The notes under the pieces were generated by a model. The model was not told where the DNA came from. It ran no database searches and saw only the letters and a list, made by a program, of their open reading frames with translations. From NCBI GenBank assembly GCA_039105265.1, contig JAPFFF010000006.1, forward strand, positions 5,828,001 through 5,892,000: a stretch of DNA of 64,000 nt. The letters run 5' to 3'. This DNA is from Tritrichomonas musculus. Lineage: Eukaryota; Parabasalia; Tritrichomonadida; Tritrichomonadidae. Position 1 is the stretch's first letter. Each line of letters begins with the position of its first letter. This document shows, in pieces, positions 1-64,000 of this stretch. The translations under genes were made by a program, and so were the position numbers.

Positions 1-787
1 ACAACTTAATTTTGTCACTACGTTTTTCAAATGGCTTTTCGCCTGTCAGAATTTCATGAACAGTCACTCCAAATGAGTAAACGTCCGATGCTTTCGTGAT
101 TTTCTCTGTCTCGAGAACTTCAGGTGCCACGTAGATCAATGTTTGCTCAATTTCCTTATCAAGCAAATCATCATCATTAAGTCGAGTATTGTCAGGACCT
201 TCTTTATCTGATGTGTCATCATCATTATCAAGAATAATTTTTGATGTGTGAAAACAGCCAATTTTGGGATATAATTTATCATCAAGAAAAATGCTTTTTG
301 GTGTCAGATTGAAATGAATAATATTATTGGAGTGGATGTATGACATGCCTGCTGCAATTCCATAAATGCAAATTAACTTTTTTGTGGAATCCAATTTTGA
401 TGATTTTTCGGATTTGCTTAAAAAGTCAGAAATGGTGCCGTTGGAACAGTATTCTAAAATAATTGTTGCTGTATGTTTTTCTTCATATTCAAAATCAACG
501 CAAATACCACTGATTTGGACAATAAGTGGAGATATAAGATTTGTTATTACTTCAGCCTCAAAAATAAGATTTTTGAATTTATATAAATTGCCATGTTCAT
601 AATCGTCTTCATCATTTTCTTCTGAAAAATATAAGACTTTAAATACAAATTTTTGATTCGTCTCTTTTTCAATCGCTAGTAAATTTTTACTTGAAAAACT
701 CTCTGAAATTACCTTTCTTATTGTAAATGATTTGATTTCATCTTTATCATATATCTTAATGATTTTTTTACCTTTAGCTGTCTCCAT
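1..787 (-). CDS. Protein kinase-like protein, probable pseudokinase (partial, C-terminus outside window)
   Basis: The minus strand is open from an ATG at 785-787 to the left edge (262 codons, no stop), so the gene is cut by the window. The translation follows a TKL-like kinase fold and resembles the two kinases to the right: a hinge like ILEYCSNGTISDFL, then GIAAGMSYIHSNNIIH, then an APE motif (YVAPEVLE) and SDVYSFGVTVHEILTGEKPF. Key catalytic residues are missing. The HRDLKPDN loop reads HFNLTPKS, so the catalytic Asp is Asn; the DFG position reads GCF; no GxGxxG loop is visible. An acidic insert (DNDDDTSD) sits in the activation segment. Neighbours with intact motifs suggest it arose from an active Sel1-type kinase, but whether Sel1 repeats follow cannot be seen. 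It is probably a scaffold or regulator rather than an enzyme (inference). Confidence 0.8.
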   Translation of the reverse strand, partial: METAKGKKIIKIYDKDEIKSFTIRKVISESFSSKNLLAIEKETNQKFVFKVLYFSEENDEDDYEHGNLYKFKNLIFEAEVITNLISPLIVQISGICVDFEYEEKHTATIILEYCSNGTISDFLSKSEKSSKLDSTKKLICIYGIAAGMSYIHSNNIIHFNLTPKSIFLDDKLYPKIGCFHTSKIILDNDDDTSDKEGPDNTRLNDDDLLDKEIEQTLIYVAPEVLETEKITKASDVYSFGVTVHEILTGEKPFEKRSDKIKL

Positions 788-1223
788 TTTGTTTAAATTA
801 ACGTATATTTCAACTTTTTGAATCAGTGTATACGTTATATTTGATTACAAAAATCCAATTTTCTTGAAGCTAAAATATCAAAAATTGTAAATAAACTGAA
901 ATTGTAATTGATAAGATCCACCAATAAAACACTCTTCGAATAAATCAATAATAACTATATGAAACGATAAAAAAATCTCATATTAATTCTTAAAAATTTA
1001 CTTGCAAACAGCAGAATAAAAACATCAAGATATTTAATATAATTAGTTTTATTAAAAATAATTGAGATTTGTGTTGTTTACAGAAAAAAAATGAATTGAT
1101 GAATATCGTAAAAGTAAAAATAGTAATTACTATAAGTAGGAAATTGATTTTAATACATCTGAAGAAAATTATTATAAGTAGGAAATTGATTTTAATAGCT
1201 AAGCAAACGGTCGTCTTATATTA

Positions 1224-1972
1224 GAGGGTTTTCCAAAAAAAAAAAGCTTGTTCAAAACTAATCTTTTTTCCGAAAACTCGATGATAATAGGAAATTCTTT
1301 TTTTTCCAAAAATTGGTCTGTTTTCCGAAATTTTTATTTTTTGCCTATCTCGAACTTTTATGCTAAAAAAATGGGATTTTAACGAAAAATGAGATTTTTT
1401 ATGCAAAAAAAATTATTTTATTAGTAAAAAAAAGTATAAGTGGTAAATAAATTTATGACATTACAATAAAACAAAAACTAGCTATAATTGAGATACCAAA
1501 AATACAATCTATAATTATGATAATGTTATATCAACTATATTCTGCAATTTATGCTTATAAATATTTATATCGTATAGAAAGGCAGAAACTAATCTACATG
1601 TTTAGCTGATTCCCATCTTTTATAATTTAATTTAATTTTTGATGAGGTTTGAATTTGTTAACTTTATAAAAATTTTTGTAGAGATTCGTGGGTATACATT
1701 ATTTTTTGATTATTATTCAATATATATTGAATAATTATATAACAACACAATCATATATAAACAGTAGAAACAAATATACATAGTAGATAAATAAAAAAAC
1801 ATTTTTTTAAAAACCTCATCAAAAAAAATTCTCAAAAAAAAATTGGATTTTCCGAAAAAAAACATTTTCCGAAAACCAGCCTGTTTTTGGAAAAAAAAGA
1901 ATTTCTTATTATTGTTGAGTTTTCGGAAAAAAGGTAATTTTTGAGCAAGCTTTTTTTTTTTGGAAAACCCTC
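1224..1972. mobile_element. MITE-like element with about 120-bp imperfect terminal inverted repeats
   Basis: This 749-bp A+T-rich segment has ends that are reverse complements. Both read GAGGGTTTTCC followed by an A-run, AAGCTTG, then TTTTTTCCGAAAACTC and on to about 120 bp with mismatches. TATTA flanks it on both sides (1219-1223 and 1973-1977), consistent with a 5-bp target duplication or a shorter TA duplication. No coding capacity is visible; a 61-codon frame inside the left arm is low complexity. TIRs and TA-type duplication would fit a mariner-derived MITE, but the family is not recognised. The rest of the gap between genes (788-1218 and 1978-2205) is A+T-rich DNA in which I see nothing specific. 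Confidence 0.7.
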
Positions 1973-2205
1973 TATTAATAAAGAAATGGTTAATGAAACA
2001 AATTAATTCTTTTTAAAAAAATAAAAAGAAAAAAATTTATATCTTTGGTTGATAAAAACATATTATAAAAAGATAACCAATAAAGACAAATTTAACAACC
2101 CAAAATTGTATGTCATATCTATGTTTTTTATATTAGAATATAAAAAGAGTAAAATGCATGTTAACAATTGATTCTTTATATTAATTTCTTAATTAGTTCA
2201 ACAAT

Positions 2206-4731
2206 CTATTGAATTGAACAATCTTCATTTTTCTGATCAGATGCTAATAAAAAATATCTTTCTGCTTCTTCACTATTTTTTTCCACTCCCAAACCTTCAG
2301 ATAAAAGTTGAGCATAGCCAGCCATGCAATTCTTATCACCAAGATCTGCCCCCATTTTAAAATATTTTGCTGCTTTTGCATAGTTTTGTGGGAGACCTAT
2401 TCCTTCTTTCAAATGAGCTGCATAGGAAAATATGGTCATGATATTACCAAGTTTAACTCCAATTTTGAAATATTTTTTAATTTCTTCTGGATCTGCATTA
2501 TTTTGGGCGAGAAAATTAGCATATAATTGCCATGAATCTTTAACTCCATTATCAGCTGCATATTTCAAATATTTGTTGCATTTTTCTAAGTCTTTAGTTA
2601 ATCCAAACTCTGGTTGGTCAAATCCATATACTGATCCAATATATTGGGCAGCAGCAGGAATCCCTTCCTTTAAAGCTCTATATAAATATTTAAGGGCCAT
2701 ATTGATGTCTTTTTCAACGCCAGTTCCATACCTATAACAAATACCAACTAAATGGTATCCATTATTATAACCCATTTCTGCAGTTTTAAGATATTGTTCA
2801 AAAGAAAACGTATCATCGCGAACTATATAACAAGCATTATAGCATATCCCTTGTGGATTGTTATTTTCATATGCTAATTTAATCAGTTTTCCTCCAATTT
2901 CTTCATCTTTTTCAAAATCTCCATCGCCTTCTAGCAATGCCAATCCGTAAAATGCAGTACCTATCATGTCTTTTTTTTCATAAGATTTTCGATAATATTT
3001 AATTGCTTCATTCATATTTGGCTTCATAGTATTAGTTCCTACTTCAAGACATCTGCCATATAAAGCCATCCCTTCAGGATCTTCATTTTCAGCGGCAAGT
3101 TTTAAGTACTTGATAATTTCATCTTCATCTCGATGTAATTCGCCAAATTTATTTGTAATCTCTTTTCTTGAAAGATCACTATATAGCACCATAGCTTTGA
3201 CATTTCCGCCGTCTGCAGCTTCTTTCGAATATTTTTTAGCAAGAACATAATTTATATTTTCATTTGAATCATTAACATCAAATGATTGGTGAGACAAAAT
3301 AATTTTAGCTAATTCATATTTAGCATTTGGACTGTTGAATTCATTGGATGCTTTTGTGAGTATTTCAATTGATTTCTCTTCATTTTTCTCAATTATGTCA
3401 CCTTCAAAAAGTATTTTCCCATATAGAACCATTGCTTCAACATTATTTTCATTATTTCCATATTCTAAATATTTAAGACCTGTTTCAATATCTTTTGGAA
3501 AATTATTTTTGCCTTCAATAAAATTTTGTGCTACAATTGCTAAAGAATTTGGATGATTTTCTTCTGCTTCTAAAACCATGTTTTTGCAAGAACTTTTTAA
3601 TTTACTAAATATTAAAGGATCTATTATTTTTAAATTATTTATGTTTTCTTCTGTTTCTACTATTTTTTCTTCTTCAATTACTTTCATTTGATCTTGATCT
3701 TTTTTCTTTTTATTTCTTTTTATTTTAACTTTTTGATAGGTTTTATTTTTCGGATTAACAAAATCAGAAATATGAATGATTTTCTTGGATGAATCAAAAG
3801 CATTTTGTGATTTTTCTATAAATTCGATATATGAATAAAAATCTTCTTTCACAACATTATTTGTTATAAAATCTGGATCTTCTTTCAATTGTTCTGCAAT
3901 TTCATCAAAAGTTGGACGATCTTTAGGTGATTGTGACCAGCATTTTTTAATTAGCTTTTGATAACATTCAGGAACATCATCTGTAAAATCAGGTCTTTTT
4001 CCTTTTTTGGAAACTTCCATTAAAAGTTGGACCATTGAATACCCATTGAAAGGTCTTTCATTTGTAGCAATTTCGTAAATAATTAAAGAATATGCATAAA
4101 CATCGCTTGCAGTTGTATATTCTTGGGATGACCAAATCTCTGGAGCAATATAAATTGGTGTTCCTTTTATCGTTCCTGTTGTTGTCTTTAAATCACTTAT
4201 ACTTGTTGATGAATTATGATTAATTTTGGATAATCCAAAATCTGCAATTTTTGGGCACAAATAATCATCCAAAAATATATTATCTGGCTTTAAATCTCGA
4301 TGGATAACATCATGAGAATGTAAATATGACATTCCTTTGGCTATTCCATATAAACAAACCAGTTTTTTTGTAGAATTCCATCCTTTCACTTTTTTTTTTA
4401 TTTTTTCTAATTCAAGAATATCTCCCAAAGAACCGTTGGAAGAGTATTCAGTAATAATTACTGGTTTTGATTTGTTATGAAAGTCAACAGGACTATATCC
4501 AATAAATTTTAGAATTGATGGATGTTGTAATTTTGAAATAATGTTCACTTCTCTGGAAATGTTTAGCATTTCTTTTGAAGAATTTTTATCTATTTTTTTT
4601 AATGCAATTTTTGCTGCATATATCTGATTTGTTGTTTTTTCTTCAACCAGATATACTTTACCAAAACTTCCTTTCCCAATTTTTTTCTTTTTTTCATAAT
4701 TGTCAATGTTTAAAAATCCATCTGATGACAT
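2206..4731 (-). CDS. TKL-like protein kinase with C-terminal Sel1 repeats
   Basis: Predicted 841-residue Ser/Thr kinase fused to Sel1-like repeats. The frame is open to 4755, but the codon there is TTG; the first ATG is at 4729-4731 and lies directly behind TCATT, the trichomonad initiator, so I start there. All catalytic motifs are present: GKGSFG (about 19-24), Lys41 in AAK, Glu61, HRDLKPDN (144-151), DFG (164-166) and APE (196-198). The kinase domain covers about 12-275. A basic linker follows, then about a dozen Sel1 repeats (about 380-841) with the A..Y.KAA..G...A motif. Sel1 solenoids bind partner proteins, so the kinase may be targeted by them (family knowledge). No signal peptide or membrane segment is seen. 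The kinase half closely resembles that of the divergent gene at 5690-9634, so the pair look like paralogues. Substrates are unknown. Confidence 0.9.
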   Translation of the reverse strand: MSSDGFLNIDNYEKKKKIGKGSFGKVYLVEEKTTNQIYAAKIALKKIDKNSSKEMLNISREVNIISKLQHPSILKFIGYSPVDFHNKSKPVIITEYSSNGSLGDILELEKIKKKVKGWNSTKKLVCLYGIAKGMSYLHSHDVIHRDLKPDNIFLDDYLCPKIADFGLSKINHNSSTSISDLKTTTGTIKGTPIYIAPEIWSSQEYTTASDVYAYSLIIYEIATNERPFNGYSMVQLLMEVSKKGKRPDFTDDVPECYQKLIKKCWSQSPKDRPTFDEIAEQLKEDPDFITNNVVKEDFYSYIEFIEKSQNAFDSSKKIIHISDFVNPKNKTYQKVKIKRNKKKKDQDQMKVIEEEKIVETEENINNLKIIDPLIFSKLKSSCKNMVLEAEENHPNSLAIVAQNFIEGKNNFPKDIETGLKYLEYGNNENNVEAMVLYGKILFEGDIIEKNEEKSIEILTKASNEFNSPNAKYELAKIILSHQSFDVNDSNENINYVLAKKYSKEAADGGNVKAMVLYSDLSRKEITNKFGELHRDEDEIIKYLKLAAENEDPEGMALYGRCLEVGTNTMKPNMNEAIKYYRKSYEKKDMIGTAFYGLALLEGDGDFEKDEEIGGKLIKLAYENNNPQGICYNACYIVRDDTFSFEQYLKTAEMGYNNGYHLVGICYRYGTGVEKDINMALKYLYRALKEGIPAAAQYIGSVYGFDQPEFGLTKDLEKCNKYLKYAADNGVKDSWQLYANFLAQNNADPEEIKKYFKIGVKLGNIMTIFSYAAHLKEGIGLPQNYAKAAKYFKMGADLGDKNCMAGYAQLLSEGLGVEKNSEEAERYFLLASDQKNEDCSIQ

Positions 4732-4736
4732 AATGA
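4732..4736 (-). promoter_or_regulatory. Trichomonad-type initiator TCATT
   Basis: On the minus strand TCATT immediately precedes the ATG at 4731. It fits the trichomonad Inr consensus TCA-Y-(T/A), which marks transcription starts a few bases before the coding region. It supports the downstream ATG over the TTG at 4755. Confidence 0.55.
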
Positions 4737-5231
4737 AATGGTCCTTTCTATTCAATGGTTTAGAAATAAAGAATTTCTTAAAAACCGAAATTTAAAAATT
4801 CTGTAAATTTGTTAAGCATTTGAAAATATCAAATACAGTAATAGAAAAATTAAGGATTTCATTTAATTAACAGGGAAGTAGAAAATAAACCTCAGAAAGT
4901 TTTAGAAAAAGTTTTAAACTTTTTCGGATTACAATTTTTACTTTTTTTAAAAAAACATTTTTTCTGATTACAATTTGTTTTTTGATTACAATCAATTGAT
5001 TTTAACTTTTTCATCTTTTACAGAATTTTTAAATTGTTGTATATTGGAAAAGTTCAACTTTTTCAGAACAAAAGTTAGAAAGGACTCTTTTCAGTTCAAT
5101 TTTTAACAGAAATGAAAAGGAACCTCATTATGTTTTATTTATATCTGAATTAAATTCTATCGTCGATTAAAAAAATATTAAATTTACTTGAAAATCTTCA
5201 AATTTAGGCAGGTCGAATAAACACATATAAA

Positions 5232-5684
5232 ATATGAAATTATAAAAAAAACAAATGAAATTGAATGGTTTTATAACAAACAATAACTGAAATAATAATT
5301 ACTCCAAAAACTTTATGTTTATATTCCACTTTTTGAATGTTGAAAGGACCTTTTTGGCCGTTTATATCATATTTTAGCATTATTTTTTTATAGTTGTAAT
5401 ATTAATATTATCATATTTTTAAGTGAAGTGATTTATTGAATAAATCAATTTGAGTTCCATTTTTTTCAACAATGTTAGGTGAATAGTATAATTTTAAAAT
5501 AATAGGAGTCATGATAATAATAAAAACTATAAAAAAATAATACTAAAATATGATATAAACGGCCAAAAAGGTCCTTTCAACATTCAAAAAGTGGAATATA
5601 AACATAAAGTTTTTGGTTTTATTATTATTTCAGTTATTGTTTGTTATAAAAGCATTCAATTTCATTTGTTTTTTGATTTCATAT
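5232..5684. mobile_element. Foldback MITE lying between two divergent kinase genes
   Basis: The left arm (about 5232-5408) and right arm (about 5510-5684) are near-perfect reverse complements around a spacer of about 100 bp. Shared landmarks are ATATGAAAT at the tip, ACAAATGAAATTGAATG, a stretch containing AAAGGACCTTTTTGGCC, and GTTTATATCATATTTTAG. No protein is encoded. The right tip lies about 6 bp before the ATG of the 1314-residue kinase and contains its likely initiator, so the element probably supplies the core promoter. No clear target duplication is seen. The neighbouring gap (4737-5231) is A+T-rich with no feature I can support. Confidence 0.75.
5679..5683 (+). promoter_or_regulatory. 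Initiator-like TCATA before the large kinase gene
   Basis: TCATA fits TCA-Y-(T/A) and lies 6-10 bases before the ATG at 5690. It belongs to the terminal inverted repeat of the foldback element at 5232-5684. Confidence 0.5.
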
Positions 5685-5689
5685 ATTAG

Positions 5690-8600
5690 ATGAGTTTTTT
5701 AGACCTGTCTAAATATGAAATTTTATTGAAAATTGGCCAAGGAGGATTTGGTAAAGTATTTCAAGTTAAAGAAAAAAGAAGTGGTAAAATTCTTGCTGCT
5801 AAAATTTCACTTCAGTCCTTAGAAAATGTATCAAAAGACAATATTCGAAGTCTTGCAAGAGAAGTTAACATCATTTCAAAATTAAATCACCCATCAATTG
5901 TTAAATTCATTGGATACAGTCCAGTTGATTTCAAAAATAAAAAGAAGCCAGTTATTATAACAGAATTTTTATTTAATGGCTCATTAGGAGATATAATAAA
6001 CTTAGAAAAAAAAAGTTTATGTAAAGAGGAATGGAATGATACCAAAAAAATCATAAATATATATGGAATAGCATCAGCAATGTCTTTTTTACATTCTAAT
6101 AATATTATTCATAGAGATTTAAAACCAGATAACATATTACTGGATGATTATTTATTTCCAAAACTTACAGATTTCGGACTTTCCAAAATTAAGCATATAA
6201 ATGAAGAAAGCATTACACTTCAATCAACACAATCAATAAAAGGAACTCCATTATATATAGCACCTGAGATATGGGAAAAATATGAATATACTAAATCAGC
6301 TGATGTATATGCTTTTGCTTGTATTGTTTTCGAAATAATGACCTGCGAAGAGTTATTCAAGAATTGTGATTATTTTGGTTTAATAGCAAATGTTATGAGT
6401 GGAGTTCGGCCAGAGATCAGAGGAATTCCAGAATCGTATGAAAAGCTTATTAATGAATGCTGGGATCAAAATCCATCAAATCGTCCTACTTTTGATGAAA
6501 TTATTGATAGATTAGAAAATGACACTGGATTTATTACAGAACTGGTTGAAGTTGATGAATATTTAGATTATATAGAATATATCAAAAAATGCAAAACAAT
6601 GTTTGATAAAAATAAATACATAAATATAAAAGAATTCATTGATAAAAAATCAAAAACATTTCGAAAAATAACAATAGACAAGAATTTAATTGATCAAATT
6701 AAAGAAGATGAAAATAGTTATGATGAATCTCAAAATGATTCATCTAAAAAAATAGATGAAGTGGATGAAGAAATAACTGTTAAACATAAAAACTATGATT
6801 TGCCATTCACTTTACCTCCAGATTCAGATGATCCGGTTGTAAACAAAAATAGACAATTTTTATACATGAAATTAAGAAGAATCCCAAAAGAAGAAATACC
6901 AAATAGATTATATGCATATGCAGGATTAACCCACTCAGGAAAATTAATAAAAAAAAGTGATCAAGAAGCTTGCATATTTTATAAAATTGCAGCTGACTTA
7001 GGCCAAAAAGAAGCAATGTGGCTCTATGCAGATTGTTTGATGAATGGAGAAGGAGTTCCTGTAAATAAAAAAGAAGCATATCGTTATTTTGAAATGGCCT
7101 GTGAAAAAGGATCAACTGATTCAATGTTTGTTTATGCAACTTATCTTGAAAAAGAAGATGATTTGGCATCTATTCAGAAAGCTTTGTATTATTATGAAAT
7201 AGCTGCTGAAAAAGGTGAAAAAAGTTCAATGCTTAACCTTGGCACTATGTATTGGAAAGGAAAAGGAACTGAAGTAAATATGGAAAAAGCACTTAAATAT
7301 TTTAAAATGTCAGCTGATAAAGGTGTATCTGTGGCCATGAATAATTTAGCTGTGTGTTATAAGAATGGCATGGGTGTGCCTGTTGATTCAGAAAAAGCAT
7401 TTTATTATTTTAAAATGGCCGCGGATCATGGTTATGTAGAGTCTTTTATTAATGTTGGACTTTTATATGAAAAAGGAGAAGGTGTTGAAAAAAATTTAAT
7501 TGAAGCCGTTAAGTATTACCAAAAAGGAATTGAAAATGGTGATACTAATTCAATGGTTAATTTGGGATCAATGTTTTTTAATGGTGTTGGTGTTGAAATA
7601 AATTATGAGAATGCTTTCAAATTCTTCAAATTGGCAGCAGATTTGGGGAATACAACTGCAATGCTTAATATGAGTTTAATGTTTGAAAGCGGAAAAGGAG
7701 TGCCAGTTGATCAAGAGAAAGCATTAATGTATATTAGAAAGGCTATTGACCTTGGTGATGTTAGTGCAATGCAAAATCTGGGTGCAAGATATCATGATGG
7801 ATTAGGCGTACCAGTAAATCCCGAGGAATGTTTCAAATATTATAAAATGGCAGCAGATAAAGGAGCTCCTGAAAGCATGTTTGTTATAGGCAAATACTAT
7901 CAGGGTGGTTATGGAACCCAACAAAATTTCGAAGAATCAATTAAATATTTCCTAAAAGGAATTTCATTAGGAAATGCAGATTGTATGAATGCATATGGTG
8001 AAGCTTTATTATATGAAATAGGGGTTCCAATAGATAAAGAAGAAGCAATGAAATATCTGAGAATGGCGATAAGTAAAGGCCATGTCAAAGCAATGTATTG
8101 GGCTGGCAAAGAGTTAATAGAAAAAGATATCAATAATAAAGAAGGGATTGAATATTTGAAAATTTCTGCTGAATCTGGTGAAATTGGTTCAATTCAGATT
8201 TTGGGCGAAATTTTGCAGAAAGGTGATGAAAGAACACCAGAAGATTTTGAAGATGCATTAAAATATGCAAAATTAGGCTATGAAAAAGGTGGTTATGATT
8301 CAATGATTGATATATCAAATTTATTAGTAAACCAGAAAGTAAAAGAAGAAAATATTGAAGAAACAGTAAATTATATTAAAGAAGCTGCGGAAAAAGAAGA
8401 ACCATATGGATTGTTAGGATATGGTATCATTTTAAAAACAGGTTCTGGAGTGGAAAAAAATCTTGATGAAGCCAAAAGATATTTTAAAATGTCAGCAGAC
8501 AAAGGCAATGAAATTGCAAAAAAATATTATGATGAAATTGTTGAAAATGATAATGAATGCTTGGAAATAGCAAATTCATTTCTTAATAATATGTCAAATT

Positions 8601-9634
8601 TAATTAATAATCCAATATTTATTAGAAATCAATTAAAAGCAAATGCAGATAGCGGCCACACTATGTCAATAATGATATATGCCTTTAATTTAGAAACCGG
8701 TCGTTTTGGCTCTGTTGATCATGAAGAAGCTGCAAGATATTATAAAATTGCAGCAGATCAAGGATATTCGCCAGGTTATTATAAATATGGTATGAAATTA
8801 TACCTGGGCCAAGGAGTGCCTAAAAATGTAAAGAAAGCCATTCATTATATCAAAAAATCATCAGATATGGGGCATGAACATGCTATGAACGCATACGGAT
8901 TATTTCTTGAAAGAGGAACAGGAATTGCAAAAAACATGTCAGAAGCCTGTAGATATTATAAATTGGCAGCTGATAAAAATCTTAGTTTTGGTATGAATAA
9001 TTATGCAATAATGCTTTACAAAGGTGAAGTTATACCAAAAAATTATGAGGAAGCATTTCATTATTTCCAACGAGCAGCAGCGAAAGATAGCGTTTCCCAA
9101 TATAATTATGCAGTAATGCTACAGAATGGATTTGGAACAGAAGTAAATAAAGAAGAAGCATGTAGATTTTATAAATTGGCAGCTGATAAATGTGATACAA
9201 ATGCAATGAGAGCTTATGCATATATGCTTGAAAATGGACATGGAACCACTAAAAATCAAGATGAGGCTAATAGATATTATGAAATGGCAAATGACAATAA
9301 AAATATTCAAAATACTTTAGATTTTCTAATGATAAATAATACACAATATGTAATTCCAGTAGAAAATGATATAAAATTTGATTCAGCTTCCACTGAAAAT
9401 TCTTCTATTGATTCTCTTAATAGCAGCGATGAATTATCAGATTCATCTTTAAGTATAAATCATACAGAAAGAAATATTAATGAAACAGAAAGAAATATAG
9501 AAATTTTGGATAATCAGACTAATGAAAAAAAAAGACGAACCAAAATATGCAAGATATTTGGTTCGATTTTAGGCTTCATATTTTTTATTTTCCTTGTCTT
9601 TATTGTGATTTATTATCTTGTTATTTTCATTTAA
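5690..9634 (+). CDS. Tail-anchored TKL-like protein kinase with a long Sel1-repeat array
   Basis: A 1314-residue protein with an intact N-terminal kinase domain: GQGGFG (16-21), Lys38, Glu58, HRDLKPDN (141-148), DFG (161-163) and an IAPE motif. An Asp/Glu/Lys-rich linker (about 300-390) leads to more than 20 Sel1 repeats (about 410-1230), recognisable by A..YYK.AAD.G...AM..Y and G.GV..N. An acidic Ser-rich stretch and a KKRR cluster precede a strongly hydrophobic C-terminal segment (about 1287-1314, ending at the stop), which looks like a tail anchor. The predicted topology puts kinase and Sel1 solenoid in the cytosol on a membrane surface (inference). There is no signal peptide. The kinase half is close to that of the gene at 2206-4731. 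The ATG is preceded by an initiator donated by a MITE. Target proteins and membrane are unknown. Confidence 0.92.
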   Translation: MSFLDLSKYEILLKIGQGGFGKVFQVKEKRSGKILAAKISLQSLENVSKDNIRSLAREVNIISKLNHPSIVKFIGYSPVDFKNKKKPVIITEFLFNGSLGDIINLEKKSLCKEEWNDTKKIINIYGIASAMSFLHSNNIIHRDLKPDNILLDDYLFPKLTDFGLSKIKHINEESITLQSTQSIKGTPLYIAPEIWEKYEYTKSADVYAFACIVFEIMTCEELFKNCDYFGLIANVMSGVRPEIRGIPESYEKLINECWDQNPSNRPTFDEIIDRLENDTGFITELVEVDEYLDYIEYIKKCKTMFDKNKYINIKEFIDKKSKTFRKITIDKNLIDQIKEDENSYDESQNDSSKKIDEVDEEITVKHKNYDLPFTLPPDSDDPVVNKNRQFLYMKLRRIPKEEIPNRLYAYAGLTHSGKLIKKSDQEACIFYKIAADLGQKEAMWLYADCLMNGEGVPVNKKEAYRYFEMACEKGSTDSMFVYATYLEKEDDLASIQKALYYYEIAAEKGEKSSMLNLGTMYWKGKGTEVNMEKALKYFKMSADKGVSVAMNNLAVCYKNGMGVPVDSEKAFYYFKMAADHGYVESFINVGLLYEKGEGVEKNLIEAVKYYQKGIENGDTNSMVNLGSMFFNGVGVEINYENAFKFFKLAADLGNTTAMLNMSLMFESGKGVPVDQEKALMYIRKAIDLGDVSAMQNLGARYHDGLGVPVNPEECFKYYKMAADKGAPESMFVIGKYYQGGYGTQQNFEESIKYFLKGISLGNADCMNAYGEALLYEIGVPIDKEEAMKYLRMAISKGHVKAMYWAGKELIEKDINNKEGIEYLKISAESGEIGSIQILGEILQKGDERTPEDFEDALKYAKLGYEKGGYDSMIDISNLLVNQKVKEENIEETVNYIKEAAEKEEPYGLLGYGIILKTGSGVEKNLDEAKRYFKMSADKGNEIAKKYYDEIVENDNECLEIANSFLNNMSNLINNPIFIRNQLKANADSGHTMSIMIYAFNLETGRFGSVDHEEAARYYKIAADQGYSPGYYKYGMKLYLGQGVPKNVKKAIHYIKKSSDMGHEHAMNAYGLFLERGTGIAKNMSEACRYYKLAADKNLSFGMNNYAIMLYKGEVIPKNYEEAFHYFQRAAAKDSVSQYNYAVMLQNGFGTEVNKEEACRFYKLAADKCDTNAMRAYAYMLENGHGTTKNQDEANRYYEMANDNKNIQNTLDFLMINNTQYVIPVENDIKFDSASTENSSIDSLNSSDELSDSSLSINHTERNINETERNIEILDNQTNEKKRRTKICKIFGSILGFIFFIFLVFIVIYYLVIFI

Positions 9635-10887
9635 TGGATTTACTTCTTTACATTGTCAAAAAGTACTCAAAAAGCTTAAGCTTTTTGCAAAAAATTTAAA
9701 GGCTTTGAATTTCGAATTTTTATTAAAAATCCATATAATTGAATATTATTTTTATAATAATAAAAAAATATTTTATATAAGTATTTTGTTTTGAATACTA
9801 TCATCCAAATGGGATTTCATGGAGAAAAAAATCAATGGGATTTTCAGTTTTATTATTTAATAAAAATAATAATAAAAAAGGTCCTTTTCAGCAAAAATTA
9901 AATCTCACAATTTTCTAAAAATGATTTCAATTTTTGAAGATTTTCTTATTGAAAAATATAAAAAAAAGGTCCTTTTCAGCAAAATTCAAATTTGAAATAT
10001 AAATAGCTTTAATTTATCATGCTTTATAATTTATATGAGTCGTAGATAATTAATCGGTATTAATGTAATCTTTCCAATACAAATATTATTTAAGAAATTT
10101 TACAACATTCAAATCCCAAAATAATCAGCTCAATTTTGACGTAAACCGTAACGAAATTCTCACAATTTTCTATACTGCAAGGTGAGATGAAAAATGTTAT
10201 ATTGTAAAAACGCATAGAATATTATGATTCCGAGAAAAATAACATTGAAAAAGTTATGGTTAAAATTGTATAAAAATTCTCCAAAACGATCAAAAAAATT
10301 AGCAAATTGATTTTCAAAAATGGCTTTTCTGGTATTTGAATACCTTATAATGGTTTTTAACCAATTAAAAATCCTTCAAAAATGACAAAATTTATTATTT
10401 GAGGAATCCTTTGTTCTTCAGTTTTTTATAATCAGAAAGAATCAATTCTAGAATAGTTGGACATTTCTATAGGACATTGAAAAAGTAAAAAATCCTCAGA
10501 AAAAATAATCTTATAAAAAAGATGAATTAATTTAAATCTTTTTATACTTTTACATAATTTTTACCGCAAAGCTTTGTGGGAGGGTTTTATATCATTTTAT
10601 TTAGATTTTTTTTTCTGAAGAATAATAACTTTTTGAATGCTCCTCATTTAGTAGGAATATGAATGGTTCTTAATAGTATATTATTAGTAAAAAAGAAAAT
10701 TAAAGGTCTATTATAATTGCAGAAATATTTCTGATTATTAGGAGCTTATAAATAATAATTAACCTAAATATCAAATGCAGATCCATTTTATATGTATGAA
10801 GAACAAAAGATTATTATTCCACTCGTCCTCCATTTATAAAAGTACAATTGAAATCAGATAAAAATATTTTATAAAATGTATTAATAC
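9635..10887. other. Gene-free A+T-rich spacer with a short direct repeat
   Basis: No credible gene is seen. A 23-bp sequence with the core GGTCCTTTTCAGCAAAA occurs twice in direct orientation (9874-9896 and 9961-9983). A related GGTCCTTTCAACA sits in the MITE at 5232-5684, so these may be old MITE fragments. The rest is low-complexity A+T. Confidence 0.4.
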
Positions 10888-13800
10888 TACAGTTATGTAT
10901 AAAATATTGAAGCAGTATAAAAAGTGGAAGCACTTTTTTAAAAAATTTTCAAAATTTTTTTTCAAAAATCAATTTTTTTCTCATCATATATTAAAGTTAT
11001 CCAAAAGTAAAATATACCAAAATGCTAAGCGTTTAATACTTTTTATAAATAACTATGACATTTTTATATTAGACTAAAGTCAGAGAATTTTTCGAATGAA
11101 GAAGAAGAGAAAATATAATGCATTTTATTAGTAGCACTGTGCATTATTTCAAAATTAAATTGGATATATTGATTCTATATATGCTACCACATAATAAATA
11201 AAAATAAAACTATAGCCATTATTATTAACATTTATGATAAAAATAGAAATTTATTTTTTTTTAAGGCCGTTTAAATTTTATGAAAATTTAAAATTGTTGA
11301 AAGTATGATAAAAATGATTTCTAGTTGGATTTAACTCAAATAAATGTTTCTATATATATTCATGAAGATCATTACTACAAGAATTCCCTATTCTATTTTG
11401 CTTTTTTTAAGCAGAATGCTAATTTCAAAATTAAAAATTTAAATATCTAATTTTTCAATCATTACACTTTTATGTTTGAATAAAAAAAAATATTTAATCT
11501 ATAAATCACACGTTATAAATGAATAAAACATGTTGTATATGAATTATGTACCAAGATACAATCGTATTCTTGAAATAGATAAAATAAACGTCTGTGATTT
11601 ATAAACGAATATGGTGTGTTAAAAAAAAGTATTTCTATATTTTTTTTTGATTTTATAGTATCAAAGGATTTAATAGTTGCTATCTGATATTAATTTAGGC
11701 TTTGTATGATTATTTTTATTGTGCATTTAGGTTTTTTTTATGTAAATTCACAATATGTAAATGATCAGAATTGATCATTCATTTTAACTAATAAATGAAT
11801 ATTATATAAATTACAATACTTTTAAATCAATAAATAATGATATAATCCTATTAAATTGGTTTTTTTTTACTTGAAAATGAATTTTTATTTCATTTTGTCA
11901 ATTTCCCTTATTTGTCAAGAAATCCGACTCATCTAAAGATATAATTAGATTCAAAATGTAATAATTAGGGTAATATATTTGTGACATAAGTTAATTATAT
12001 TCTCACGTTTATCGTAACACAAAAATGATATATTTGTTGTAAATAATTAAATTTTTCATCATATTCATTCATAGATTATTTTATAAATATAAATTAATAA
12101 ATAATGAATATGATCAAGGTTTGATATAATCTTAACTTAGTTATTAGAATGTTTTATTTCAGTGAAAAACTAATTTAACTAAATTACTCTTCAAAACAAG
12201 AATTTCAACAATTTTATATTTTCATAAAATTCAAACGGCCTTAAAAAAAAATAAATTTCTATTTTTATCATAAATGTTAATAATAATGGCTATAGTTTTA
12301 TTTTTATTTATTATGTGGTAGCATATATAGAATCAATATATCCAATTTAATTTTGAAATAATGCACAGTGCTACTAATAAAATGCATTATATTTTCTCTT
12401 CTTCTTCATTCGAAAAATTCTCTGACTTTAGTCTAATATAAAAATGTCATAGTTATTTATAAAAAGTATTAAACGCTTAGCATTTTGGTATATTTTACTT
12501 TTGGATAACTTTAATATATGATGAGAAAAAAATTGATTTTTGAAAAAGGGGGATTTTTGCCTCAATTTTTTTTGTTAAAAAAAATGAAGATATACAAATA
12601 AATATAAAATATTTTAAAATACATTTATATAATATAAAATATATAATGGAACCTAAAATATATATAGAATAAAATATATATTAATAATCTTTTATTTCAA
12701 GATTTTTTATACAATTAAATGTTTTTTGACACATAGAAATACATTTAGTAATCCATAATTAATATATTTATAAAAATAAGTATATTAATTTCAATGAGAA
12801 TAAATAAAGAATACTCATCGTAGGAATAAAAAGATAATTCAATATATAATATTTCTGAGTAAGTTTATTCAAAAAAAAATTTGAACTATTTCCAAATAAC
12901 TTTTTGATATAAAATCTTTATGTTTTGAAAGCCAATAATTTTTATTTCAAAACTTTTTCAATTATTACTTTTTTATTTTCCAAAAAATTGAATATTTCCG
13001 AAACAACTTTTTGTATATATAATATGATTTGGAAATATTAATTTTTTTAAAGAATTAATTATCAATTTTGGCTGAAAATACAGAAAAATTAATATTTCAG
13101 TTCAATGATTTCGTTTCACTCGAAAAAAACCTATTTTTATATAAACTTTAGTATTGAATTGTTATTTAAAATATGCATAATTCTTTTTCAAAATCCACTT
13201 ATTTCCGCATTTAAAAGATTCAATATCATCTTATACAACTCAATGGACAATAAATTTGCAAATTAAAAATCAAAAATTGGAAAAATTAATTATAATTTAT
13301 TTGAAATATTAAATTTTAATGTAAACGAATAATAAATAATTGTTTTAAACGCATATTTAATTGAATTACTTATTCTTTTTTTAACAAATGTTTTTTGTTT
13401 ATCAAAATAATGATCATTTAATAAACAAAAAATACGTTATCTACTCATTAAATAACGTTTTTTTCTTAAAATGCAGATACTATATATTTAATGCATATCT
13501 TATTTTAAGTTTAATATTTTATCAAAATAATTATTATATATAAATTGAGTATATATATAAGTATTATTATATGATATTTATATAATTACTCTATTTAATA
13601 AAAAGATATAAACACATTATTCGAATTCATTTGAGAATAAAAAATAAAAATTGAATAAAAAAATAGGATTTGTATCAAAAAGTTTAAATTTTTGAATGAA
13701 AAACATCTTTTTTATCATATCTTTTTTTTGCTACGGTAAATTTTGTTTATTACTAATTAACATTTTATTAGAATTGAAAATTAATATTATTTATCATATT

Positions 13801-13931
13801 TAAAAATCACAAATCCAAATTTGATAAAAAGCTCAAATCGGTTCCCCTTTTTTTTGAAAAAAAATTTTGAAAATTTTTTAAAAAAGTGCTTCCACTTTTT
13901 ATACTGCTTCAATATTTTATACATAACTGTA
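10888..13931. mobile_element. Foldback-type element with about 410-bp inverted arms, one arm interrupted
   Basis: The left arm (10888-11301) begins TACAGTTATG and is nearly identical to the reverse complement of the right side. The right arm is in two pieces: 12207-12547 matches the inner left arm and about 13851-13931 matches its outer end. A 1.3-kb segment splits it. Without that insert the element would be about 1.74 kb. The centre (11302-12206) is A+T-rich with no credible ORF, and a 60-codon frame at the left tip is just arm sequence. Outside the ends, AAAATGTATTAAT occurs in both flanks, but about 28 bp away on the right, so a target duplication is uncertain. It is non-autonomous; the superfamily is not recognised. 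Confidence 0.75.
12548..13850. mobile_element. Nested insertion in the right arm of the foldback element
   Basis: This segment is absent from the matching position in the left arm, so it inserted after the arms formed. The termini have a short inverted similarity (AAAAAGGGG at the left, CCCCTTTTT at the right). The target TTTTTGAAAAA appears on both sides, but the surrounding A and T runs make the exact duplication ambiguous. The interior is extremely A+T-rich and has no gene I can support. Confidence 0.5.
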
Positions 13932-15330
13932 TGCATCTTTATTTAAAACTTGAAAATGTATTAATCAAAAAAGTAAAAATTGATGATATTGGAATTTCAT
14001 TATTAAATTATTACATTGTCTGAAAAACTAGTAACATTGTTTTATAAGTCTCTGGGGTATTGATTACCAAAAAGAAACTTTTTGTAAGGACATTCAAATA
14101 ATTGAATGAGAATAATTTTACCTTTCAATTTTTGTATCTGAGAAAATATAGGGTGTCCAAAAAAATTTGAGCATCTACATCTGTATAAAAGATATAAAGA
14201 TAATTTTTGATTTATTAATAACTTTTATTAATAAAATATATATAATATTAAAATTAAGCAAGAATCTTGTATATTAATTTGAATATGATTCATTTAACTT
14301 TGCATCTTTGAATATTGAATTTTTTGTGAAAACAATTAAATTTTTTTTCATTAGGATTCATTTGATGGAGCAAATAAAACATATTTAAAAATGTAAACAT
14401 ATATGTTATATAAAACTTATGAGTAGATTAAATGAATGCATTTGTTTATTGACTTCTGAATAAAACTATTGGTATTGTATTCAAAAAAAAATTTTTGGAA
14501 GCTTGCCAAAATATTTGCAATCTTGTTAGCATGAATAATAAGTAACTGTAAATTCTTTTTATTAAATAATATTCTTCATATGACAAATAAATTATATATA
14601 TAAAACTACGTCCTTTTATTTTGCCAAAATAGTAATAATTGGCGATTTTTTTAAATTTTTGCATTTTTGAATAAAATTGAATTTTGTTGACCTTCAAGAA
14701 CAAATAAATAATCGCATGAAGATATGATCTTTGGAATTTAAATTTCACATCTTACTGATTGTAAATTCGGAATAGTTTTATTTTAATATTAAAATTTGAG
14801 CTGGGAAAATTGCGAAAAAATCTGATTTCGTTTCACTTTTTGAGAGAAAAATAGCAGACATTAAAAAGTGAATAAAATCAAATTTTCACAATCCAATATT
14901 CTACCCAAACAAAGCATATGACTTTTTTTAATTCTTAATTGTGCAACAAATAATTCCCTTTTTTTGAAAATTGATTATCTTTATGTCTCGTTGATTAATA
15001 GATCGATCATCATACGATTCTATTAATATAATGAACTTTTCTTAACCTTTTAACCTTTTAATGCAATAATATTTCACAAAAACAAATTTCAACTAAACTG
15101 AAATAAAAGACTTTCTAAACTCTTAACACAAATTTCATAAACGTTCGATAAATATTTATATACTTCAAGTTTAAAATTAAATAAACTAAAATATTATATT
15201 TATATCTAATATTAAATAATATAAATATAAAACTAACAATTCAGAATATACTCAAAAAGTTTTCTTTCAAACCTAATTTTGAATTAGAAATTGATAAAAT
15301 TTATAAAATTTTGGGTTATTATATAATAAA
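13932..15330. other. Gene-free A+T-rich spacer before the GH3 gene
   Basis: I see no supportable feature. A 100-codon minus-strand frame (14446-14748) begins with GTG, is dominated by Phe, Tyr, Ile and Lys, and looks like chance. No clear initiator precedes the ATG at 15331; only A+T-rich DNA is visible. Confidence 0.4.
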
Positions 15331-17481
15331 ATGAATATAAAAGCGCTTATTGCGGAGATGACTCTTGAAGAAAAAGCCTCTCTATGTGTTGGTGGTTCCT
15401 ACTGGAAGACAAAAGCTATAGAACGTCTAAATATACCAAGTATCATGATGATTGATGGCCCAAGTGGAATCAACAAGCTTGAAATTGATTTAGACTATAC
15501 CTGTCCAGAAGTGAAATCGAAGCGTGCCATACTTTTTCCATCATCAAGTTGCACATGTTGTTCATTTGATCGCGATATCATGTATTATCTAGGTGAGACC
15601 TTAGGTGATGAGCTAGTCAAAGAAGGGATACAAATGATACTTGCACCAGGTGTCAACATAAAACGTTCACCTCTTTGTGGACGCAATTTTGAGTACTTTT
15701 CGGAAGACCCATTTTTATCCACCACAATTTCGGGGTCCCTTATCAAGGGGGTCCAATCCAAAGGTGTCGGTTGCTGCATCAAACACTTTGCCGCCAACAA
15801 CCAAGAGAATGGCCGCTTTTTCTGCTCCTCTGAAATCGAGGAGCGGCCGCTTCGTGAGATCTATTTGGCGTCGTTTGAAGGGGCGGTTAGAGAGGCCAAA
15901 CCATGGGCGGTTATGACATCCTACAACCAAGTGAATAACGTATTCTCATCGGTGAACCGGGAATTCCTGACAGACATCCTCAGGGGCCAGTGGAAGTGGA
16001 ACGTGAATGACCCAGGCGAGCCGCCGTTGTCAGGAGTTGTCATGAGCGATTGGGGTGGCACCTACGATAGGGTTGAAGGTGTCAAAGCTGGCTTGGACCT
16101 CGAAATGCCTGGACCCGAAAAATATGCCACTTCATCCGCTCAGTTCATCGTCGACGCAGTCAAGGATGGCGACCTCGATGAGAAGCTCGTCGACCAAGAT
16201 TGCGAGCGTGTTTTGAACGTCGTCAGCAAAGCTCAGAAATTGATAGAGAGGTCCAAAAAGGACCCGTCTATTCAATTCGATGCCAAGATGTCAAAGATTG
16301 ACGGTTACTTGCAACGACATCATCAGGTAGTAACCGAAATCGCAGAAAATTGTATCGTCCTCCTCAAAAACGAAGACAAAATACTCCCTCTGCCTAGAAA
16401 ATCACCTGACTCAAAAAGTTACAACGTACTTTTTTTGGGTCAGTTTGCATCGAAGCCCCACACACAGGGAGCCGGATCGGCACGTGTCAAACCGTTCGCC
16501 GTGTCAAATCCACTAACCGCTTCAAAGGAAATTGTGGAAAAAGACGTTAAAATTGAATACTTCGACTGTTACAGCTCTGACGAAGGAAACGAAATCGATA
16601 AGGCAACAACCGCCAAGGCTGTCAAAGAGGCCTCAAACTCAGACGTTGTCGTCATCTTCACTGGAACTCCGCAGCTGCACGAGATCGAGAACAGAGACAG
16701 GAAAGGAATCGAGCTTCCAAGCGACGCAAACAGCCTTATAAGTCGGGTCCTTCAAGTGAACAAGAACGTCGTCGTTGTCCTCCAAAATGGGTCCCCTGTC
16801 GAGATGCCCTGGGCGTCAAATGTGAAGGCAATACTAGAGACTTACTTGAGCGGTGAAGGCGTAGGTGAAGCAACCGCCAGAATCCTCTTCGGTATCGTCA
16901 ATCCGTCCGGCCATTTAGCCGAATCGTTCCCCATCAAAGTCAGCGACAATCCAAGCTTCGGAAACTTCGGACTGCCGAAGAAGGCCGTCTACAAAGAAGG
17001 CATCTATGTCGGCTATCGTCATTACGATAAGAACAACATTGATGTGCTGTTCCCTTTCGGACACGGTTTGAGTTACACAACTTTTGAATACAGCAACATT
17101 CAAATTTTGAATTGCCCTCAAAAAGTGGTGAAATTCAATGGACCACAGGGTGATGTCAACGATAATGACCCCGAAATTGAAGTGTCCGTCGACGTTAAAA
17201 ATACAGGTGACATGGAGGGAAAAACTGTGGCACAGCTCTACGTGGCAGACTTGGTGTTGGAGGTCGACAGGCCGCCAAAGGAATTGAAGGGATTCGAAAA
17301 AGTTGCCTTAAAGCCTGGTGAGGTGAAGACAATTGTGTTCAAGTTGAACAGGAGGTCCTTCGCTTGGTGGAAGGTGGAAATTCACGACTGGTTCGTATCA
17401 AGCGGAAATTTCGATATCATAATTGGTCAGTCTTCTAGAGACCCCAACCCACAAGTTCTCAGTATCAATGTCCAGACTTAA
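15331..17481 (+). CDS. Glycoside hydrolase family 3 beta-glucosidase-like enzyme
   Basis: A 716-residue protein with the full GH3 layout: TIM-barrel domain (about 1-300), alpha/beta sandwich (about 325-560) and a C-terminal fibronectin III-like domain (about 610-715). Visible landmarks are MTLEEKASL at the N-terminus, IDGPSG, APGVNIKRSPLCGRNFEYFSED (positions about 108-129), KHFAANNQE and VMSDWGGTYD. Asp240 in SDW is the expected nucleophile. PFGHGLSYT and the AQLYV region follow. The family removes terminal beta-linked sugars from oligosaccharides or glycosides. No signal peptide is seen, so the enzyme is probably cytosolic or lysosomal. After the first 350 bases the gene is roughly half G+C by eye, far above its neighbours, and uses many C/G-ending codons. 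That suggests fairly recent transfer from a bacterium (inference). Exact substrate is not predictable. Confidence 0.93.
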   Translation: MNIKALIAEMTLEEKASLCVGGSYWKTKAIERLNIPSIMMIDGPSGINKLEIDLDYTCPEVKSKRAILFPSSSCTCCSFDRDIMYYLGETLGDELVKEGIQMILAPGVNIKRSPLCGRNFEYFSEDPFLSTTISGSLIKGVQSKGVGCCIKHFAANNQENGRFFCSSEIEERPLREIYLASFEGAVREAKPWAVMTSYNQVNNVFSSVNREFLTDILRGQWKWNVNDPGEPPLSGVVMSDWGGTYDRVEGVKAGLDLEMPGPEKYATSSAQFIVDAVKDGDLDEKLVDQDCERVLNVVSKAQKLIERSKKDPSIQFDAKMSKIDGYLQRHHQVVTEIAENCIVLLKNEDKILPLPRKSPDSKSYNVLFLGQFASKPHTQGAGSARVKPFAVSNPLTASKEIVEKDVKIEYFDCYSSDEGNEIDKATTAKAVKEASNSDVVVIFTGTPQLHEIENRDRKGIELPSDANSLISRVLQVNKNVVVVLQNGSPVEMPWASNVKAILETYLSGEGVGEATARILFGIVNPSGHLAESFPIKVSDNPSFGNFGLPKKAVYKEGIYVGYRHYDKNNIDVLFPFGHGLSYTTFEYSNIQILNCPQKVVKFNGPQGDVNDNDPEIEVSVDVKNTGDMEGKTVAQLYVADLVLEVDRPPKELKGFEKVALKPGEVKTIVFKLNRRSFAWWKVEIHDWFVSSGNFDIIIGQSSRDPNPQVLSINVQT

Positions 17482-17518
17482 AAGTATCAATTTCCTTTCA
17501 AAATTAATTCTGATTATG

Positions 17519-17520
<2 letters not shown>

Positions 17521-17575
<55 letters not shown>

Positions 17576-17639
17576 GTTTTGTTTTTGTTTTGTTTTTGTT
17601 TTGTTTTGTTTTGTTTTTGTTTTGTTTTGTTTTGTTTTC
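17521..17639 (+). repeat. Poly-T run followed by (TTTTG)n microsatellite
   Basis: Twenty-nine T residues are followed by about 90 bases of TTTTG/TTTTTG units, starting 40 bp after the GH3 stop codon. It may lie in the 3' UTR. The remaining gap up to 17920 shows nothing else. Confidence 0.9.
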
Positions 17640-17920
17640 GAAATATTTTACGAATGAAAACAAGGAAATATCTAAAGAAACTTTAGATTCAATCTGACAG
17701 TTATATTCAACGTCATATTAAATGTAAAAAATCAAACATTTATAGACCTCTGGGCATGAAGCAATCTCTGTTAATAAATCTTAAAACTTTAAATATATAA
17801 TGAATGCCTTTAATACATTATGATATTCTACATTTATTTATCAATTTTTTAAAAGAGAAAAATTAATGAAACTTTTGAGAAAAACTATTTTTAATCAATT
17901 AGTTGATTAATTCCGTATAG

Positions 17921-19831
17921 TTAAAAATATTCGCCAAATAGATTAAAATGAATAAATTCTAAACGAGTATCATCAATCCAATTTGGCCTTGTCTGGATAA
18001 GTCGAATAAATCTGGTTGGCTGGCTTGGCTGTGGAAATTCATAGATGTCAAGAAGTTCGTGTTCGTTTTTGGTTTTCTCGTTAATTTCGATCAGCGTTGT
18101 CCATGACGACTCTGGCTTACTCGAATCATCTGTGCAAATCACTTTGTAGCTCCTCAGCTTCTCAGGACTACACCTCCTGAGTCTGAAACCGTTAAGGACA
18201 GCTGTTCCTCGTGTCAGCTCAACTTGAAACCACGAGTTTTCTCTAGGATAAGTGCAAATATTGTATTTTGCATTGAGTGCGTGGAAACTGTTGAAGTTAA
18301 AATATTTAGCAGAAATGATGACCGGGCACTTGTGTCGAAAAGACTCCTCTTGAATACTTCGAATCTGTTGACAAAAGTTCAATTCCTTTGATGAATAGAA
18401 AATTATCGCCTTGGTCCCAGTTCGGTCCTGTATGTGTGAAGCGAACTTTTCTGCCTCGAATTGGTGCAAAGCTGACTGTCATGTCTTTGTATTTACCATT
18501 CAGTTCTCTCGCTTCTCGAACTGATTTCACTGTTTCTCCTTCAACTGAAATGTCAAATGACTTAGGAAAACATTCATAAGAAGAAAATATTTTGACGCCA
18601 CTGATCGTGACAGCTGCCTCGAGTTCAAATTCAATGAAGAAATTTTCAGAATTGTTTGGGCAAAATTTGTCATCAGTGTGAGGAAGAAGGAGGGTGTAGA
18701 TGCGACGAATAATCTGTCGAAGGGAGTTTTCTGTTTGTCATTCAGCTGCGCAAGAATTCCTGGGCCTTCCTTGCTCTTTTCCGTGATGAAATATCTTCGG
18801 CTTGAAACAAGAATCTGATTTTTCAATGATGAGATTTCTTCTTCTTTGTTTCTTTCAATTTCTTCAATTTCTCTTCTCAATGATATGATTTTATATCCTT
18901 GTTCTTTGTTGCTTCTTGCAATTTGATTTTCAAGTGATGAGATTTCTTCATTTTTCTTTCTCATTTCAATCCCTGACGTCTCTTCTTGAAACTGAAGTTT
19001 TGATTCAAGAGAACAAATTATTCTATCTTTCTCTTCATTCTCTCTTTTCAATCGCAAATTTGCTCTTGACAATTCTTCTTTTTCTTTTTCTTGTCTTTTC
19101 TTCATTTCTAAAAAAGTGCAAAAAATAGAAACGTCAATGAATGAAAAGTCAACTTTCTCTGAATATTGTTCGAAAAGTGTTTCAATGAACTCGATGTTTT
19201 CTGAATCAAAACGTGCAAAAGAAAGAAGTACTGATGCTTCTCGGCCATCCTTTTCAATCTTCTTCAAAATGAAGTCGTTCATTTCTTTCCATGTCACTTC
19301 ATCTGATTCAAGTTTTGAATATTTACTCATTATTCGATGTAATTTACAAACTGGAAGACTTAAAAGTTCTTCTTTATTGATGTATTGACTCAGGTTGTGA
19401 CAAATAATATCTTCATATGCATCGTCTTGCAATGAACGGTCGTATTCACAAATTGAAAGAATTTGGATCGCTAATTCTTCACAATTACATAAAATGTATT
19501 CTCGAGTAGATTCTATTAATTCTTCAATCTCGTATTTCTTTGATAGAAAATGAAGTCCAATAGCATTTTCATTGTCAACTGTGATTTCTTCATGTTGGAT
19601 ATAATTAATAAAAGCAACAATCGTTTGTGCTTGAATATTTAGCTTTTTCCCGATATCTTCTTCAATAAGATCTATATCTTCATTGTATTCAATTTCTTCT
19701 GAATTTGCAAGAAAATAATTTGACGAAAGATTAAAAAAGTTGATTTTGAAAGGATATCGTTTGTTTTCATAAACGAAACAATGTGTATCAGGGAATTCTT
19801 TCTGACTTCGAATAACCTTTTTGTTTGGCAT
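17921..19831 (-). pseudogene. BTB / coiled-coil / discoidin (F5/8C-like) protein gene, frameshifted
   Basis: Three consecutive minus-strand frames together give one recognisable trichomonad protein. From the ATG at 19831 (the codon before it is TTG) to about 18700 one frame encodes a BTB/POZ-like domain (about 15-110), a BACK-like helical region and a long Glu/Lys-rich coiled coil (about 240-350), ending near PFDRLF. A second frame (about 18700-18306) carries the first discoidin-like half, with FFIEFELE, ISGVKIFSS and RKVRF. A third frame (about 18400-17921) carries a second discoidin-like half with SWFQVEL and FIRLIQT. The pieces are in order with little lost, so two frameshifts, near 18700 and near 18330-18400, break the gene. 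BTB parts usually oligomerise or recruit ubiquitin ligases; discoidin domains bind sugars or lipids. It is either a young pseudogene or contains sequence errors. Confidence 0.75.
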
Positions 19832-20336
19832 CAAACCTATTTTATAGTTTTGTAAATTTGAAAAGTTTTAAGCGGCCATTTATATATTGAATATATAATG
19901 AAAGTATTCTTCCAAGTGTCATAAATATTTGAGAATTTGCATTTCAAAGATGTGTCTATTAGAGAAGATTGTTGAAAATCCTGAAGATTCTAAACTAAAA
20001 TCAATTGATAAATCTGTTTTTTATCGATGCTGGAAGGTATTTATAATGAACCTGTTTTTTTATCAAATAATCGTATTAAAATAAAGAAAATCAAAGTAAA
20101 TTGCAAATTATAAATATGAATGTTATTCGTATTCTTTTTACTTTTAAATAAAAAAATGTTATTCAGATCAATGATCCAAGATCTTAAGTCATGGAAACTT
20201 TATGCTATTAAATACTTTATCAATGAAAAAATAAGATGAAAATCAATATTTTAATTATATTGTCAACTTATATTTATGAGACTTTTCATCAAAATTTTAA
20301 ACAAAAATTTTAAATTGAATTATTTGAATTATTTGA
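19832..20336. other. Spacer at the left edge of the tandem array
   Basis: No gene is seen. A short stretch near 20200-20260 (CTTTATCAATGA, then AAAATAAGAT) resembles the sequence downstream of the tRNA-like element inside the array units. It is probably a decayed end of a former unit. Confidence 0.35.
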
Positions 20337-20340
20337 ATAT

Positions 20341-20364
20341 TTGAATGGTTTATATATTCTTGAC
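20341..20364 (+). promoter_or_regulatory. Conserved upstream motif, first of two per unit
   Basis: A 24-bp motif with the core GGTTTATATATTCTTGAC lies about 115 bp before the first hairpin module. A second copy occurs at 21009-21032 in the same unit, and both recur in every unit, including partial ones (about 48589 and 51730). Both are followed by TTGAAATTT and, about 30 bases on, ATGGTGA or ATGATGA, while the sequence further down differs. A motif shared by different downstream sequences suggests a promoter for small RNA genes; a box C-like reading of RTGATGA is also possible. This is inference. Confidence 0.35.
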
Positions 20365-20479
20365 ATTTGAAATTCGAGGAAATTTTCATAATGGTGAATA
20401 GAAAAAGGAGATAACAAAAAACACTTCATTTTTTTAAAGTGAAGAAGAAGAGAAAGATTTAAAATCATCAAGAAAAAAT

Positions 20480-20903
20480 GTGTCTTGTATAAGGCACTGA
20501 CAGCTACTCTGATTTGATAAACAAAAAAAACTTTCATCACAGCACACTGACCAAAAATCGAGTGAACGAAGAATGGTCAATCTCCATTGTTAGGAGATAA
20601 AATTGTGTCTTGTGTAAGGCACTTTACAGCTACTCTGATTTATTTTAAAAAATAACAATTCAAACGGTGACATAGACCAAAAATCGAGTGAATGAAGAAT
20701 GGTCAATCTCCATTGTTAGGAGATAAAATGGTGTCTTGTGTAAGCCACTTTACAGCTATTTTATTTAATTTTTAATTTAATTTTCTCCAATAAATAGATC
20801 AAAAACTTTTGATTCAAAAGAATAAGATAGAAAGAAAACGAATAATCAATTAAATCTTCTATTTATTGGAGTACTTGTGTCTTGTATAAGGCACATTTAC
20901 AGC
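20480..20903 (+). ncRNA. Cluster of four hairpin modules, candidate structured small RNAs (unit 1)
   Basis: The module GTGTCTTGTRTAAGGCAC, followed within a few bases by TTACAGC or an equivalent ending, occurs four times (20480-20504, 20605-20630, 20731-20756, 20877-20903). Its two halves pair (GTG.CTT with AAG.CAC). Modules 2 and 3 are each preceded by two hairpins: GACCA/TGGTC (20549-20553 with 20574-20578; again from 20675) and ATCTCC/GGAGAT (20580-20585 with 20593-20598). Module 4 follows a 14-bp inverted repeat, CTCCAATAAATAGA (20785-20798) with its complement at 20858-20871. No ORF runs through. The hairpin plus ACA-type ending vaguely recalls H/ACA RNAs, but I cannot assign a family. 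Confidence 0.45.
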
Positions 20904-21008
20904 CATTAATTTTTAACTAAAAATTAATTTTTACTTTTCATATTCATTGATATATTATTTATAACGCATTTTATTGAATAGACATTTTTCTTATTTTGGT
21001 TGAAATGC

Positions 21009-21032
21009 TTGAATGGTTTATATATTCTTGAC
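21009..21032 (+). promoter_or_regulatory. Conserved upstream motif, second copy in unit 1
   Basis: Same 24-bp motif as at 20341, here between the hairpin modules and the 38-codon ORF, about 125 bp before that ORF's ATG. It could drive a short transcript covering the ORF. Confidence 0.3.
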
Positions 21033-21157
21033 TATTGAAATTTAATTAAAATTTTAAAATGGTGATAATAAAAAAGAGAAAATAATAATGTAAATAAAAA
21101 AGCTTGGAATTGATATTTGTCTCATTTTATTCAATCGATTAAAATTGATTTTTTAAC

Positions 21158-21274
21158 ATGGAAAATTATTTTGAGCTGGAGCAGCCCGGTTTGCTTGATA
21201 TAATTTCATTACCTGAGATTATTCATACGACGATCACTTTGCTCATACCTGTAATTGTAGTGAAATTTGCATGA
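21158..21274 (+). CDS. Small ORF of 38 codons, hypothetical (unit 1)
   Basis: ATG at 21158, stop TGA at 21272-21274. The peptide begins MENYFELEQPG and has a hydrophobic second half (ITLLIPVIVVKFA) that could span or sit on a membrane. The stretch is richer in G+C than its surroundings (GAGCTGGAGCAGCCCGG), which is unusual here. A TCATT initiator-like sequence lies at 21122-21126. It is preserved in all six units, but they are too similar for that to show selection. It could also be part of a non-coding RNA. No family is recognised. Confidence 0.3.
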   Translation: MENYFELEQPGLLDIISLPEIIHTTITLLIPVIVVKFA

Positions 21275-21390
21275 TTATCCTAACCTTATTCTAAGATAAG
21301 TAAGTTATTTGGTTCGATTTCTAGAAGTTTTTTAGGAAAAAAAAATAAATCACTTGTAAAGCAATTTTCAAAGAGTAAAATAAATAGAAT

Positions 21391-24033
21391 TTATTTAAAG
21401 AAAAGAAAGCATATAAATAAAAAGAAAACTAAAAGTAAAAAATGAATTCTTCTTCTACCACTAAAAAGATGTATTTTTAACTTAATATAAAAAGGAGCCT
21501 GAATCTGTTTTAATGAAATGCAATTCGAAAATGCATCTTGATCAATTTTAATTGCATTTGATTGGATAATAACAAATTGTAAAGAAATGCAGTCATTGAA
21601 TGCATTTTTACCAATTCTTTCTACAGATGTAGGAATTGTCACTCCAATTAATGATTTGCACTGATTGAATGAGTAATCTTCAATTGATTTGACTGAATGA
21701 GGAATTGAAATACTTGATAATAATTTGCATTCGTTGAAAACAAATGAATCGAATGAAGTTATTGAGCATGGTTCTTCAAAGAGTATTTCTTCTAATGATA
21801 CACAGCCAGAAAATGCAAGACTGTCAATTGAAGTTACAGAAGAAGGAATTGTGATACTTCTCAGTGACCAACAATCAGCAAAAGCTGAATATCCAATTGA
21901 AATTACTGGTAAAGGAATTGATATTTCTGTTAACGATGAACAGTAACTGAAAGAAAAATGTCCAATATATGTAATTGATGAAAGGTTTGTATATTCAAAA
22001 TCTTTATTTGAAGATTCTTCTGTTTGAAATAAATTTGGTTTCAGTGATGAGCATCCAATTATAGCAACAGATGAATGAATTGATTTATCTGTTAAAGACG
22101 AGCAATAACCAAAAGAATTATATCCTAAAAATGTAACAGAAGAGAGCTTTGAACAATTATCAAATATTTCATTACTAATTGAAGTCACAGATGAAGGAAT
22201 TGATATTTTGAGCAATGATGAGCAAAAAGCAAAAGCTTCGCATCCAATTGATGTAACAGATGAAGGAATTTGTATTTCAGCTAATGATGAGCAACTAAGG
22301 AAAACATGATCACCGATTGAAGTAACTGAAGATGGAATTGATATTTTTGTTAATGAAAAGCAATTCCAGAAAGAACAAGAATTGATTTTAGTAACAGAAG
22401 ATGGAATTTGAATGGATCTTAATGATTTACAAAAAGAAAAAGTATTTGCTTCAATTTCTTTTATTGGACATTGAAGTTCTATTTTTATCAATGATTTGCA
22501 ATAAGAAAAAGCTCCTTCCTTGATTGAAGTCACAGATGATGGTATCTTTATTTTAGTAATTGATAAGCATCTAGAAAATGCACGATCACCAATCGATGTA
22601 ACTGAAGGTGGAATTTTAATACGATGCAAAGATGAACATTCATAAAAAGCATAATCATCAATATAAGTAACAGATGGAGGAAGAATCACTTGTGTTAAAG
22701 ATGAGCATTGAAAAAAGGAACTTTTTGGAATGTATGTAAAAAAATGTGGAATTGAAATTTGTCGCAGTTTCTTCAATCCATAAAAATTGAGTTTTTTATC
22801 TTGACCATAATTATGAGACAATAAAAAGTAAACAATTGGCAAATTGTTATGATTGGCAGCTAGAATAATTGAACAATTATAAAATGTTGTTTGAAAATAA
22901 TTTCCTTCTGAATCATAATGAACATAAGACTCATTGATTTTAAAAGATTTGTCTTTCATAATTAACGTGACCAATTCATAATAATTATATTTACTGCAAA
23001 ATTCCAAGAAAATTGGATCCGAATTGAATTCTTCAGGGAAAAAGTTGTAGTTATAATAATGAAAACAATGATCATAAAAGTTTTCTTTTAAGCATTGTTG
23101 ATCTATAAAACTCTCATCTAAATAATTGTCGTGAATGTAATTTGCGATTTCATTGTGATGACATTTAATTGCTTCATAAAAGCATTCTAAATAAGTTTCA
23201 TCTTTTGGTTTGACTTCATTTTCTTCGAGAAGTCGAATTATTTCTGGATTTCTACCATGAATTGCATAAAGCCACAATGAAGGCTCCAATTCAATGTGAT
23301 TTAATCGTAAGTATTGAAAAATTTGAATGGATCCAAAAAAAGATGCGTATTCAATTAATGTAGTTTTCCTCTTTCGCAGAAATGGATTGGTTTCAAATAT
23401 TGATTGATGTATTATGCTTGATAATGAAATATTGTTTTGATTAATATAGATTACGAATTCTTGAATTTTATCGTTTCGAATCAAATGGCAAATGTGTGTT
23501 TCATTTTCTCCAATTCTACATTTTTCTAGCCAGGTATCAAAATCGTAAGAAAATTTTTTTGAAAATTTAGATTCAATTCTTTTTATCTTTTTTTTGCTAA
23601 TGCTTTTTTTTAATATGGGATAAAAATAATATATGTATTTCATCGAATTATATAATTTTTTTCTATATAAATATGTTAAAACGGATTTATCAATTGTAAT
23701 GATGTTTTTTTCAAAAAGAAAACGAAGAAAAATTAAATTATTACCAAATGTATTCAACAAATCTAAGCTTGAAAAAAGAATTTTGATGTCCTCTCGTAGA
23801 TGTGAAAAAATAAGATCAATTATTTTGAGAAAATCGATTGTCCTATAATGATTTTTTAAAATTTTAGATATACAATTAAGAAATAACGTCAATTCTTCCC
23901 GATTTTCATGAAAATTTTGTAAAAAACAAATCTTTTTTGATTGTTGGTTTTCGATTTCATTATTACATTCAAGAAACTCTGATAGAATGCAATAATCACT
24001 TTTCTTATGTTTGATATATTCTCTGATTTGCAT
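21391..24033 (-). CDS. BspA-like LRR protein with ankyrin-type N-terminal half and C-terminal anchor (copy 1)
   Basis: An 880-residue protein. The N-terminal region (about 1-170) is Lys/Phe-rich and unassigned. About 175-400 resembles degenerate ankyrin/DUF3447 repeats (LIEYASFFGSIQIFQYL and similar). About 417-860 is a run of roughly 17 Treponema/BspA-type LRRs (LRR_5) with the motif SSVTSIG..AF..CSSL..I.IP. An Arg-rich segment and a hydrophobic stretch (RRRIHFLLLVFFLFICFLFF) end the protein, giving a probable tail anchor; there is no signal peptide. Trichomonad BspA-like proteins are often surface or secreted adhesion candidates, but this architecture would instead put the LRRs in the cytosol unless translocated (inference). 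A TCATA initiator lies at 24052-24056, 19-23 bases before the ATG. The downstream convergent side holds the 38-codon ORF and the hairpin modules. Confidence 0.9.
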   Translation of the reverse strand: MQIREYIKHKKSDYCILSEFLECNNEIENQQSKKICFLQNFHENREELTLFLNCISKILKNHYRTIDFLKIIDLIFSHLREDIKILFSSLDLLNTFGNNLIFLRFLFEKNIITIDKSVLTYLYRKKLYNSMKYIYYFYPILKKSISKKKIKRIESKFSKKFSYDFDTWLEKCRIGENETHICHLIRNDKIQEFVIYINQNNISLSSIIHQSIFETNPFLRKRKTTLIEYASFFGSIQIFQYLRLNHIELEPSLWLYAIHGRNPEIIRLLEENEVKPKDETYLECFYEAIKCHHNEIANYIHDNYLDESFIDQQCLKENFYDHCFHYYNYNFFPEEFNSDPIFLEFCSKYNYYELVTLIMKDKSFKINESYVHYDSEGNYFQTTFYNCSIILAANHNNLPIVYFLLSHNYGQDKKLNFYGLKKLRQISIPHFFTYIPKSSFFQCSSLTQVILPPSVTYIDDYAFYECSSLHRIKIPPSVTSIGDRAFSRCLSITKIKIPSSVTSIKEGAFSYCKSLIKIELQCPIKEIEANTFSFCKSLRSIQIPSSVTKINSCSFWNCFSLTKISIPSSVTSIGDHVFLSCSSLAEIQIPSSVTSIGCEAFAFCSSLLKISIPSSVTSISNEIFDNCSKLSSVTFLGYNSFGYCSSLTDKSIHSSVAIIGCSSLKPNLFQTEESSNKDFEYTNLSSITYIGHFSFSYCSSLTEISIPLPVISIGYSAFADCWSLRSITIPSSVTSIDSLAFSGCVSLEEILFEEPCSITSFDSFVFNECKLLSSISIPHSVKSIEDYSFNQCKSLIGVTIPTSVERIGKNAFNDCISLQFVIIQSNAIKIDQDAFSNCISLKQIQAPFYIKLKIHLFSGRRRIHFLLLVFFLFICFLFFK

Positions 24034-24051
24034 ATCTTTATATACATAATC

Positions 24052-24056
24052 TATGA
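24052..24056 (-). promoter_or_regulatory. Initiator TCATA of the LRR gene
   Basis: Minus-strand TCATA fits TCA-Y-(T/A), 19-23 bases before the ATG at 24033. It is conserved in front of all six gene copies, including the diverged sixth. Confidence 0.5.
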
Positions 24057-24150
24057 CAAACGAACTATGTCAATTTTGATTAGTAAAATTCAAAAAGTAT
24101 TCAAAAAAAAAAAAATTTCAATTTAGATAGAGTAATAGATAAATAAAATT

Positions 24151-24342
24151 ATGAAATTAAATTTAATTACGATAGAATCCTCTACTTTGGTGATGGCATT
24201 ATTACCAAAGAAATTGGATAATTTGACTTTTTCAGAATTGGTAGCCAAATATGTATTGAAAAAAAATGAATCATTAAATAAAAAGATTTCAGAAAGTTTT
24301 AATCATCTAAAAAATTTTGATATGCTTATATCAGAAGCGTAA
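24151..24342 (+). CDS. Small hypothetical protein of 63 residues (unit 1)
   Basis: ATG at 24151, divergent from the LRR gene with 117 bp between the start codons. The peptide begins MKLNLITIESSTLVMALLPKK and then becomes a Lys/Glu/Asn-rich predicted helix (LNKKISESFNHLKNF). There is no signal peptide or membrane segment and no family is recognised. It shares a short divergent promoter region with the LRR gene, including an A-run and AGATAGAGTAATAGATAA. The sequence is unchanged in the diverged unit 6, while DNA around it there has changed, a weak hint of constraint. Confidence 0.45.
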   Translation: MKLNLITIESSTLVMALLPKKLDNLTFSELVAKYVLKKNESLNKKISESFNHLKNFDMLISEA

Positions 24343-24723
24343 AATTTATTTTTATTTGGTTTCGTTATTGTATTTTGTAAATATTTATTTTATTTCCTAA
24401 TATTAATTATGCATCATCAATTTGCATTTTATGAAAGATATCTACAACATTGACATTATAAAATCTATTTTTAAATCAGTTTTACTTTCTCATCGTAAGG
24501 TAAAGAACAAAAAAGCTAAAAATAGCAAAAACTTTTTCTGAAGAAGAATTCTTTGAATTTATTTTCAAAGAGTTTTGTTGTATTTTGAAAAGTTTACATG
24601 TTTTACATTAGTACTTTTAATATGTAAGTTTGTCATTGTGTATTTTTTAAGTGAAATAATTTTTGATTTATTTGAGTTAAAAGTTTAGTATTACTTTATC
24701 ACGCTTCATGAAAATCATGGAAA

Positions 24724-24796
24724 TGGGTTGTAGTTCAATTGGTTAGAATACGACACAGTCATTAGTCGAGATGTTGGTTCAATTCCAACCAACCCC
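24724..24796 (+). tRNA. tRNA-like gene, Asp-like with abnormal anticodon loop (copy 1)
   Basis: A cloverleaf can be drawn: acceptor GGGTTG with CAACCC (the outermost pair is T:C), D stem GTTC/GAAT, T arm GTTGG-TTCAATT-CCAAC. The box A region (TAGTTCAATTGG) matches its consensus. Box B (GGTTCAATTCC) has one change. A T6 run at 24802-24807 would end Pol III transcription. The anticodon stem CGAC/GTCG encloses ten bases (ACAGTCATTA) rather than the expected number, and the position before GTC is A, not T. The D arm resembles bacterial or plastid tRNA-Asp. It may be a tRNA-derived RNA or a decayed tRNA that still has its promoter; the Asp(GTC) reading is tentative. Confidence 0.55.
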
Positions 24797-25188
24797 TATT
24801 ATTTTTTCTTTTTTCTTTTTTCTTTTTTTCCTTTTCATTTTCTTTTTTTGTTAAACATTCAAGATTAGAGTTTTTTCTTTATTCTGATTAGGATTTATTA
24901 ATGAATATTTTATCAATGATAAAATAAGATAAAAATCAATGTTTTATTCATATTTAGAAAAATATTTATCTATCCTTATTCATATCAATTCAAATTTTTT
25001 ACACTTTTCTTAGAAATTTTTCAATAAAATTTGATTTAAAATATTTGAATGGTTTATATATTCTTGACAATTGAAATTTGTAAAAATTTTAATAATGATG
25101 AAAAGAAAAAGGAGATAACAAAAAACACTTCATTTTCTTAAAGTGAAGAAGAAGAGAAAGAGAAAGATTTAAAATCATCAAGAAAAAT

Positions 25189-25611
25189 GTGTCTTGTATA
25201 AGGCACTAACAGCTTCACTGATTTAATAAACAAAATAACTTTCATCACAGCGACACAGACCAAAAATCGAGTGAACGAAGAATGGTCAATCTCCATTGTT
25301 AGGAGATAAAATTGTGTCTTGTGTAAGGCACTTTACAGCTACTCTGATTTATTTTAAAAAATAACAATTCAAACGGTGACACTGACCAAAAATCGAGTGA
25401 ATGAAGAATGGTCAATCTCCATTGTTAGGAGATAAAATGGTGTCTTGTGTAAGCCACTTTACAGCTATTTTATTTAATTTTTAATTTAATTTTCTCCAAT
25501 AAATAGATCAAAACTTTTGATTCAAAAGAATAAGATAGAAAGGAAACGAAAAATCAATTAAATCTTCTATTTATTGGAGTACTTGTGTCTTGTATAAGGC
25601 ACATTTACAGC
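25189..25611 (+). ncRNA. Hairpin-module cluster (unit 2)
   Basis: Four modules as in unit 1. The first module reads CACTAACAGC in place of CACTGACAGC, and the AGAGAA stretch before it is 6 bp longer. The 14-bp inverted repeat before module 4 is intact. Confidence 0.45.
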
Positions 25612-25865
25612 CATTAATTTTTAACTAAAAATTAATTTTTACTTTTCATATTCATTGATATATTATTTATAACGCATTTTATTGAATAGACATTTTTCTT
25701 ATTTTGGTTGAAATGCTTGAATGGTTTATATATTCTTGACTATTGAAATTTAATTAAAATTTTAAAATGGTGATAATAAAAAAGAGAAAATAATAATGTA
25801 AATAAAAAAGCTTGGAATTGATATTTGTCTCATTTTATTCAATCGATTAAAATTGATTTTTTAAC

Positions 25866-25982
25866 ATGGAAAATTATTTTGAGCTGGAGCAGCCCGGTTT
25901 GCTTGATATAATTTCATTACCTGAGATTATTCATACGACGATCACTTTGCTCATACCTGTAATTGTAGTGAAATTTGCATGA
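25866..25982 (+). CDS. Small 38-codon ORF (unit 2)
   Basis: Identical in translation to the unit 1 copy. The offset from unit 1 is 4708 bp here because one A is added in a downstream A-run, between this ORF and the LRR gene end. Confidence 0.3.
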   Translation: MENYFELEQPGLLDIISLPEIIHTTITLLIPVIVVKFA

Positions 25983-26099
25983 TTATCCTAACCTTATTCT
26001 AAGATAAGTAAGTTATTTGGTTCGATTTCTAGAAGTTTTTTAGGAAAAAAAAAATAAATCACTTGTAAAGCAATTTTCAAAGAGTAAAATAAATAGAAT

Positions 26100-28742
26100 T
26101 TATTTAAAGAAAAGAAAGCATATAAATAAAAAGAAAACTAAAAGTAAAAAATGAATTCTTCTTCTACCACTAAAAAGATGTATTTTTAACTTAATATAAA
26201 AAGGAGCCTGAATCTGTTTTAATGAAATGCAATTCGAAAATGCATCTTGATCAATTTTAATTGCATTTGATTGGATAATAACAAATTGTAAAGAAATGCA
26301 GTCATTGAATGCATTTTTACCAATTCTTTCTACAGATGTAGGAATTGTCACTCCAATTAATGATTTGCACTGATTGAATGAGTAATCTTCAATTGATTTG
26401 ACTGAATGAGGAATTGAAATACTTGATAATAATTTGCATTCGTTGAAAACAAATGAATCGAATGAAGTTATTGAGCATGGTTCTTCAAAGAGTATTTCTT
26501 CTAATGATACACAGCCAGAAAATGCAAGACTGTCAATTGAAGTTACAGAAGAAGGAATTGTGATACTTCTCAGTGACCAACAATCAGCAAAAGCTGAATA
26601 TCCAATTGAAATTACTGGTAAAGGAATTGATATTTCTGTTAACGATGAACAGTAACTGAAAGAAAAATGTCCAATATATGTAATTGATGAAAGGTTTGTA
26701 TATTCAAAATCTTTATTTGAAGATTCTTCTGTTTGAAATAAATTTGGTTTCAGTGATGAGCATCCAATTATAGCAACAGATGAATGAATTGATTTATCTG
26801 TTAAAGACGAGCAATAACCAAAAGAATTATATCCTAAAAATGTAACAGAAGAGAGCTTTGAACAATTATCAAATATTTCATTACTAATTGAAGTCACAGA
26901 TGAAGGAATTGATATTTTGAGCAATGATGAGCAAAAAGCAAAAGCTTCGCATCCAATTGATGTAACAGATGAAGGAATTTGTATTTCAGCTAATGATGAG
27001 CAACTAAGGAAAACATGATCACCGATTGAAGTAACTGAAGATGGAATTGATATTTTTGTTAATGAAAAGCAATTCCAGAAAGAACAAGAATTGATTTTAG
27101 TAACAGAAGATGGAATTTGAATGGATCTTAATGATTTACAAAAAGAAAAAGTATTTGCTTCAATTTCTTTTATTGGACATTGAAGTTCTATTTTTATCAA
27201 TGATTTGCAATAAGAAAAAGCTCCTTCCTTGATTGAAGTCACAGATGATGGTATCTTTATTTTAGTAATTGATAAGCATCTAGAAAATGCACGATCACCA
27301 ATCGATGTAACTGAAGGTGGAATTTTAATACGATGCAAAGATGAACATTCATAAAAAGCATAATCATCAATATAAGTAACAGATGGAGGAAGAATCACTT
27401 GTGTTAAAGATGAGCATTGAAAAAAGGAACTTTTTGGAATGTATGTAAAAAAATGTGGAATTGAAATTTGTCGCAGTTTCTTCAATCCATAAAAATTGAG
27501 TTTTTTATCTTGACCATAATTATGAGACAATAAAAAGTAAACAATTGGCAAATTGTTATGATTGGCAGCTAGAATAATTGAACAATTATAAAATGTTGTT
27601 TGAAAATAATTTCCTTCTGAATCATAATGAACATAAGACTCATTGATTTTAAAAGATTTGTCTTTCATAATTAACGTGACCAATTCATAATAATTATATT
27701 TACTGCAAAATTCCAAGAAAATTGGATCCGAATTGAATTCTTCAGGGAAAAAGTTGTAGTTATAATAATGAAAACAATGATCATAAAAGTTTTCTTTTAA
27801 GCATTGTTGATCTATAAAACTCTCATCTAAATAATTGTCGTGAATGTAATTTGCGATTTCATTGTGATGACATTTAATTGCTTCATAAAAGCATTCTAAA
27901 TAAGTTTCATCTTTTGGTTTGACTTCATTTTCTTCGAGAAGTCGAATTATTTCTGGATTTCTACCATGAATTGCATAAAGCCACAATGAAGGCTCCAATT
28001 CAATGTGATTTAATCGTAAGTATTGAAAAATTTGAATGGATCCAAAAAAAGATGCGTATTCAATTAATGTAGTTTTCCTCTTTCGCAGAAATGGATTGGT
28101 TTCAAATATTGATTGATGTATTATGCTTGATAATGAAATATTGTTTTGATTAATATAGATTACGAATTCTTGAATTTTATCGTTTCGAATCAAATGGCAA
28201 ATGTGTGTTTCATTTTCTCCAATTCTACATTTTTCTAGCCAGGTATCAAAATCGTAAGAAAATTTTTTTGAAAATTTAGATTCAATTCTTTTTATCTTTT
28301 TTTTGCTAATGCTTTTTTTTAATATGGGATAAAAATAATATATGTATTTCATCGAATTATATAATTTTTTTCTATATAAATATGTTAAAACGGATTTATC
28401 AATTGTAATGATGTTTTTTTCAAAAAGAAAACGAAGAAAAATTAAATTATTACCAAATGTATTCAACAAATCTAAGCTTGAAAAAAGAATTTTGATGTCC
28501 TCTCGTAGATGTGAAAAAATAAGATCAATTATTTTGAGAAAATCGATTGTCCTATAATGATTTTTTAAAATTTTAGATATACAATTAAGAAATAACGTCA
28601 ATTCTTCCCGATTTTCATGAAAATTTTGTAAAAAACAAATCTTTTTTGATTGTTGGTTTTCGATTTCATTATTACATTCAAGAAACTCTGATAGAATGCA
28701 ATAATCACTTTTCTTATGTTTGATATATTCTCTGATTTGCAT
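26100..28742 (-). CDS. BspA-like LRR/ankyrin protein, copy 2
   Basis: The 880-residue product is identical to copy 1. Start, TCATA initiator (28761-28765) and the divergent small ORF are all retained. Confidence 0.9.
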   Translation of the reverse strand: MQIREYIKHKKSDYCILSEFLECNNEIENQQSKKICFLQNFHENREELTLFLNCISKILKNHYRTIDFLKIIDLIFSHLREDIKILFSSLDLLNTFGNNLIFLRFLFEKNIITIDKSVLTYLYRKKLYNSMKYIYYFYPILKKSISKKKIKRIESKFSKKFSYDFDTWLEKCRIGENETHICHLIRNDKIQEFVIYINQNNISLSSIIHQSIFETNPFLRKRKTTLIEYASFFGSIQIFQYLRLNHIELEPSLWLYAIHGRNPEIIRLLEENEVKPKDETYLECFYEAIKCHHNEIANYIHDNYLDESFIDQQCLKENFYDHCFHYYNYNFFPEEFNSDPIFLEFCSKYNYYELVTLIMKDKSFKINESYVHYDSEGNYFQTTFYNCSIILAANHNNLPIVYFLLSHNYGQDKKLNFYGLKKLRQISIPHFFTYIPKSSFFQCSSLTQVILPPSVTYIDDYAFYECSSLHRIKIPPSVTSIGDRAFSRCLSITKIKIPSSVTSIKEGAFSYCKSLIKIELQCPIKEIEANTFSFCKSLRSIQIPSSVTKINSCSFWNCFSLTKISIPSSVTSIGDHVFLSCSSLAEIQIPSSVTSIGCEAFAFCSSLLKISIPSSVTSISNEIFDNCSKLSSVTFLGYNSFGYCSSLTDKSIHSSVAIIGCSSLKPNLFQTEESSNKDFEYTNLSSITYIGHFSFSYCSSLTEISIPLPVISIGYSAFADCWSLRSITIPSSVTSIDSLAFSGCVSLEEILFEEPCSITSFDSFVFNECKLLSSISIPHSVKSIEDYSFNQCKSLIGVTIPTSVERIGKNAFNDCISLQFVIIQSNAIKIDQDAFSNCISLKQIQAPFYIKLKIHLFSGRRRIHFLLLVFFLFICFLFFK

Positions 28743-28859
28743 ATCTTTATATACATAATCTATGACAAACGAACTATGTCAATTTTGATTAGTAAAATTC
28801 AAAAAGTATTCAAAAAAAAAAAAATTTCAATTTAGATAGAGTAATAGATAAATAAAATT

Positions 28860-29051
28860 ATGAAATTAAATTTAATTACGATAGAATCCTCTACTTTGGT
28901 GATGGCATTATTACCAAAGAAATTGGATAATTTGACTTTTTCAGAATTGGTAGCCAAATATGTATTGAAAAAAAATGAATCATTAAATAAAAAGATTTCA
29001 GAAAGTTTTAATCATCTAAAAAATTTTGATATGCTTATATCAGAAGCGTAA
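28860..29051 (+). CDS. Small hypothetical protein of 63 residues (unit 2)
   Basis: Identical to the unit 1 copy, divergent from LRR gene copy 2. Confidence 0.45.
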   Translation: MKLNLITIESSTLVMALLPKKLDNLTFSELVAKYVLKKNESLNKKISESFNHLKNFDMLISEA

Positions 29052-29432
29052 AATTTATTTTTATTTGGTTTCGTTATTGTATTTTGTAAATATTTATTTT
29101 ATTTCCTAATATTAATTATGCATCATCAATTTGCATTTTATGAAAGATATCTACAACATTGACATTATAAAATCTATTTTTAAATCAGTTTTACTTTCTC
29201 ATCGTAAGGTAAAGAACAAAAAAGCTAAAAATAGCAAAAACTTTTTCTGAAGAAGAATTCTTTGAATTTATTTTCAAAGAGTTTTGTTGTATTTTGAAAA
29301 GTTTACATGTTTTACATTAGTACTTTTAATATGTAAGTTTGTCATTGTGTATTTTTTAAGTGAAATAATTTTTGATTTATTTGAGTTAAAAGTTTAGTAT
29401 TACTTTATCACGCTTCATGAAAATCATGGAAA

Positions 29433-29505
29433 TGGGTTGTAGTTCAATTGGTTAGAATACGACACAGTCATTAGTCGAGATGTTGGTTCAATTCCAACCA
29501 ACCCC
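29433..29505 (+). tRNA. tRNA-like gene (copy 2)
   Basis: Identical to copy 1, including the enlarged anticodon loop and the downstream T-run. Confidence 0.55.
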
Positions 29506-29897
29506 TATTATTTTTTCTTTTTTCTTTTTTCTTTTTTTCCTTTTCATTTTCTTTTTTTGTTAAACATTCAAGATTAGAGTTTTTTCTTTATTCTGATTAG
29601 GATTTATTAATGAATATTTTATCAATGATAAAATAAGATAAAAATCAATGTTTTATTCATATTTAGAAAAATATTTATCTATCCTTATTCATATCAATTC
29701 AAATTTTTTACACTTTTCTTAGAAATTTTTCAATAAAATTTGATTTAAAATATTTGAATGGTTTATATATTCTTGACAATTGAAATTTGTAAAAATTTTA
29801 ATAATGATGAAAAGAAAAAGGAGATAACAAAAAACACTTCATTTTCTTAAAGTGAAGAAGAAGAGAAAGAGAAAGATTTAAAATCATCAAGAAAAAT

Positions 29898-30320
29898 GTG
29901 TCTTGTATAAGGCACTAACAGCTTCACTGATTTAATAAACAAAATAACTTTCATCACAGCGACACAGACCAAAAATCGAGTGAACGAAGAATGGTCAATC
30001 TCCATTGTTAGGAGATAAAATTGTGTCTTGTGTAAGGCACTTTACAGCTACTCTGATTTATTTTAAAAAATAACAATTCAAACGGTGACACTGACCAAAA
30101 ATCGAGTGAATGAAGAATGGTCAATCTCCATTGTTAGGAGATAAAATGGTGTCTTGTGTAAGCCACTTTACAGCTATTTTATTTAATTTTTAATTTAATT
30201 TTCTCCAATAAATAGATCAAAACTTTTGATTCAAAAGAATAAGATAGAAAGGAAACGAAAAATCAATTAAATCTTCTATTTATTGGAGTACTTGTGTCTT
30301 GTATAAGGCACATTTACAGC
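29898..30320 (+). ncRNA. Hairpin-module cluster (unit 3)
   Basis: Four modules, identical by eye to unit 2. Confidence 0.45.
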
Positions 30321-30574
30321 CATTAATTTTTAACTAAAAATTAATTTTTACTTTTCATATTCATTGATATATTATTTATAACGCATTTTATTGAATAGAC
30401 ATTTTTCTTATTTTGGTTGAAATGCTTGAATGGTTTATATATTCTTGACTATTGAAATTTAATTAAAATTTTAAAATGGTGATAATAAAAAAGAGAAAAT
30501 AATAATGTAAATAAAAAAGCTTGGAATTGATATTTGTCTCATTTTATTCAATCGATTAAAATTGATTTTTTAAC

Positions 30575-30691
30575 ATGGAAAATTATTTTGAGCTGGAGCA
30601 GCCCGGTTTGCTTGATATAATTTCATTACCTGAGATTATTCATACGACGATCACTTTGCTCATACCTGTAATTGTAGTGAAATTTGCATGA
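30575..30691 (+). CDS. Small 38-codon ORF (unit 3)
   Basis: Same translation as in unit 1, between the module cluster and the 3' end of LRR gene copy 3. Confidence 0.3.
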   Translation: MENYFELEQPGLLDIISLPEIIHTTITLLIPVIVVKFA

Positions 30692-30808
30692 TTATCCTAA
30701 CCTTATTCTAAGATAAGTAAGTTATTTGGTTCGATTTCTAGAAGTTTTTTAGGAAAAAAAAAATAAATCACTTGTAAAGCAATTTTCAAAGAGTAAAATA
30801 AATAGAAT

Positions 30809-33451
30809 TTATTTAAAGAAAAGAAAGCATATAAATAAAAAGAAAACTAAAAGTAAAAAATGAATTCTTCTTCTACCACTAAAAAGATGTATTTTTAACT
30901 TAATATAAAAAGGAGCCTGAATCTGTTTTAATGAAATGCAATTCGAAAATGCATCTTGATCAATTTTAATTGCATTTGATTGGATAATAACAAATTGTAA
31001 AGAAATGCAGTCATTGAATGCATTTTTACCAATTCTTTCTACAGATGTAGGAATTGTCACTCCAATTAATGATTTGCACTGATTGAATGAGTAATCTTCA
31101 ATTGATTTGACTGAATGAGGAATTGAAATACTTGATAATAATTTGCATTCGTTGAAAACAAATGAATCGAATGAAGTTATTGAGCATGGTTCTTCAAAGA
31201 GTATTTCTTCTAATGATACACAGCCAGAAAATGCAAGACTGTCAATTGAAGTTACAGAAGAAGGAATTGTGATACTTCTCAGTGACCAACAATCAGCAAA
31301 AGCTGAATATCCAATTGAAATTACTGGTAAAGGAATTGATATTTCTGTTAACGATGAACAGTAACTGAAAGAAAAATGTCCAATATATGTAATTGATGAA
31401 AGGTTTGTATATTCAAAATCTTTATTTGAAGATTCTTCTGTTTGAAATAAATTTGGTTTCAGTGATGAGCATCCAATTATAGCAACAGATGAATGAATTG
31501 ATTTATCTGTTAAAGACGAGCAATAACCAAAAGAATTATATCCTAAAAATGTAACAGAAGAGAGCTTTGAACAATTATCAAATATTTCATTACTAATTGA
31601 AGTCACAGATGAAGGAATTGATATTTTGAGCAATGATGAGCAAAAAGCAAAAGCTTCGCATCCAATTGATGTAACAGATGAAGGAATTTGTATTTCAGCT
31701 AATGATGAGCAACTAAGGAAAACATGATCACCGATTGAAGTAACTGAAGATGGAATTGATATTTTTGTTAATGAAAAGCAATTCCAGAAAGAACAAGAAT
31801 TGATTTTAGTAACAGAAGATGGAATTTGAATGGATCTTAATGATTTACAAAAAGAAAAAGTATTTGCTTCAATTTCTTTTATTGGACATTGAAGTTCTAT
31901 TTTTATCAATGATTTGCAATAAGAAAAAGCTCCTTCCTTGATTGAAGTCACAGATGATGGTATCTTTATTTTAGTAATTGATAAGCATCTAGAAAATGCA
32001 CGATCACCAATCGATGTAACTGAAGGTGGAATTTTAATACGATGCAAAGATGAACATTCATAAAAAGCATAATCATCAATATAAGTAACAGATGGAGGAA
32101 GAATCACTTGTGTTAAAGATGAGCATTGAAAAAAGGAACTTTTTGGAATGTATGTAAAAAAATGTGGAATTGAAATTTGTCGCAGTTTCTTCAATCCATA
32201 AAAATTGAGTTTTTTATCTTGACCATAATTATGAGACAATAAAAAGTAAACAATTGGCAAATTGTTATGATTGGCAGCTAGAATAATTGAACAATTATAA
32301 AATGTTGTTTGAAAATAATTTCCTTCTGAATCATAATGAACATAAGACTCATTGATTTTAAAAGATTTGTCTTTCATAATTAACGTGACCAATTCATAAT
32401 AATTATATTTACTGCAAAATTCCAAGAAAATTGGATCCGAATTGAATTCTTCAGGGAAAAAGTTGTAGTTATAATAATGAAAACAATGATCATAAAAGTT
32501 TTCTTTTAAGCATTGTTGATCTATAAAACTCTCATCTAAATAATTGTCGTGAATGTAATTTGCGATTTCATTGTGATGACATTTAATTGCTTCATAAAAG
32601 CATTCTAAATAAGTTTCATCTTTTGGTTTGACTTCATTTTCTTCGAGAAGTCGAATTATTTCTGGATTTCTACCATGAATTGCATAAAGCCACAATGAAG
32701 GCTCCAATTCAATGTGATTTAATCGTAAGTATTGAAAAATTTGAATGGATCCAAAAAAAGATGCGTATTCAATTAATGTAGTTTTCCTCTTTCGCAGAAA
32801 TGGATTGGTTTCAAATATTGATTGATGTATTATGCTTGATAATGAAATATTGTTTTGATTAATATAGATTACGAATTCTTGAATTTTATCGTTTCGAATC
32901 AAATGGCAAATGTGTGTTTCATTTTCTCCAATTCTACATTTTTCTAGCCAGGTATCAAAATCGTAAGAAAATTTTTTTGAAAATTTAGATTCAATTCTTT
33001 TTATCTTTTTTTTGCTAATGCTTTTTTTTAATATGGGATAAAAATAATATATGTATTTCATCGAATTATATAATTTTTTTCTATATAAATATGTTAAAAC
33101 GGATTTATCAATTGTAATGATGTTTTTTTCAAAAAGAAAACGAAGAAAAATTAAATTATTACCAAATGTATTCAACAAATCTAAGCTTGAAAAAAGAATT
33201 TTGATGTCCTCTCGTAGATGTGAAAAAATAAGATCAATTATTTTGAGAAAATCGATTGTCCTATAATGATTTTTTAAAATTTTAGATATACAATTAAGAA
33301 ATAACGTCAATTCTTCCCGATTTTCATGAAAATTTTGTAAAAAACAAATCTTTTTTGATTGTTGGTTTTCGATTTCATTATTACATTCAAGAAACTCTGA
33401 TAGAATGCAATAATCACTTTTCTTATGTTTGATATATTCTCTGATTTGCAT
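30809..33451 (-). CDS. BspA-like LRR/ankyrin protein, copy 3
   Basis: 880 residues, identical to copies 1 and 2. Confidence 0.9.
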   Translation of the reverse strand: MQIREYIKHKKSDYCILSEFLECNNEIENQQSKKICFLQNFHENREELTLFLNCISKILKNHYRTIDFLKIIDLIFSHLREDIKILFSSLDLLNTFGNNLIFLRFLFEKNIITIDKSVLTYLYRKKLYNSMKYIYYFYPILKKSISKKKIKRIESKFSKKFSYDFDTWLEKCRIGENETHICHLIRNDKIQEFVIYINQNNISLSSIIHQSIFETNPFLRKRKTTLIEYASFFGSIQIFQYLRLNHIELEPSLWLYAIHGRNPEIIRLLEENEVKPKDETYLECFYEAIKCHHNEIANYIHDNYLDESFIDQQCLKENFYDHCFHYYNYNFFPEEFNSDPIFLEFCSKYNYYELVTLIMKDKSFKINESYVHYDSEGNYFQTTFYNCSIILAANHNNLPIVYFLLSHNYGQDKKLNFYGLKKLRQISIPHFFTYIPKSSFFQCSSLTQVILPPSVTYIDDYAFYECSSLHRIKIPPSVTSIGDRAFSRCLSITKIKIPSSVTSIKEGAFSYCKSLIKIELQCPIKEIEANTFSFCKSLRSIQIPSSVTKINSCSFWNCFSLTKISIPSSVTSIGDHVFLSCSSLAEIQIPSSVTSIGCEAFAFCSSLLKISIPSSVTSISNEIFDNCSKLSSVTFLGYNSFGYCSSLTDKSIHSSVAIIGCSSLKPNLFQTEESSNKDFEYTNLSSITYIGHFSFSYCSSLTEISIPLPVISIGYSAFADCWSLRSITIPSSVTSIDSLAFSGCVSLEEILFEEPCSITSFDSFVFNECKLLSSISIPHSVKSIEDYSFNQCKSLIGVTIPTSVERIGKNAFNDCISLQFVIIQSNAIKIDQDAFSNCISLKQIQAPFYIKLKIHLFSGRRRIHFLLLVFFLFICFLFFK

Positions 33452-33568
33452 ATCTTTATATACATAATCTATGACAAACGAACTATGTCAATTTTGATTA
33501 GTAAAATTCAAAAAGTATTCAAAAAAAAAAAAATTTCAATTTAGATAGAGTAATAGATAAATAAAATT

Positions 33569-33760
33569 ATGAAATTAAATTTAATTACGATAGAATCCTC
33601 TACTTTGGTGATGGCATTATTACCAAAGAAATTGGATAATTTGACTTTTTCAGAATTGGTAGCCAAATATGTATTGAAAAAAAATGAATCATTAAATAAA
33701 AAGATTTCAGAAAGTTTTAATCATCTAAAAAATTTTGATATGCTTATATCAGAAGCGTAA
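33569..33760 (+). CDS. Small hypothetical protein of 63 residues (unit 3)
   Basis: Identical to the unit 1 copy. Confidence 0.45.
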   Translation: MKLNLITIESSTLVMALLPKKLDNLTFSELVAKYVLKKNESLNKKISESFNHLKNFDMLISEA

Positions 33761-34141
33761 AATTTATTTTTATTTGGTTTCGTTATTGTATTTTGTAAAT
33801 ATTTATTTTATTTCCTAATATTAATTATGCATCATCAATTTGCATTTTATGAAAGATATCTACAACATTGACATTATAAAATCTATTTTTAAATCAGTTT
33901 TACTTTCTCATCGTAAGGTAAAGAACAAAAAAGCTAAAAATAGCAAAAACTTTTTCTGAAGAAGAATTCTTTGAATTTATTTTCAAAGAGTTTTGTTGTA
34001 TTTTGAAAAGTTTACATGTTTTACATTAGTACTTTTAATATGTAAGTTTGTCATTGTGTATTTTTTAAGTGAAATAATTTTTGATTTATTTGAGTTAAAA
34101 GTTTAGTATTACTTTATCACGCTTCATGAAAATCATGGAAA

Positions 34142-34214
34142 TGGGTTGTAGTTCAATTGGTTAGAATACGACACAGTCATTAGTCGAGATGTTGGTTCAA
34201 TTCCAACCAACCCC
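34142..34214 (+). tRNA. tRNA-like gene (copy 3)
   Basis: Identical to copy 1. Confidence 0.55.
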
Positions 34215-34606
34215 TATTATTTTTTCTTTTTTCTTTTTTCTTTTTTTCCTTTTCATTTTCTTTTTTTGTTAAACATTCAAGATTAGAGTTTTTTCTTTAT
34301 TCTGATTAGGATTTATTAATGAATATTTTATCAATGATAAAATAAGATAAAAATCAATGTTTTATTCATATTTAGAAAAATATTTATCTATCCTTATTCA
34401 TATCAATTCAAATTTTTTACACTTTTCTTAGAAATTTTTCAATAAAATTTGATTTAAAATATTTGAATGGTTTATATATTCTTGACAATTGAAATTTGTA
34501 AAAATTTTAATAATGATGAAAAGAAAAAGGAGATAACAAAAAACACTTCATTTTCTTAAAGTGAAGAAGAAGAGAAAGAGAAAGATTTAAAATCATCAAG
34601 AAAAAT

Positions 34607-35029
34607 GTGTCTTGTATAAGGCACTAACAGCTTCACTGATTTAATAAACAAAATAACTTTCATCACAGCGACACAGACCAAAAATCGAGTGAACGAAGAA
34701 TGGTCAATCTCCATTGTTAGGAGATAAAATTGTGTCTTGTGTAAGGCACTTTACAGCTACTCTGATTTATTTTAAAAAATAACAATTCAAACGGTGACAC
34801 TGACCAAAAATCGAGTGAATGAAGAATGGTCAATCTCCATTGTTAGGAGATAAAATGGTGTCTTGTGTAAGCCACTTTACAGCTATTTTATTTAATTTTT
34901 AATTTAATTTTCTCCAATAAATAGATCAAAACTTTTGATTCAAAAGAATAAGATAGAAAGGAAACGAAAAATCAATTAAATCTTCTATTTATTGGAGTAC
35001 TTGTGTCTTGTATAAGGCACATTTACAGC
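34607..35029 (+). ncRNA. Hairpin-module cluster (unit 4)
   Basis: Four modules, identical by eye to unit 2. Confidence 0.45.
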
Positions 35030-35283
35030 CATTAATTTTTAACTAAAAATTAATTTTTACTTTTCATATTCATTGATATATTATTTATAACGCATTTTAT
35101 TGAATAGACATTTTTCTTATTTTGGTTGAAATGCTTGAATGGTTTATATATTCTTGACTATTGAAATTTAATTAAAATTTTAAAATGGTGATAATAAAAA
35201 AGAGAAAATAATAATGTAAATAAAAAAGCTTGGAATTGATATTTGTCTCATTTTATTCAATCGATTAAAATTGATTTTTTAAC

Positions 35284-35400
35284 ATGGAAAATTATTTTGA
35301 GCTGGAGCAGCCCGGTTTGCTTGATATAATTTCATTACCTGAGATTATTCATACGACGATCACTTTGCTCATACCTGTAATTGTAGTGAAATTTGCATGA
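35284..35400 (+). CDS. Small 38-codon ORF (unit 4)
   Basis: Same translation as in unit 1. Confidence 0.3.
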   Translation: MENYFELEQPGLLDIISLPEIIHTTITLLIPVIVVKFA

Positions 35401-35517
35401 TTATCCTAACCTTATTCTAAGATAAGTAAGTTATTTGGTTCGATTTCTAGAAGTTTTTTAGGAAAAAAAAAATAAATCACTTGTAAAGCAATTTTCAAAG
35501 AGTAAAATAAATAGAAT

Positions 35518-38160
35518 TTATTTAAAGAAAAGAAAGCATATAAATAAAAAGAAAACTAAAAGTAAAAAATGAATTCTTCTTCTACCACTAAAAAGATGTA
35601 TTTTTAACTTAATATAAAAAGGAGCCTGAATCTGTTTTAATGAAATGCAATTCGAAAATGCATCTTGATCAATTTTAATTGCATTTGATTGGATAATAAC
35701 AAATTGTAAAGAAATGCAGTCATTGAATGCATTTTTACCAATTCTTTCTACAGATGTAGGAATTGTCACTCCAATTAATGATTTGCACTGATTGAATGAG
35801 TAATCTTCAATTGATTTGACTGAATGAGGAATTGAAATACTTGATAATAATTTGCATTCGTTGAAAACAAATGAATCGAATGAAGTTATTGAGCATGGTT
35901 CTTCAAAGAGTATTTCTTCTAATGATACACAGCCAGAAAATGCAAGACTGTCAATTGAAGTTACAGAAGAAGGAATTGTGATACTTCTCAGTGACCAACA
36001 ATCAGCAAAAGCTGAATATCCAATTGAAATTACTGGTAAAGGAATTGATATTTCTGTTAACGATGAACAGTAACTGAAAGAAAAATGTCCAATATATGTA
36101 ATTGATGAAAGGTTTGTATATTCAAAATCTTTATTTGAAGATTCTTCTGTTTGAAATAAATTTGGTTTCAGTGATGAGCATCCAATTATAGCAACAGATG
36201 AATGAATTGATTTATCTGTTAAAGACGAGCAATAACCAAAAGAATTATATCCTAAAAATGTAACAGAAGAGAGCTTTGAACAATTATCAAATATTTCATT
36301 ACTAATTGAAGTCACAGATGAAGGAATTGATATTTTGAGCAATGATGAGCAAAAAGCAAAAGCTTCGCATCCAATTGATGTAACAGATGAAGGAATTTGT
36401 ATTTCAGCTAATGATGAGCAACTAAGGAAAACATGATCACCGATTGAAGTAACTGAAGATGGAATTGATATTTTTGTTAATGAAAAGCAATTCCAGAAAG
36501 AACAAGAATTGATTTTAGTAACAGAAGATGGAATTTGAATGGATCTTAATGATTTACAAAAAGAAAAAGTATTTGCTTCAATTTCTTTTATTGGACATTG
36601 AAGTTCTATTTTTATCAATGATTTGCAATAAGAAAAAGCTCCTTCCTTGATTGAAGTCACAGATGATGGTATCTTTATTTTAGTAATTGATAAGCATCTA
36701 GAAAATGCACGATCACCAATCGATGTAACTGAAGGTGGAATTTTAATACGATGCAAAGATGAACATTCATAAAAAGCATAATCATCAATATAAGTAACAG
36801 ATGGAGGAAGAATCACTTGTGTTAAAGATGAGCATTGAAAAAAGGAACTTTTTGGAATGTATGTAAAAAAATGTGGAATTGAAATTTGTCGCAGTTTCTT
36901 CAATCCATAAAAATTGAGTTTTTTATCTTGACCATAATTATGAGACAATAAAAAGTAAACAATTGGCAAATTGTTATGATTGGCAGCTAGAATAATTGAA
37001 CAATTATAAAATGTTGTTTGAAAATAATTTCCTTCTGAATCATAATGAACATAAGACTCATTGATTTTAAAAGATTTGTCTTTCATAATTAACGTGACCA
37101 ATTCATAATAATTATATTTACTGCAAAATTCCAAGAAAATTGGATCCGAATTGAATTCTTCAGGGAAAAAGTTGTAGTTATAATAATGAAAACAATGATC
37201 ATAAAAGTTTTCTTTTAAGCATTGTTGATCTATAAAACTCTCATCTAAATAATTGTCGTGAATGTAATTTGCGATTTCATTGTGATGACATTTAATTGCT
37301 TCATAAAAGCATTCTAAATAAGTTTCATCTTTTGGTTTGACTTCATTTTCTTCGAGAAGTCGAATTATTTCTGGATTTCTACCATGAATTGCATAAAGCC
37401 ACAATGAAGGCTCCAATTCAATGTGATTTAATCGTAAGTATTGAAAAATTTGAATGGATCCAAAAAAAGATGCGTATTCAATTAATGTAGTTTTCCTCTT
37501 TCGCAGAAATGGATTGGTTTCAAATATTGATTGATGTATTATGCTTGATAATGAAATATTGTTTTGATTAATATAGATTACGAATTCTTGAATTTTATCG
37601 TTTCGAATCAAATGGCAAATGTGTGTTTCATTTTCTCCAATTCTACATTTTTCTAGCCAGGTATCAAAATCGTAAGAAAATTTTTTTGAAAATTTAGATT
37701 CAATTCTTTTTATCTTTTTTTTGCTAATGCTTTTTTTTAATATGGGATAAAAATAATATATGTATTTCATCGAATTATATAATTTTTTTCTATATAAATA
37801 TGTTAAAACGGATTTATCAATTGTAATGATGTTTTTTTCAAAAAGAAAACGAAGAAAAATTAAATTATTACCAAATGTATTCAACAAATCTAAGCTTGAA
37901 AAAAGAATTTTGATGTCCTCTCGTAGATGTGAAAAAATAAGATCAATTATTTTGAGAAAATCGATTGTCCTATAATGATTTTTTAAAATTTTAGATATAC
38001 AATTAAGAAATAACGTCAATTCTTCCCGATTTTCATGAAAATTTTGTAAAAAACAAATCTTTTTTGATTGTTGGTTTTCGATTTCATTATTACATTCAAG
38101 AAACTCTGATAGAATGCAATAATCACTTTTCTTATGTTTGATATATTCTCTGATTTGCAT
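35518..38160 (-). CDS. BspA-like LRR/ankyrin protein, copy 4
   Basis: 880 residues, identical to copies 1 to 3. Confidence 0.9.
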   Translation of the reverse strand: MQIREYIKHKKSDYCILSEFLECNNEIENQQSKKICFLQNFHENREELTLFLNCISKILKNHYRTIDFLKIIDLIFSHLREDIKILFSSLDLLNTFGNNLIFLRFLFEKNIITIDKSVLTYLYRKKLYNSMKYIYYFYPILKKSISKKKIKRIESKFSKKFSYDFDTWLEKCRIGENETHICHLIRNDKIQEFVIYINQNNISLSSIIHQSIFETNPFLRKRKTTLIEYASFFGSIQIFQYLRLNHIELEPSLWLYAIHGRNPEIIRLLEENEVKPKDETYLECFYEAIKCHHNEIANYIHDNYLDESFIDQQCLKENFYDHCFHYYNYNFFPEEFNSDPIFLEFCSKYNYYELVTLIMKDKSFKINESYVHYDSEGNYFQTTFYNCSIILAANHNNLPIVYFLLSHNYGQDKKLNFYGLKKLRQISIPHFFTYIPKSSFFQCSSLTQVILPPSVTYIDDYAFYECSSLHRIKIPPSVTSIGDRAFSRCLSITKIKIPSSVTSIKEGAFSYCKSLIKIELQCPIKEIEANTFSFCKSLRSIQIPSSVTKINSCSFWNCFSLTKISIPSSVTSIGDHVFLSCSSLAEIQIPSSVTSIGCEAFAFCSSLLKISIPSSVTSISNEIFDNCSKLSSVTFLGYNSFGYCSSLTDKSIHSSVAIIGCSSLKPNLFQTEESSNKDFEYTNLSSITYIGHFSFSYCSSLTEISIPLPVISIGYSAFADCWSLRSITIPSSVTSIDSLAFSGCVSLEEILFEEPCSITSFDSFVFNECKLLSSISIPHSVKSIEDYSFNQCKSLIGVTIPTSVERIGKNAFNDCISLQFVIIQSNAIKIDQDAFSNCISLKQIQAPFYIKLKIHLFSGRRRIHFLLLVFFLFICFLFFK

Positions 38161-38277
38161 ATCTTTATATACATAATCTATGACAAACGAACTATGTCAA
38201 TTTTGATTAGTAAAATTCAAAAAGTATTCAAAAAAAAAAAAATTTCAATTTAGATAGAGTAATAGATAAATAAAATT

Positions 38278-38469
38278 ATGAAATTAAATTTAATTACGAT
38301 AGAATCCTCTACTTTGGTGATGGCATTATTACCAAAGAAATTGGATAATTTGACTTTTTCAGAATTGGTAGCCAAATATGTATTGAAAAAAAATGAATCA
38401 TTAAATAAAAAGATTTCAGAAAGTTTTAATCATCTAAAAAATTTTGATATGCTTATATCAGAAGCGTAA
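38278..38469 (+). CDS. Small hypothetical protein of 63 residues (unit 4)
   Basis: Identical to the unit 1 copy. Confidence 0.45.
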   Translation: MKLNLITIESSTLVMALLPKKLDNLTFSELVAKYVLKKNESLNKKISESFNHLKNFDMLISEA

Positions 38470-38850
38470 AATTTATTTTTATTTGGTTTCGTTATTGTAT
38501 TTTGTAAATATTTATTTTATTTCCTAATATTAATTATGCATCATCAATTTGCATTTTATGAAAGATATCTACAACATTGACATTATAAAATCTATTTTTA
38601 AATCAGTTTTACTTTCTCATCGTAAGGTAAAGAACAAAAAAGCTAAAAATAGCAAAAACTTTTTCTGAAGAAGAATTCTTTGAATTTATTTTCAAAGAGT
38701 TTTGTTGTATTTTGAAAAGTTTACATGTTTTACATTAGTACTTTTAATATGTAAGTTTGTCATTGTGTATTTTTTAAGTGAAATAATTTTTGATTTATTT
38801 GAGTTAAAAGTTTAGTATTACTTTATCACGCTTCATGAAAATCATGGAAA

Positions 38851-38923
38851 TGGGTTGTAGTTCAATTGGTTAGAATACGACACAGTCATTAGTCGAGATG
38901 TTGGTTCAATTCCAACCAACCCC
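38851..38923 (+). tRNA. tRNA-like gene (copy 4)
   Basis: Identical to copy 1. Confidence 0.55.
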
Positions 38924-39315
38924 TATTATTTTTTCTTTTTTCTTTTTTCTTTTTTTCCTTTTCATTTTCTTTTTTTGTTAAACATTCAAGATTAGAGTTT
39001 TTTCTTTATTCTGATTAGGATTTATTAATGAATATTTTATCAATGATAAAATAAGATAAAAATCAATGTTTTATTCATATTTAGAAAAATATTTATCTAT
39101 CCTTATTCATATCAATTCAAATTTTTTACACTTTTCTTAGAAATTTTTCAATAAAATTTGATTTAAAATATTTGAATGGTTTATATATTCTTGACAATTG
39201 AAATTTGTAAAAATTTTAATAATGATGAAAAGAAAAAGGAGATAACAAAAAACACTTCATTTTCTTAAAGTGAAGAAGAAGAGAAAGAGAAAGATTTAAA
39301 ATCATCAAGAAAAAT

Positions 39316-39738
39316 GTGTCTTGTATAAGGCACTAACAGCTTCACTGATTTAATAAACAAAATAACTTTCATCACAGCGACACAGACCAAAAATCGAGTG
39401 AACGAAGAATGGTCAATCTCCATTGTTAGGAGATAAAATTGTGTCTTGTGTAAGGCACTTTACAGCTACTCTGATTTATTTTAAAAAATAACAATTCAAA
39501 CGGTGACACTGACCAAAAATCGAGTGAATGAAGAATGGTCAATCTCCATTGTTAGGAGATAAAATGGTGTCTTGTGTAAGCCACTTTACAGCTATTTTAT
39601 TTAATTTTTAATTTAATTTTCTCCAATAAATAGATCAAAACTTTTGATTCAAAAGAATAAGATAGAAAGGAAACGAAAAATCAATTAAATCTTCTATTTA
39701 TTGGAGTACTTGTGTCTTGTATAAGGCACATTTACAGC
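39316..39738 (+). ncRNA. Hairpin-module cluster (unit 5)
   Basis: Four modules, identical by eye to unit 2. Confidence 0.45.
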
Positions 39739-39992
39739 CATTAATTTTTAACTAAAAATTAATTTTTACTTTTCATATTCATTGATATATTATTTATAAC
39801 GCATTTTATTGAATAGACATTTTTCTTATTTTGGTTGAAATGCTTGAATGGTTTATATATTCTTGACTATTGAAATTTAATTAAAATTTTAAAATGGTGA
39901 TAATAAAAAAGAGAAAATAATAATGTAAATAAAAAAGCTTGGAATTGATATTTGTCTCATTTTATTCAATCGATTAAAATTGATTTTTTAAC

Positions 39993-40109
39993 ATGGAAAA
40001 TTATTTTGAGCTGGAGCAGCCCGGTTTGCTTGATATAATTTCATTACCTGAGATTATTCATACGACGATCACTTTGCTCATACCTGTAATTGTAGTGAAA
40101 TTTGCATGA
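39993..40109 (+). CDS. Small 38-codon ORF (unit 5)
   Basis: Same translation as in unit 1. Confidence 0.3.
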   Translation: MENYFELEQPGLLDIISLPEIIHTTITLLIPVIVVKFA

Positions 40110-40226
40110 TTATCCTAACCTTATTCTAAGATAAGTAAGTTATTTGGTTCGATTTCTAGAAGTTTTTTAGGAAAAAAAAAATAAATCACTTGTAAAGCAA
40201 TTTTCAAAGAGTAAAATAAATAGAAT

Positions 40227-42869
40227 TTATTTAAAGAAAAGAAAGCATATAAATAAAAAGAAAACTAAAAGTAAAAAATGAATTCTTCTTCTACCACTAA
40301 AAAGATGTATTTTTAACTTAATATAAAAAGGAGCCTGAATCTGTTTTAATGAAATGCAATTCGAAAATGCATCTTGATCAATTTTAATTGCATTTGATTG
40401 GATAATAACAAATTGTAAAGAAATGCAGTCATTGAATGCATTTTTACCAATTCTTTCTACAGATGTAGGAATTGTCACTCCAATTAATGATTTGCACTGA
40501 TTGAATGAGTAATCTTCAATTGATTTGACTGAATGAGGAATTGAAATACTTGATAATAATTTGCATTCGTTGAAAACAAATGAATCGAATGAAGTTATTG
40601 AGCATGGTTCTTCAAAGAGTATTTCTTCTAATGATACACAGCCAGAAAATGCAAGACTGTCAATTGAAGTTACAGAAGAAGGAATTGTGATACTTCTCAG
40701 TGACCAACAATCAGCAAAAGCTGAATATCCAATTGAAATTACTGGTAAAGGAATTGATATTTCTGTTAACGATGAACAGTAACTGAAAGAAAAATGTCCA
40801 ATATATGTAATTGATGAAAGGTTTGTATATTCAAAATCTTTATTTGAAGATTCTTCTGTTTGAAATAAATTTGGTTTCAGTGATGAGCATCCAATTATAG
40901 CAACAGATGAATGAATTGATTTATCTGTTAAAGACGAGCAATAACCAAAAGAATTATATCCTAAAAATGTAACAGAAGAGAGCTTTGAACAATTATCAAA
41001 TATTTCATTACTAATTGAAGTCACAGATGAAGGAATTGATATTTTGAGCAATGATGAGCAAAAAGCAAAAGCTTCGCATCCAATTGATGTAACAGATGAA
41101 GGAATTTGTATTTCAGCTAATGATGAGCAACTAAGGAAAACATGATCACCGATTGAAGTAACTGAAGATGGAATTGATATTTTTGTTAATGAAAAGCAAT
41201 TCCAGAAAGAACAAGAATTGATTTTAGTAACAGAAGATGGAATTTGAATGGATCTTAATGATTTACAAAAAGAAAAAGTATTTGCTTCAATTTCTTTTAT
41301 TGGACATTGAAGTTCTATTTTTATCAATGATTTGCAATAAGAAAAAGCTCCTTCCTTGATTGAAGTCACAGATGATGGTATCTTTATTTTAGTAATTGAT
41401 AAGCATCTAGAAAATGCACGATCACCAATCGATGTAACTGAAGGTGGAATTTTAATACGATGCAAAGATGAACATTCATAAAAAGCATAATCATCAATAT
41501 AAGTAACAGATGGAGGAAGAATCACTTGTGTTAAAGATGAGCATTGAAAAAAGGAACTTTTTGGAATGTATGTAAAAAAATGTGGAATTGAAATTTGTCG
41601 CAGTTTCTTCAATCCATAAAAATTGAGTTTTTTATCTTGACCATAATTATGAGACAATAAAAAGTAAACAATTGGCAAATTGTTATGATTGGCAGCTAGA
41701 ATAATTGAACAATTATAAAATGTTGTTTGAAAATAATTTCCTTCTGAATCATAATGAACATAAGACTCATTGATTTTAAAAGATTTGTCTTTCATAATTA
41801 ACGTGACCAATTCATAATAATTATATTTACTGCAAAATTCCAAGAAAATTGGATCCGAATTGAATTCTTCAGGGAAAAAGTTGTAGTTATAATAATGAAA
41901 ACAATGATCATAAAAGTTTTCTTTTAAGCATTGTTGATCTATAAAACTCTCATCTAAATAATTGTCGTGAATGTAATTTGCGATTTCATTGTGATGACAT
42001 TTAATTGCTTCATAAAAGCATTCTAAATAAGTTTCATCTTTTGGTTTGACTTCATTTTCTTCGAGAAGTCGAATTATTTCTGGATTTCTACCATGAATTG
42101 CATAAAGCCACAATGAAGGCTCCAATTCAATGTGATTTAATCGTAAGTATTGAAAAATTTGAATGGATCCAAAAAAAGATGCGTATTCAATTAATGTAGT
42201 TTTCCTCTTTCGCAGAAATGGATTGGTTTCAAATATTGATTGATGTATTATGCTTGATAATGAAATATTGTTTTGATTAATATAGATTACGAATTCTTGA
42301 ATTTTATCGTTTCGAATCAAATGGCAAATGTGTGTTTCATTTTCTCCAATTCTACATTTTTCTAGCCAGGTATCAAAATCGTAAGAAAATTTTTTTGAAA
42401 ATTTAGATTCAATTCTTTTTATCTTTTTTTTGCTAATGCTTTTTTTTAATATGGGATAAAAATAATATATGTATTTCATCGAATTATATAATTTTTTTCT
42501 ATATAAATATGTTAAAACGGATTTATCAATTGTAATGATGTTTTTTTCAAAAAGAAAACGAAGAAAAATTAAATTATTACCAAATGTATTCAACAAATCT
42601 AAGCTTGAAAAAAGAATTTTGATGTCCTCTCGTAGATGTGAAAAAATAAGATCAATTATTTTGAGAAAATCGATTGTCCTATAATGATTTTTTAAAATTT
42701 TAGATATACAATTAAGAAATAACGTCAATTCTTCCCGATTTTCATGAAAATTTTGTAAAAAACAAATCTTTTTTGATTGTTGGTTTTCGATTTCATTATT
42801 ACATTCAAGAAACTCTGATAGAATGCAATAATCACTTTTCTTATGTTTGATATATTCTCTGATTTGCAT
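40227..42869 (-). CDS. BspA-like LRR/ankyrin protein, copy 5
   Basis: 880 residues, identical to copies 1 to 4. Confidence 0.9.
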   Translation of the reverse strand: MQIREYIKHKKSDYCILSEFLECNNEIENQQSKKICFLQNFHENREELTLFLNCISKILKNHYRTIDFLKIIDLIFSHLREDIKILFSSLDLLNTFGNNLIFLRFLFEKNIITIDKSVLTYLYRKKLYNSMKYIYYFYPILKKSISKKKIKRIESKFSKKFSYDFDTWLEKCRIGENETHICHLIRNDKIQEFVIYINQNNISLSSIIHQSIFETNPFLRKRKTTLIEYASFFGSIQIFQYLRLNHIELEPSLWLYAIHGRNPEIIRLLEENEVKPKDETYLECFYEAIKCHHNEIANYIHDNYLDESFIDQQCLKENFYDHCFHYYNYNFFPEEFNSDPIFLEFCSKYNYYELVTLIMKDKSFKINESYVHYDSEGNYFQTTFYNCSIILAANHNNLPIVYFLLSHNYGQDKKLNFYGLKKLRQISIPHFFTYIPKSSFFQCSSLTQVILPPSVTYIDDYAFYECSSLHRIKIPPSVTSIGDRAFSRCLSITKIKIPSSVTSIKEGAFSYCKSLIKIELQCPIKEIEANTFSFCKSLRSIQIPSSVTKINSCSFWNCFSLTKISIPSSVTSIGDHVFLSCSSLAEIQIPSSVTSIGCEAFAFCSSLLKISIPSSVTSISNEIFDNCSKLSSVTFLGYNSFGYCSSLTDKSIHSSVAIIGCSSLKPNLFQTEESSNKDFEYTNLSSITYIGHFSFSYCSSLTEISIPLPVISIGYSAFADCWSLRSITIPSSVTSIDSLAFSGCVSLEEILFEEPCSITSFDSFVFNECKLLSSISIPHSVKSIEDYSFNQCKSLIGVTIPTSVERIGKNAFNDCISLQFVIIQSNAIKIDQDAFSNCISLKQIQAPFYIKLKIHLFSGRRRIHFLLLVFFLFICFLFFK

Positions 42870-42986
42870 ATCTTTATATACATAATCTATGACAAACGAA
42901 CTATGTCAATTTTGATTAGTAAAATTCAAAAAGTATTCAAAAAAAAAAAAATTTCAATTTAGATAGAGTAATAGATAAATAAAATT

Positions 42987-43178
42987 ATGAAATTAAATTT
43001 AATTACGATAGAATCCTCTACTTTGGTGATGGCATTATTACCAAAGAAATTGGATAATTTGACTTTTTCAGAATTGGTAGCCAAATATGTATTGAAAAAA
43101 AATGAATCATTAAATAAAAAGATTTCAGAAAGTTTTAATCATCTAAAAAATTTTGATATGCTTATATCAGAAGCGTAA
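42987..43178 (+). CDS. Small hypothetical protein of 63 residues (unit 5)
   Basis: Identical to the unit 1 copy. Confidence 0.45.
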   Translation: MKLNLITIESSTLVMALLPKKLDNLTFSELVAKYVLKKNESLNKKISESFNHLKNFDMLISEA

Positions 43179-43559
43179 AATTTATTTTTATTTGGTTTCG
43201 TTATTGTATTTTGTAAATATTTATTTTATTTCCTAATATTAATTATGCATCATCAATTTGCATTTTATGAAAGATATCTACAACATTGACATTATAAAAT
43301 CTATTTTTAAATCAGTTTTACTTTCTCATCGTAAGGTAAAGAACAAAAAAGCTAAAAATAGCAAAAACTTTTTCTGAAGAAGAATTCTTTGAATTTATTT
43401 TCAAAGAGTTTTGTTGTATTTTGAAAAGTTTACATGTTTTACATTAGTACTTTTAATATGTAAGTTTGTCATTGTGTATTTTTTAAGTGAAATAATTTTT
43501 GATTTATTTGAGTTAAAAGTTTAGTATTACTTTATCACGCTTCATGAAAATCATGGAAA

Positions 43560-43632
43560 TGGGTTGTAGTTCAATTGGTTAGAATACGACACAGTCATTA
43601 GTCGAGATGTTGGTTCAATTCCAACCAACCCC
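43560..43632 (+). tRNA. tRNA-like gene (copy 5)
   Basis: Identical to copy 1. Confidence 0.55.
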
Positions 43633-44024
43633 TATTATTTTTTCTTTTTTCTTTTTTCTTTTTTTCCTTTTCATTTTCTTTTTTTGTTAAACATTCAAGA
43701 TTAGAGTTTTTTCTTTATTCTGATTAGGATTTATTAATGAATATTTTATCAATGATAAAATAAGATAAAAATCAATGTTTTATTCATATTTAGAAAAATA
43801 TTTATCTATCCTTATTCATATCAATTCAAATTTTTTACACTTTTCTTAGAAATTTTTCAATAAAATTTGATTTAAAATATTTGAATGGTTTATATATTCT
43901 TGACAATTGAAATTTGTAAAAATTTTAATAATGATGAAAAGAAAAAGGAGATAACAAAAAACACTTCATTTTCTTAAAGTGAAGAAGAAGAGAAAGAGAA
44001 AGATTTAAAATCATCAAGAAAAAT

Positions 44025-44447
44025 GTGTCTTGTATAAGGCACTAACAGCTTCACTGATTTAATAAACAAAATAACTTTCATCACAGCGACACAGACCAAA
44101 AATCGAGTGAACGAAGAATGGTCAATCTCCATTGTTAGGAGATAAAATTGTGTCTTGTGTAAGGCACTTTACAGCTACTCTGATTTATTTTAAAAAATAA
44201 CAATTCAAACGGTGACACTGACCAAAAATCGAGTGAATGAAGAATGGTCAATCTCCATTGTTAGGAGATAAAATGGTGTCTTGTGTAAGCCACTTTACAG
44301 CTATTTTATTTAATTTTTAATTTAATTTTCTCCAATAAATAGATCAAAACTTTTGATTCAAAAGAATAAGATAGAAAGGAAACGAAAAATCAATTAAATC
44401 TTCTATTTATTGGAGTACTTGTGTCTTGTATAAGGCACATTTACAGC
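44025..44447 (+). ncRNA. Hairpin-module cluster (unit 6)
   Basis: Four modules, identical by eye to units 2 to 5; the divergence of unit 6 begins further right. Confidence 0.45.
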
Positions 44448-44701
44448 CATTAATTTTTAACTAAAAATTAATTTTTACTTTTCATATTCATTGATATATT
44501 ATTTATAACGCATTTTATTGAATAGACATTTTTCTTATTTTGGTTGAAATGCTTGAATGGTTTATATATTCTTGACTATTGAAATTTAATTAAAATTTTA
44601 AAATGGTGATAATAAAAAAGAGAAAATAATAATGTAAATAAAAAAGCTTGGAATTGATATTTGTCTCATTTTATTCAATCGATTAAAATTGATTTTTTAA
44701 C

Positions 44702-44818
44702 ATGGAAAATTATTTTGAGCTGGAGCAGCCCGGTTTGCTTGATATAATTTCATTACCTGAGATTATTCATACGACGATCACTTTGCTCATACCTGTAATT
44801 GTAGTGAAATTTGCATGA
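44702..44818 (+). CDS. Small 38-codon ORF (unit 6)
   Basis: Same translation as in unit 1; lies in the homogenised half of unit 6. Confidence 0.3.
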   Translation: MENYFELEQPGLLDIISLPEIIHTTITLLIPVIVVKFA

Positions 44819-44935
44819 TTATCCTAACCTTATTCTAAGATAAGTAAGTTATTTGGTTCGATTTCTAGAAGTTTTTTAGGAAAAAAAAAATAAATCACTT
44901 GTAAAGCAATTTTCAAAGAGTAAAATAAATAGAAT

Positions 44936-47578
44936 TTATTTAAAGAAAAGAAAGCATATAAATAAAAAGAAAACTAAAAGTAAAAAATGAATTCTTCTTC
45001 TACCACTAAAAAGATGTATTTTTAACTTAATATAAAAAGGAGCCTGAATCTGTTTTAATGAAATGCAATTCGAAAATGCATCTTGATCAATTTTAATTGC
45101 ATTTGATTGGATAATAACAAATTGTAAAGAAATGCAGTCATTGAATGCATTTTTACCAATTCTTTCTACAGATGTAGGAATTGTCACTCCAATTAATGAT
45201 TTGCACTGATTGAATGAGTAATCTTCAATTGATTTGACTGAATGAGGAATTGAAATACTTGATAATAATTTGCATTCGTTGAAAACAAATGAATCGAATG
45301 AAGTTATTGAGCATGGTTCTTCAAAGAGTATTTCTTCTAATGATACACAGCCAGAAAATGCAAGACTGTCAATTGAAGTTACAGAAGAAGGAATTGTGAT
45401 ACTTCTCAGTGACCAACAATCAGCAAAAGCTGAATATCCAATTGAAATTACTGGTAAAGGAATTGATATTTCTGTTAACGATGAACAGTAACTGAAAGAA
45501 AAATGTCCAATATATGTAATTGATGAAAGGTTTGTATATTCAAAATCTTTATTTGAAGATTCTTCTGTTTGAAATAAATTTGGTTTCAGTGATGAGCATC
45601 CAATTATAGCAACAGATGAATGAATTGATTTATCTGTTAAAGACGAGCAATAACCAAAAGAATTATATCCTAAAAATGTAACAGAAGAGAGCTTTGAACA
45701 ATTATCAAATATTTCATTACTAATTGAAGTCACAGATGAAGGAATTGATATTTTGAGCAATGATGAGCAAAAAGCAAAAGCTTCGCATCCAATTGATGTA
45801 ACAGATGAAGGAATTTGTATTTCAGCTAATGATGAGCAACTAAGGAAAACATGATCACCGATTGAAGTAACTGAAGATGGAATTGATATTTTTGTTAATG
45901 AAAAGCAATTCCAGAAAGAACAAGAATTGATTTTAGTAACAGAAGATGGAATTTGAATGGATCTTAATGATTTACAAAAAGAAAAAGTATTTGCTTCAAT
46001 TTCTTTTATTGGACATTGAAGTTCTATTTCTATCAATGATTTGCAATAAGAAAAAGCTCCTTCCTTGATTGAAGTCACAGATGATGGTATCTTTATTTTA
46101 GTAATTGATAAGCATCTAGAAAATGCACGATCACCAATCGATGTAACTGAAGGTGGAATTTTAATACGATGCAAAGATGAACATTCATAAAAAGCATAAT
46201 CATCAATATAAGTAACAGATGGAGGAAGAATCACTTGTGTTAAAGATGAGCATTGAAAAAAGGAACTTTTTGGAATGTATGTAAAAAAATGTGGAATTGA
46301 AATTTGTCGCAGTTTCTTCAATCCATAAAAATTGAGTTTTTTATCTTGACCATAATTATGAGACAATAAAAAGTAAACAATTGGCAAATTGTTATGATTG
46401 GCAGCTAGAATAATTGAACAATTATAAAATGTTGTTTGAAAATAATTTCCTTCTGAATCATAATGAACATAAGACTCATTTATTTTAAAAGTTTTGTCTT
46501 TCATAATTAACGTGACCAATTCATAATAATTATATTTACTGCAAAATTCCAAGAAAATTGGATCCGAATTGAATTCATCAGGGAAAAAGTTATAGTTATA
46601 ATAATGAAAACAATGATCATAAAAGTTTTCTTTTAAGCATTGTTGATCTATAAAACTCTCATCTAAATAATTGTCGTGAATGTAATTTGCGATTTCATTG
46701 TGATGACATTTAATTGCTTCATAAAAGCATTCTAAATAAGTTTCATCTTTTGGTTTGACTTCATTTTCTTCGAGAAGTCGAATTATTTCTGGATTTCTAC
46801 CATGAATTGCATAAAGCCACAATGAAGGCTCCAATTCAATGTGATTTAATCGTAAGTATTGAAAAATTTGAATGGATCCAAAAAAAGCTGCGTATTCAAT
46901 TAATGTAGTTTTCCTCTTTCGCAGAAATGGATTGGTTTCAAATATTGATTGATGTATTATACTTGATAATGAAATATTGTTTTGATTTACATAGATGACG
47001 AATTCTTGAATTTTATCGTTTCGAATCAAATGGCAAATGTGTGTTTCATTTTCTCCAATTCTACATTTTTCTAGCCAGGTATCAAAATCGTAAGAAAATT
47101 TTTTTGAAAATTTAGATTCAATTCTTTTTATCTTTTTTTTGCTAATGCCTTTTTTTAATATGGGATAAAAATAATATATGTATTTCATCGAATTATATAA
47201 TTTTTTTCTATATAAATATGTTAAAACGGATTTATCAATTGTAATGATGTTTTTTTCAAAAAGAAAACGAAGAAAAATTAAATTATTGCCAAATGTATTT
47301 AACAAATCTAAGCTTGAAAAAAGAATTTTGATGTCATCTCGTAGATGTGAAAAAATAAGATCAATTTTTTTGAGAAAATCGATTGTCCTATAATGATTTT
47401 TTAAAATTTTAGATATACAATTAAGAAATAACGTTAATTCTTCTCGATTTTCATGAAAATTTTGTAAAAAACAAATCTTTTTTGATTGTTGGTTTTCGAT
47501 TTCATTATTACATTCAAGAAACTCTGATAGAATGCAATAATCACTTTTCTTATGTTTGATATATTCTCTGATTTGCAT
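44936..47578 (-). CDS. BspA-like LRR/ankyrin protein, copy 6 (diverged N-terminal half)
   Basis: 880 residues with eight substitutions against copies 1-5: I to K in FLKKID, E to D in LRDDIK, S to G in KKGISKK, I to V in VIYVNQ, S to A in EYAAFFG, E to D in FFPDEF, S to T in KDKTFK and K to E in SLIEIEL. All lie upstream of about residue 517. The remaining roughly 360 residues, most of the LRR run and the anchor, are identical. Most changes are conservative and the frame is intact, so the gene looks functional. It is the only visibly distinct variant in the array. Confidence 0.9.
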   Translation of the reverse strand: MQIREYIKHKKSDYCILSEFLECNNEIENQQSKKICFLQNFHENREELTLFLNCISKILKNHYRTIDFLKKIDLIFSHLRDDIKILFSSLDLLNTFGNNLIFLRFLFEKNIITIDKSVLTYLYRKKLYNSMKYIYYFYPILKKGISKKKIKRIESKFSKKFSYDFDTWLEKCRIGENETHICHLIRNDKIQEFVIYVNQNNISLSSIIHQSIFETNPFLRKRKTTLIEYAAFFGSIQIFQYLRLNHIELEPSLWLYAIHGRNPEIIRLLEENEVKPKDETYLECFYEAIKCHHNEIANYIHDNYLDESFIDQQCLKENFYDHCFHYYNYNFFPDEFNSDPIFLEFCSKYNYYELVTLIMKDKTFKINESYVHYDSEGNYFQTTFYNCSIILAANHNNLPIVYFLLSHNYGQDKKLNFYGLKKLRQISIPHFFTYIPKSSFFQCSSLTQVILPPSVTYIDDYAFYECSSLHRIKIPPSVTSIGDRAFSRCLSITKIKIPSSVTSIKEGAFSYCKSLIEIELQCPIKEIEANTFSFCKSLRSIQIPSSVTKINSCSFWNCFSLTKISIPSSVTSIGDHVFLSCSSLAEIQIPSSVTSIGCEAFAFCSSLLKISIPSSVTSISNEIFDNCSKLSSVTFLGYNSFGYCSSLTDKSIHSSVAIIGCSSLKPNLFQTEESSNKDFEYTNLSSITYIGHFSFSYCSSLTEISIPLPVISIGYSAFADCWSLRSITIPSSVTSIDSLAFSGCVSLEEILFEEPCSITSFDSFVFNECKLLSSISIPHSVKSIEDYSFNQCKSLIGVTIPTSVERIGKNAFNDCISLQFVIIQSNAIKIDQDAFSNCISLKQIQAPFYIKLKIHLFSGRRRIHFLLLVFFLFICFLFFK

Positions 47579-47693
47579 ATCTTTATATACATAATCTATG
47601 ACAAACGAACTATGTCAATTTTGATTTGTAAAATTCAAAAAGTATTCAAAAAAAAAATTTTCAATTTAGATAGAGTAATAGATAAATAAAATT

Positions 47694-47885
47694 ATGAAAT
47701 TAAATTTAATTACGATAGAATCCTCTACTTTGGTGATGGCATTATTACCAAAGAAATTGGATAATTTGACTTTTTCAGAATTGGTAGCCAAATATGTATT
47801 GAAAAAAAATGAATCATTAAATAAAAAGATTTCAGAAAGTTTTAATCATCTAAAAAATTTTGATATGCTTATATCAGAAGCGTAA
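47694..47885 (+). CDS. Small hypothetical protein of 63 residues (unit 6)
   Basis: Nucleotide sequence appears unchanged although the promoter A-run just upstream is two bases shorter and flanking DNA has substitutions. Confidence 0.45.
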   Translation: MKLNLITIESSTLVMALLPKKLDNLTFSELVAKYVLKKNESLNKKISESFNHLKNFDMLISEA

Positions 47886-48265
47886 AATTTATTTTTATTT
47901 GGTTTCGTTATTGTATTTTGTAAATATTTATTTTATTTCCTAATATTAATTATGCATCATCAATTTGCATTTTATGAAAGATATCTACAACATTGACATT
48001 ATAAAATCTATTTTTAAATCAGTTTTACTTTCTCATCGTAAGGTAAAGAGCAAAAAAGCTAAAAAAAGCAAAAACTTTTTCTGAAGAAGAATTCTTTGAA
48101 TTTATTTTCAAAGAGTTTTGTTGTATTTTGAAAAGTTTACATGTTTTACATTAGTACTTTTAATATGTAAGTTTGTCATCATGTATTTTTTAAGTGAAAT
48201 ATTTTTTGATTTATTTGAGTTAAAAGTTTAGTATTACTTTATCACGCTTCATAAAAATAATGAAA

Positions 48266-48338
48266 TGGGTTGTAGTTCAATTGGTTAGAATACGACACAG
48301 TCATTAGTCGAGATGTTGGTTCAATTCCAACCAACCCC
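48266..48338 (+). tRNA. tRNA-like gene (copy 6)
   Basis: The tRNA-like part is identical to copy 1, but the bases just upstream (ATAAAAATAATGAAA) and the T/C-rich tract downstream carry changes. Confidence 0.55.
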
Positions 48339-48735
48339 TATTATTTTTTCTTTTTTCTTTTTTCTTTATTTCCTTTTCATTTTCTTTTTCGTTAAACTTT
48401 CAAGATTAGAGTTTTTTCTTTATTCTGATTAGGATTTATTAATGAATATTTTATCAATGATAAAATAAGATAAAAATCAATGTTTTATTTATATTTAGAA
48501 AAATATTTATCTATCCTTATTCATATCAATTCAAATTTTTTACACTTTTCTTAGAAATTTTTCAATAAAATTTGATATAAAATATTTGAATGGTTTATAT
48601 ATTCTTGACATTTGAAATTTGTAAAAATTTTAATAATGATGAAAAGAAAAAGGAGATAACAAAAAACACTTCATTTTCTTAAAGTGAAGAAGAAGAGAAA
48701 GAGAAAGAGAAAGATTTAAAATCATCAAGAAAAAT

Positions 48736-49032
48736 GTGTCTTGCATAAGGCACTGACAGCTTCACTGATTTAATAAACAAAATAACTTTCATCACAGCGA
48801 CACAGACCAAAAATCGAGTGAATGGCAAATGGTCAATCTCCATTGTTAGGAGATAAAATGGTGTCTTGTGTAAGCCACTTTACAGCTATTTTATTTAATT
48901 TTTAATTTAATTTTCTCCAATAAATAGATCAAAACTTTTGATTCAAAAGAACATGGTATAAAGGAAATGAAAAATCAATTAAATCTTCTATTTATTGGAA
49001 TACTTGTGTCTTGTATAAGGCACATTTACAGC
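48736..49032 (+). ncRNA. Shortened hairpin-module cluster with three modules
   Basis: Modules begin at 48736, about 48869 and about 49006. One of the two GACCA-type module pairs has been deleted, joining the first CACAGACCA to the second half. The first module reads TTGCATAAGG. The 14-bp inverted repeat before the last module is kept with one mismatch (TTATTGGAA). The next bases, to 49340, do not match the unit: the LRR gene and both small ORFs are missing and about 250 bp of unrelated A+T-rich DNA lies there. Confidence 0.4.
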
Positions 49033-49340
49033 TATTAATTTTTAATTAAAAATTAATTTTTAATCAATTTTTACTTTTCATATTCATTGATAAATTTTTT
49101 TTGTTTTATACTTTATTGAAATGTCAATGTTCCAGGATTTTTTAAAATTAAATTGTTTTTAATATTTCAACAATAACTCATATCTTTTATGAAGGATTTG
49201 GATTTGAAATCCAATAGATTAAACCTTAATGTGATTTTATATTCATTATATGCAGAAAGTCTAGCATCATGCATCATTTTGGATATATTTGAATATAATA
49301 ATTAAGAATTATGTATTTATGCTCATGTAAAAAATGGAAA

Positions 49341-49413
49341 TGGGTTGTAGTTCAATTGGTTAGAATACGACACAGTCATTAGTCGAGATGTTGGTTCAAT
49401 TCCAACCAACCCC
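49341..49413 (+). tRNA. tRNA-like gene (copy 7, outside a full unit)
   Basis: Identical to the other copies although its upstream flank is unrelated. The match to the array resumes about 9 bp before it and continues to 49616, where inserted DNA begins. Confidence 0.55.
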
Positions 49414-49616
49414 TATTATTTTTTCTTTTTTCTTTTTTCTTTATTTCCTTTTCATTTTCTTTTTCGTTAAACTTTCAAGATTAGAGTTTTTCTTTATTCT
49501 GATTAGGATTTGTTAATGAATACTTTATCAATGATAAAATAAGATAAAAATTAATGTTTTATTTATATTTAGAAAAATATTTATCTATCCTTATTCATAT
49601 CAATTCAAATTTTTTA

Positions 49617-50113
49617 ATAGGTGTGGCGATCGGAAGTGAAGTGTCAAAAAATTGAAATCGAACTTAAAAAATCCATAGATCATAAATTCAACCAATTAAT
49701 TAAATGTTGCATCATATATTGATTATATATTTTGAATAAAAAATAAAATTATATGTGCGGAATTTAAGATATAAAATAAATGATTTTTTCATTCAATTTA
49801 AAGACATGTTATATAAAAAATATGATTTGTTTTAAGCTTTATATAAAAAATTTATAAGCCATTCGCATATTAAACCATTTGAATATTTTTAAATAGCTTA
49901 AAATTATCAGGAAAAAATATTGAAACTTACAAAATAATAAATATAATATTATATTTTATATCATTTCAAATAAATCAATCAAGAAATTGGAGAAAGCAAT
50001 TTATAATGTTCTATAGTATAGGAATAAACAATTTTTTTTAATTCATTATGAATAAAAAATATAAATTATTTATCCCAATTCATTCAAAACTGGCAAAAAC
50101 GAATTGACTTTTG
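49617..50113. mobile_element. Possible 0.5-kb insertion in the degenerate array end
   Basis: The array sequence stops after TTTTTTA (49610-49616), and TTTTTTA recurs at 50114-50120 just before the target of the next element. That would fit an insertion with a 7-bp duplication, but the target is low complexity. The left end (ATAGGTGTGGCGATCGG) is unusually G-rich; no inverted ends are visible. No gene is seen. Confidence 0.3.
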
Positions 50114-50127
50114 TTTTTTACACTTTT

Positions 50128-51686
50128 AAAACCCCTAACATTTTGGTTTTTGTGATAAAATGAATATTTATTTATGCATTTGTTTTCTATATATAATATT
50201 AAACAAAAGTTAATTTAACAATATTGCCAATAAATGCATTGTTAAAGAGATATTTAAATGATTATTTAAAAAGTATTTTGTTTCTTTATATTTCCTATAT
50301 TATCATACTTATATAAGATATTAGCACTGTTATAAATAATACTTATTTATTTATTTTTAATATATTAGGAATTTTAAAATGAAAATAACTAAAAATTAGA
50401 TATATATATTAATTAAAAATATAATATATTTATATAAAATGTTATATTATAAAAAGATATATATAATCTCTAACTATGATATATTTAATAATATAAAAAT
50501 ATTTCAAATCTAAATAATCATTATATACAAAAAAGCTCGTTTTTCTAACCCGGTAGCTCAAATATTCTGAAGAGCAATTCAAAATAACTCGTTTTTCTAA
50601 CCCGAAATGCTCAAATATTCAATTAAATTTCTGATTATTATTTTAAAAATAAATAAAAAAATTTTTAGTTATCTATTATAACATAACCAATTTTCAACAT
50701 AAAATTTAATTGAATCTCTATTATCTTGACATATTAATGATTTTATATTTATTTACTTTTTTATTAAACATTAAAAAAAGATATTACATTAAATAAAACA
50801 AAATTTATTTTATGATTTTAGAAAAGATCAAAAATTAAGATAATATTTGAAGAACTAAAATCATTTAAGTTGCCAAAATAATTAAAATTCTTTTATTTAT
50901 TGAATTCATATTTATTCCATTTATTTTGGAATAATAAATCAGAACTCTAGATGTGTTCATTTATCATTACACAAAAATTGAGTTTAATACAACCATGTTT
51001 ATAGATTATGTTATGTTCACCATAGTTAATAAGATTTTAAGTAAATAATTACAAATAAATTTCTAAGCATCGGTAAAATCTATTAAACATATAAACAGTG
51101 AAATGAACCACTGAAAATATACTAGTTTTCGAATATTTCATTATATCTTGCTAAAAAATTTATTAAAAATCATTTAAAAGAATTAATAAATATATAATAT
51201 TAAAAATATATTTATTAACATCATATATTACAAATTAATGATTATTTCATTTATATTTGGAATATAACATTTAATTCTTTCGATTATTTTTGATTTTAAC
51301 TTTTGGAATTGGATTAAGTGTTAAATATATAAATTAATCAAGCAAATATTTTTAACAAGTTTTAATTATTTCAAAAGTTTTTAAAACTGATGATCATAAA
51401 ATTTCGGTTTAACGAAAATTTAAACGAAAATGCATCTATCCTATAGTTATACAATGGATATACTAATGTTTAACCAGAAGACATTGTAATTCTATTTCTG
51501 ACATATAATATTGCAAATATTAAGATTTTAATTTCAAAAAATCTGATTGAAATTATCCTATAAATATCAATATAATGTGAATAAGCATAATATATATTTT
51601 AAATTAAGTAAATATAATCTTTTGTTGAGATAAAAATATTTTACAGGTATCGATGAAAAATTGTAAACGGTAATGTTAGGGGTTTT
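50128..51686. mobile_element. Non-autonomous DNA transposon with 15-bp TIRs and 7-bp target duplication
   Basis: The left end AAAACCCCTAACATT (50128-50142) is the exact reverse complement of the right end (51672-51686). CACTTTT flanks both sides (50121-50127 and 51687-51693), and the array sequence TTACACTTTTCTTAG is what would remain if the element were removed. It is 1559 bp and A+T-rich with no credible ORF. Near 50536 and 50588 it contains a direct repeat of about 32 bp. Confidence 0.7.
50536..50620 (+). repeat. Direct repeat inside the 1.56-kb element
   Basis: CTCGTTTTTCTAACCCG followed by GCTCAAATATTC occurs at 50536-50567 and 50588-50620 with small differences between the two halves. 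It is a possible binding site pair. Confidence 0.6.
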
Positions 51687-51911
51687 CACTTTTCTTAGAA
51701 ATTTTTCAATAAAATTTGATTTAAAATATTTGAATGGTTTATATATTCTTGACATTTGAAATTTGTAAAAATTTTAATAATGATGAAAAGAAAAAGGAGA
51801 TAACAAAAAACACTTCATTTTCTTAAAGTGAAGAAGAAGAGAAAGAGAAAGATTTAAAATCATCAAGAAAAATGTGTCTTGCATAAGGCACTAACAGCTT
51901 CACTGATTTAT
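51687..51911 (+). repeat. Displaced fragment of the array unit
   Basis: After the insertions the array sequence resumes at CACTTTTCTTAG, includes the 24-bp upstream motif (about 51730) and the first hairpin module (51874-51898), then stops at CACTGATTTA. It is the right-hand limit of array sequence. Confidence 0.8.
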
Positions 51912-51958
51912 TAAATCATGATATGATAAGATCAGTGGTTCGATTCCACTTGTAAGCA
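51912..51958 (+). tRNA. 3' part of a tRNA-like sequence joined to the array end
   Basis: T arm AGTGG-TTCGATT-CCACT (51934-51950) carries a perfect box B, followed by a seven-base acceptor strand TGTAAGC, A, and a T9 run. No matching 5' half (GCTTACA) is found; it appears replaced by array sequence at about 51911. Identity of the tRNA is uncertain. Confidence 0.45.
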
Positions 51959-52420
51959 TTTTTTTTTCCAAATCAAGGGATTTTTTTTTTTGAAACGCCA
52001 TTATGTAATTTTCAATTTATTATCGTTCATTTCTTTATGTAAAATTAACTTCAATTCAAATAAGTTAATACCTGAATGAAATTGTTGAAAAGAACCCAAA
52101 AGAATCTTATCAATATTATAAAATATGGGTTTGATACAAGAAAATTAGAATTTTTACTCAAGAAAAGAATAATTTTTAATAATTATGATCAACTTTTCCA
52201 GAAGAAAAAAGAATTGATTTGGAAAAAAAGATGAATTCAAAAAAAAAAAAAAAAAGCTCTCAAAAAGTGAAAAGATTACTATTAAAAAGAGAAATGCTTT
52301 TATGATCATTGATATCCAATTGTTTAGTTTGTATAATAAAAATTAATAGTTTTTTAATGGCCTTTATTAATTGGCGTCAAGCGAGGATGAGCCAAAAGAT
52401 ACATCATAGAAAACTGAATA
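51959..52420. other. Gene-free spacer
   Basis: A+T-rich DNA with an A16-type run near 52236-52253. No gene, repeat or RNA feature that I can support. Confidence 0.4.
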
Positions 52421-52699
52421 TTATATTTTGGTTTCATCAAAGAGTAAGAAATTATCATTTATCTGTACATCAAAATCATCAACATCAAACTCTATTGAAT
52501 TCTAAAAATCATCAAATGCAGAATCATCATAATTAAAAAAATCATCAAATGCAGAATCATCAAAAATAACAAATTCATCAAATGCAGAATCATCAAAATT
52601 AACCAATTCATCAAAAGCAAAATTATCATCATGTTCATTATCATCAAGCGCGTTATTTTCAATTGGATAAGCACGTCGTATGTATTTACTGTGATTTTA
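52421..52699 (-). pseudogene. Fragment of an acidic-repeat protein, stop-containing
   Basis: One minus-strand frame reads from about 52699 to a TAA at 52421-52423 with one internal TAG at 52502-52504. It begins NHSKYIRRAYPIENNALDD and contains three FDDSAFDDF-like repeats, followed after the stop by further Asp/Phe-rich sequence. No start codon is present. The upstream end coincides with the palindrome at 52695-52715 and the presumed left end of the Maverick. It may be the 3' end of a host gene cut by that insertion (inference). The repeats could also simply be low complexity. Confidence 0.3.
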
Positions 52700-52715
52700 G
52701 GACTTCGTCCTAAAA
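52695..52715. repeat. Perfect short palindrome near the presumed Maverick end
   Basis: TTTTAGGAC (52695-52703) and its exact complement GTCCTAAAA (52707-52715) are separated by TTC. It lies between the acidic fragment and the Maverick's subterminal repeats and may mark the element end or a terminator. Confidence 0.5.
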
Positions 52716-52911
52716 CCCCAGTAACTCAAGAATTTAAAATCATAACTTTAAACCCGAACATATTATTTAATTTTACAACACCACTGATTCATCACCCCTT
52801 CATAAATGATTTTCATAAATTTCATCCTCAAATCTCAAAAGTCAAATATTGAAAACATAAATTTTATACGTAAATGATTAAATTTATTTTAATTAAAATG
52901 AAAAATATTAA

Positions 52912-53085
52912 AGCAGCAAATTGAATGAAAAAAATTTTAGCAGCAAATTGAATGAAAAAATTTTAGCAGCAAATTGAATAAAAAAATTTTAGCAGCAAAT
53001 TGAATGAAAAATATTAAAGCAGCAAATTGAATGAAAAAATTTTAGCAGCAAATTGAATGAAAAAGCAGCAAATTGAATGAAAAAA
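52912..53085 (+). repeat. Subterminal tandem repeat, seven copies
   Basis: AGCAGCAAATTGAATG recurs seven times at about 20-33 bp spacing, separated by A/T-rich spacers such as AAAAAATTTT. It lies before the first Maverick gene. Confidence 0.85.
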
Positions 53086-53145
53086 TGCAAAATTGAAGGT
53101 GATTTTACGGTTATTATTTTAGAAATTTTTTCATAAAATTTTTTT

Positions 53146-53252
53146 AAAATCCGTTATTTGCAAAAATGCATTAATTGAATACTCTCACAAATTATAAAAT
53201 TTTAAAAAATCCGTTATTTGCAAAAATGCATTAATTGAATACTCACACAAAT
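53146..53252 (+). repeat. Two direct repeats, 60-bp period
   Basis: A 47-bp sequence containing ATCCGTTATTTGCAAAAATG occurs at 53146-53192 and 53206-53252 with about one difference. It belongs to the Maverick left end and may be a binding site array. Confidence 0.85.
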
Positions 53253-53328
53253 CGAAAAAATTTTTATAAATAAACGTTCACCACAAATTATAAAATTATT
53301 TTATCATAGCATTTAGACAAAATATTTT

Positions 53329-53397
53329 TTATATCACATGTCTCAAAAAAATAAATCTAATTTTATTTTAATTTAATTTTTTATCTAATATAAAAAT
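53329..53397 (+). promoter_or_regulatory. Maverick upstream motif before the 160-residue gene
   Basis: The block runs from TATATCACATGTCTCAAAA to ATCTAATATAAAAATATG, ending in the start codon. It is duplicated almost intact before the polymerase gene. It contains no host-type initiator directly before the ATG. Confidence 0.5.
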
Positions 53398-53880
53398 ATG
53401 ACTAAATCAATTGTTGATGACAAAATGAATAAATTATATAAACAAATTAATAAATATTATAAAACAATAAATCGTAAAATGTTAAAACAAATTGTAAAGC
53501 GTACTGATGAAATAACAGATTTATATTATGAATACGTAAATCCTGATATGAATGATAAAGAGAAGCGACAAAATGAAAATACATTATTGACCAAAAGAAT
53601 TTTAAATAATGAAAAGTGTAACGAAGTTTGTACATTTAACGGTGTTTTAACTTTCATTTGCGGAATTTATCATTTTCTTTATGCTTACGACAACGAACCG
53701 AATAAATTATTCCATCATTGTAATATTTGGGATTTCATGCATTGCACACTTCATGAATTCGATATGGAAAAGAAATTTATGTTTCTATTTAATGATGAAA
53801 ATATACCCGAAACGGTTGAAAGATTTTTAAATATTGACGATTATGAAATAATGAAATTATTAAAATTAAATTTTAATTAA
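53398..53880 (+). CDS. Maverick protein of unknown function, 160 residues
   Basis: First gene of the element, separated by 80 bp from the polymerase gene and transcribed in the same direction under a near-identical upstream block. The protein is Lys/Asn-rich with a helical N-terminal half (MTKSIVDDKMNKLYKQINKYY), a Cys pair (EKCNEVCTF) and a moderately hydrophobic segment around VLTFICGIYHFLYAY. His and Cys in FHHCNIWDFMHCTLHEF could bind metal, but no known motif is matched. There is no signal peptide. No family recognised. Confidence 0.7.
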   Translation: MTKSIVDDKMNKLYKQINKYYKTINRKMLKQIVKRTDEITDLYYEYVNPDMNDKEKRQNENTLLTKRILNNEKCNEVCTFNGVLTFICGIYHFLYAYDNEPNKLFHHCNIWDFMHCTLHEFDMEKKFMFLFNDENIPETVERFLNIDDYEIMKLLKLNFN

Positions 53881-53889
53881 ATAATTATT

Positions 53890-53960
53890 TTTATATCACA
53901 TGTCTCAAAAATAAATCTAATTAATTTTTTATTTTTTAATTTTTTATCTAATATAAAAAT
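53890..53960 (+). promoter_or_regulatory. Maverick upstream motif before the polymerase gene
   Basis: Copy of the block at 53329-53397: TATATCACATGTCTCAAAA, then T/A-rich DNA, then ATCTAATATAAAAATATG with the ATG at 53961. Confidence 0.5.
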
Positions 53961-56900
53961 ATGTCATTAGACAATACGCCAACAAATAAATTAATTGAGT
54001 TATCAAATTTATTATATAATGAAAATTTAACAATTAATGATGGGAAAAATGAATTTGATAATGAAAATGATTTACGTGAAAATTTAATTGAAATGCTAGT
54101 TTCAGATATTCTAAATAAAGGATATGATGGAGAAAATAATTATAATTCCATGTATTGGTTCGTGAAAGGTTTAAATATTCCATCACCGAAACCACTTAAA
54201 CATTACATAGATTCAGATGATTATTTATTCAAAAATTTAAATAAGTACAAAATTCAAGATTCACTTGATGATTTCAACCGTCAACGTTTACATGAAAAAT
54301 TCAACCGTGATTTACATAAAAAAGATTCTTCATTTCTTGATGAATTAATGAAGCATTCAAAAGATATTCGTGAATTTTGGAGAAGTGATTTATTATATAA
54401 TTCACCACCTGCTGATGCAATAAATGATGAGGAATTTTTCCCTGAAGAAAAACCAAAAGATATTAATTTACGTAATATTAAATCATTTAAAGAATGGCAA
54501 AAATTAGATGATGAACAACAAACATTAGTGGATGATATGATGAAATCATTATATAAAACACCTACTAATTGGGAAATTAATTTTGAACTTTTAAACAATA
54601 AAGGCAAAAAATTAATGTTTCCATTACTCAAAAAATTCTTTCAGGAATACATAGACCCATTACCAATGGATAAATACAAAATAGAATTTAAAGTTAAAGG
54701 TCAATGGCATTCTAAACCATTAACACCTGAAGTTTATAATAAATTAATGGAAAATTTCACTGAAGAACATTTTATATTCGACCTTGACGAAATACCGGCA
54801 GAATTTACGGGATTCAATAGTGGCGACAATGCCGATTTACCTGAATGGTCATTATTTTCATCATTAAGATTTTCAAAATATTTGCATAAAGATAGGGTCC
54901 GTAAAGACGTTGGTGGCTCATTCTTTAACTATATAGCTAATGATAAAGTACCTAAAAAAGTTATTGAGTATTTAAAACGTCTTCAAATATTTGATTCATT
55001 AGTGGATGAAAAAGTAACTGTTCTTGAAGAAGCAAAAGAATTCACTCGGAGTTATTATGATAATTTAACTGGTGATTTAGAATATGAAACCATTGAGATT
55101 CCAGAAAAAATTACAAAATCGACTAAACAACGTGAAGAATTAAATGATTGCTGCTTCGTTTATGCTCTCAAACAAACAGGTTATTATTCAGATGATATTT
55201 TAAATCAAATACGATTAAGAATTAATAATAGGTATTTATCACAAGGTTCAATTGAAAAAATATGTCAAGAGTTTAAGATACATATTAAGTTATCATATAT
55301 TGATGACAGTAGCGATAGAAAAAATAAAAAGACAACGGTTCAGCAATGCAAAAACAAATGCCGTAAATCATATTTAGGAATCAAAGATGCTGAACCTCAA
55401 CGAACCCATACATTTAATGTTTATGAAGACCATTATTTCATAGAAGAGAAAACACCATTTAGTACTTATTACATCAAAAATCTTCATAAAAATCTTGATG
55501 ATGATAAATACAATAAAGAATATAAACAAGAACATTGGATAAAAGCAAGATATTATATTTCATCATCAAATTTAGTCCGTGAATTAATGAAGCAAGGATA
55601 TTTTAATCCAATCACTTATGGACAATATCGAATATTAAAAACGGTTTTCTATCATGAATTCGATAAAGATTTAACAAATATTAATTTAGAATATGACCCA
55701 GAATATTGCACAAAATTAATAGCTCCAAAAATTGTTAAAGAAAGCGAAAACAAAACAGACCCTACTTATTGGTACGCTGACTTTGAAGCTGACGTTTCAG
55801 GTAATATTCATAAACCATTTATGTGTGTTCTTCAATCGCAAAATGGAAAAATTAATGAATGCTTTAAAGGTAAAACATGTAATAAGCAATTTCTTGATTT
55901 CTTACCTGATCATGCAGTTGTTTATTTCCACAATTTAGCATATGATTTTAGGATGTTTGCATCATTAGTTAATATCAAAAATACTATAATTAAAGGAACA
56001 AAATTAATGAAAGCAAATGTTGAATATAACGATAAAAAGATTTTCTTTAAAGATTCATTGCCAATGTTGAATTGTAAACTTTCACAATTACCTTCTATGT
56101 TTAATTTGGGCATTAATGTTCAAAAAGAAATTTTCCCATACAAATATTACACACTTGAAAGATTAAATACCAACAAAGGAGTAATTAATGATACAGGCTT
56201 AAATGAAGATCAAAAATGGACAACAGATGATTATGAATTATTTAAATCAAACATTGATAAAATCCCTAAATGTAGAATTGATGAAAACCATTTCGACATG
56301 TGGACTTATGCTGAATTTTATTGTAAACAAGATGTAAACATCCTTAGACTTGGATTTAATGAATTCAGAAATGGATTTATTAAAGATTTCAGTATTGACC
56401 CATTTAATTTCATTTCCATTTCTTCACTCGCTAATGAAGTATTTAATCAACGTGTTTATTATCCTAATGGTAACCTTTATAAATTAGGTGGTCATGTTCG
56501 TAAGTTTTGCTCAAAAGCTGTTTATGGAGGACGTTGTATGACTGCATACAATAAAAAATGGCATATATTAAAGCTACTTTGTGATTTCGACGCTGTTTCA
56601 TTATATCCTTCAGCAATGGCACGTTTATATACCGTTGAAGGTAAACCTGAAGTTATCAAACCTGAACAATTAAACCTTGAATTCCTTTCAAAACAAGGTG
56701 CTTATATTGTTGAAATCAAAATTACTAAAGTTAATAAACATTATCCATTCCCACTCATTGTTCGTAAAGTAAATGGATTAAATCTTAATGATGATAACTT
56801 AAAAGAAGGTGAAACATTAAATATAATTGTCGATAATATATCATTAGAAGATCTCATTGAATTTCAAAAAATAGAGTTTGAATTCATCCGTGGTTATTAT

Positions 56901-57764
56901 TGGGCAGGCAAACGTGATTATACAATCCAAAAAGAAATTAAGAAAATATTTAATAAAAGACTTGAATATAAGAAGCAACATAACCCATTACAACAATTAT
57001 ATAAATTAATTATGAATTCATGCTATGGTAAAACTATTGAAAAACCAGTTGATAAAGATATTAAATATATGAATGATGACGATTTTGAGAAATATTGGAT
57101 CAAAAACTATAATAAAATTATTGAGGACACATTAATTGAGAGTAGAAAGACACCAATTCACGCTGTAAAAGTTATTAAACAAATTGAAAACCATTTTAAC
57201 TTTTCACTTCTTGGTATTCAAGTTCTTTCTATGTCAAAACGAATTATGAACGAAGTAATGTGTTTAGCTTATGATTTGGGATGCCACATTTATTACCAAG
57301 ATACTGATTCAATGCACATTGAAGTTGATGATTTACCACGGCTTGTTAATGGTTTTAAAGAAAAATATAATCGTGAATTAATCGGAACTAATTTAGGACA
57401 ATTTCACAGTGACTTTCCAACTATTAACGGTCATGATGAAATGCCAAAATCTATTGAGTCATATTTTCTAATGAAGAAAATGTATATAGATAAATTACAA
57501 GATTCAACGGGAGAAATTGATTATATGATTAGAGGTAAAGGTTTAACACAAAACTCAATTAAATATGCTTACAAAGAATTTGGTAATGATCCCATGAAAT
57601 TATATGAATCCCTATTTAATGGCAACACACAAACGTTTGATTTAACGAAAGGTCAACCATGCTTTTCAATGAATAAAAACATGACAGTATCAACTTTAAA
57701 GAAATTTGAACGTAAAATTAAAACAACTTATGAAGAAGGTAAACATGAAGATTATTTTAAATAG
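53961..57764 (+). CDS. Protein-primed family B DNA polymerase of Maverick/Polinton
   Basis: A 1267-residue polymerase with 3'-5' exonuclease and polymerase motifs in order. Exo I is DFEAD at 607-611, Exo II HNLAYD near 657-662, Exo III YCKQD near 786-790. Motif A is DFDAVSLYPS (875-884), motif B KLIMNSCYG (1015-1023), motif C DTDS (1114-1117), and KKMYIDK follows in the thumb. The metal-binding aspartates (877, 1114, 1116) are all present, so the enzyme looks active; the family copies the element using a terminal protein as primer. The first 390 residues are unassigned. At 394-405 LNDCCFVYALKQ, followed near 483-494 by HTFNVYEDHYFI, suggests a Cys/His domain before the exonuclease. The gene overlaps the 3' end of the integrase by 8 bp in convergent orientation. 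Confidence 0.95.
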   Translation: MSLDNTPTNKLIELSNLLYNENLTINDGKNEFDNENDLRENLIEMLVSDILNKGYDGENNYNSMYWFVKGLNIPSPKPLKHYIDSDDYLFKNLNKYKIQDSLDDFNRQRLHEKFNRDLHKKDSSFLDELMKHSKDIREFWRSDLLYNSPPADAINDEEFFPEEKPKDINLRNIKSFKEWQKLDDEQQTLVDDMMKSLYKTPTNWEINFELLNNKGKKLMFPLLKKFFQEYIDPLPMDKYKIEFKVKGQWHSKPLTPEVYNKLMENFTEEHFIFDLDEIPAEFTGFNSGDNADLPEWSLFSSLRFSKYLHKDRVRKDVGGSFFNYIANDKVPKKVIEYLKRLQIFDSLVDEKVTVLEEAKEFTRSYYDNLTGDLEYETIEIPEKITKSTKQREELNDCCFVYALKQTGYYSDDILNQIRLRINNRYLSQGSIEKICQEFKIHIKLSYIDDSSDRKNKKTTVQQCKNKCRKSYLGIKDAEPQRTHTFNVYEDHYFIEEKTPFSTYYIKNLHKNLDDDKYNKEYKQEHWIKARYYISSSNLVRELMKQGYFNPITYGQYRILKTVFYHEFDKDLTNINLEYDPEYCTKLIAPKIVKESENKTDPTYWYADFEADVSGNIHKPFMCVLQSQNGKINECFKGKTCNKQFLDFLPDHAVVYFHNLAYDFRMFASLVNIKNTIIKGTKLMKANVEYNDKKIFFKDSLPMLNCKLSQLPSMFNLGINVQKEIFPYKYYTLERLNTNKGVINDTGLNEDQKWTTDDYELFKSNIDKIPKCRIDENHFDMWTYAEFYCKQDVNILRLGFNEFRNGFIKDFSIDPFNFISISSLANEVFNQRVYYPNGNLYKLGGHVRKFCSKAVYGGRCMTAYNKKWHILKLLCDFDAVSLYPSAMARLYTVEGKPEVIKPEQLNLEFLSKQGAYIVEIKITKVNKHYPFPLIVRKVNGLNLNDDNLKEGETLNIIVDNISLEDLIEFQKIEFEFIRGYYWAGKRDYTIQKEIKKIFNKRLEYKKQHNPLQQLYKLIMNSCYGKTIEKPVDKDIKYMNDDDFEKYWIKNYNKIIEDTLIESRKTPIHAVKVIKQIENHFNFSLLGIQVLSMSKRIMNEVMCLAYDLGCHIYYQDTDSMHIEVDDLPRLVNGFKEKYNRELIGTNLGQFHSDFPTINGHDEMPKSIESYFLMKKMYIDKLQDSTGEIDYMIRGKGLTQNSIKYAYKEFGNDPMKLYESLFNGNTQTFDLTKGQPCFSMNKNMTVSTLKKFERKIKTTYEEGKHEDYFK

Positions 57765-59364
57765 GATCTAATAAATATCTTGGTAATAATTGAGTTTCAT
57801 TTTTACCATTAAGTTTTCCTTCTACTTTAAATAATCCATTTTCTTTACCAATAACTTTAAACTCTCCTGGTTGAATTATTGATCTTCTTTTCATCATTGG
57901 ATCTTTTTCATTATAAACTTTAACATTTACTCCATCATTAATATTAAAACTTGCATTATTTTTAATTTCCCAATTAGCTTGTAATATTCTCCTCACAATA
58001 TAATTTTCAAGTTCTGGATCATCATTTACCATCTTTGGTGTTACACTAAAACCTGCCCATTTACTCAATCCTCTATGTGGTGCATTATTGTATTGATTAA
58101 CTATTTCATTCATTACTTCAGGAGTTATTACACCAATTTTCATATTATACGCCATATCTCTAATGGTTCTAATTACTCTATCAATAATTCCTAAACTTGA
58201 ATGTAAAGGATCATTTTTAACCTCTTTCTGTTCTTTCTTCATGAAATCAGGATAATTACCTATTACTTGTCTTGTTACTGGTTTAAAATCAATTCCTCGT
58301 GAATTATAAAATGATTCCCACGCCAACTTTGAATTAAAACTTCCTTCACCATCTCCTGTTAAATGTATTACATTAGCACCTTTCTCAATCATTTTATTTA
58401 ATGCTCTCAAATATGAAACAGTTGATTTAATAGTTCCTTATGAAAATTCATTCTCTCCCACCACATCATTTAATAATTCAACAAATAAGTATTTAGTATT
58501 CACATTTATTGCTACCAAATAACCCAATTTTCCACAAAACATTAAATCAATCATCCATGTGTTCCTTTCTGCAACTTTATGTAATTGATAATGTTTTATA
58601 TTTTGTTTTAAAGGAAATGATGAAGGAATTTTTCCCTTTTCTTCTTTCAGTTCTGGGTTAATTAGTTTTAAAGCATTGATTTTATCTTTACTTTTATATC
58701 CAAATAATCCCGTAAATGGTATTTTATCATATTTTATAGTCGTCCCTGGTTGTTGAAAATATTTTCGTTTATAATCTTCATACCAATTATTAATTGATCT
58801 TCTTCCTCTATTCCATCCACTTGTGACTTTAACAAAATTGTCATATGTTAATAAATCATCATTCATGTGTTCAACAACAAATTTATCTAATTTATCGCCA
58901 AACGTTTCTTTTCTGACTTTCGGCTCTTCATTCTTATGTACTTCTTCCCATTCTCTTTCATACTCATCATATATGTGTCTAATATCTTCATCTAGTAATG
59001 GTTTAAATGAGTTTAATCTTTTCACTTGATTAAATGATAATTTATTTTTGTTCTTATGAACTTTACTCATTAAATCCTCTCTTGCTATTCTCACTGCTTC
59101 TTCATAATCTGCCATTCGTACACGTTCCATTTCTACTTCACGTCTACGTTCTTCATCCTTTACTATATCACGAATGGTTAAGTAATGAATTATATAGAAA
59201 TTGTTTATATGTTGAGCAGGAATTTTCACTTTCAAATATTTTTCACAATAATGATTTATATAATATTTCACTTGTTCCTCAAATTTATTCGGTTCATACT
59301 TTTCTATCTTACTTGTCACATATGAAATTATTCCATCTGTGTTATTAAATAATGTTTCAGTCAT
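57757..59364 (-). pseudogene. Maverick retroviral-type integrase interrupted by one in-frame stop
   Basis: An ATG at 59362-59364 opens a 308-codon frame ending at TAA (58438-58440). Reading continues in the same frame for another 226 codons to the true stop at 57757. The only break is therefore a single nonsense codon inside the catalytic core; no frameshift is needed. The N-terminal half is charged and helical (RREVEMERVRMADYEEAVRI). The core shows WMIDLMF (Asp273) before the stop, and HLTGDG and HSSLGIIDRVIRTIRD after it; the third acidic residue is not certain. A C-terminal SH3/tudor-like region ends the protein. A 217-codon downstream piece would have to start at TTG. Other genes in the window use TAA as stop, so code change is unlikely. 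It is either a recently inactivated copy or a sequence error. Confidence 0.85.
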
Positions 59365-59447
59365 GTTTTAAATTGAATTAAATTAAAGATATTTGATGAT
59401 TTCATGAATGTAAAAATAATTATTTAGTTTATTTTTCATAAATTAAA

Positions 59448-59469
59448 TTTTTTATCACATAATAAAAAT
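59448..59469 (+). promoter_or_regulatory. Maverick upstream motif before the 85-residue gene
   Basis: TTTTTTATCACATAATAAAA followed by ATATG resembles the block before 53398 and 53961. The divergent integrase gene starts about 84 bp to the left. Confidence 0.4.
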
Positions 59470-59727
59470 ATGTCTCAAACCTTACCACCTCGAGATCAAG
59501 ATCTCAGGCTTCCAGCCCTTAAACAACGTCATGAACGTAAAACATTCGCTACTCCAACGTTGAAACTCATAAATTCACGTCTTCAATATTATAGAAAAGT
59601 ATTAAGTCAACCTGAACCAAAAACAGAGAAAGGTAAACTTAGTCGTGCAAGAATTCAAAATAAATATGATCAATGCATGAAAGTTAGAGCATTATTAAAC
59701 AGAGCCGTTAAGAACCTTTATCTTTAA
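59470..59727 (+). CDS. Small basic Maverick protein, 85 residues
   Basis: Begins MSQTLPPRDQDLRLPALKQ and is rich in Arg, Lys and Gln, with a helical stretch LINSRLQYYRKVL and RALLNRAVKNLYL at the end. It has a Pro-rich N-terminus and no membrane segment. The charge would fit a nucleic-acid-binding or virion core protein (inference). Its 3' end overlaps the convergent 75-residue gene by 20 bp. It has its own copy of the Maverick upstream motif. No family recognised. Confidence 0.65.
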   Translation: MSQTLPPRDQDLRLPALKQRHERKTFATPTLKLINSRLQYYRKVLSQPEPKTEKGKLSRARIQNKYDQCMKVRALLNRAVKNLYL

Positions 59728-59935
59728 CATAGAACCCATCACTACCGAAATATTCAATTGCTGGATTATTTGAATTATCAAATTTAGGTAATATTTTTGC
59801 AACATTACCAACAACAGGTAACTTTTCCATTATTGATTTTGTTTTATTCCATCCAAATTTGAAGCCATCAGCGAAATCTTTAGCTGCTTCTTTAACTTTA
59901 CCCGCTAACTTTTTAAACCAACTACCAAATGCCAT
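59708..59935 (-). CDS. Small amphipathic Maverick protein, 75 residues
   Basis: ATG at 59933-59935. The N-terminus (MAFGSWFKKLAGKVKEAAKD) is a strongly amphipathic basic helix, followed by FADGFKFGWNKTKSIMEKLP, a Gly/Val-rich VVGNVAKILPKF segment and a polar tail. Such a layout resembles minor capsid or membrane-active peptides encoded by polinton-like viruses and adenovirus-type minor capsid proteins, but I have only the physical character to go on. It is divergent from the 213-residue gene, with 52 bp between their starts, and convergent with the 85-residue gene. Confidence 0.6.
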   Translation of the reverse strand: MAFGSWFKKLAGKVKEAAKDFADGFKFGWNKTKSIMEKLPVVGNVAKILPKFDNSNNPAIEYFGSDGFYVKDKGS

Positions 59936-59987
59936 TTTTTAAATTAAGATTAAAATTATGATTTAATATTTTTATTTAAAACTAAAT

Positions 59988-60629
59988 ATGACATTAAAGC
60001 AAGCAAGAATATTAAGTAGTGAAACCGATAACACTATTAAGCAAGAACAAAACACAAATGTTAACATTAACATAAAACCATCAACTAAGTCACGACCTCA
60101 AACAGTTCCGTTATATCCTAATGTTCCACCATTAAATCCAAACGTAAATTTTACTCAAGCGAACCAACCTGCGGATATTCCACCGGTTGGTCAAACTTTA
60201 TATATTCCGACGACGGAGGATTTGAACTATCAATCTCAACCTCCAACAAACAGCAATTTCCCATTAACTCGAGACAGAGGTATTGCAGATTTAGGAAATG
60301 AAATTGAGGATTTAGAAAAGAAAAATCAATTTTTACAAATGTTAGTTGAAATGTATGAATCAAACCCGTTAAAAATAAATGCTTACGTTGTTTGTGAAAG
60401 TAAGTTATTAATGAATATGATAAAGTTATTAACTGATTGTGAGAAAGTTGATTTAGTACTTAATGAAGATATTGGATGTAGCGGATGTACGGCTAAAACA
60501 AACAAAATCATTTATGTTTCAAAAATATTGGTTACTAAAGATGGTAAAACTAGTGAGTTAAAATATGATTACAATAACATTTACAGTGAATTTGTTAAAT
60601 ATGGAATTAGTTTGAAAATGACGTATTAA
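59988..60629 (+). CDS. Maverick protein of unknown function, 213 residues
   Basis: The first 100 residues are Pro/Asn/Thr-rich and look disordered (PLYPNVPPLNPNVNF). A short coiled coil follows (GNEIEDLEKKNQFLQML, about 103-119). The C-terminal part (about 128-213) looks compact, with Cys residues at DCEKVDLVLNEDIGCSGC. The arrangement resembles a structural or adaptor protein, but no family is recognised. It ends 1 bp before the 3' end of the fibre-like gene, which runs towards it. Confidence 0.65.
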   Translation: MTLKQARILSSETDNTIKQEQNTNVNINIKPSTKSRPQTVPLYPNVPPLNPNVNFTQANQPADIPPVGQTLYIPTTEDLNYQSQPPTNSNFPLTRDRGIADLGNEIEDLEKKNQFLQMLVEMYESNPLKINAYVVCESKLLMNMIKLLTDCEKVDLVLNEDIGCSGCTAKTNKIIYVSKILVTKDGKTSELKYDYNNIYSEFVKYGISLKMTY

Positions 60630-60630
60630 T

Positions 60631-63600
60631 TTATGTTTTAAATACAGCTAACATTTTATCATTTATTTTTGCTGTAATCACGCCCACCGTTGTTCGGTGT
60701 ATTTTTGATGTAATTGCTGTTTGACTAGTTAATGTTTTCAATTCTCCTTCATCAATAAAAACTTCATCCCCAATTCCATAACATGATGTATCTGTAACTT
60801 TAACTAAATAATCACCACCTGAAGCAAATGTCACACATTTATTAACTTCATCAATCTTAACACAAATTCCAACATACTCATTCCATCTGCCATTAGTCTT
60901 TACTGAACAAATACAATCTGTAGTGTCTGTTTCAGTTGATGGTATCCATTCATTCTTAACTTGTTTGTAAACCTTACCTGTCATATATACTGGTGCACCA
61001 ATTACAAAATCATTTATTGAATTCATTGATTCCTCAATTGGACAGTAATGAGTAATAGTTGTGTTGGAATTGATTTTAGCATAGGCATTGCCGTCCATAT
61101 CATATGCATTCATAATACAAACTTTTGATTGAGTAATTTTCAATGCTGTTATTTCATTGTATTTGATGGTCGCTTCATCACTTTTTACATTAATATCAAA
61201 ATCTAACCATCTTTCCTTCGAACTATCAAGTTGATTGCCAATGCTCAATATTCTTGCATTTCGAGAATGATTTGGTTTCATGACCATGAGAGGTGCATCA
61301 CTACATGTCTGATTTGCTCCACCCAATGTCAGAATGTTGTTTGGGTCTTTGATATAAACCTCTCCACTACTATCAGTGAAATACTCTTTTGATATATCTG
61401 CTTTCAATGCATATTTACCTTCTGCTGTTGTTTTTGTTTCATATTGGGTCATATCTGGCAAGTCCTGGTTTTTAGCATACTCACTTAAGTTCGCAAGCTT
61501 CGCGTACGGTTCCAAAGCTGTTGCCAATGCAGTACTCAGTGCAGATTCATTAACTAAATCATTTGGTATTGTTGGGATTGCTTCAGCTAATTCTGTTTTT
61601 AATACATAAGCATTTAATGCATTTGTTAATGTTTTATTATTAACTAAATCATCTGGTATTGATGGGATTGCTTCAGCTAATTCTGTTTTTAATGCGTAAT
61701 CATTTAATGTTGTCGTTAATGTTGTTTCATTAATTAAATCAGTTGGTAACTCTTTAATGTCAGTCTTTAATGCGTAATCATTTAAATCACTTCCATAAAT
61801 AACATTTTCAATAAAATATGTTTCATTTGGGTCATAATTAATGTAATCATAAGTGCCTTGAGCAATACATGCAGGCATTGTAATAACACCATTTTTATAT
61901 GTCAAATATGATATCATTCTACTTGTCATATTTACTTTTCCCTCTAATCCTTGAAATGTGAATTTCTTTGATGAAGTTGAGCCGTTAGTTCCATTAACAA
62001 GCTTTTTGTTTGATACTGTATTATTAATTACATTTGCAGTTATTGCGTACCAATCATTATCACCATCTGCATTAATCCATCTAAACGTTATTTTAATTAT
62101 GAAATTTGGTGATGGTTTTTTCAAAGTTAATACATAGGTAGCAGTTGCATATTCGTCTTCATTAGTTAAATTTGCTTTTTCTTTCACAGTTGTGTATTCT
62201 AATTGACGAGTTTTTAATGCATTTGTTAATGTTTCACTATTGACTAAATCATCTGGTATCGTTTGTATATCAGTTTTTAATGCATAACTACTTAATAGAG
62301 TATTTACTTCTTCTTTTGAAGAATAATTATTTAATATATTTGTTAATTGATTGTTATTTTTAAAGTTTGCGTTTAAATATGTGTATGACGGATTATTATC
62401 TTGAACATATCGAACAGTTGCATAATTATTTAATGTTTCACTTAATTTATTCGTGAATGATTCATTTAAATGATTTTTATGATTTTCAATCAATTTTTTA
62501 GTTGCTGATGCTGTTAATAATTGATTATTCGTCAATGTTTCGCCTAATAATAATTCATTATCGTTTTTAGCTGCTGGGGTGTATTTGAGTTTAACAAATG
62601 ATGGTTGAATTCTTCCATAAATTAAAAGATATGGAAATTCATAAACTAATTCGCAATTAATAGCTGAAATATCTGTAACATCTGAGTTCAAACATTCAAT
62701 ACTTCCATTTTCCTTATACTCATATTCGTAAATTCGGTACATCTCGCCAATATCATCAACCATAAATGAAACATCAATTTTATAATTAGTTTCAATATGT
62801 TCACAGTAATATTTAAAACATAATCTTTCATCAGGAATTATAATTTCTGTTTCAACATATGGTTTTTCTTCAACTACTTCATGAGGTGCTAATACTAATC
62901 CATCATCAATTATTTCATCAACATATGCAACTTCTTTAACAGTTGATCCAGCATTTTTACTAAACGCTAATTTTAATGCACCAAATATACCTTCAGCACC
63001 AACTTTCATTAATCCACCAAAGTTAAAACAAAAGTTACTAATTTGTACGACATCCATAACTACATCAAACCAATTAGTTTTATTTTTCATATCGTTAATT
63101 TCTTTCTCTAACTTTGCACAATAATTTTGAAGTGCTGATATTTGATTAACGGCTATATCTACTGTGTTACTTAATGAATTCAAAACGAAAACGTGGGATT
63201 CAATGTTCTCACCTATGACTACACCTGAAGTTTGGATATTAAAGTTTGTATATAATGTTGTGCATGCTTCAGGTCGTGGTGAGACAGTATAATATCCAGT
63301 ATTAGCTAAGAACTCAAATGTATTCATTCCTTTTTGATAACTTACATCAGCAATAGTATAAATTAATTCATCATCTTTAGGCATATATAATATTAAACCA
63401 TATGGAGGATTACCGACTTGCAAAGGTGAAGTATAATGGTATTCAAGTAATTCAAAATAATTGTCGGATTGTAGTTTGTAGTTATTTAATCCCGATGATT
63501 TATATTCGAAGTCAACAATGAAGTCATAAGTTTTATTATTTATGTTTAAAGTTGCTGAATACGTACAATTAGCAAAATCTTTGACGGGGTAAATGTAAAC

Positions 63601-64000
63601 CCTCCATGCATCATTATCTTCTTTATATGTTTGAATTTTACAGTTATCTTTAGGCGCTAACATTCCTTTATTAACTAATAACTCAAATGGGTTTCCTTGA
63701 TTATCATAACCAGCGAAAGTGTGTAATACTTTTTTATTAGCTTCATTTTTAGCAATACAAATAAAAGCAACTTCATGAGAACCTGGATTTTTACGTGTTA
63801 ATTTCAGAGGTATATTGAAACTGTAATTAGTACCTACCCATTCATTACCTTGTTTAGTCATTTTGTAATCAGTACCGAATGCTTCATCGTGAAACTCAAA
63901 CGTTTGACCTTCAATTAATGTGTCAAATTCAGGAGTACCAGGAACATATCCCCAATCTGCATAATATAAAGGATTTGTTTTATCATCTATTACACCGTAA
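60631..64000 (-). CDS. Long fibre-like Maverick protein (partial, N-terminus outside window)
   Basis: An internal ATG lies at 63859-63861, but the frame stays open for a further 46 codons to the right edge, so the true start is outside and at least 1122 residues are coded here. A beta-rich N-terminal region, with VPGTPEFDTLIEGQ upstream of that ATG, leads to a hydrophobic stretch (ISNFCFNFGGLMKVGAEGIFG). Then comes a long run of degenerate repeats with ALKT.....IP.DLVN..TLT.ALN, about residues 455-820 from the internal ATG. A beta-rich C-terminal domain ends the protein. Repeats of this kind occur in trimeric phage tail fibres and shaft proteins, so a surface or attachment role is plausible (inference). 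It is convergent with the 213-residue gene. Confidence 0.75.
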   Translation of the reverse strand, partial: YGVIDDKTNPLYYADWGYVPGTPEFDTLIEGQTFEFHDEAFGTDYKMTKQGNEWVGTNYSFNIPLKLTRKNPGSHEVAFICIAKNEANKKVLHTFAGYDNQGNPFELLVNKGMLAPKDNCKIQTYKEDNDAWRVYIYPVKDFANCTYSATLNINNKTYDFIVDFEYKSSGLNNYKLQSDNYFELLEYHYTSPLQVGNPPYGLILYMPKDDELIYTIADVSYQKGMNTFEFLANTGYYTVSPRPEACTTLYTNFNIQTSGVVIGENIESHVFVLNSLSNTVDIAVNQISALQNYCAKLEKEINDMKNKTNWFDVVMDVVQISNFCFNFGGLMKVGAEGIFGALKLAFSKNAGSTVKEVAYVDEIIDDGLVLAPHEVVEEKPYVETEIIIPDERLCFKYYCEHIETNYKIDVSFMVDDIGEMYRIYEYEYKENGSIECLNSDVTDISAINCELVYEFPYLLIYGRIQPSFVKLKYTPAAKNDNELLLGETLTNNQLLTASATKKLIENHKNHLNESFTNKLSETLNNYATVRYVQDNNPSYTYLNANFKNNNQLTNILNNYSSKEEVNTLLSSYALKTDIQTIPDDLVNSETLTNALKTRQLEYTTVKEKANLTNEDEYATATYVLTLKKPSPNFIIKITFRWINADGDNDWYAITANVINNTVSNKKLVNGTNGSTSSKKFTFQGLEGKVNMTSRMISYLTYKNGVITMPACIAQGTYDYINYDPNETYFIENVIYGSDLNDYALKTDIKELPTDLINETTLTTTLNDYALKTELAEAIPSIPDDLVNNKTLTNALNAYVLKTELAEAIPTIPNDLVNESALSTALATALEPYAKLANLSEYAKNQDLPDMTQYETKTTAEGKYALKADISKEYFTDSSGEVYIKDPNNILTLGGANQTCSDAPLMVMKPNHSRNARILSIGNQLDSSKERWLDFDINVKSDEATIKYNEITALKITQSKVCIMNAYDMDGNAYAKINSNTTITHYCPIEESMNSINDFVIGAPVYMTGKVYKQVKNEWIPSTETDTTDCICSVKTNGRWNEYVGICVKIDEVNKCVTFASGGDYLVKVTDTSCYGIGDEVFIDEGELKTLTSQTAITSKIHRTTVGVITAKINDKMLAVFKT

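Follow-up and report, generated by a model that had tools for sequence, protein, structure and literature searches.

A tandem array with an identical interior in Tritrichomonas musculus joins an LRR protein gene and a tRNA-like gene to a recurrent cluster of candidate structured RNAs

What accounts for a long run of uniform DNA units that each combine a large LRR protein gene with hairpin-forming RNA candidates and a tRNA-like gene, and which of these parts, if any, gives the unit its significance? The question is raised by the window, the whole stretch of 64,000 nucleotides (contig C6, 5828001-5892000) that was analysed in the nuclear genome of T. musculus, a protist of the mouse gut. Comparing the window with itself at shifts of 4000 to 5999 gave the best match at 4709 (56% of positions; runner-up 33%), and alignment of an interior unit delimited six full units across 20342-48586, with no strand assigned: 20342-25045, 25046-29754, 29755-34463, 34464-39172, 39173-43881 and 43882-48586. 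Their lengths are 4704, 4709, 4709, 4709, 4709 and 4705 bp, so that an earlier sequence-only reading, which had described six units of exactly 4709 bp, was right about the number of full units and about the length of four of them. As it had also stated, the interior units are identical (all four, over 4709 of 4709 positions). Periodicity is perfect over 21337-46029 (24,693 bases; longest exact run at shift 4709, 19,984 bases) and breaks down only towards the edges: differences between unit 1 and the interior are confined to its first ~507 bases and one A in an A run, and those of unit 6 begin at unit position 2149.

The array does not end at 49616, as had been proposed. BLAST of an interior unit against the window recovered a degraded partial unit at 48587-49616, comprising an RNA cluster (48587-49062; 94% and 91% identity to the interior unit) and a block with a seventh tRNA-like gene (49273-49616; 92%). 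After ~2.07 kb of other DNA the homology resumes at 51683-51915 (98%), with the unit end, an upstream element and a first RNA module. Variants at the edges around an identical interior are the expected trace of unequal exchange or of very recent amplification. This pattern suggests tandem amplification in the T. musculus nuclear genome, the units being uniform either because they may be homogenised by unequal exchange or because they are very young. The initial attribution to one of these two processes is thus compatible with the edge variation, but an assembler that stacks identical units would fit as well. The broader description of a homogenised tandem array linking an LRR gene, structured RNA candidates and a tRNA-like gene in a trichomonad was borne out.

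Each unit contains a protein gene on the minus strand, intact as an 880-aa ORF in all six copies (21391-24033, 26100-28742, 30809-33451, 35518-38160, 40227-42869 and 44936-47578 in the ORF list). Its C-terminal half consists of BspA-type LRR_5 repeats (Pfam, 6e-95), and its N-terminal half is weakly ankyrin-like, with Ank_2 under the Pfam cut-off. Comparison of the interior with the last copy shows 16 changed codons, eight of them residue-changing (dN 0.0038, dS 0.0169, dN/dS ~0.23), a low ratio that, within this small sample, points to constraint on the ORF. A protein search returned a relative of the same length and 98% identity, which at the eight residues separating the two copies matches the last copy four times and the interior copy four times. 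Three pattern matches to the LRR protein in viral contigs were not confirmed as relatives.

The protein had been called surface-type, a label that its ends do not support. No hydrophobic N-terminus was seen (highest 19-residue mean hydropathy -0.41 among windows starting at residues 1-25), and the six windows of highest hydropathy all fall within residues 856-880, where RRR is followed by a membrane-like stretch and then K. The positive-inside rule is used for membrane orientation, and under it this arrangement suggests a tail anchor; judged from sequence and hydropathy, the 880-aa protein is probably tail-anchored with its LRR repeats facing the cytosol. The membrane-like tail was not seen in the eight relatives whose ends were compared. 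Two further small ORFs per unit had been described. In a plus-strand translation of 24001-26100 the largest ORF outside the 880-aa gene has 63 aa (24151-24342) and no Pfam match, and the tests gave no support for it as a gene.

A tRNA-like gene lies on the plus strand at 24724-24797, with further copies starting at 29433, 34142, 38851, 43560, 48266 and 49341 (ARAGORN and Rfam); it is therefore present in every unit as described, in seven copies within the window rather than six. With the Rfam tRNA model all seven reach 45.3 bits (gathering threshold 29). Of 14 hits outside the array, three matched a T-rich tail only and were dropped, leaving 11 relatives, most with unrelated flanks; three of these were identical to others, giving eight distinct sequences. 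The array copy and all eight share a T-C mismatch at 1-72 and a 10-base anticodon loop on a 4-bp stem (drawn by ARAGORN as eight bases with an A-A closing mismatch), and in none of the nine was a seven-base loop with an assignable anticodon or a paired 1-72 position found. In their alignment 99.4% of cells are paired across the 19 drawn stem pairs, with no double-sided change, and the array copy folded alone by energy does not prefer the cloverleaf (z -0.95). An assignment as tRNA-Asp on the basis of GTC in the loop was rejected, given six canonical tRNA-Asp pattern matches elsewhere and a 10-base loop that is fixed in the relatives. By comparison of these sequences, we read the gene as a member of a conserved tRNA-like family whose anticodon cannot be assigned.

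The RNA unit occupies the same strand as the tRNA-like gene, opposite to the 880-aa gene, and consists of an upstream element, four modules and an AT-rich end. In the copy described here the element TTGAATGGTTTATATA, found by pattern search and conserved with contigs C13 and C34, lies at 25045-25060 (other copies at 20341, 29754, 34463, 39172, 43881, 48586 and 51730, all on the plus strand). It is followed by module 1, a terminal hairpin with ACAGC (25189-25213; pattern scan of the interior unit), modules 2 and 3, both of a three-hairpin type (25246-25341 and 25372-25467; alignment A1), and module 4, a long stem with a terminal hairpin (25490-25612; pattern scan). The hairpin modules of the earlier description thus hold up, with four on the plus strand in each of the six units. 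Their 5' parts differ and they share one 3' hairpin-ACAGC end. By eye, the AT-rich stretch behind module 4 resembles those behind the last modules at C13 and C34. A second copy of the element (25717-25732, plus strand; pattern search) precedes a region B at about 25840-25990; a 361-base query placed here found, past its first ~110 bases, matches only in this array.

Three of seven modules fold far better than their shuffles (window modules 2 and 4, z -3.59 and -4.21, and one C34 module, z -4.07), and four do not stand out (window modules 3 and 1, z -1.55 and -0.53, and those of C5 and C32, z -1.80 and -0.99). Covariation was not detected: measured against the commonest pair, changes on both sides were seen in 0 of 24 pairs in alignment A1 and in 0 of 7 in alignment A3, where shuffles do as well. 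Pair 4 of the terminal hairpin varies among 17 rows (U-G 7, C-G 6, U-A 2, unpaired 2), but here too the shuffles reach an equal score. Rfam, whose searched models presumably include Y RNA and YrlA, gave no match to the window modules up to E 5 and no RNA-family match to modules in five module-bearing sequences up to E 0.5. Weak hits below gathering were taken as chance: within the LRR ORF to mir-434 and snoR1, at 51897-51959 to a plastid element, and at one further genomic locus to two miRNA models. A run of four or more T lies within 40 nt of the module end in 12 of 21 matches and is absent from that interval in nine, one of which is a chance match in a DUF2828 ORF. The characterisation as Pol III-type RNA units is supported in part: it suits the tRNA-like gene, whereas a T run follows the module end in some matches and not in others. 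From its conservation and architecture, the cluster likely yields an RNA product, and we treat the modules as candidate RNAs.

A scan of the genome (193.4 Mb, 746 contigs) with CTTGTRTAAGGCAC-N2-4-RCAGC, a pattern that module 3 (AAGCCAC) escapes, returned 68 matches (reversed control, 0), distributed over the array on C6 (19), C13 (39), C34 (7) and one each on C5, C32 and C280. The C280 locus repeats that of C32 identically over 901 bases, so that the modules are limited to five independent places. All 46 matches to a 26-base pattern (≤3 mismatches, fixed 3-base gap) fell in the three large clusters. Over the block that begins with the upstream element and closes with the third module, window and C13 agree at 82-93% in nine of 11 40-base steps (the other two at 70% and 72%), as against 50-62% in three steps upstream of this block and 38-50% in five steps past the third ACAGC. 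Recent common origin, and not constraint, may account for the similarity of paralogous clusters. By these comparisons the RNA cluster is a discrete conserved block, which is also amplified elsewhere in the genome with a gene for a predicted Ro60-like (DUF2828) protein. That the cluster is not specific to the array in the window had been missed in the sequence-only reading. A 22-base module pattern had no matches in viral contigs, and one isolated match in a bacterial MAG was taken as chance.

The DUF2828 product encoded in the C13 and C34 arrays is predicted to adopt a Ro60-like fold along its full length, the match resting on the prediction with 11-14% identity in the Ro60 rows. Scanning Pfam up to E 1 returned DUF7788, DUF2828 and weak others, and no TROVE; a sequence search of solved structures with a 324-aa part gave no close match (best E 0.29, a glutamyl-tRNA ligase). 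D306, S308, S310 and T377 are invariant in 30 aligned sequences, with DxSxS in the von Willebrand-type half, and we take these residues to form the vWA metal site DxSxS...T. The association between gene and cluster has exceptions on both sides: by pattern, five of 19 DUF2828 genes have no cluster, contigs C5, C32 and C280 yielded no DUF2828 gene, and the sole one on C6 lies 1.5 Mb away from the array. The wider family is large (5,936 hits in a protein search). Literature on DUF2828, in the form of a listing and the openings of abstracts, included nothing about Ro60, which does not amount to a claim of absence from print.

We regard the RNA unit as a recurrent cassette, since DUF2828 genes, which encode a protein of Ro60-like predicted fold, were amplified together with it elsewhere. 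Our preferred reading, which combines the tandem amplification with this cassette, is advanced tentatively and at somewhat short of an even chance. One transcript would be cut at the common hairpin-ACAGC into separate modules; like Y RNAs, these would act as the small structured RNAs in a Ro60-like RNP, and the copy number of the array would set the RNA dose. A wider version is more speculative, and we consider it unlikely at present. Under this version, trichomonads would possess a previously unrecognised Ro60-like RNP in which DUF2828 proteins bind a new family of hairpin-ACAGC RNAs, clustered and amplified in homogenised arrays. One of these arrays would carry the protein gene; that in the window would instead pair the RNAs with an LRR membrane protein facing the cytosol and with a tRNA-like gene, a possible part of the same RNP pathway.

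Simpler accounts have to be weighed against this proposal, beginning with the assembly itself. The genome paper describes EAF2021 as 193.49 Mb in 756 contigs, with PacBio HiFi reads of mean 8.9 kb and, under 'Scaffold', ONT reads >10 kb (PMC11978803). Reads averaging 8.9 kb are too short for counting identical 4.7-kb units over a stretch of 24.7 kb, so that the number six is an assembly figure and not an established one. The exact periodicity over 24,693 bases could accordingly represent two or a few real units stacked, or a larger number collapsed. Such an effect, which is compatible with the other readings, strikes us as improbable as the source of the uniform interior: the left-edge and right-edge units bear different variants, so that more than one unit and a unit-to-unit junction are needed, and a further degraded part with 6-9% divergence in its longer pieces lies next to the array. 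With the array taken as real, it is in itself nothing out of the ordinary for a genome so rich in repeats (42.67% masked; PMC11978803). One BspA-like member might simply have been amplified, the RNA cluster and tRNA-like gene hitchhiking and selection acting on the protein or not at all. Such genes are abundant (at least 154 LRR_5 matches, a lower bound, in our search; 2,217 BspA-type LRR proteins in the genome paper, PMC11978803), the ORF is intact throughout with its low dN/dS, and another array in the same genome, of tRNA-His at 4109-bp spacing on C27, has neither RNA cluster nor upstream element in the 3071 bases checked. We nevertheless rate this account as somewhat doubtful, since the RNA block is conserved with sharp borders between arrays of otherwise unrelated contents, and hitchhiking alone leaves its recurrence in two arrays unexplained. 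The unusual part is the RNA cassette with its Ro60-like neighbour.

The two remaining alternatives concern what the cassette is. That its modules form an unusual cluster of box H/ACA-type snoRNAs guiding pseudouridylation, with the RNAs ending three bases past ACA, is favoured by an ACA close to the module end, and modules 2 and 3 carry, by eye, an ANANNA-like AGATAA between their last two hairpins; reduced H/ACA snoRNAs with target-free second stems have been predicted in Giardia and T. vaginalis (PMC3228867). The last hairpin, however, has 7-8 bp and a loop of four bases, its consensus fold shows no internal pocket, a hinge box was not seen by eye in module 4, and Rfam returned no snoRNA match to the modules, all of which makes this identity quite improbable. 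We find it just as hard to credit that cluster and upstream element together form a DNA family of repeat or transposon-like nature, with hairpins that act at the DNA level and give no RNA product. The element itself is widespread: TTGAATGGTTTATATA with ≤1 mismatch occurs 598 times in the genome (control, 32), 22 of 30 exact-match loci that were read fall by eye in three dispersed repeat families, and C34 holds one copy without modules behind it. Yet the modules occur in five independent places only, and differing 5' parts with one common 3' end are not what a simple mobile repeat predicts. Around the 30 loci no ATG ORF of ≥100 aa starts within 400 bases past the element in 29 (the exception has 141 aa), and an Rfam scan of 20 of them found nothing up to E 0.05. 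A role for TTGAATGGTTTATATA as a general snRNA promoter was rejected, as by eye it was not seen upstream of six U2 genes and two U6-like matches, the latter below the family cut-off.

Ro60 and Y RNAs are ancient, have a patchy distribution and are still little understood. A protist whose genome has amplified a gene for a Ro60-fold protein next to a candidate small-RNA cluster would provide a natural system in which to ask what the RNAs do and why their dosage matters, and it would supply a hypothesis of function for DUF2828, a domain family with thousands of relatives. For the study of homogenisation in trichomonad genomes, the array is in addition a clear example of an identical interior with diverged edges.

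In Tritrichomonas, 5S rRNA and ubiquitin genes are reported to be linked; a literature search on 5S-linked arrays in trichomonads did not recover this linkage, and T. vaginalis was not named among the matches listed. The tRNA arrays of Entamoeba have tRNA genes in each uniform unit of a long head-to-tail array, with unequal sister chromatid exchange among the mechanisms discussed. According to the abstract, their units hold, besides tRNA genes, some 5S RNA, and short repeats in certain species (PMC2652664). The unit described here differs in being dominated by an 880-aa protein gene and RNA candidates, and its tRNA-like gene is non-canonical. The protein shares LRR_5 repeats over its C-terminal half with the trichomonad BspA-like family, and departs from it in the weakly ankyrin-like N-terminal half, the lack of a hydrophobic N-terminus and the membrane-like stretch at its very end. 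With box H/ACA snoRNAs the modules have in common an ACA near the end behind a terminal hairpin, which here lacks a guide pocket and a family match. Unlike known Ro60/Y RNA systems, the array in the window has no protein partner, the protein is detected as DUF2828/DUF7788 instead of TROVE, and the modules, unlike Y RNA or YrlA, match no Rfam model and come as clusters. As with Ro60/Rsr and its Y RNAs (YrlA in bacteria), a candidate RNA cluster adjoins a gene whose product is predicted to fold like Ro60, an invariant DxSxS lies in the von Willebrand-type half of the DUF2828 protein, and the modules are about 100 nt long.

The upstream element of the RNA cluster, TTGAATGGTTTATATA, occurs 598 times in the whole genome when up to one mismatch is allowed, compared with 32 occurrences of the reversed control. 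Its positions in the window include 25045 and 25717. We read 30 of these loci and, by visual inspection, assigned 22 to three families of dispersed repeats.

At the right edge of the tandem array, within the DNA that interrupts the degraded partial unit, a stretch at about 50128-51686 is bounded by the inverted ends AAAACCCCTAACATT. After the last remnant of module 1, the first of the hairpin-ACAGC modules, comes a 27-base piece at 51938-51964 with similarity to the 3' portion of a tRNA-Thr gene (85%, E 0.024). Further right, at 53398-63861, is a Maverick/Polinton-like element; it encodes a type B DNA polymerase (PF03175), and its other long open frames gave no Pfam match above the cut-off. 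To the left of the array lie two protein kinases with tails of Sel1 repeats (2206-4755 and 5690-9634; Pfam) and an intact glycoside hydrolase family 3 gene of 716 aa (15331-17481; open reading frame and Pfam). The latter looks like a recent lateral acquisition. G+C content reaches 41% across 16001-18000, compared with about 26% window-wide.

Elsewhere in the genome, a tRNA-His gene repeats with a spacing of 4109 bp on contig C27 (598373-610770; loci L033-L036). Three of the four 3071-base stretches of this array are identical, and the one examined for coding potential held no open reading frame of at least 80 aa. Contig C280 is probably a duplicate, judging from its complete identity to C32 over at least 901 bases (loci L113 and L114).

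For DUF2828, the domain family of the protein encoded beside the RNA clusters on contigs C13 and C34 (P0121 and relatives), a protein search returned 5,936 matches. The single member modelled has a predicted Ro60-like fold, which many other DUF2828 proteins may share.
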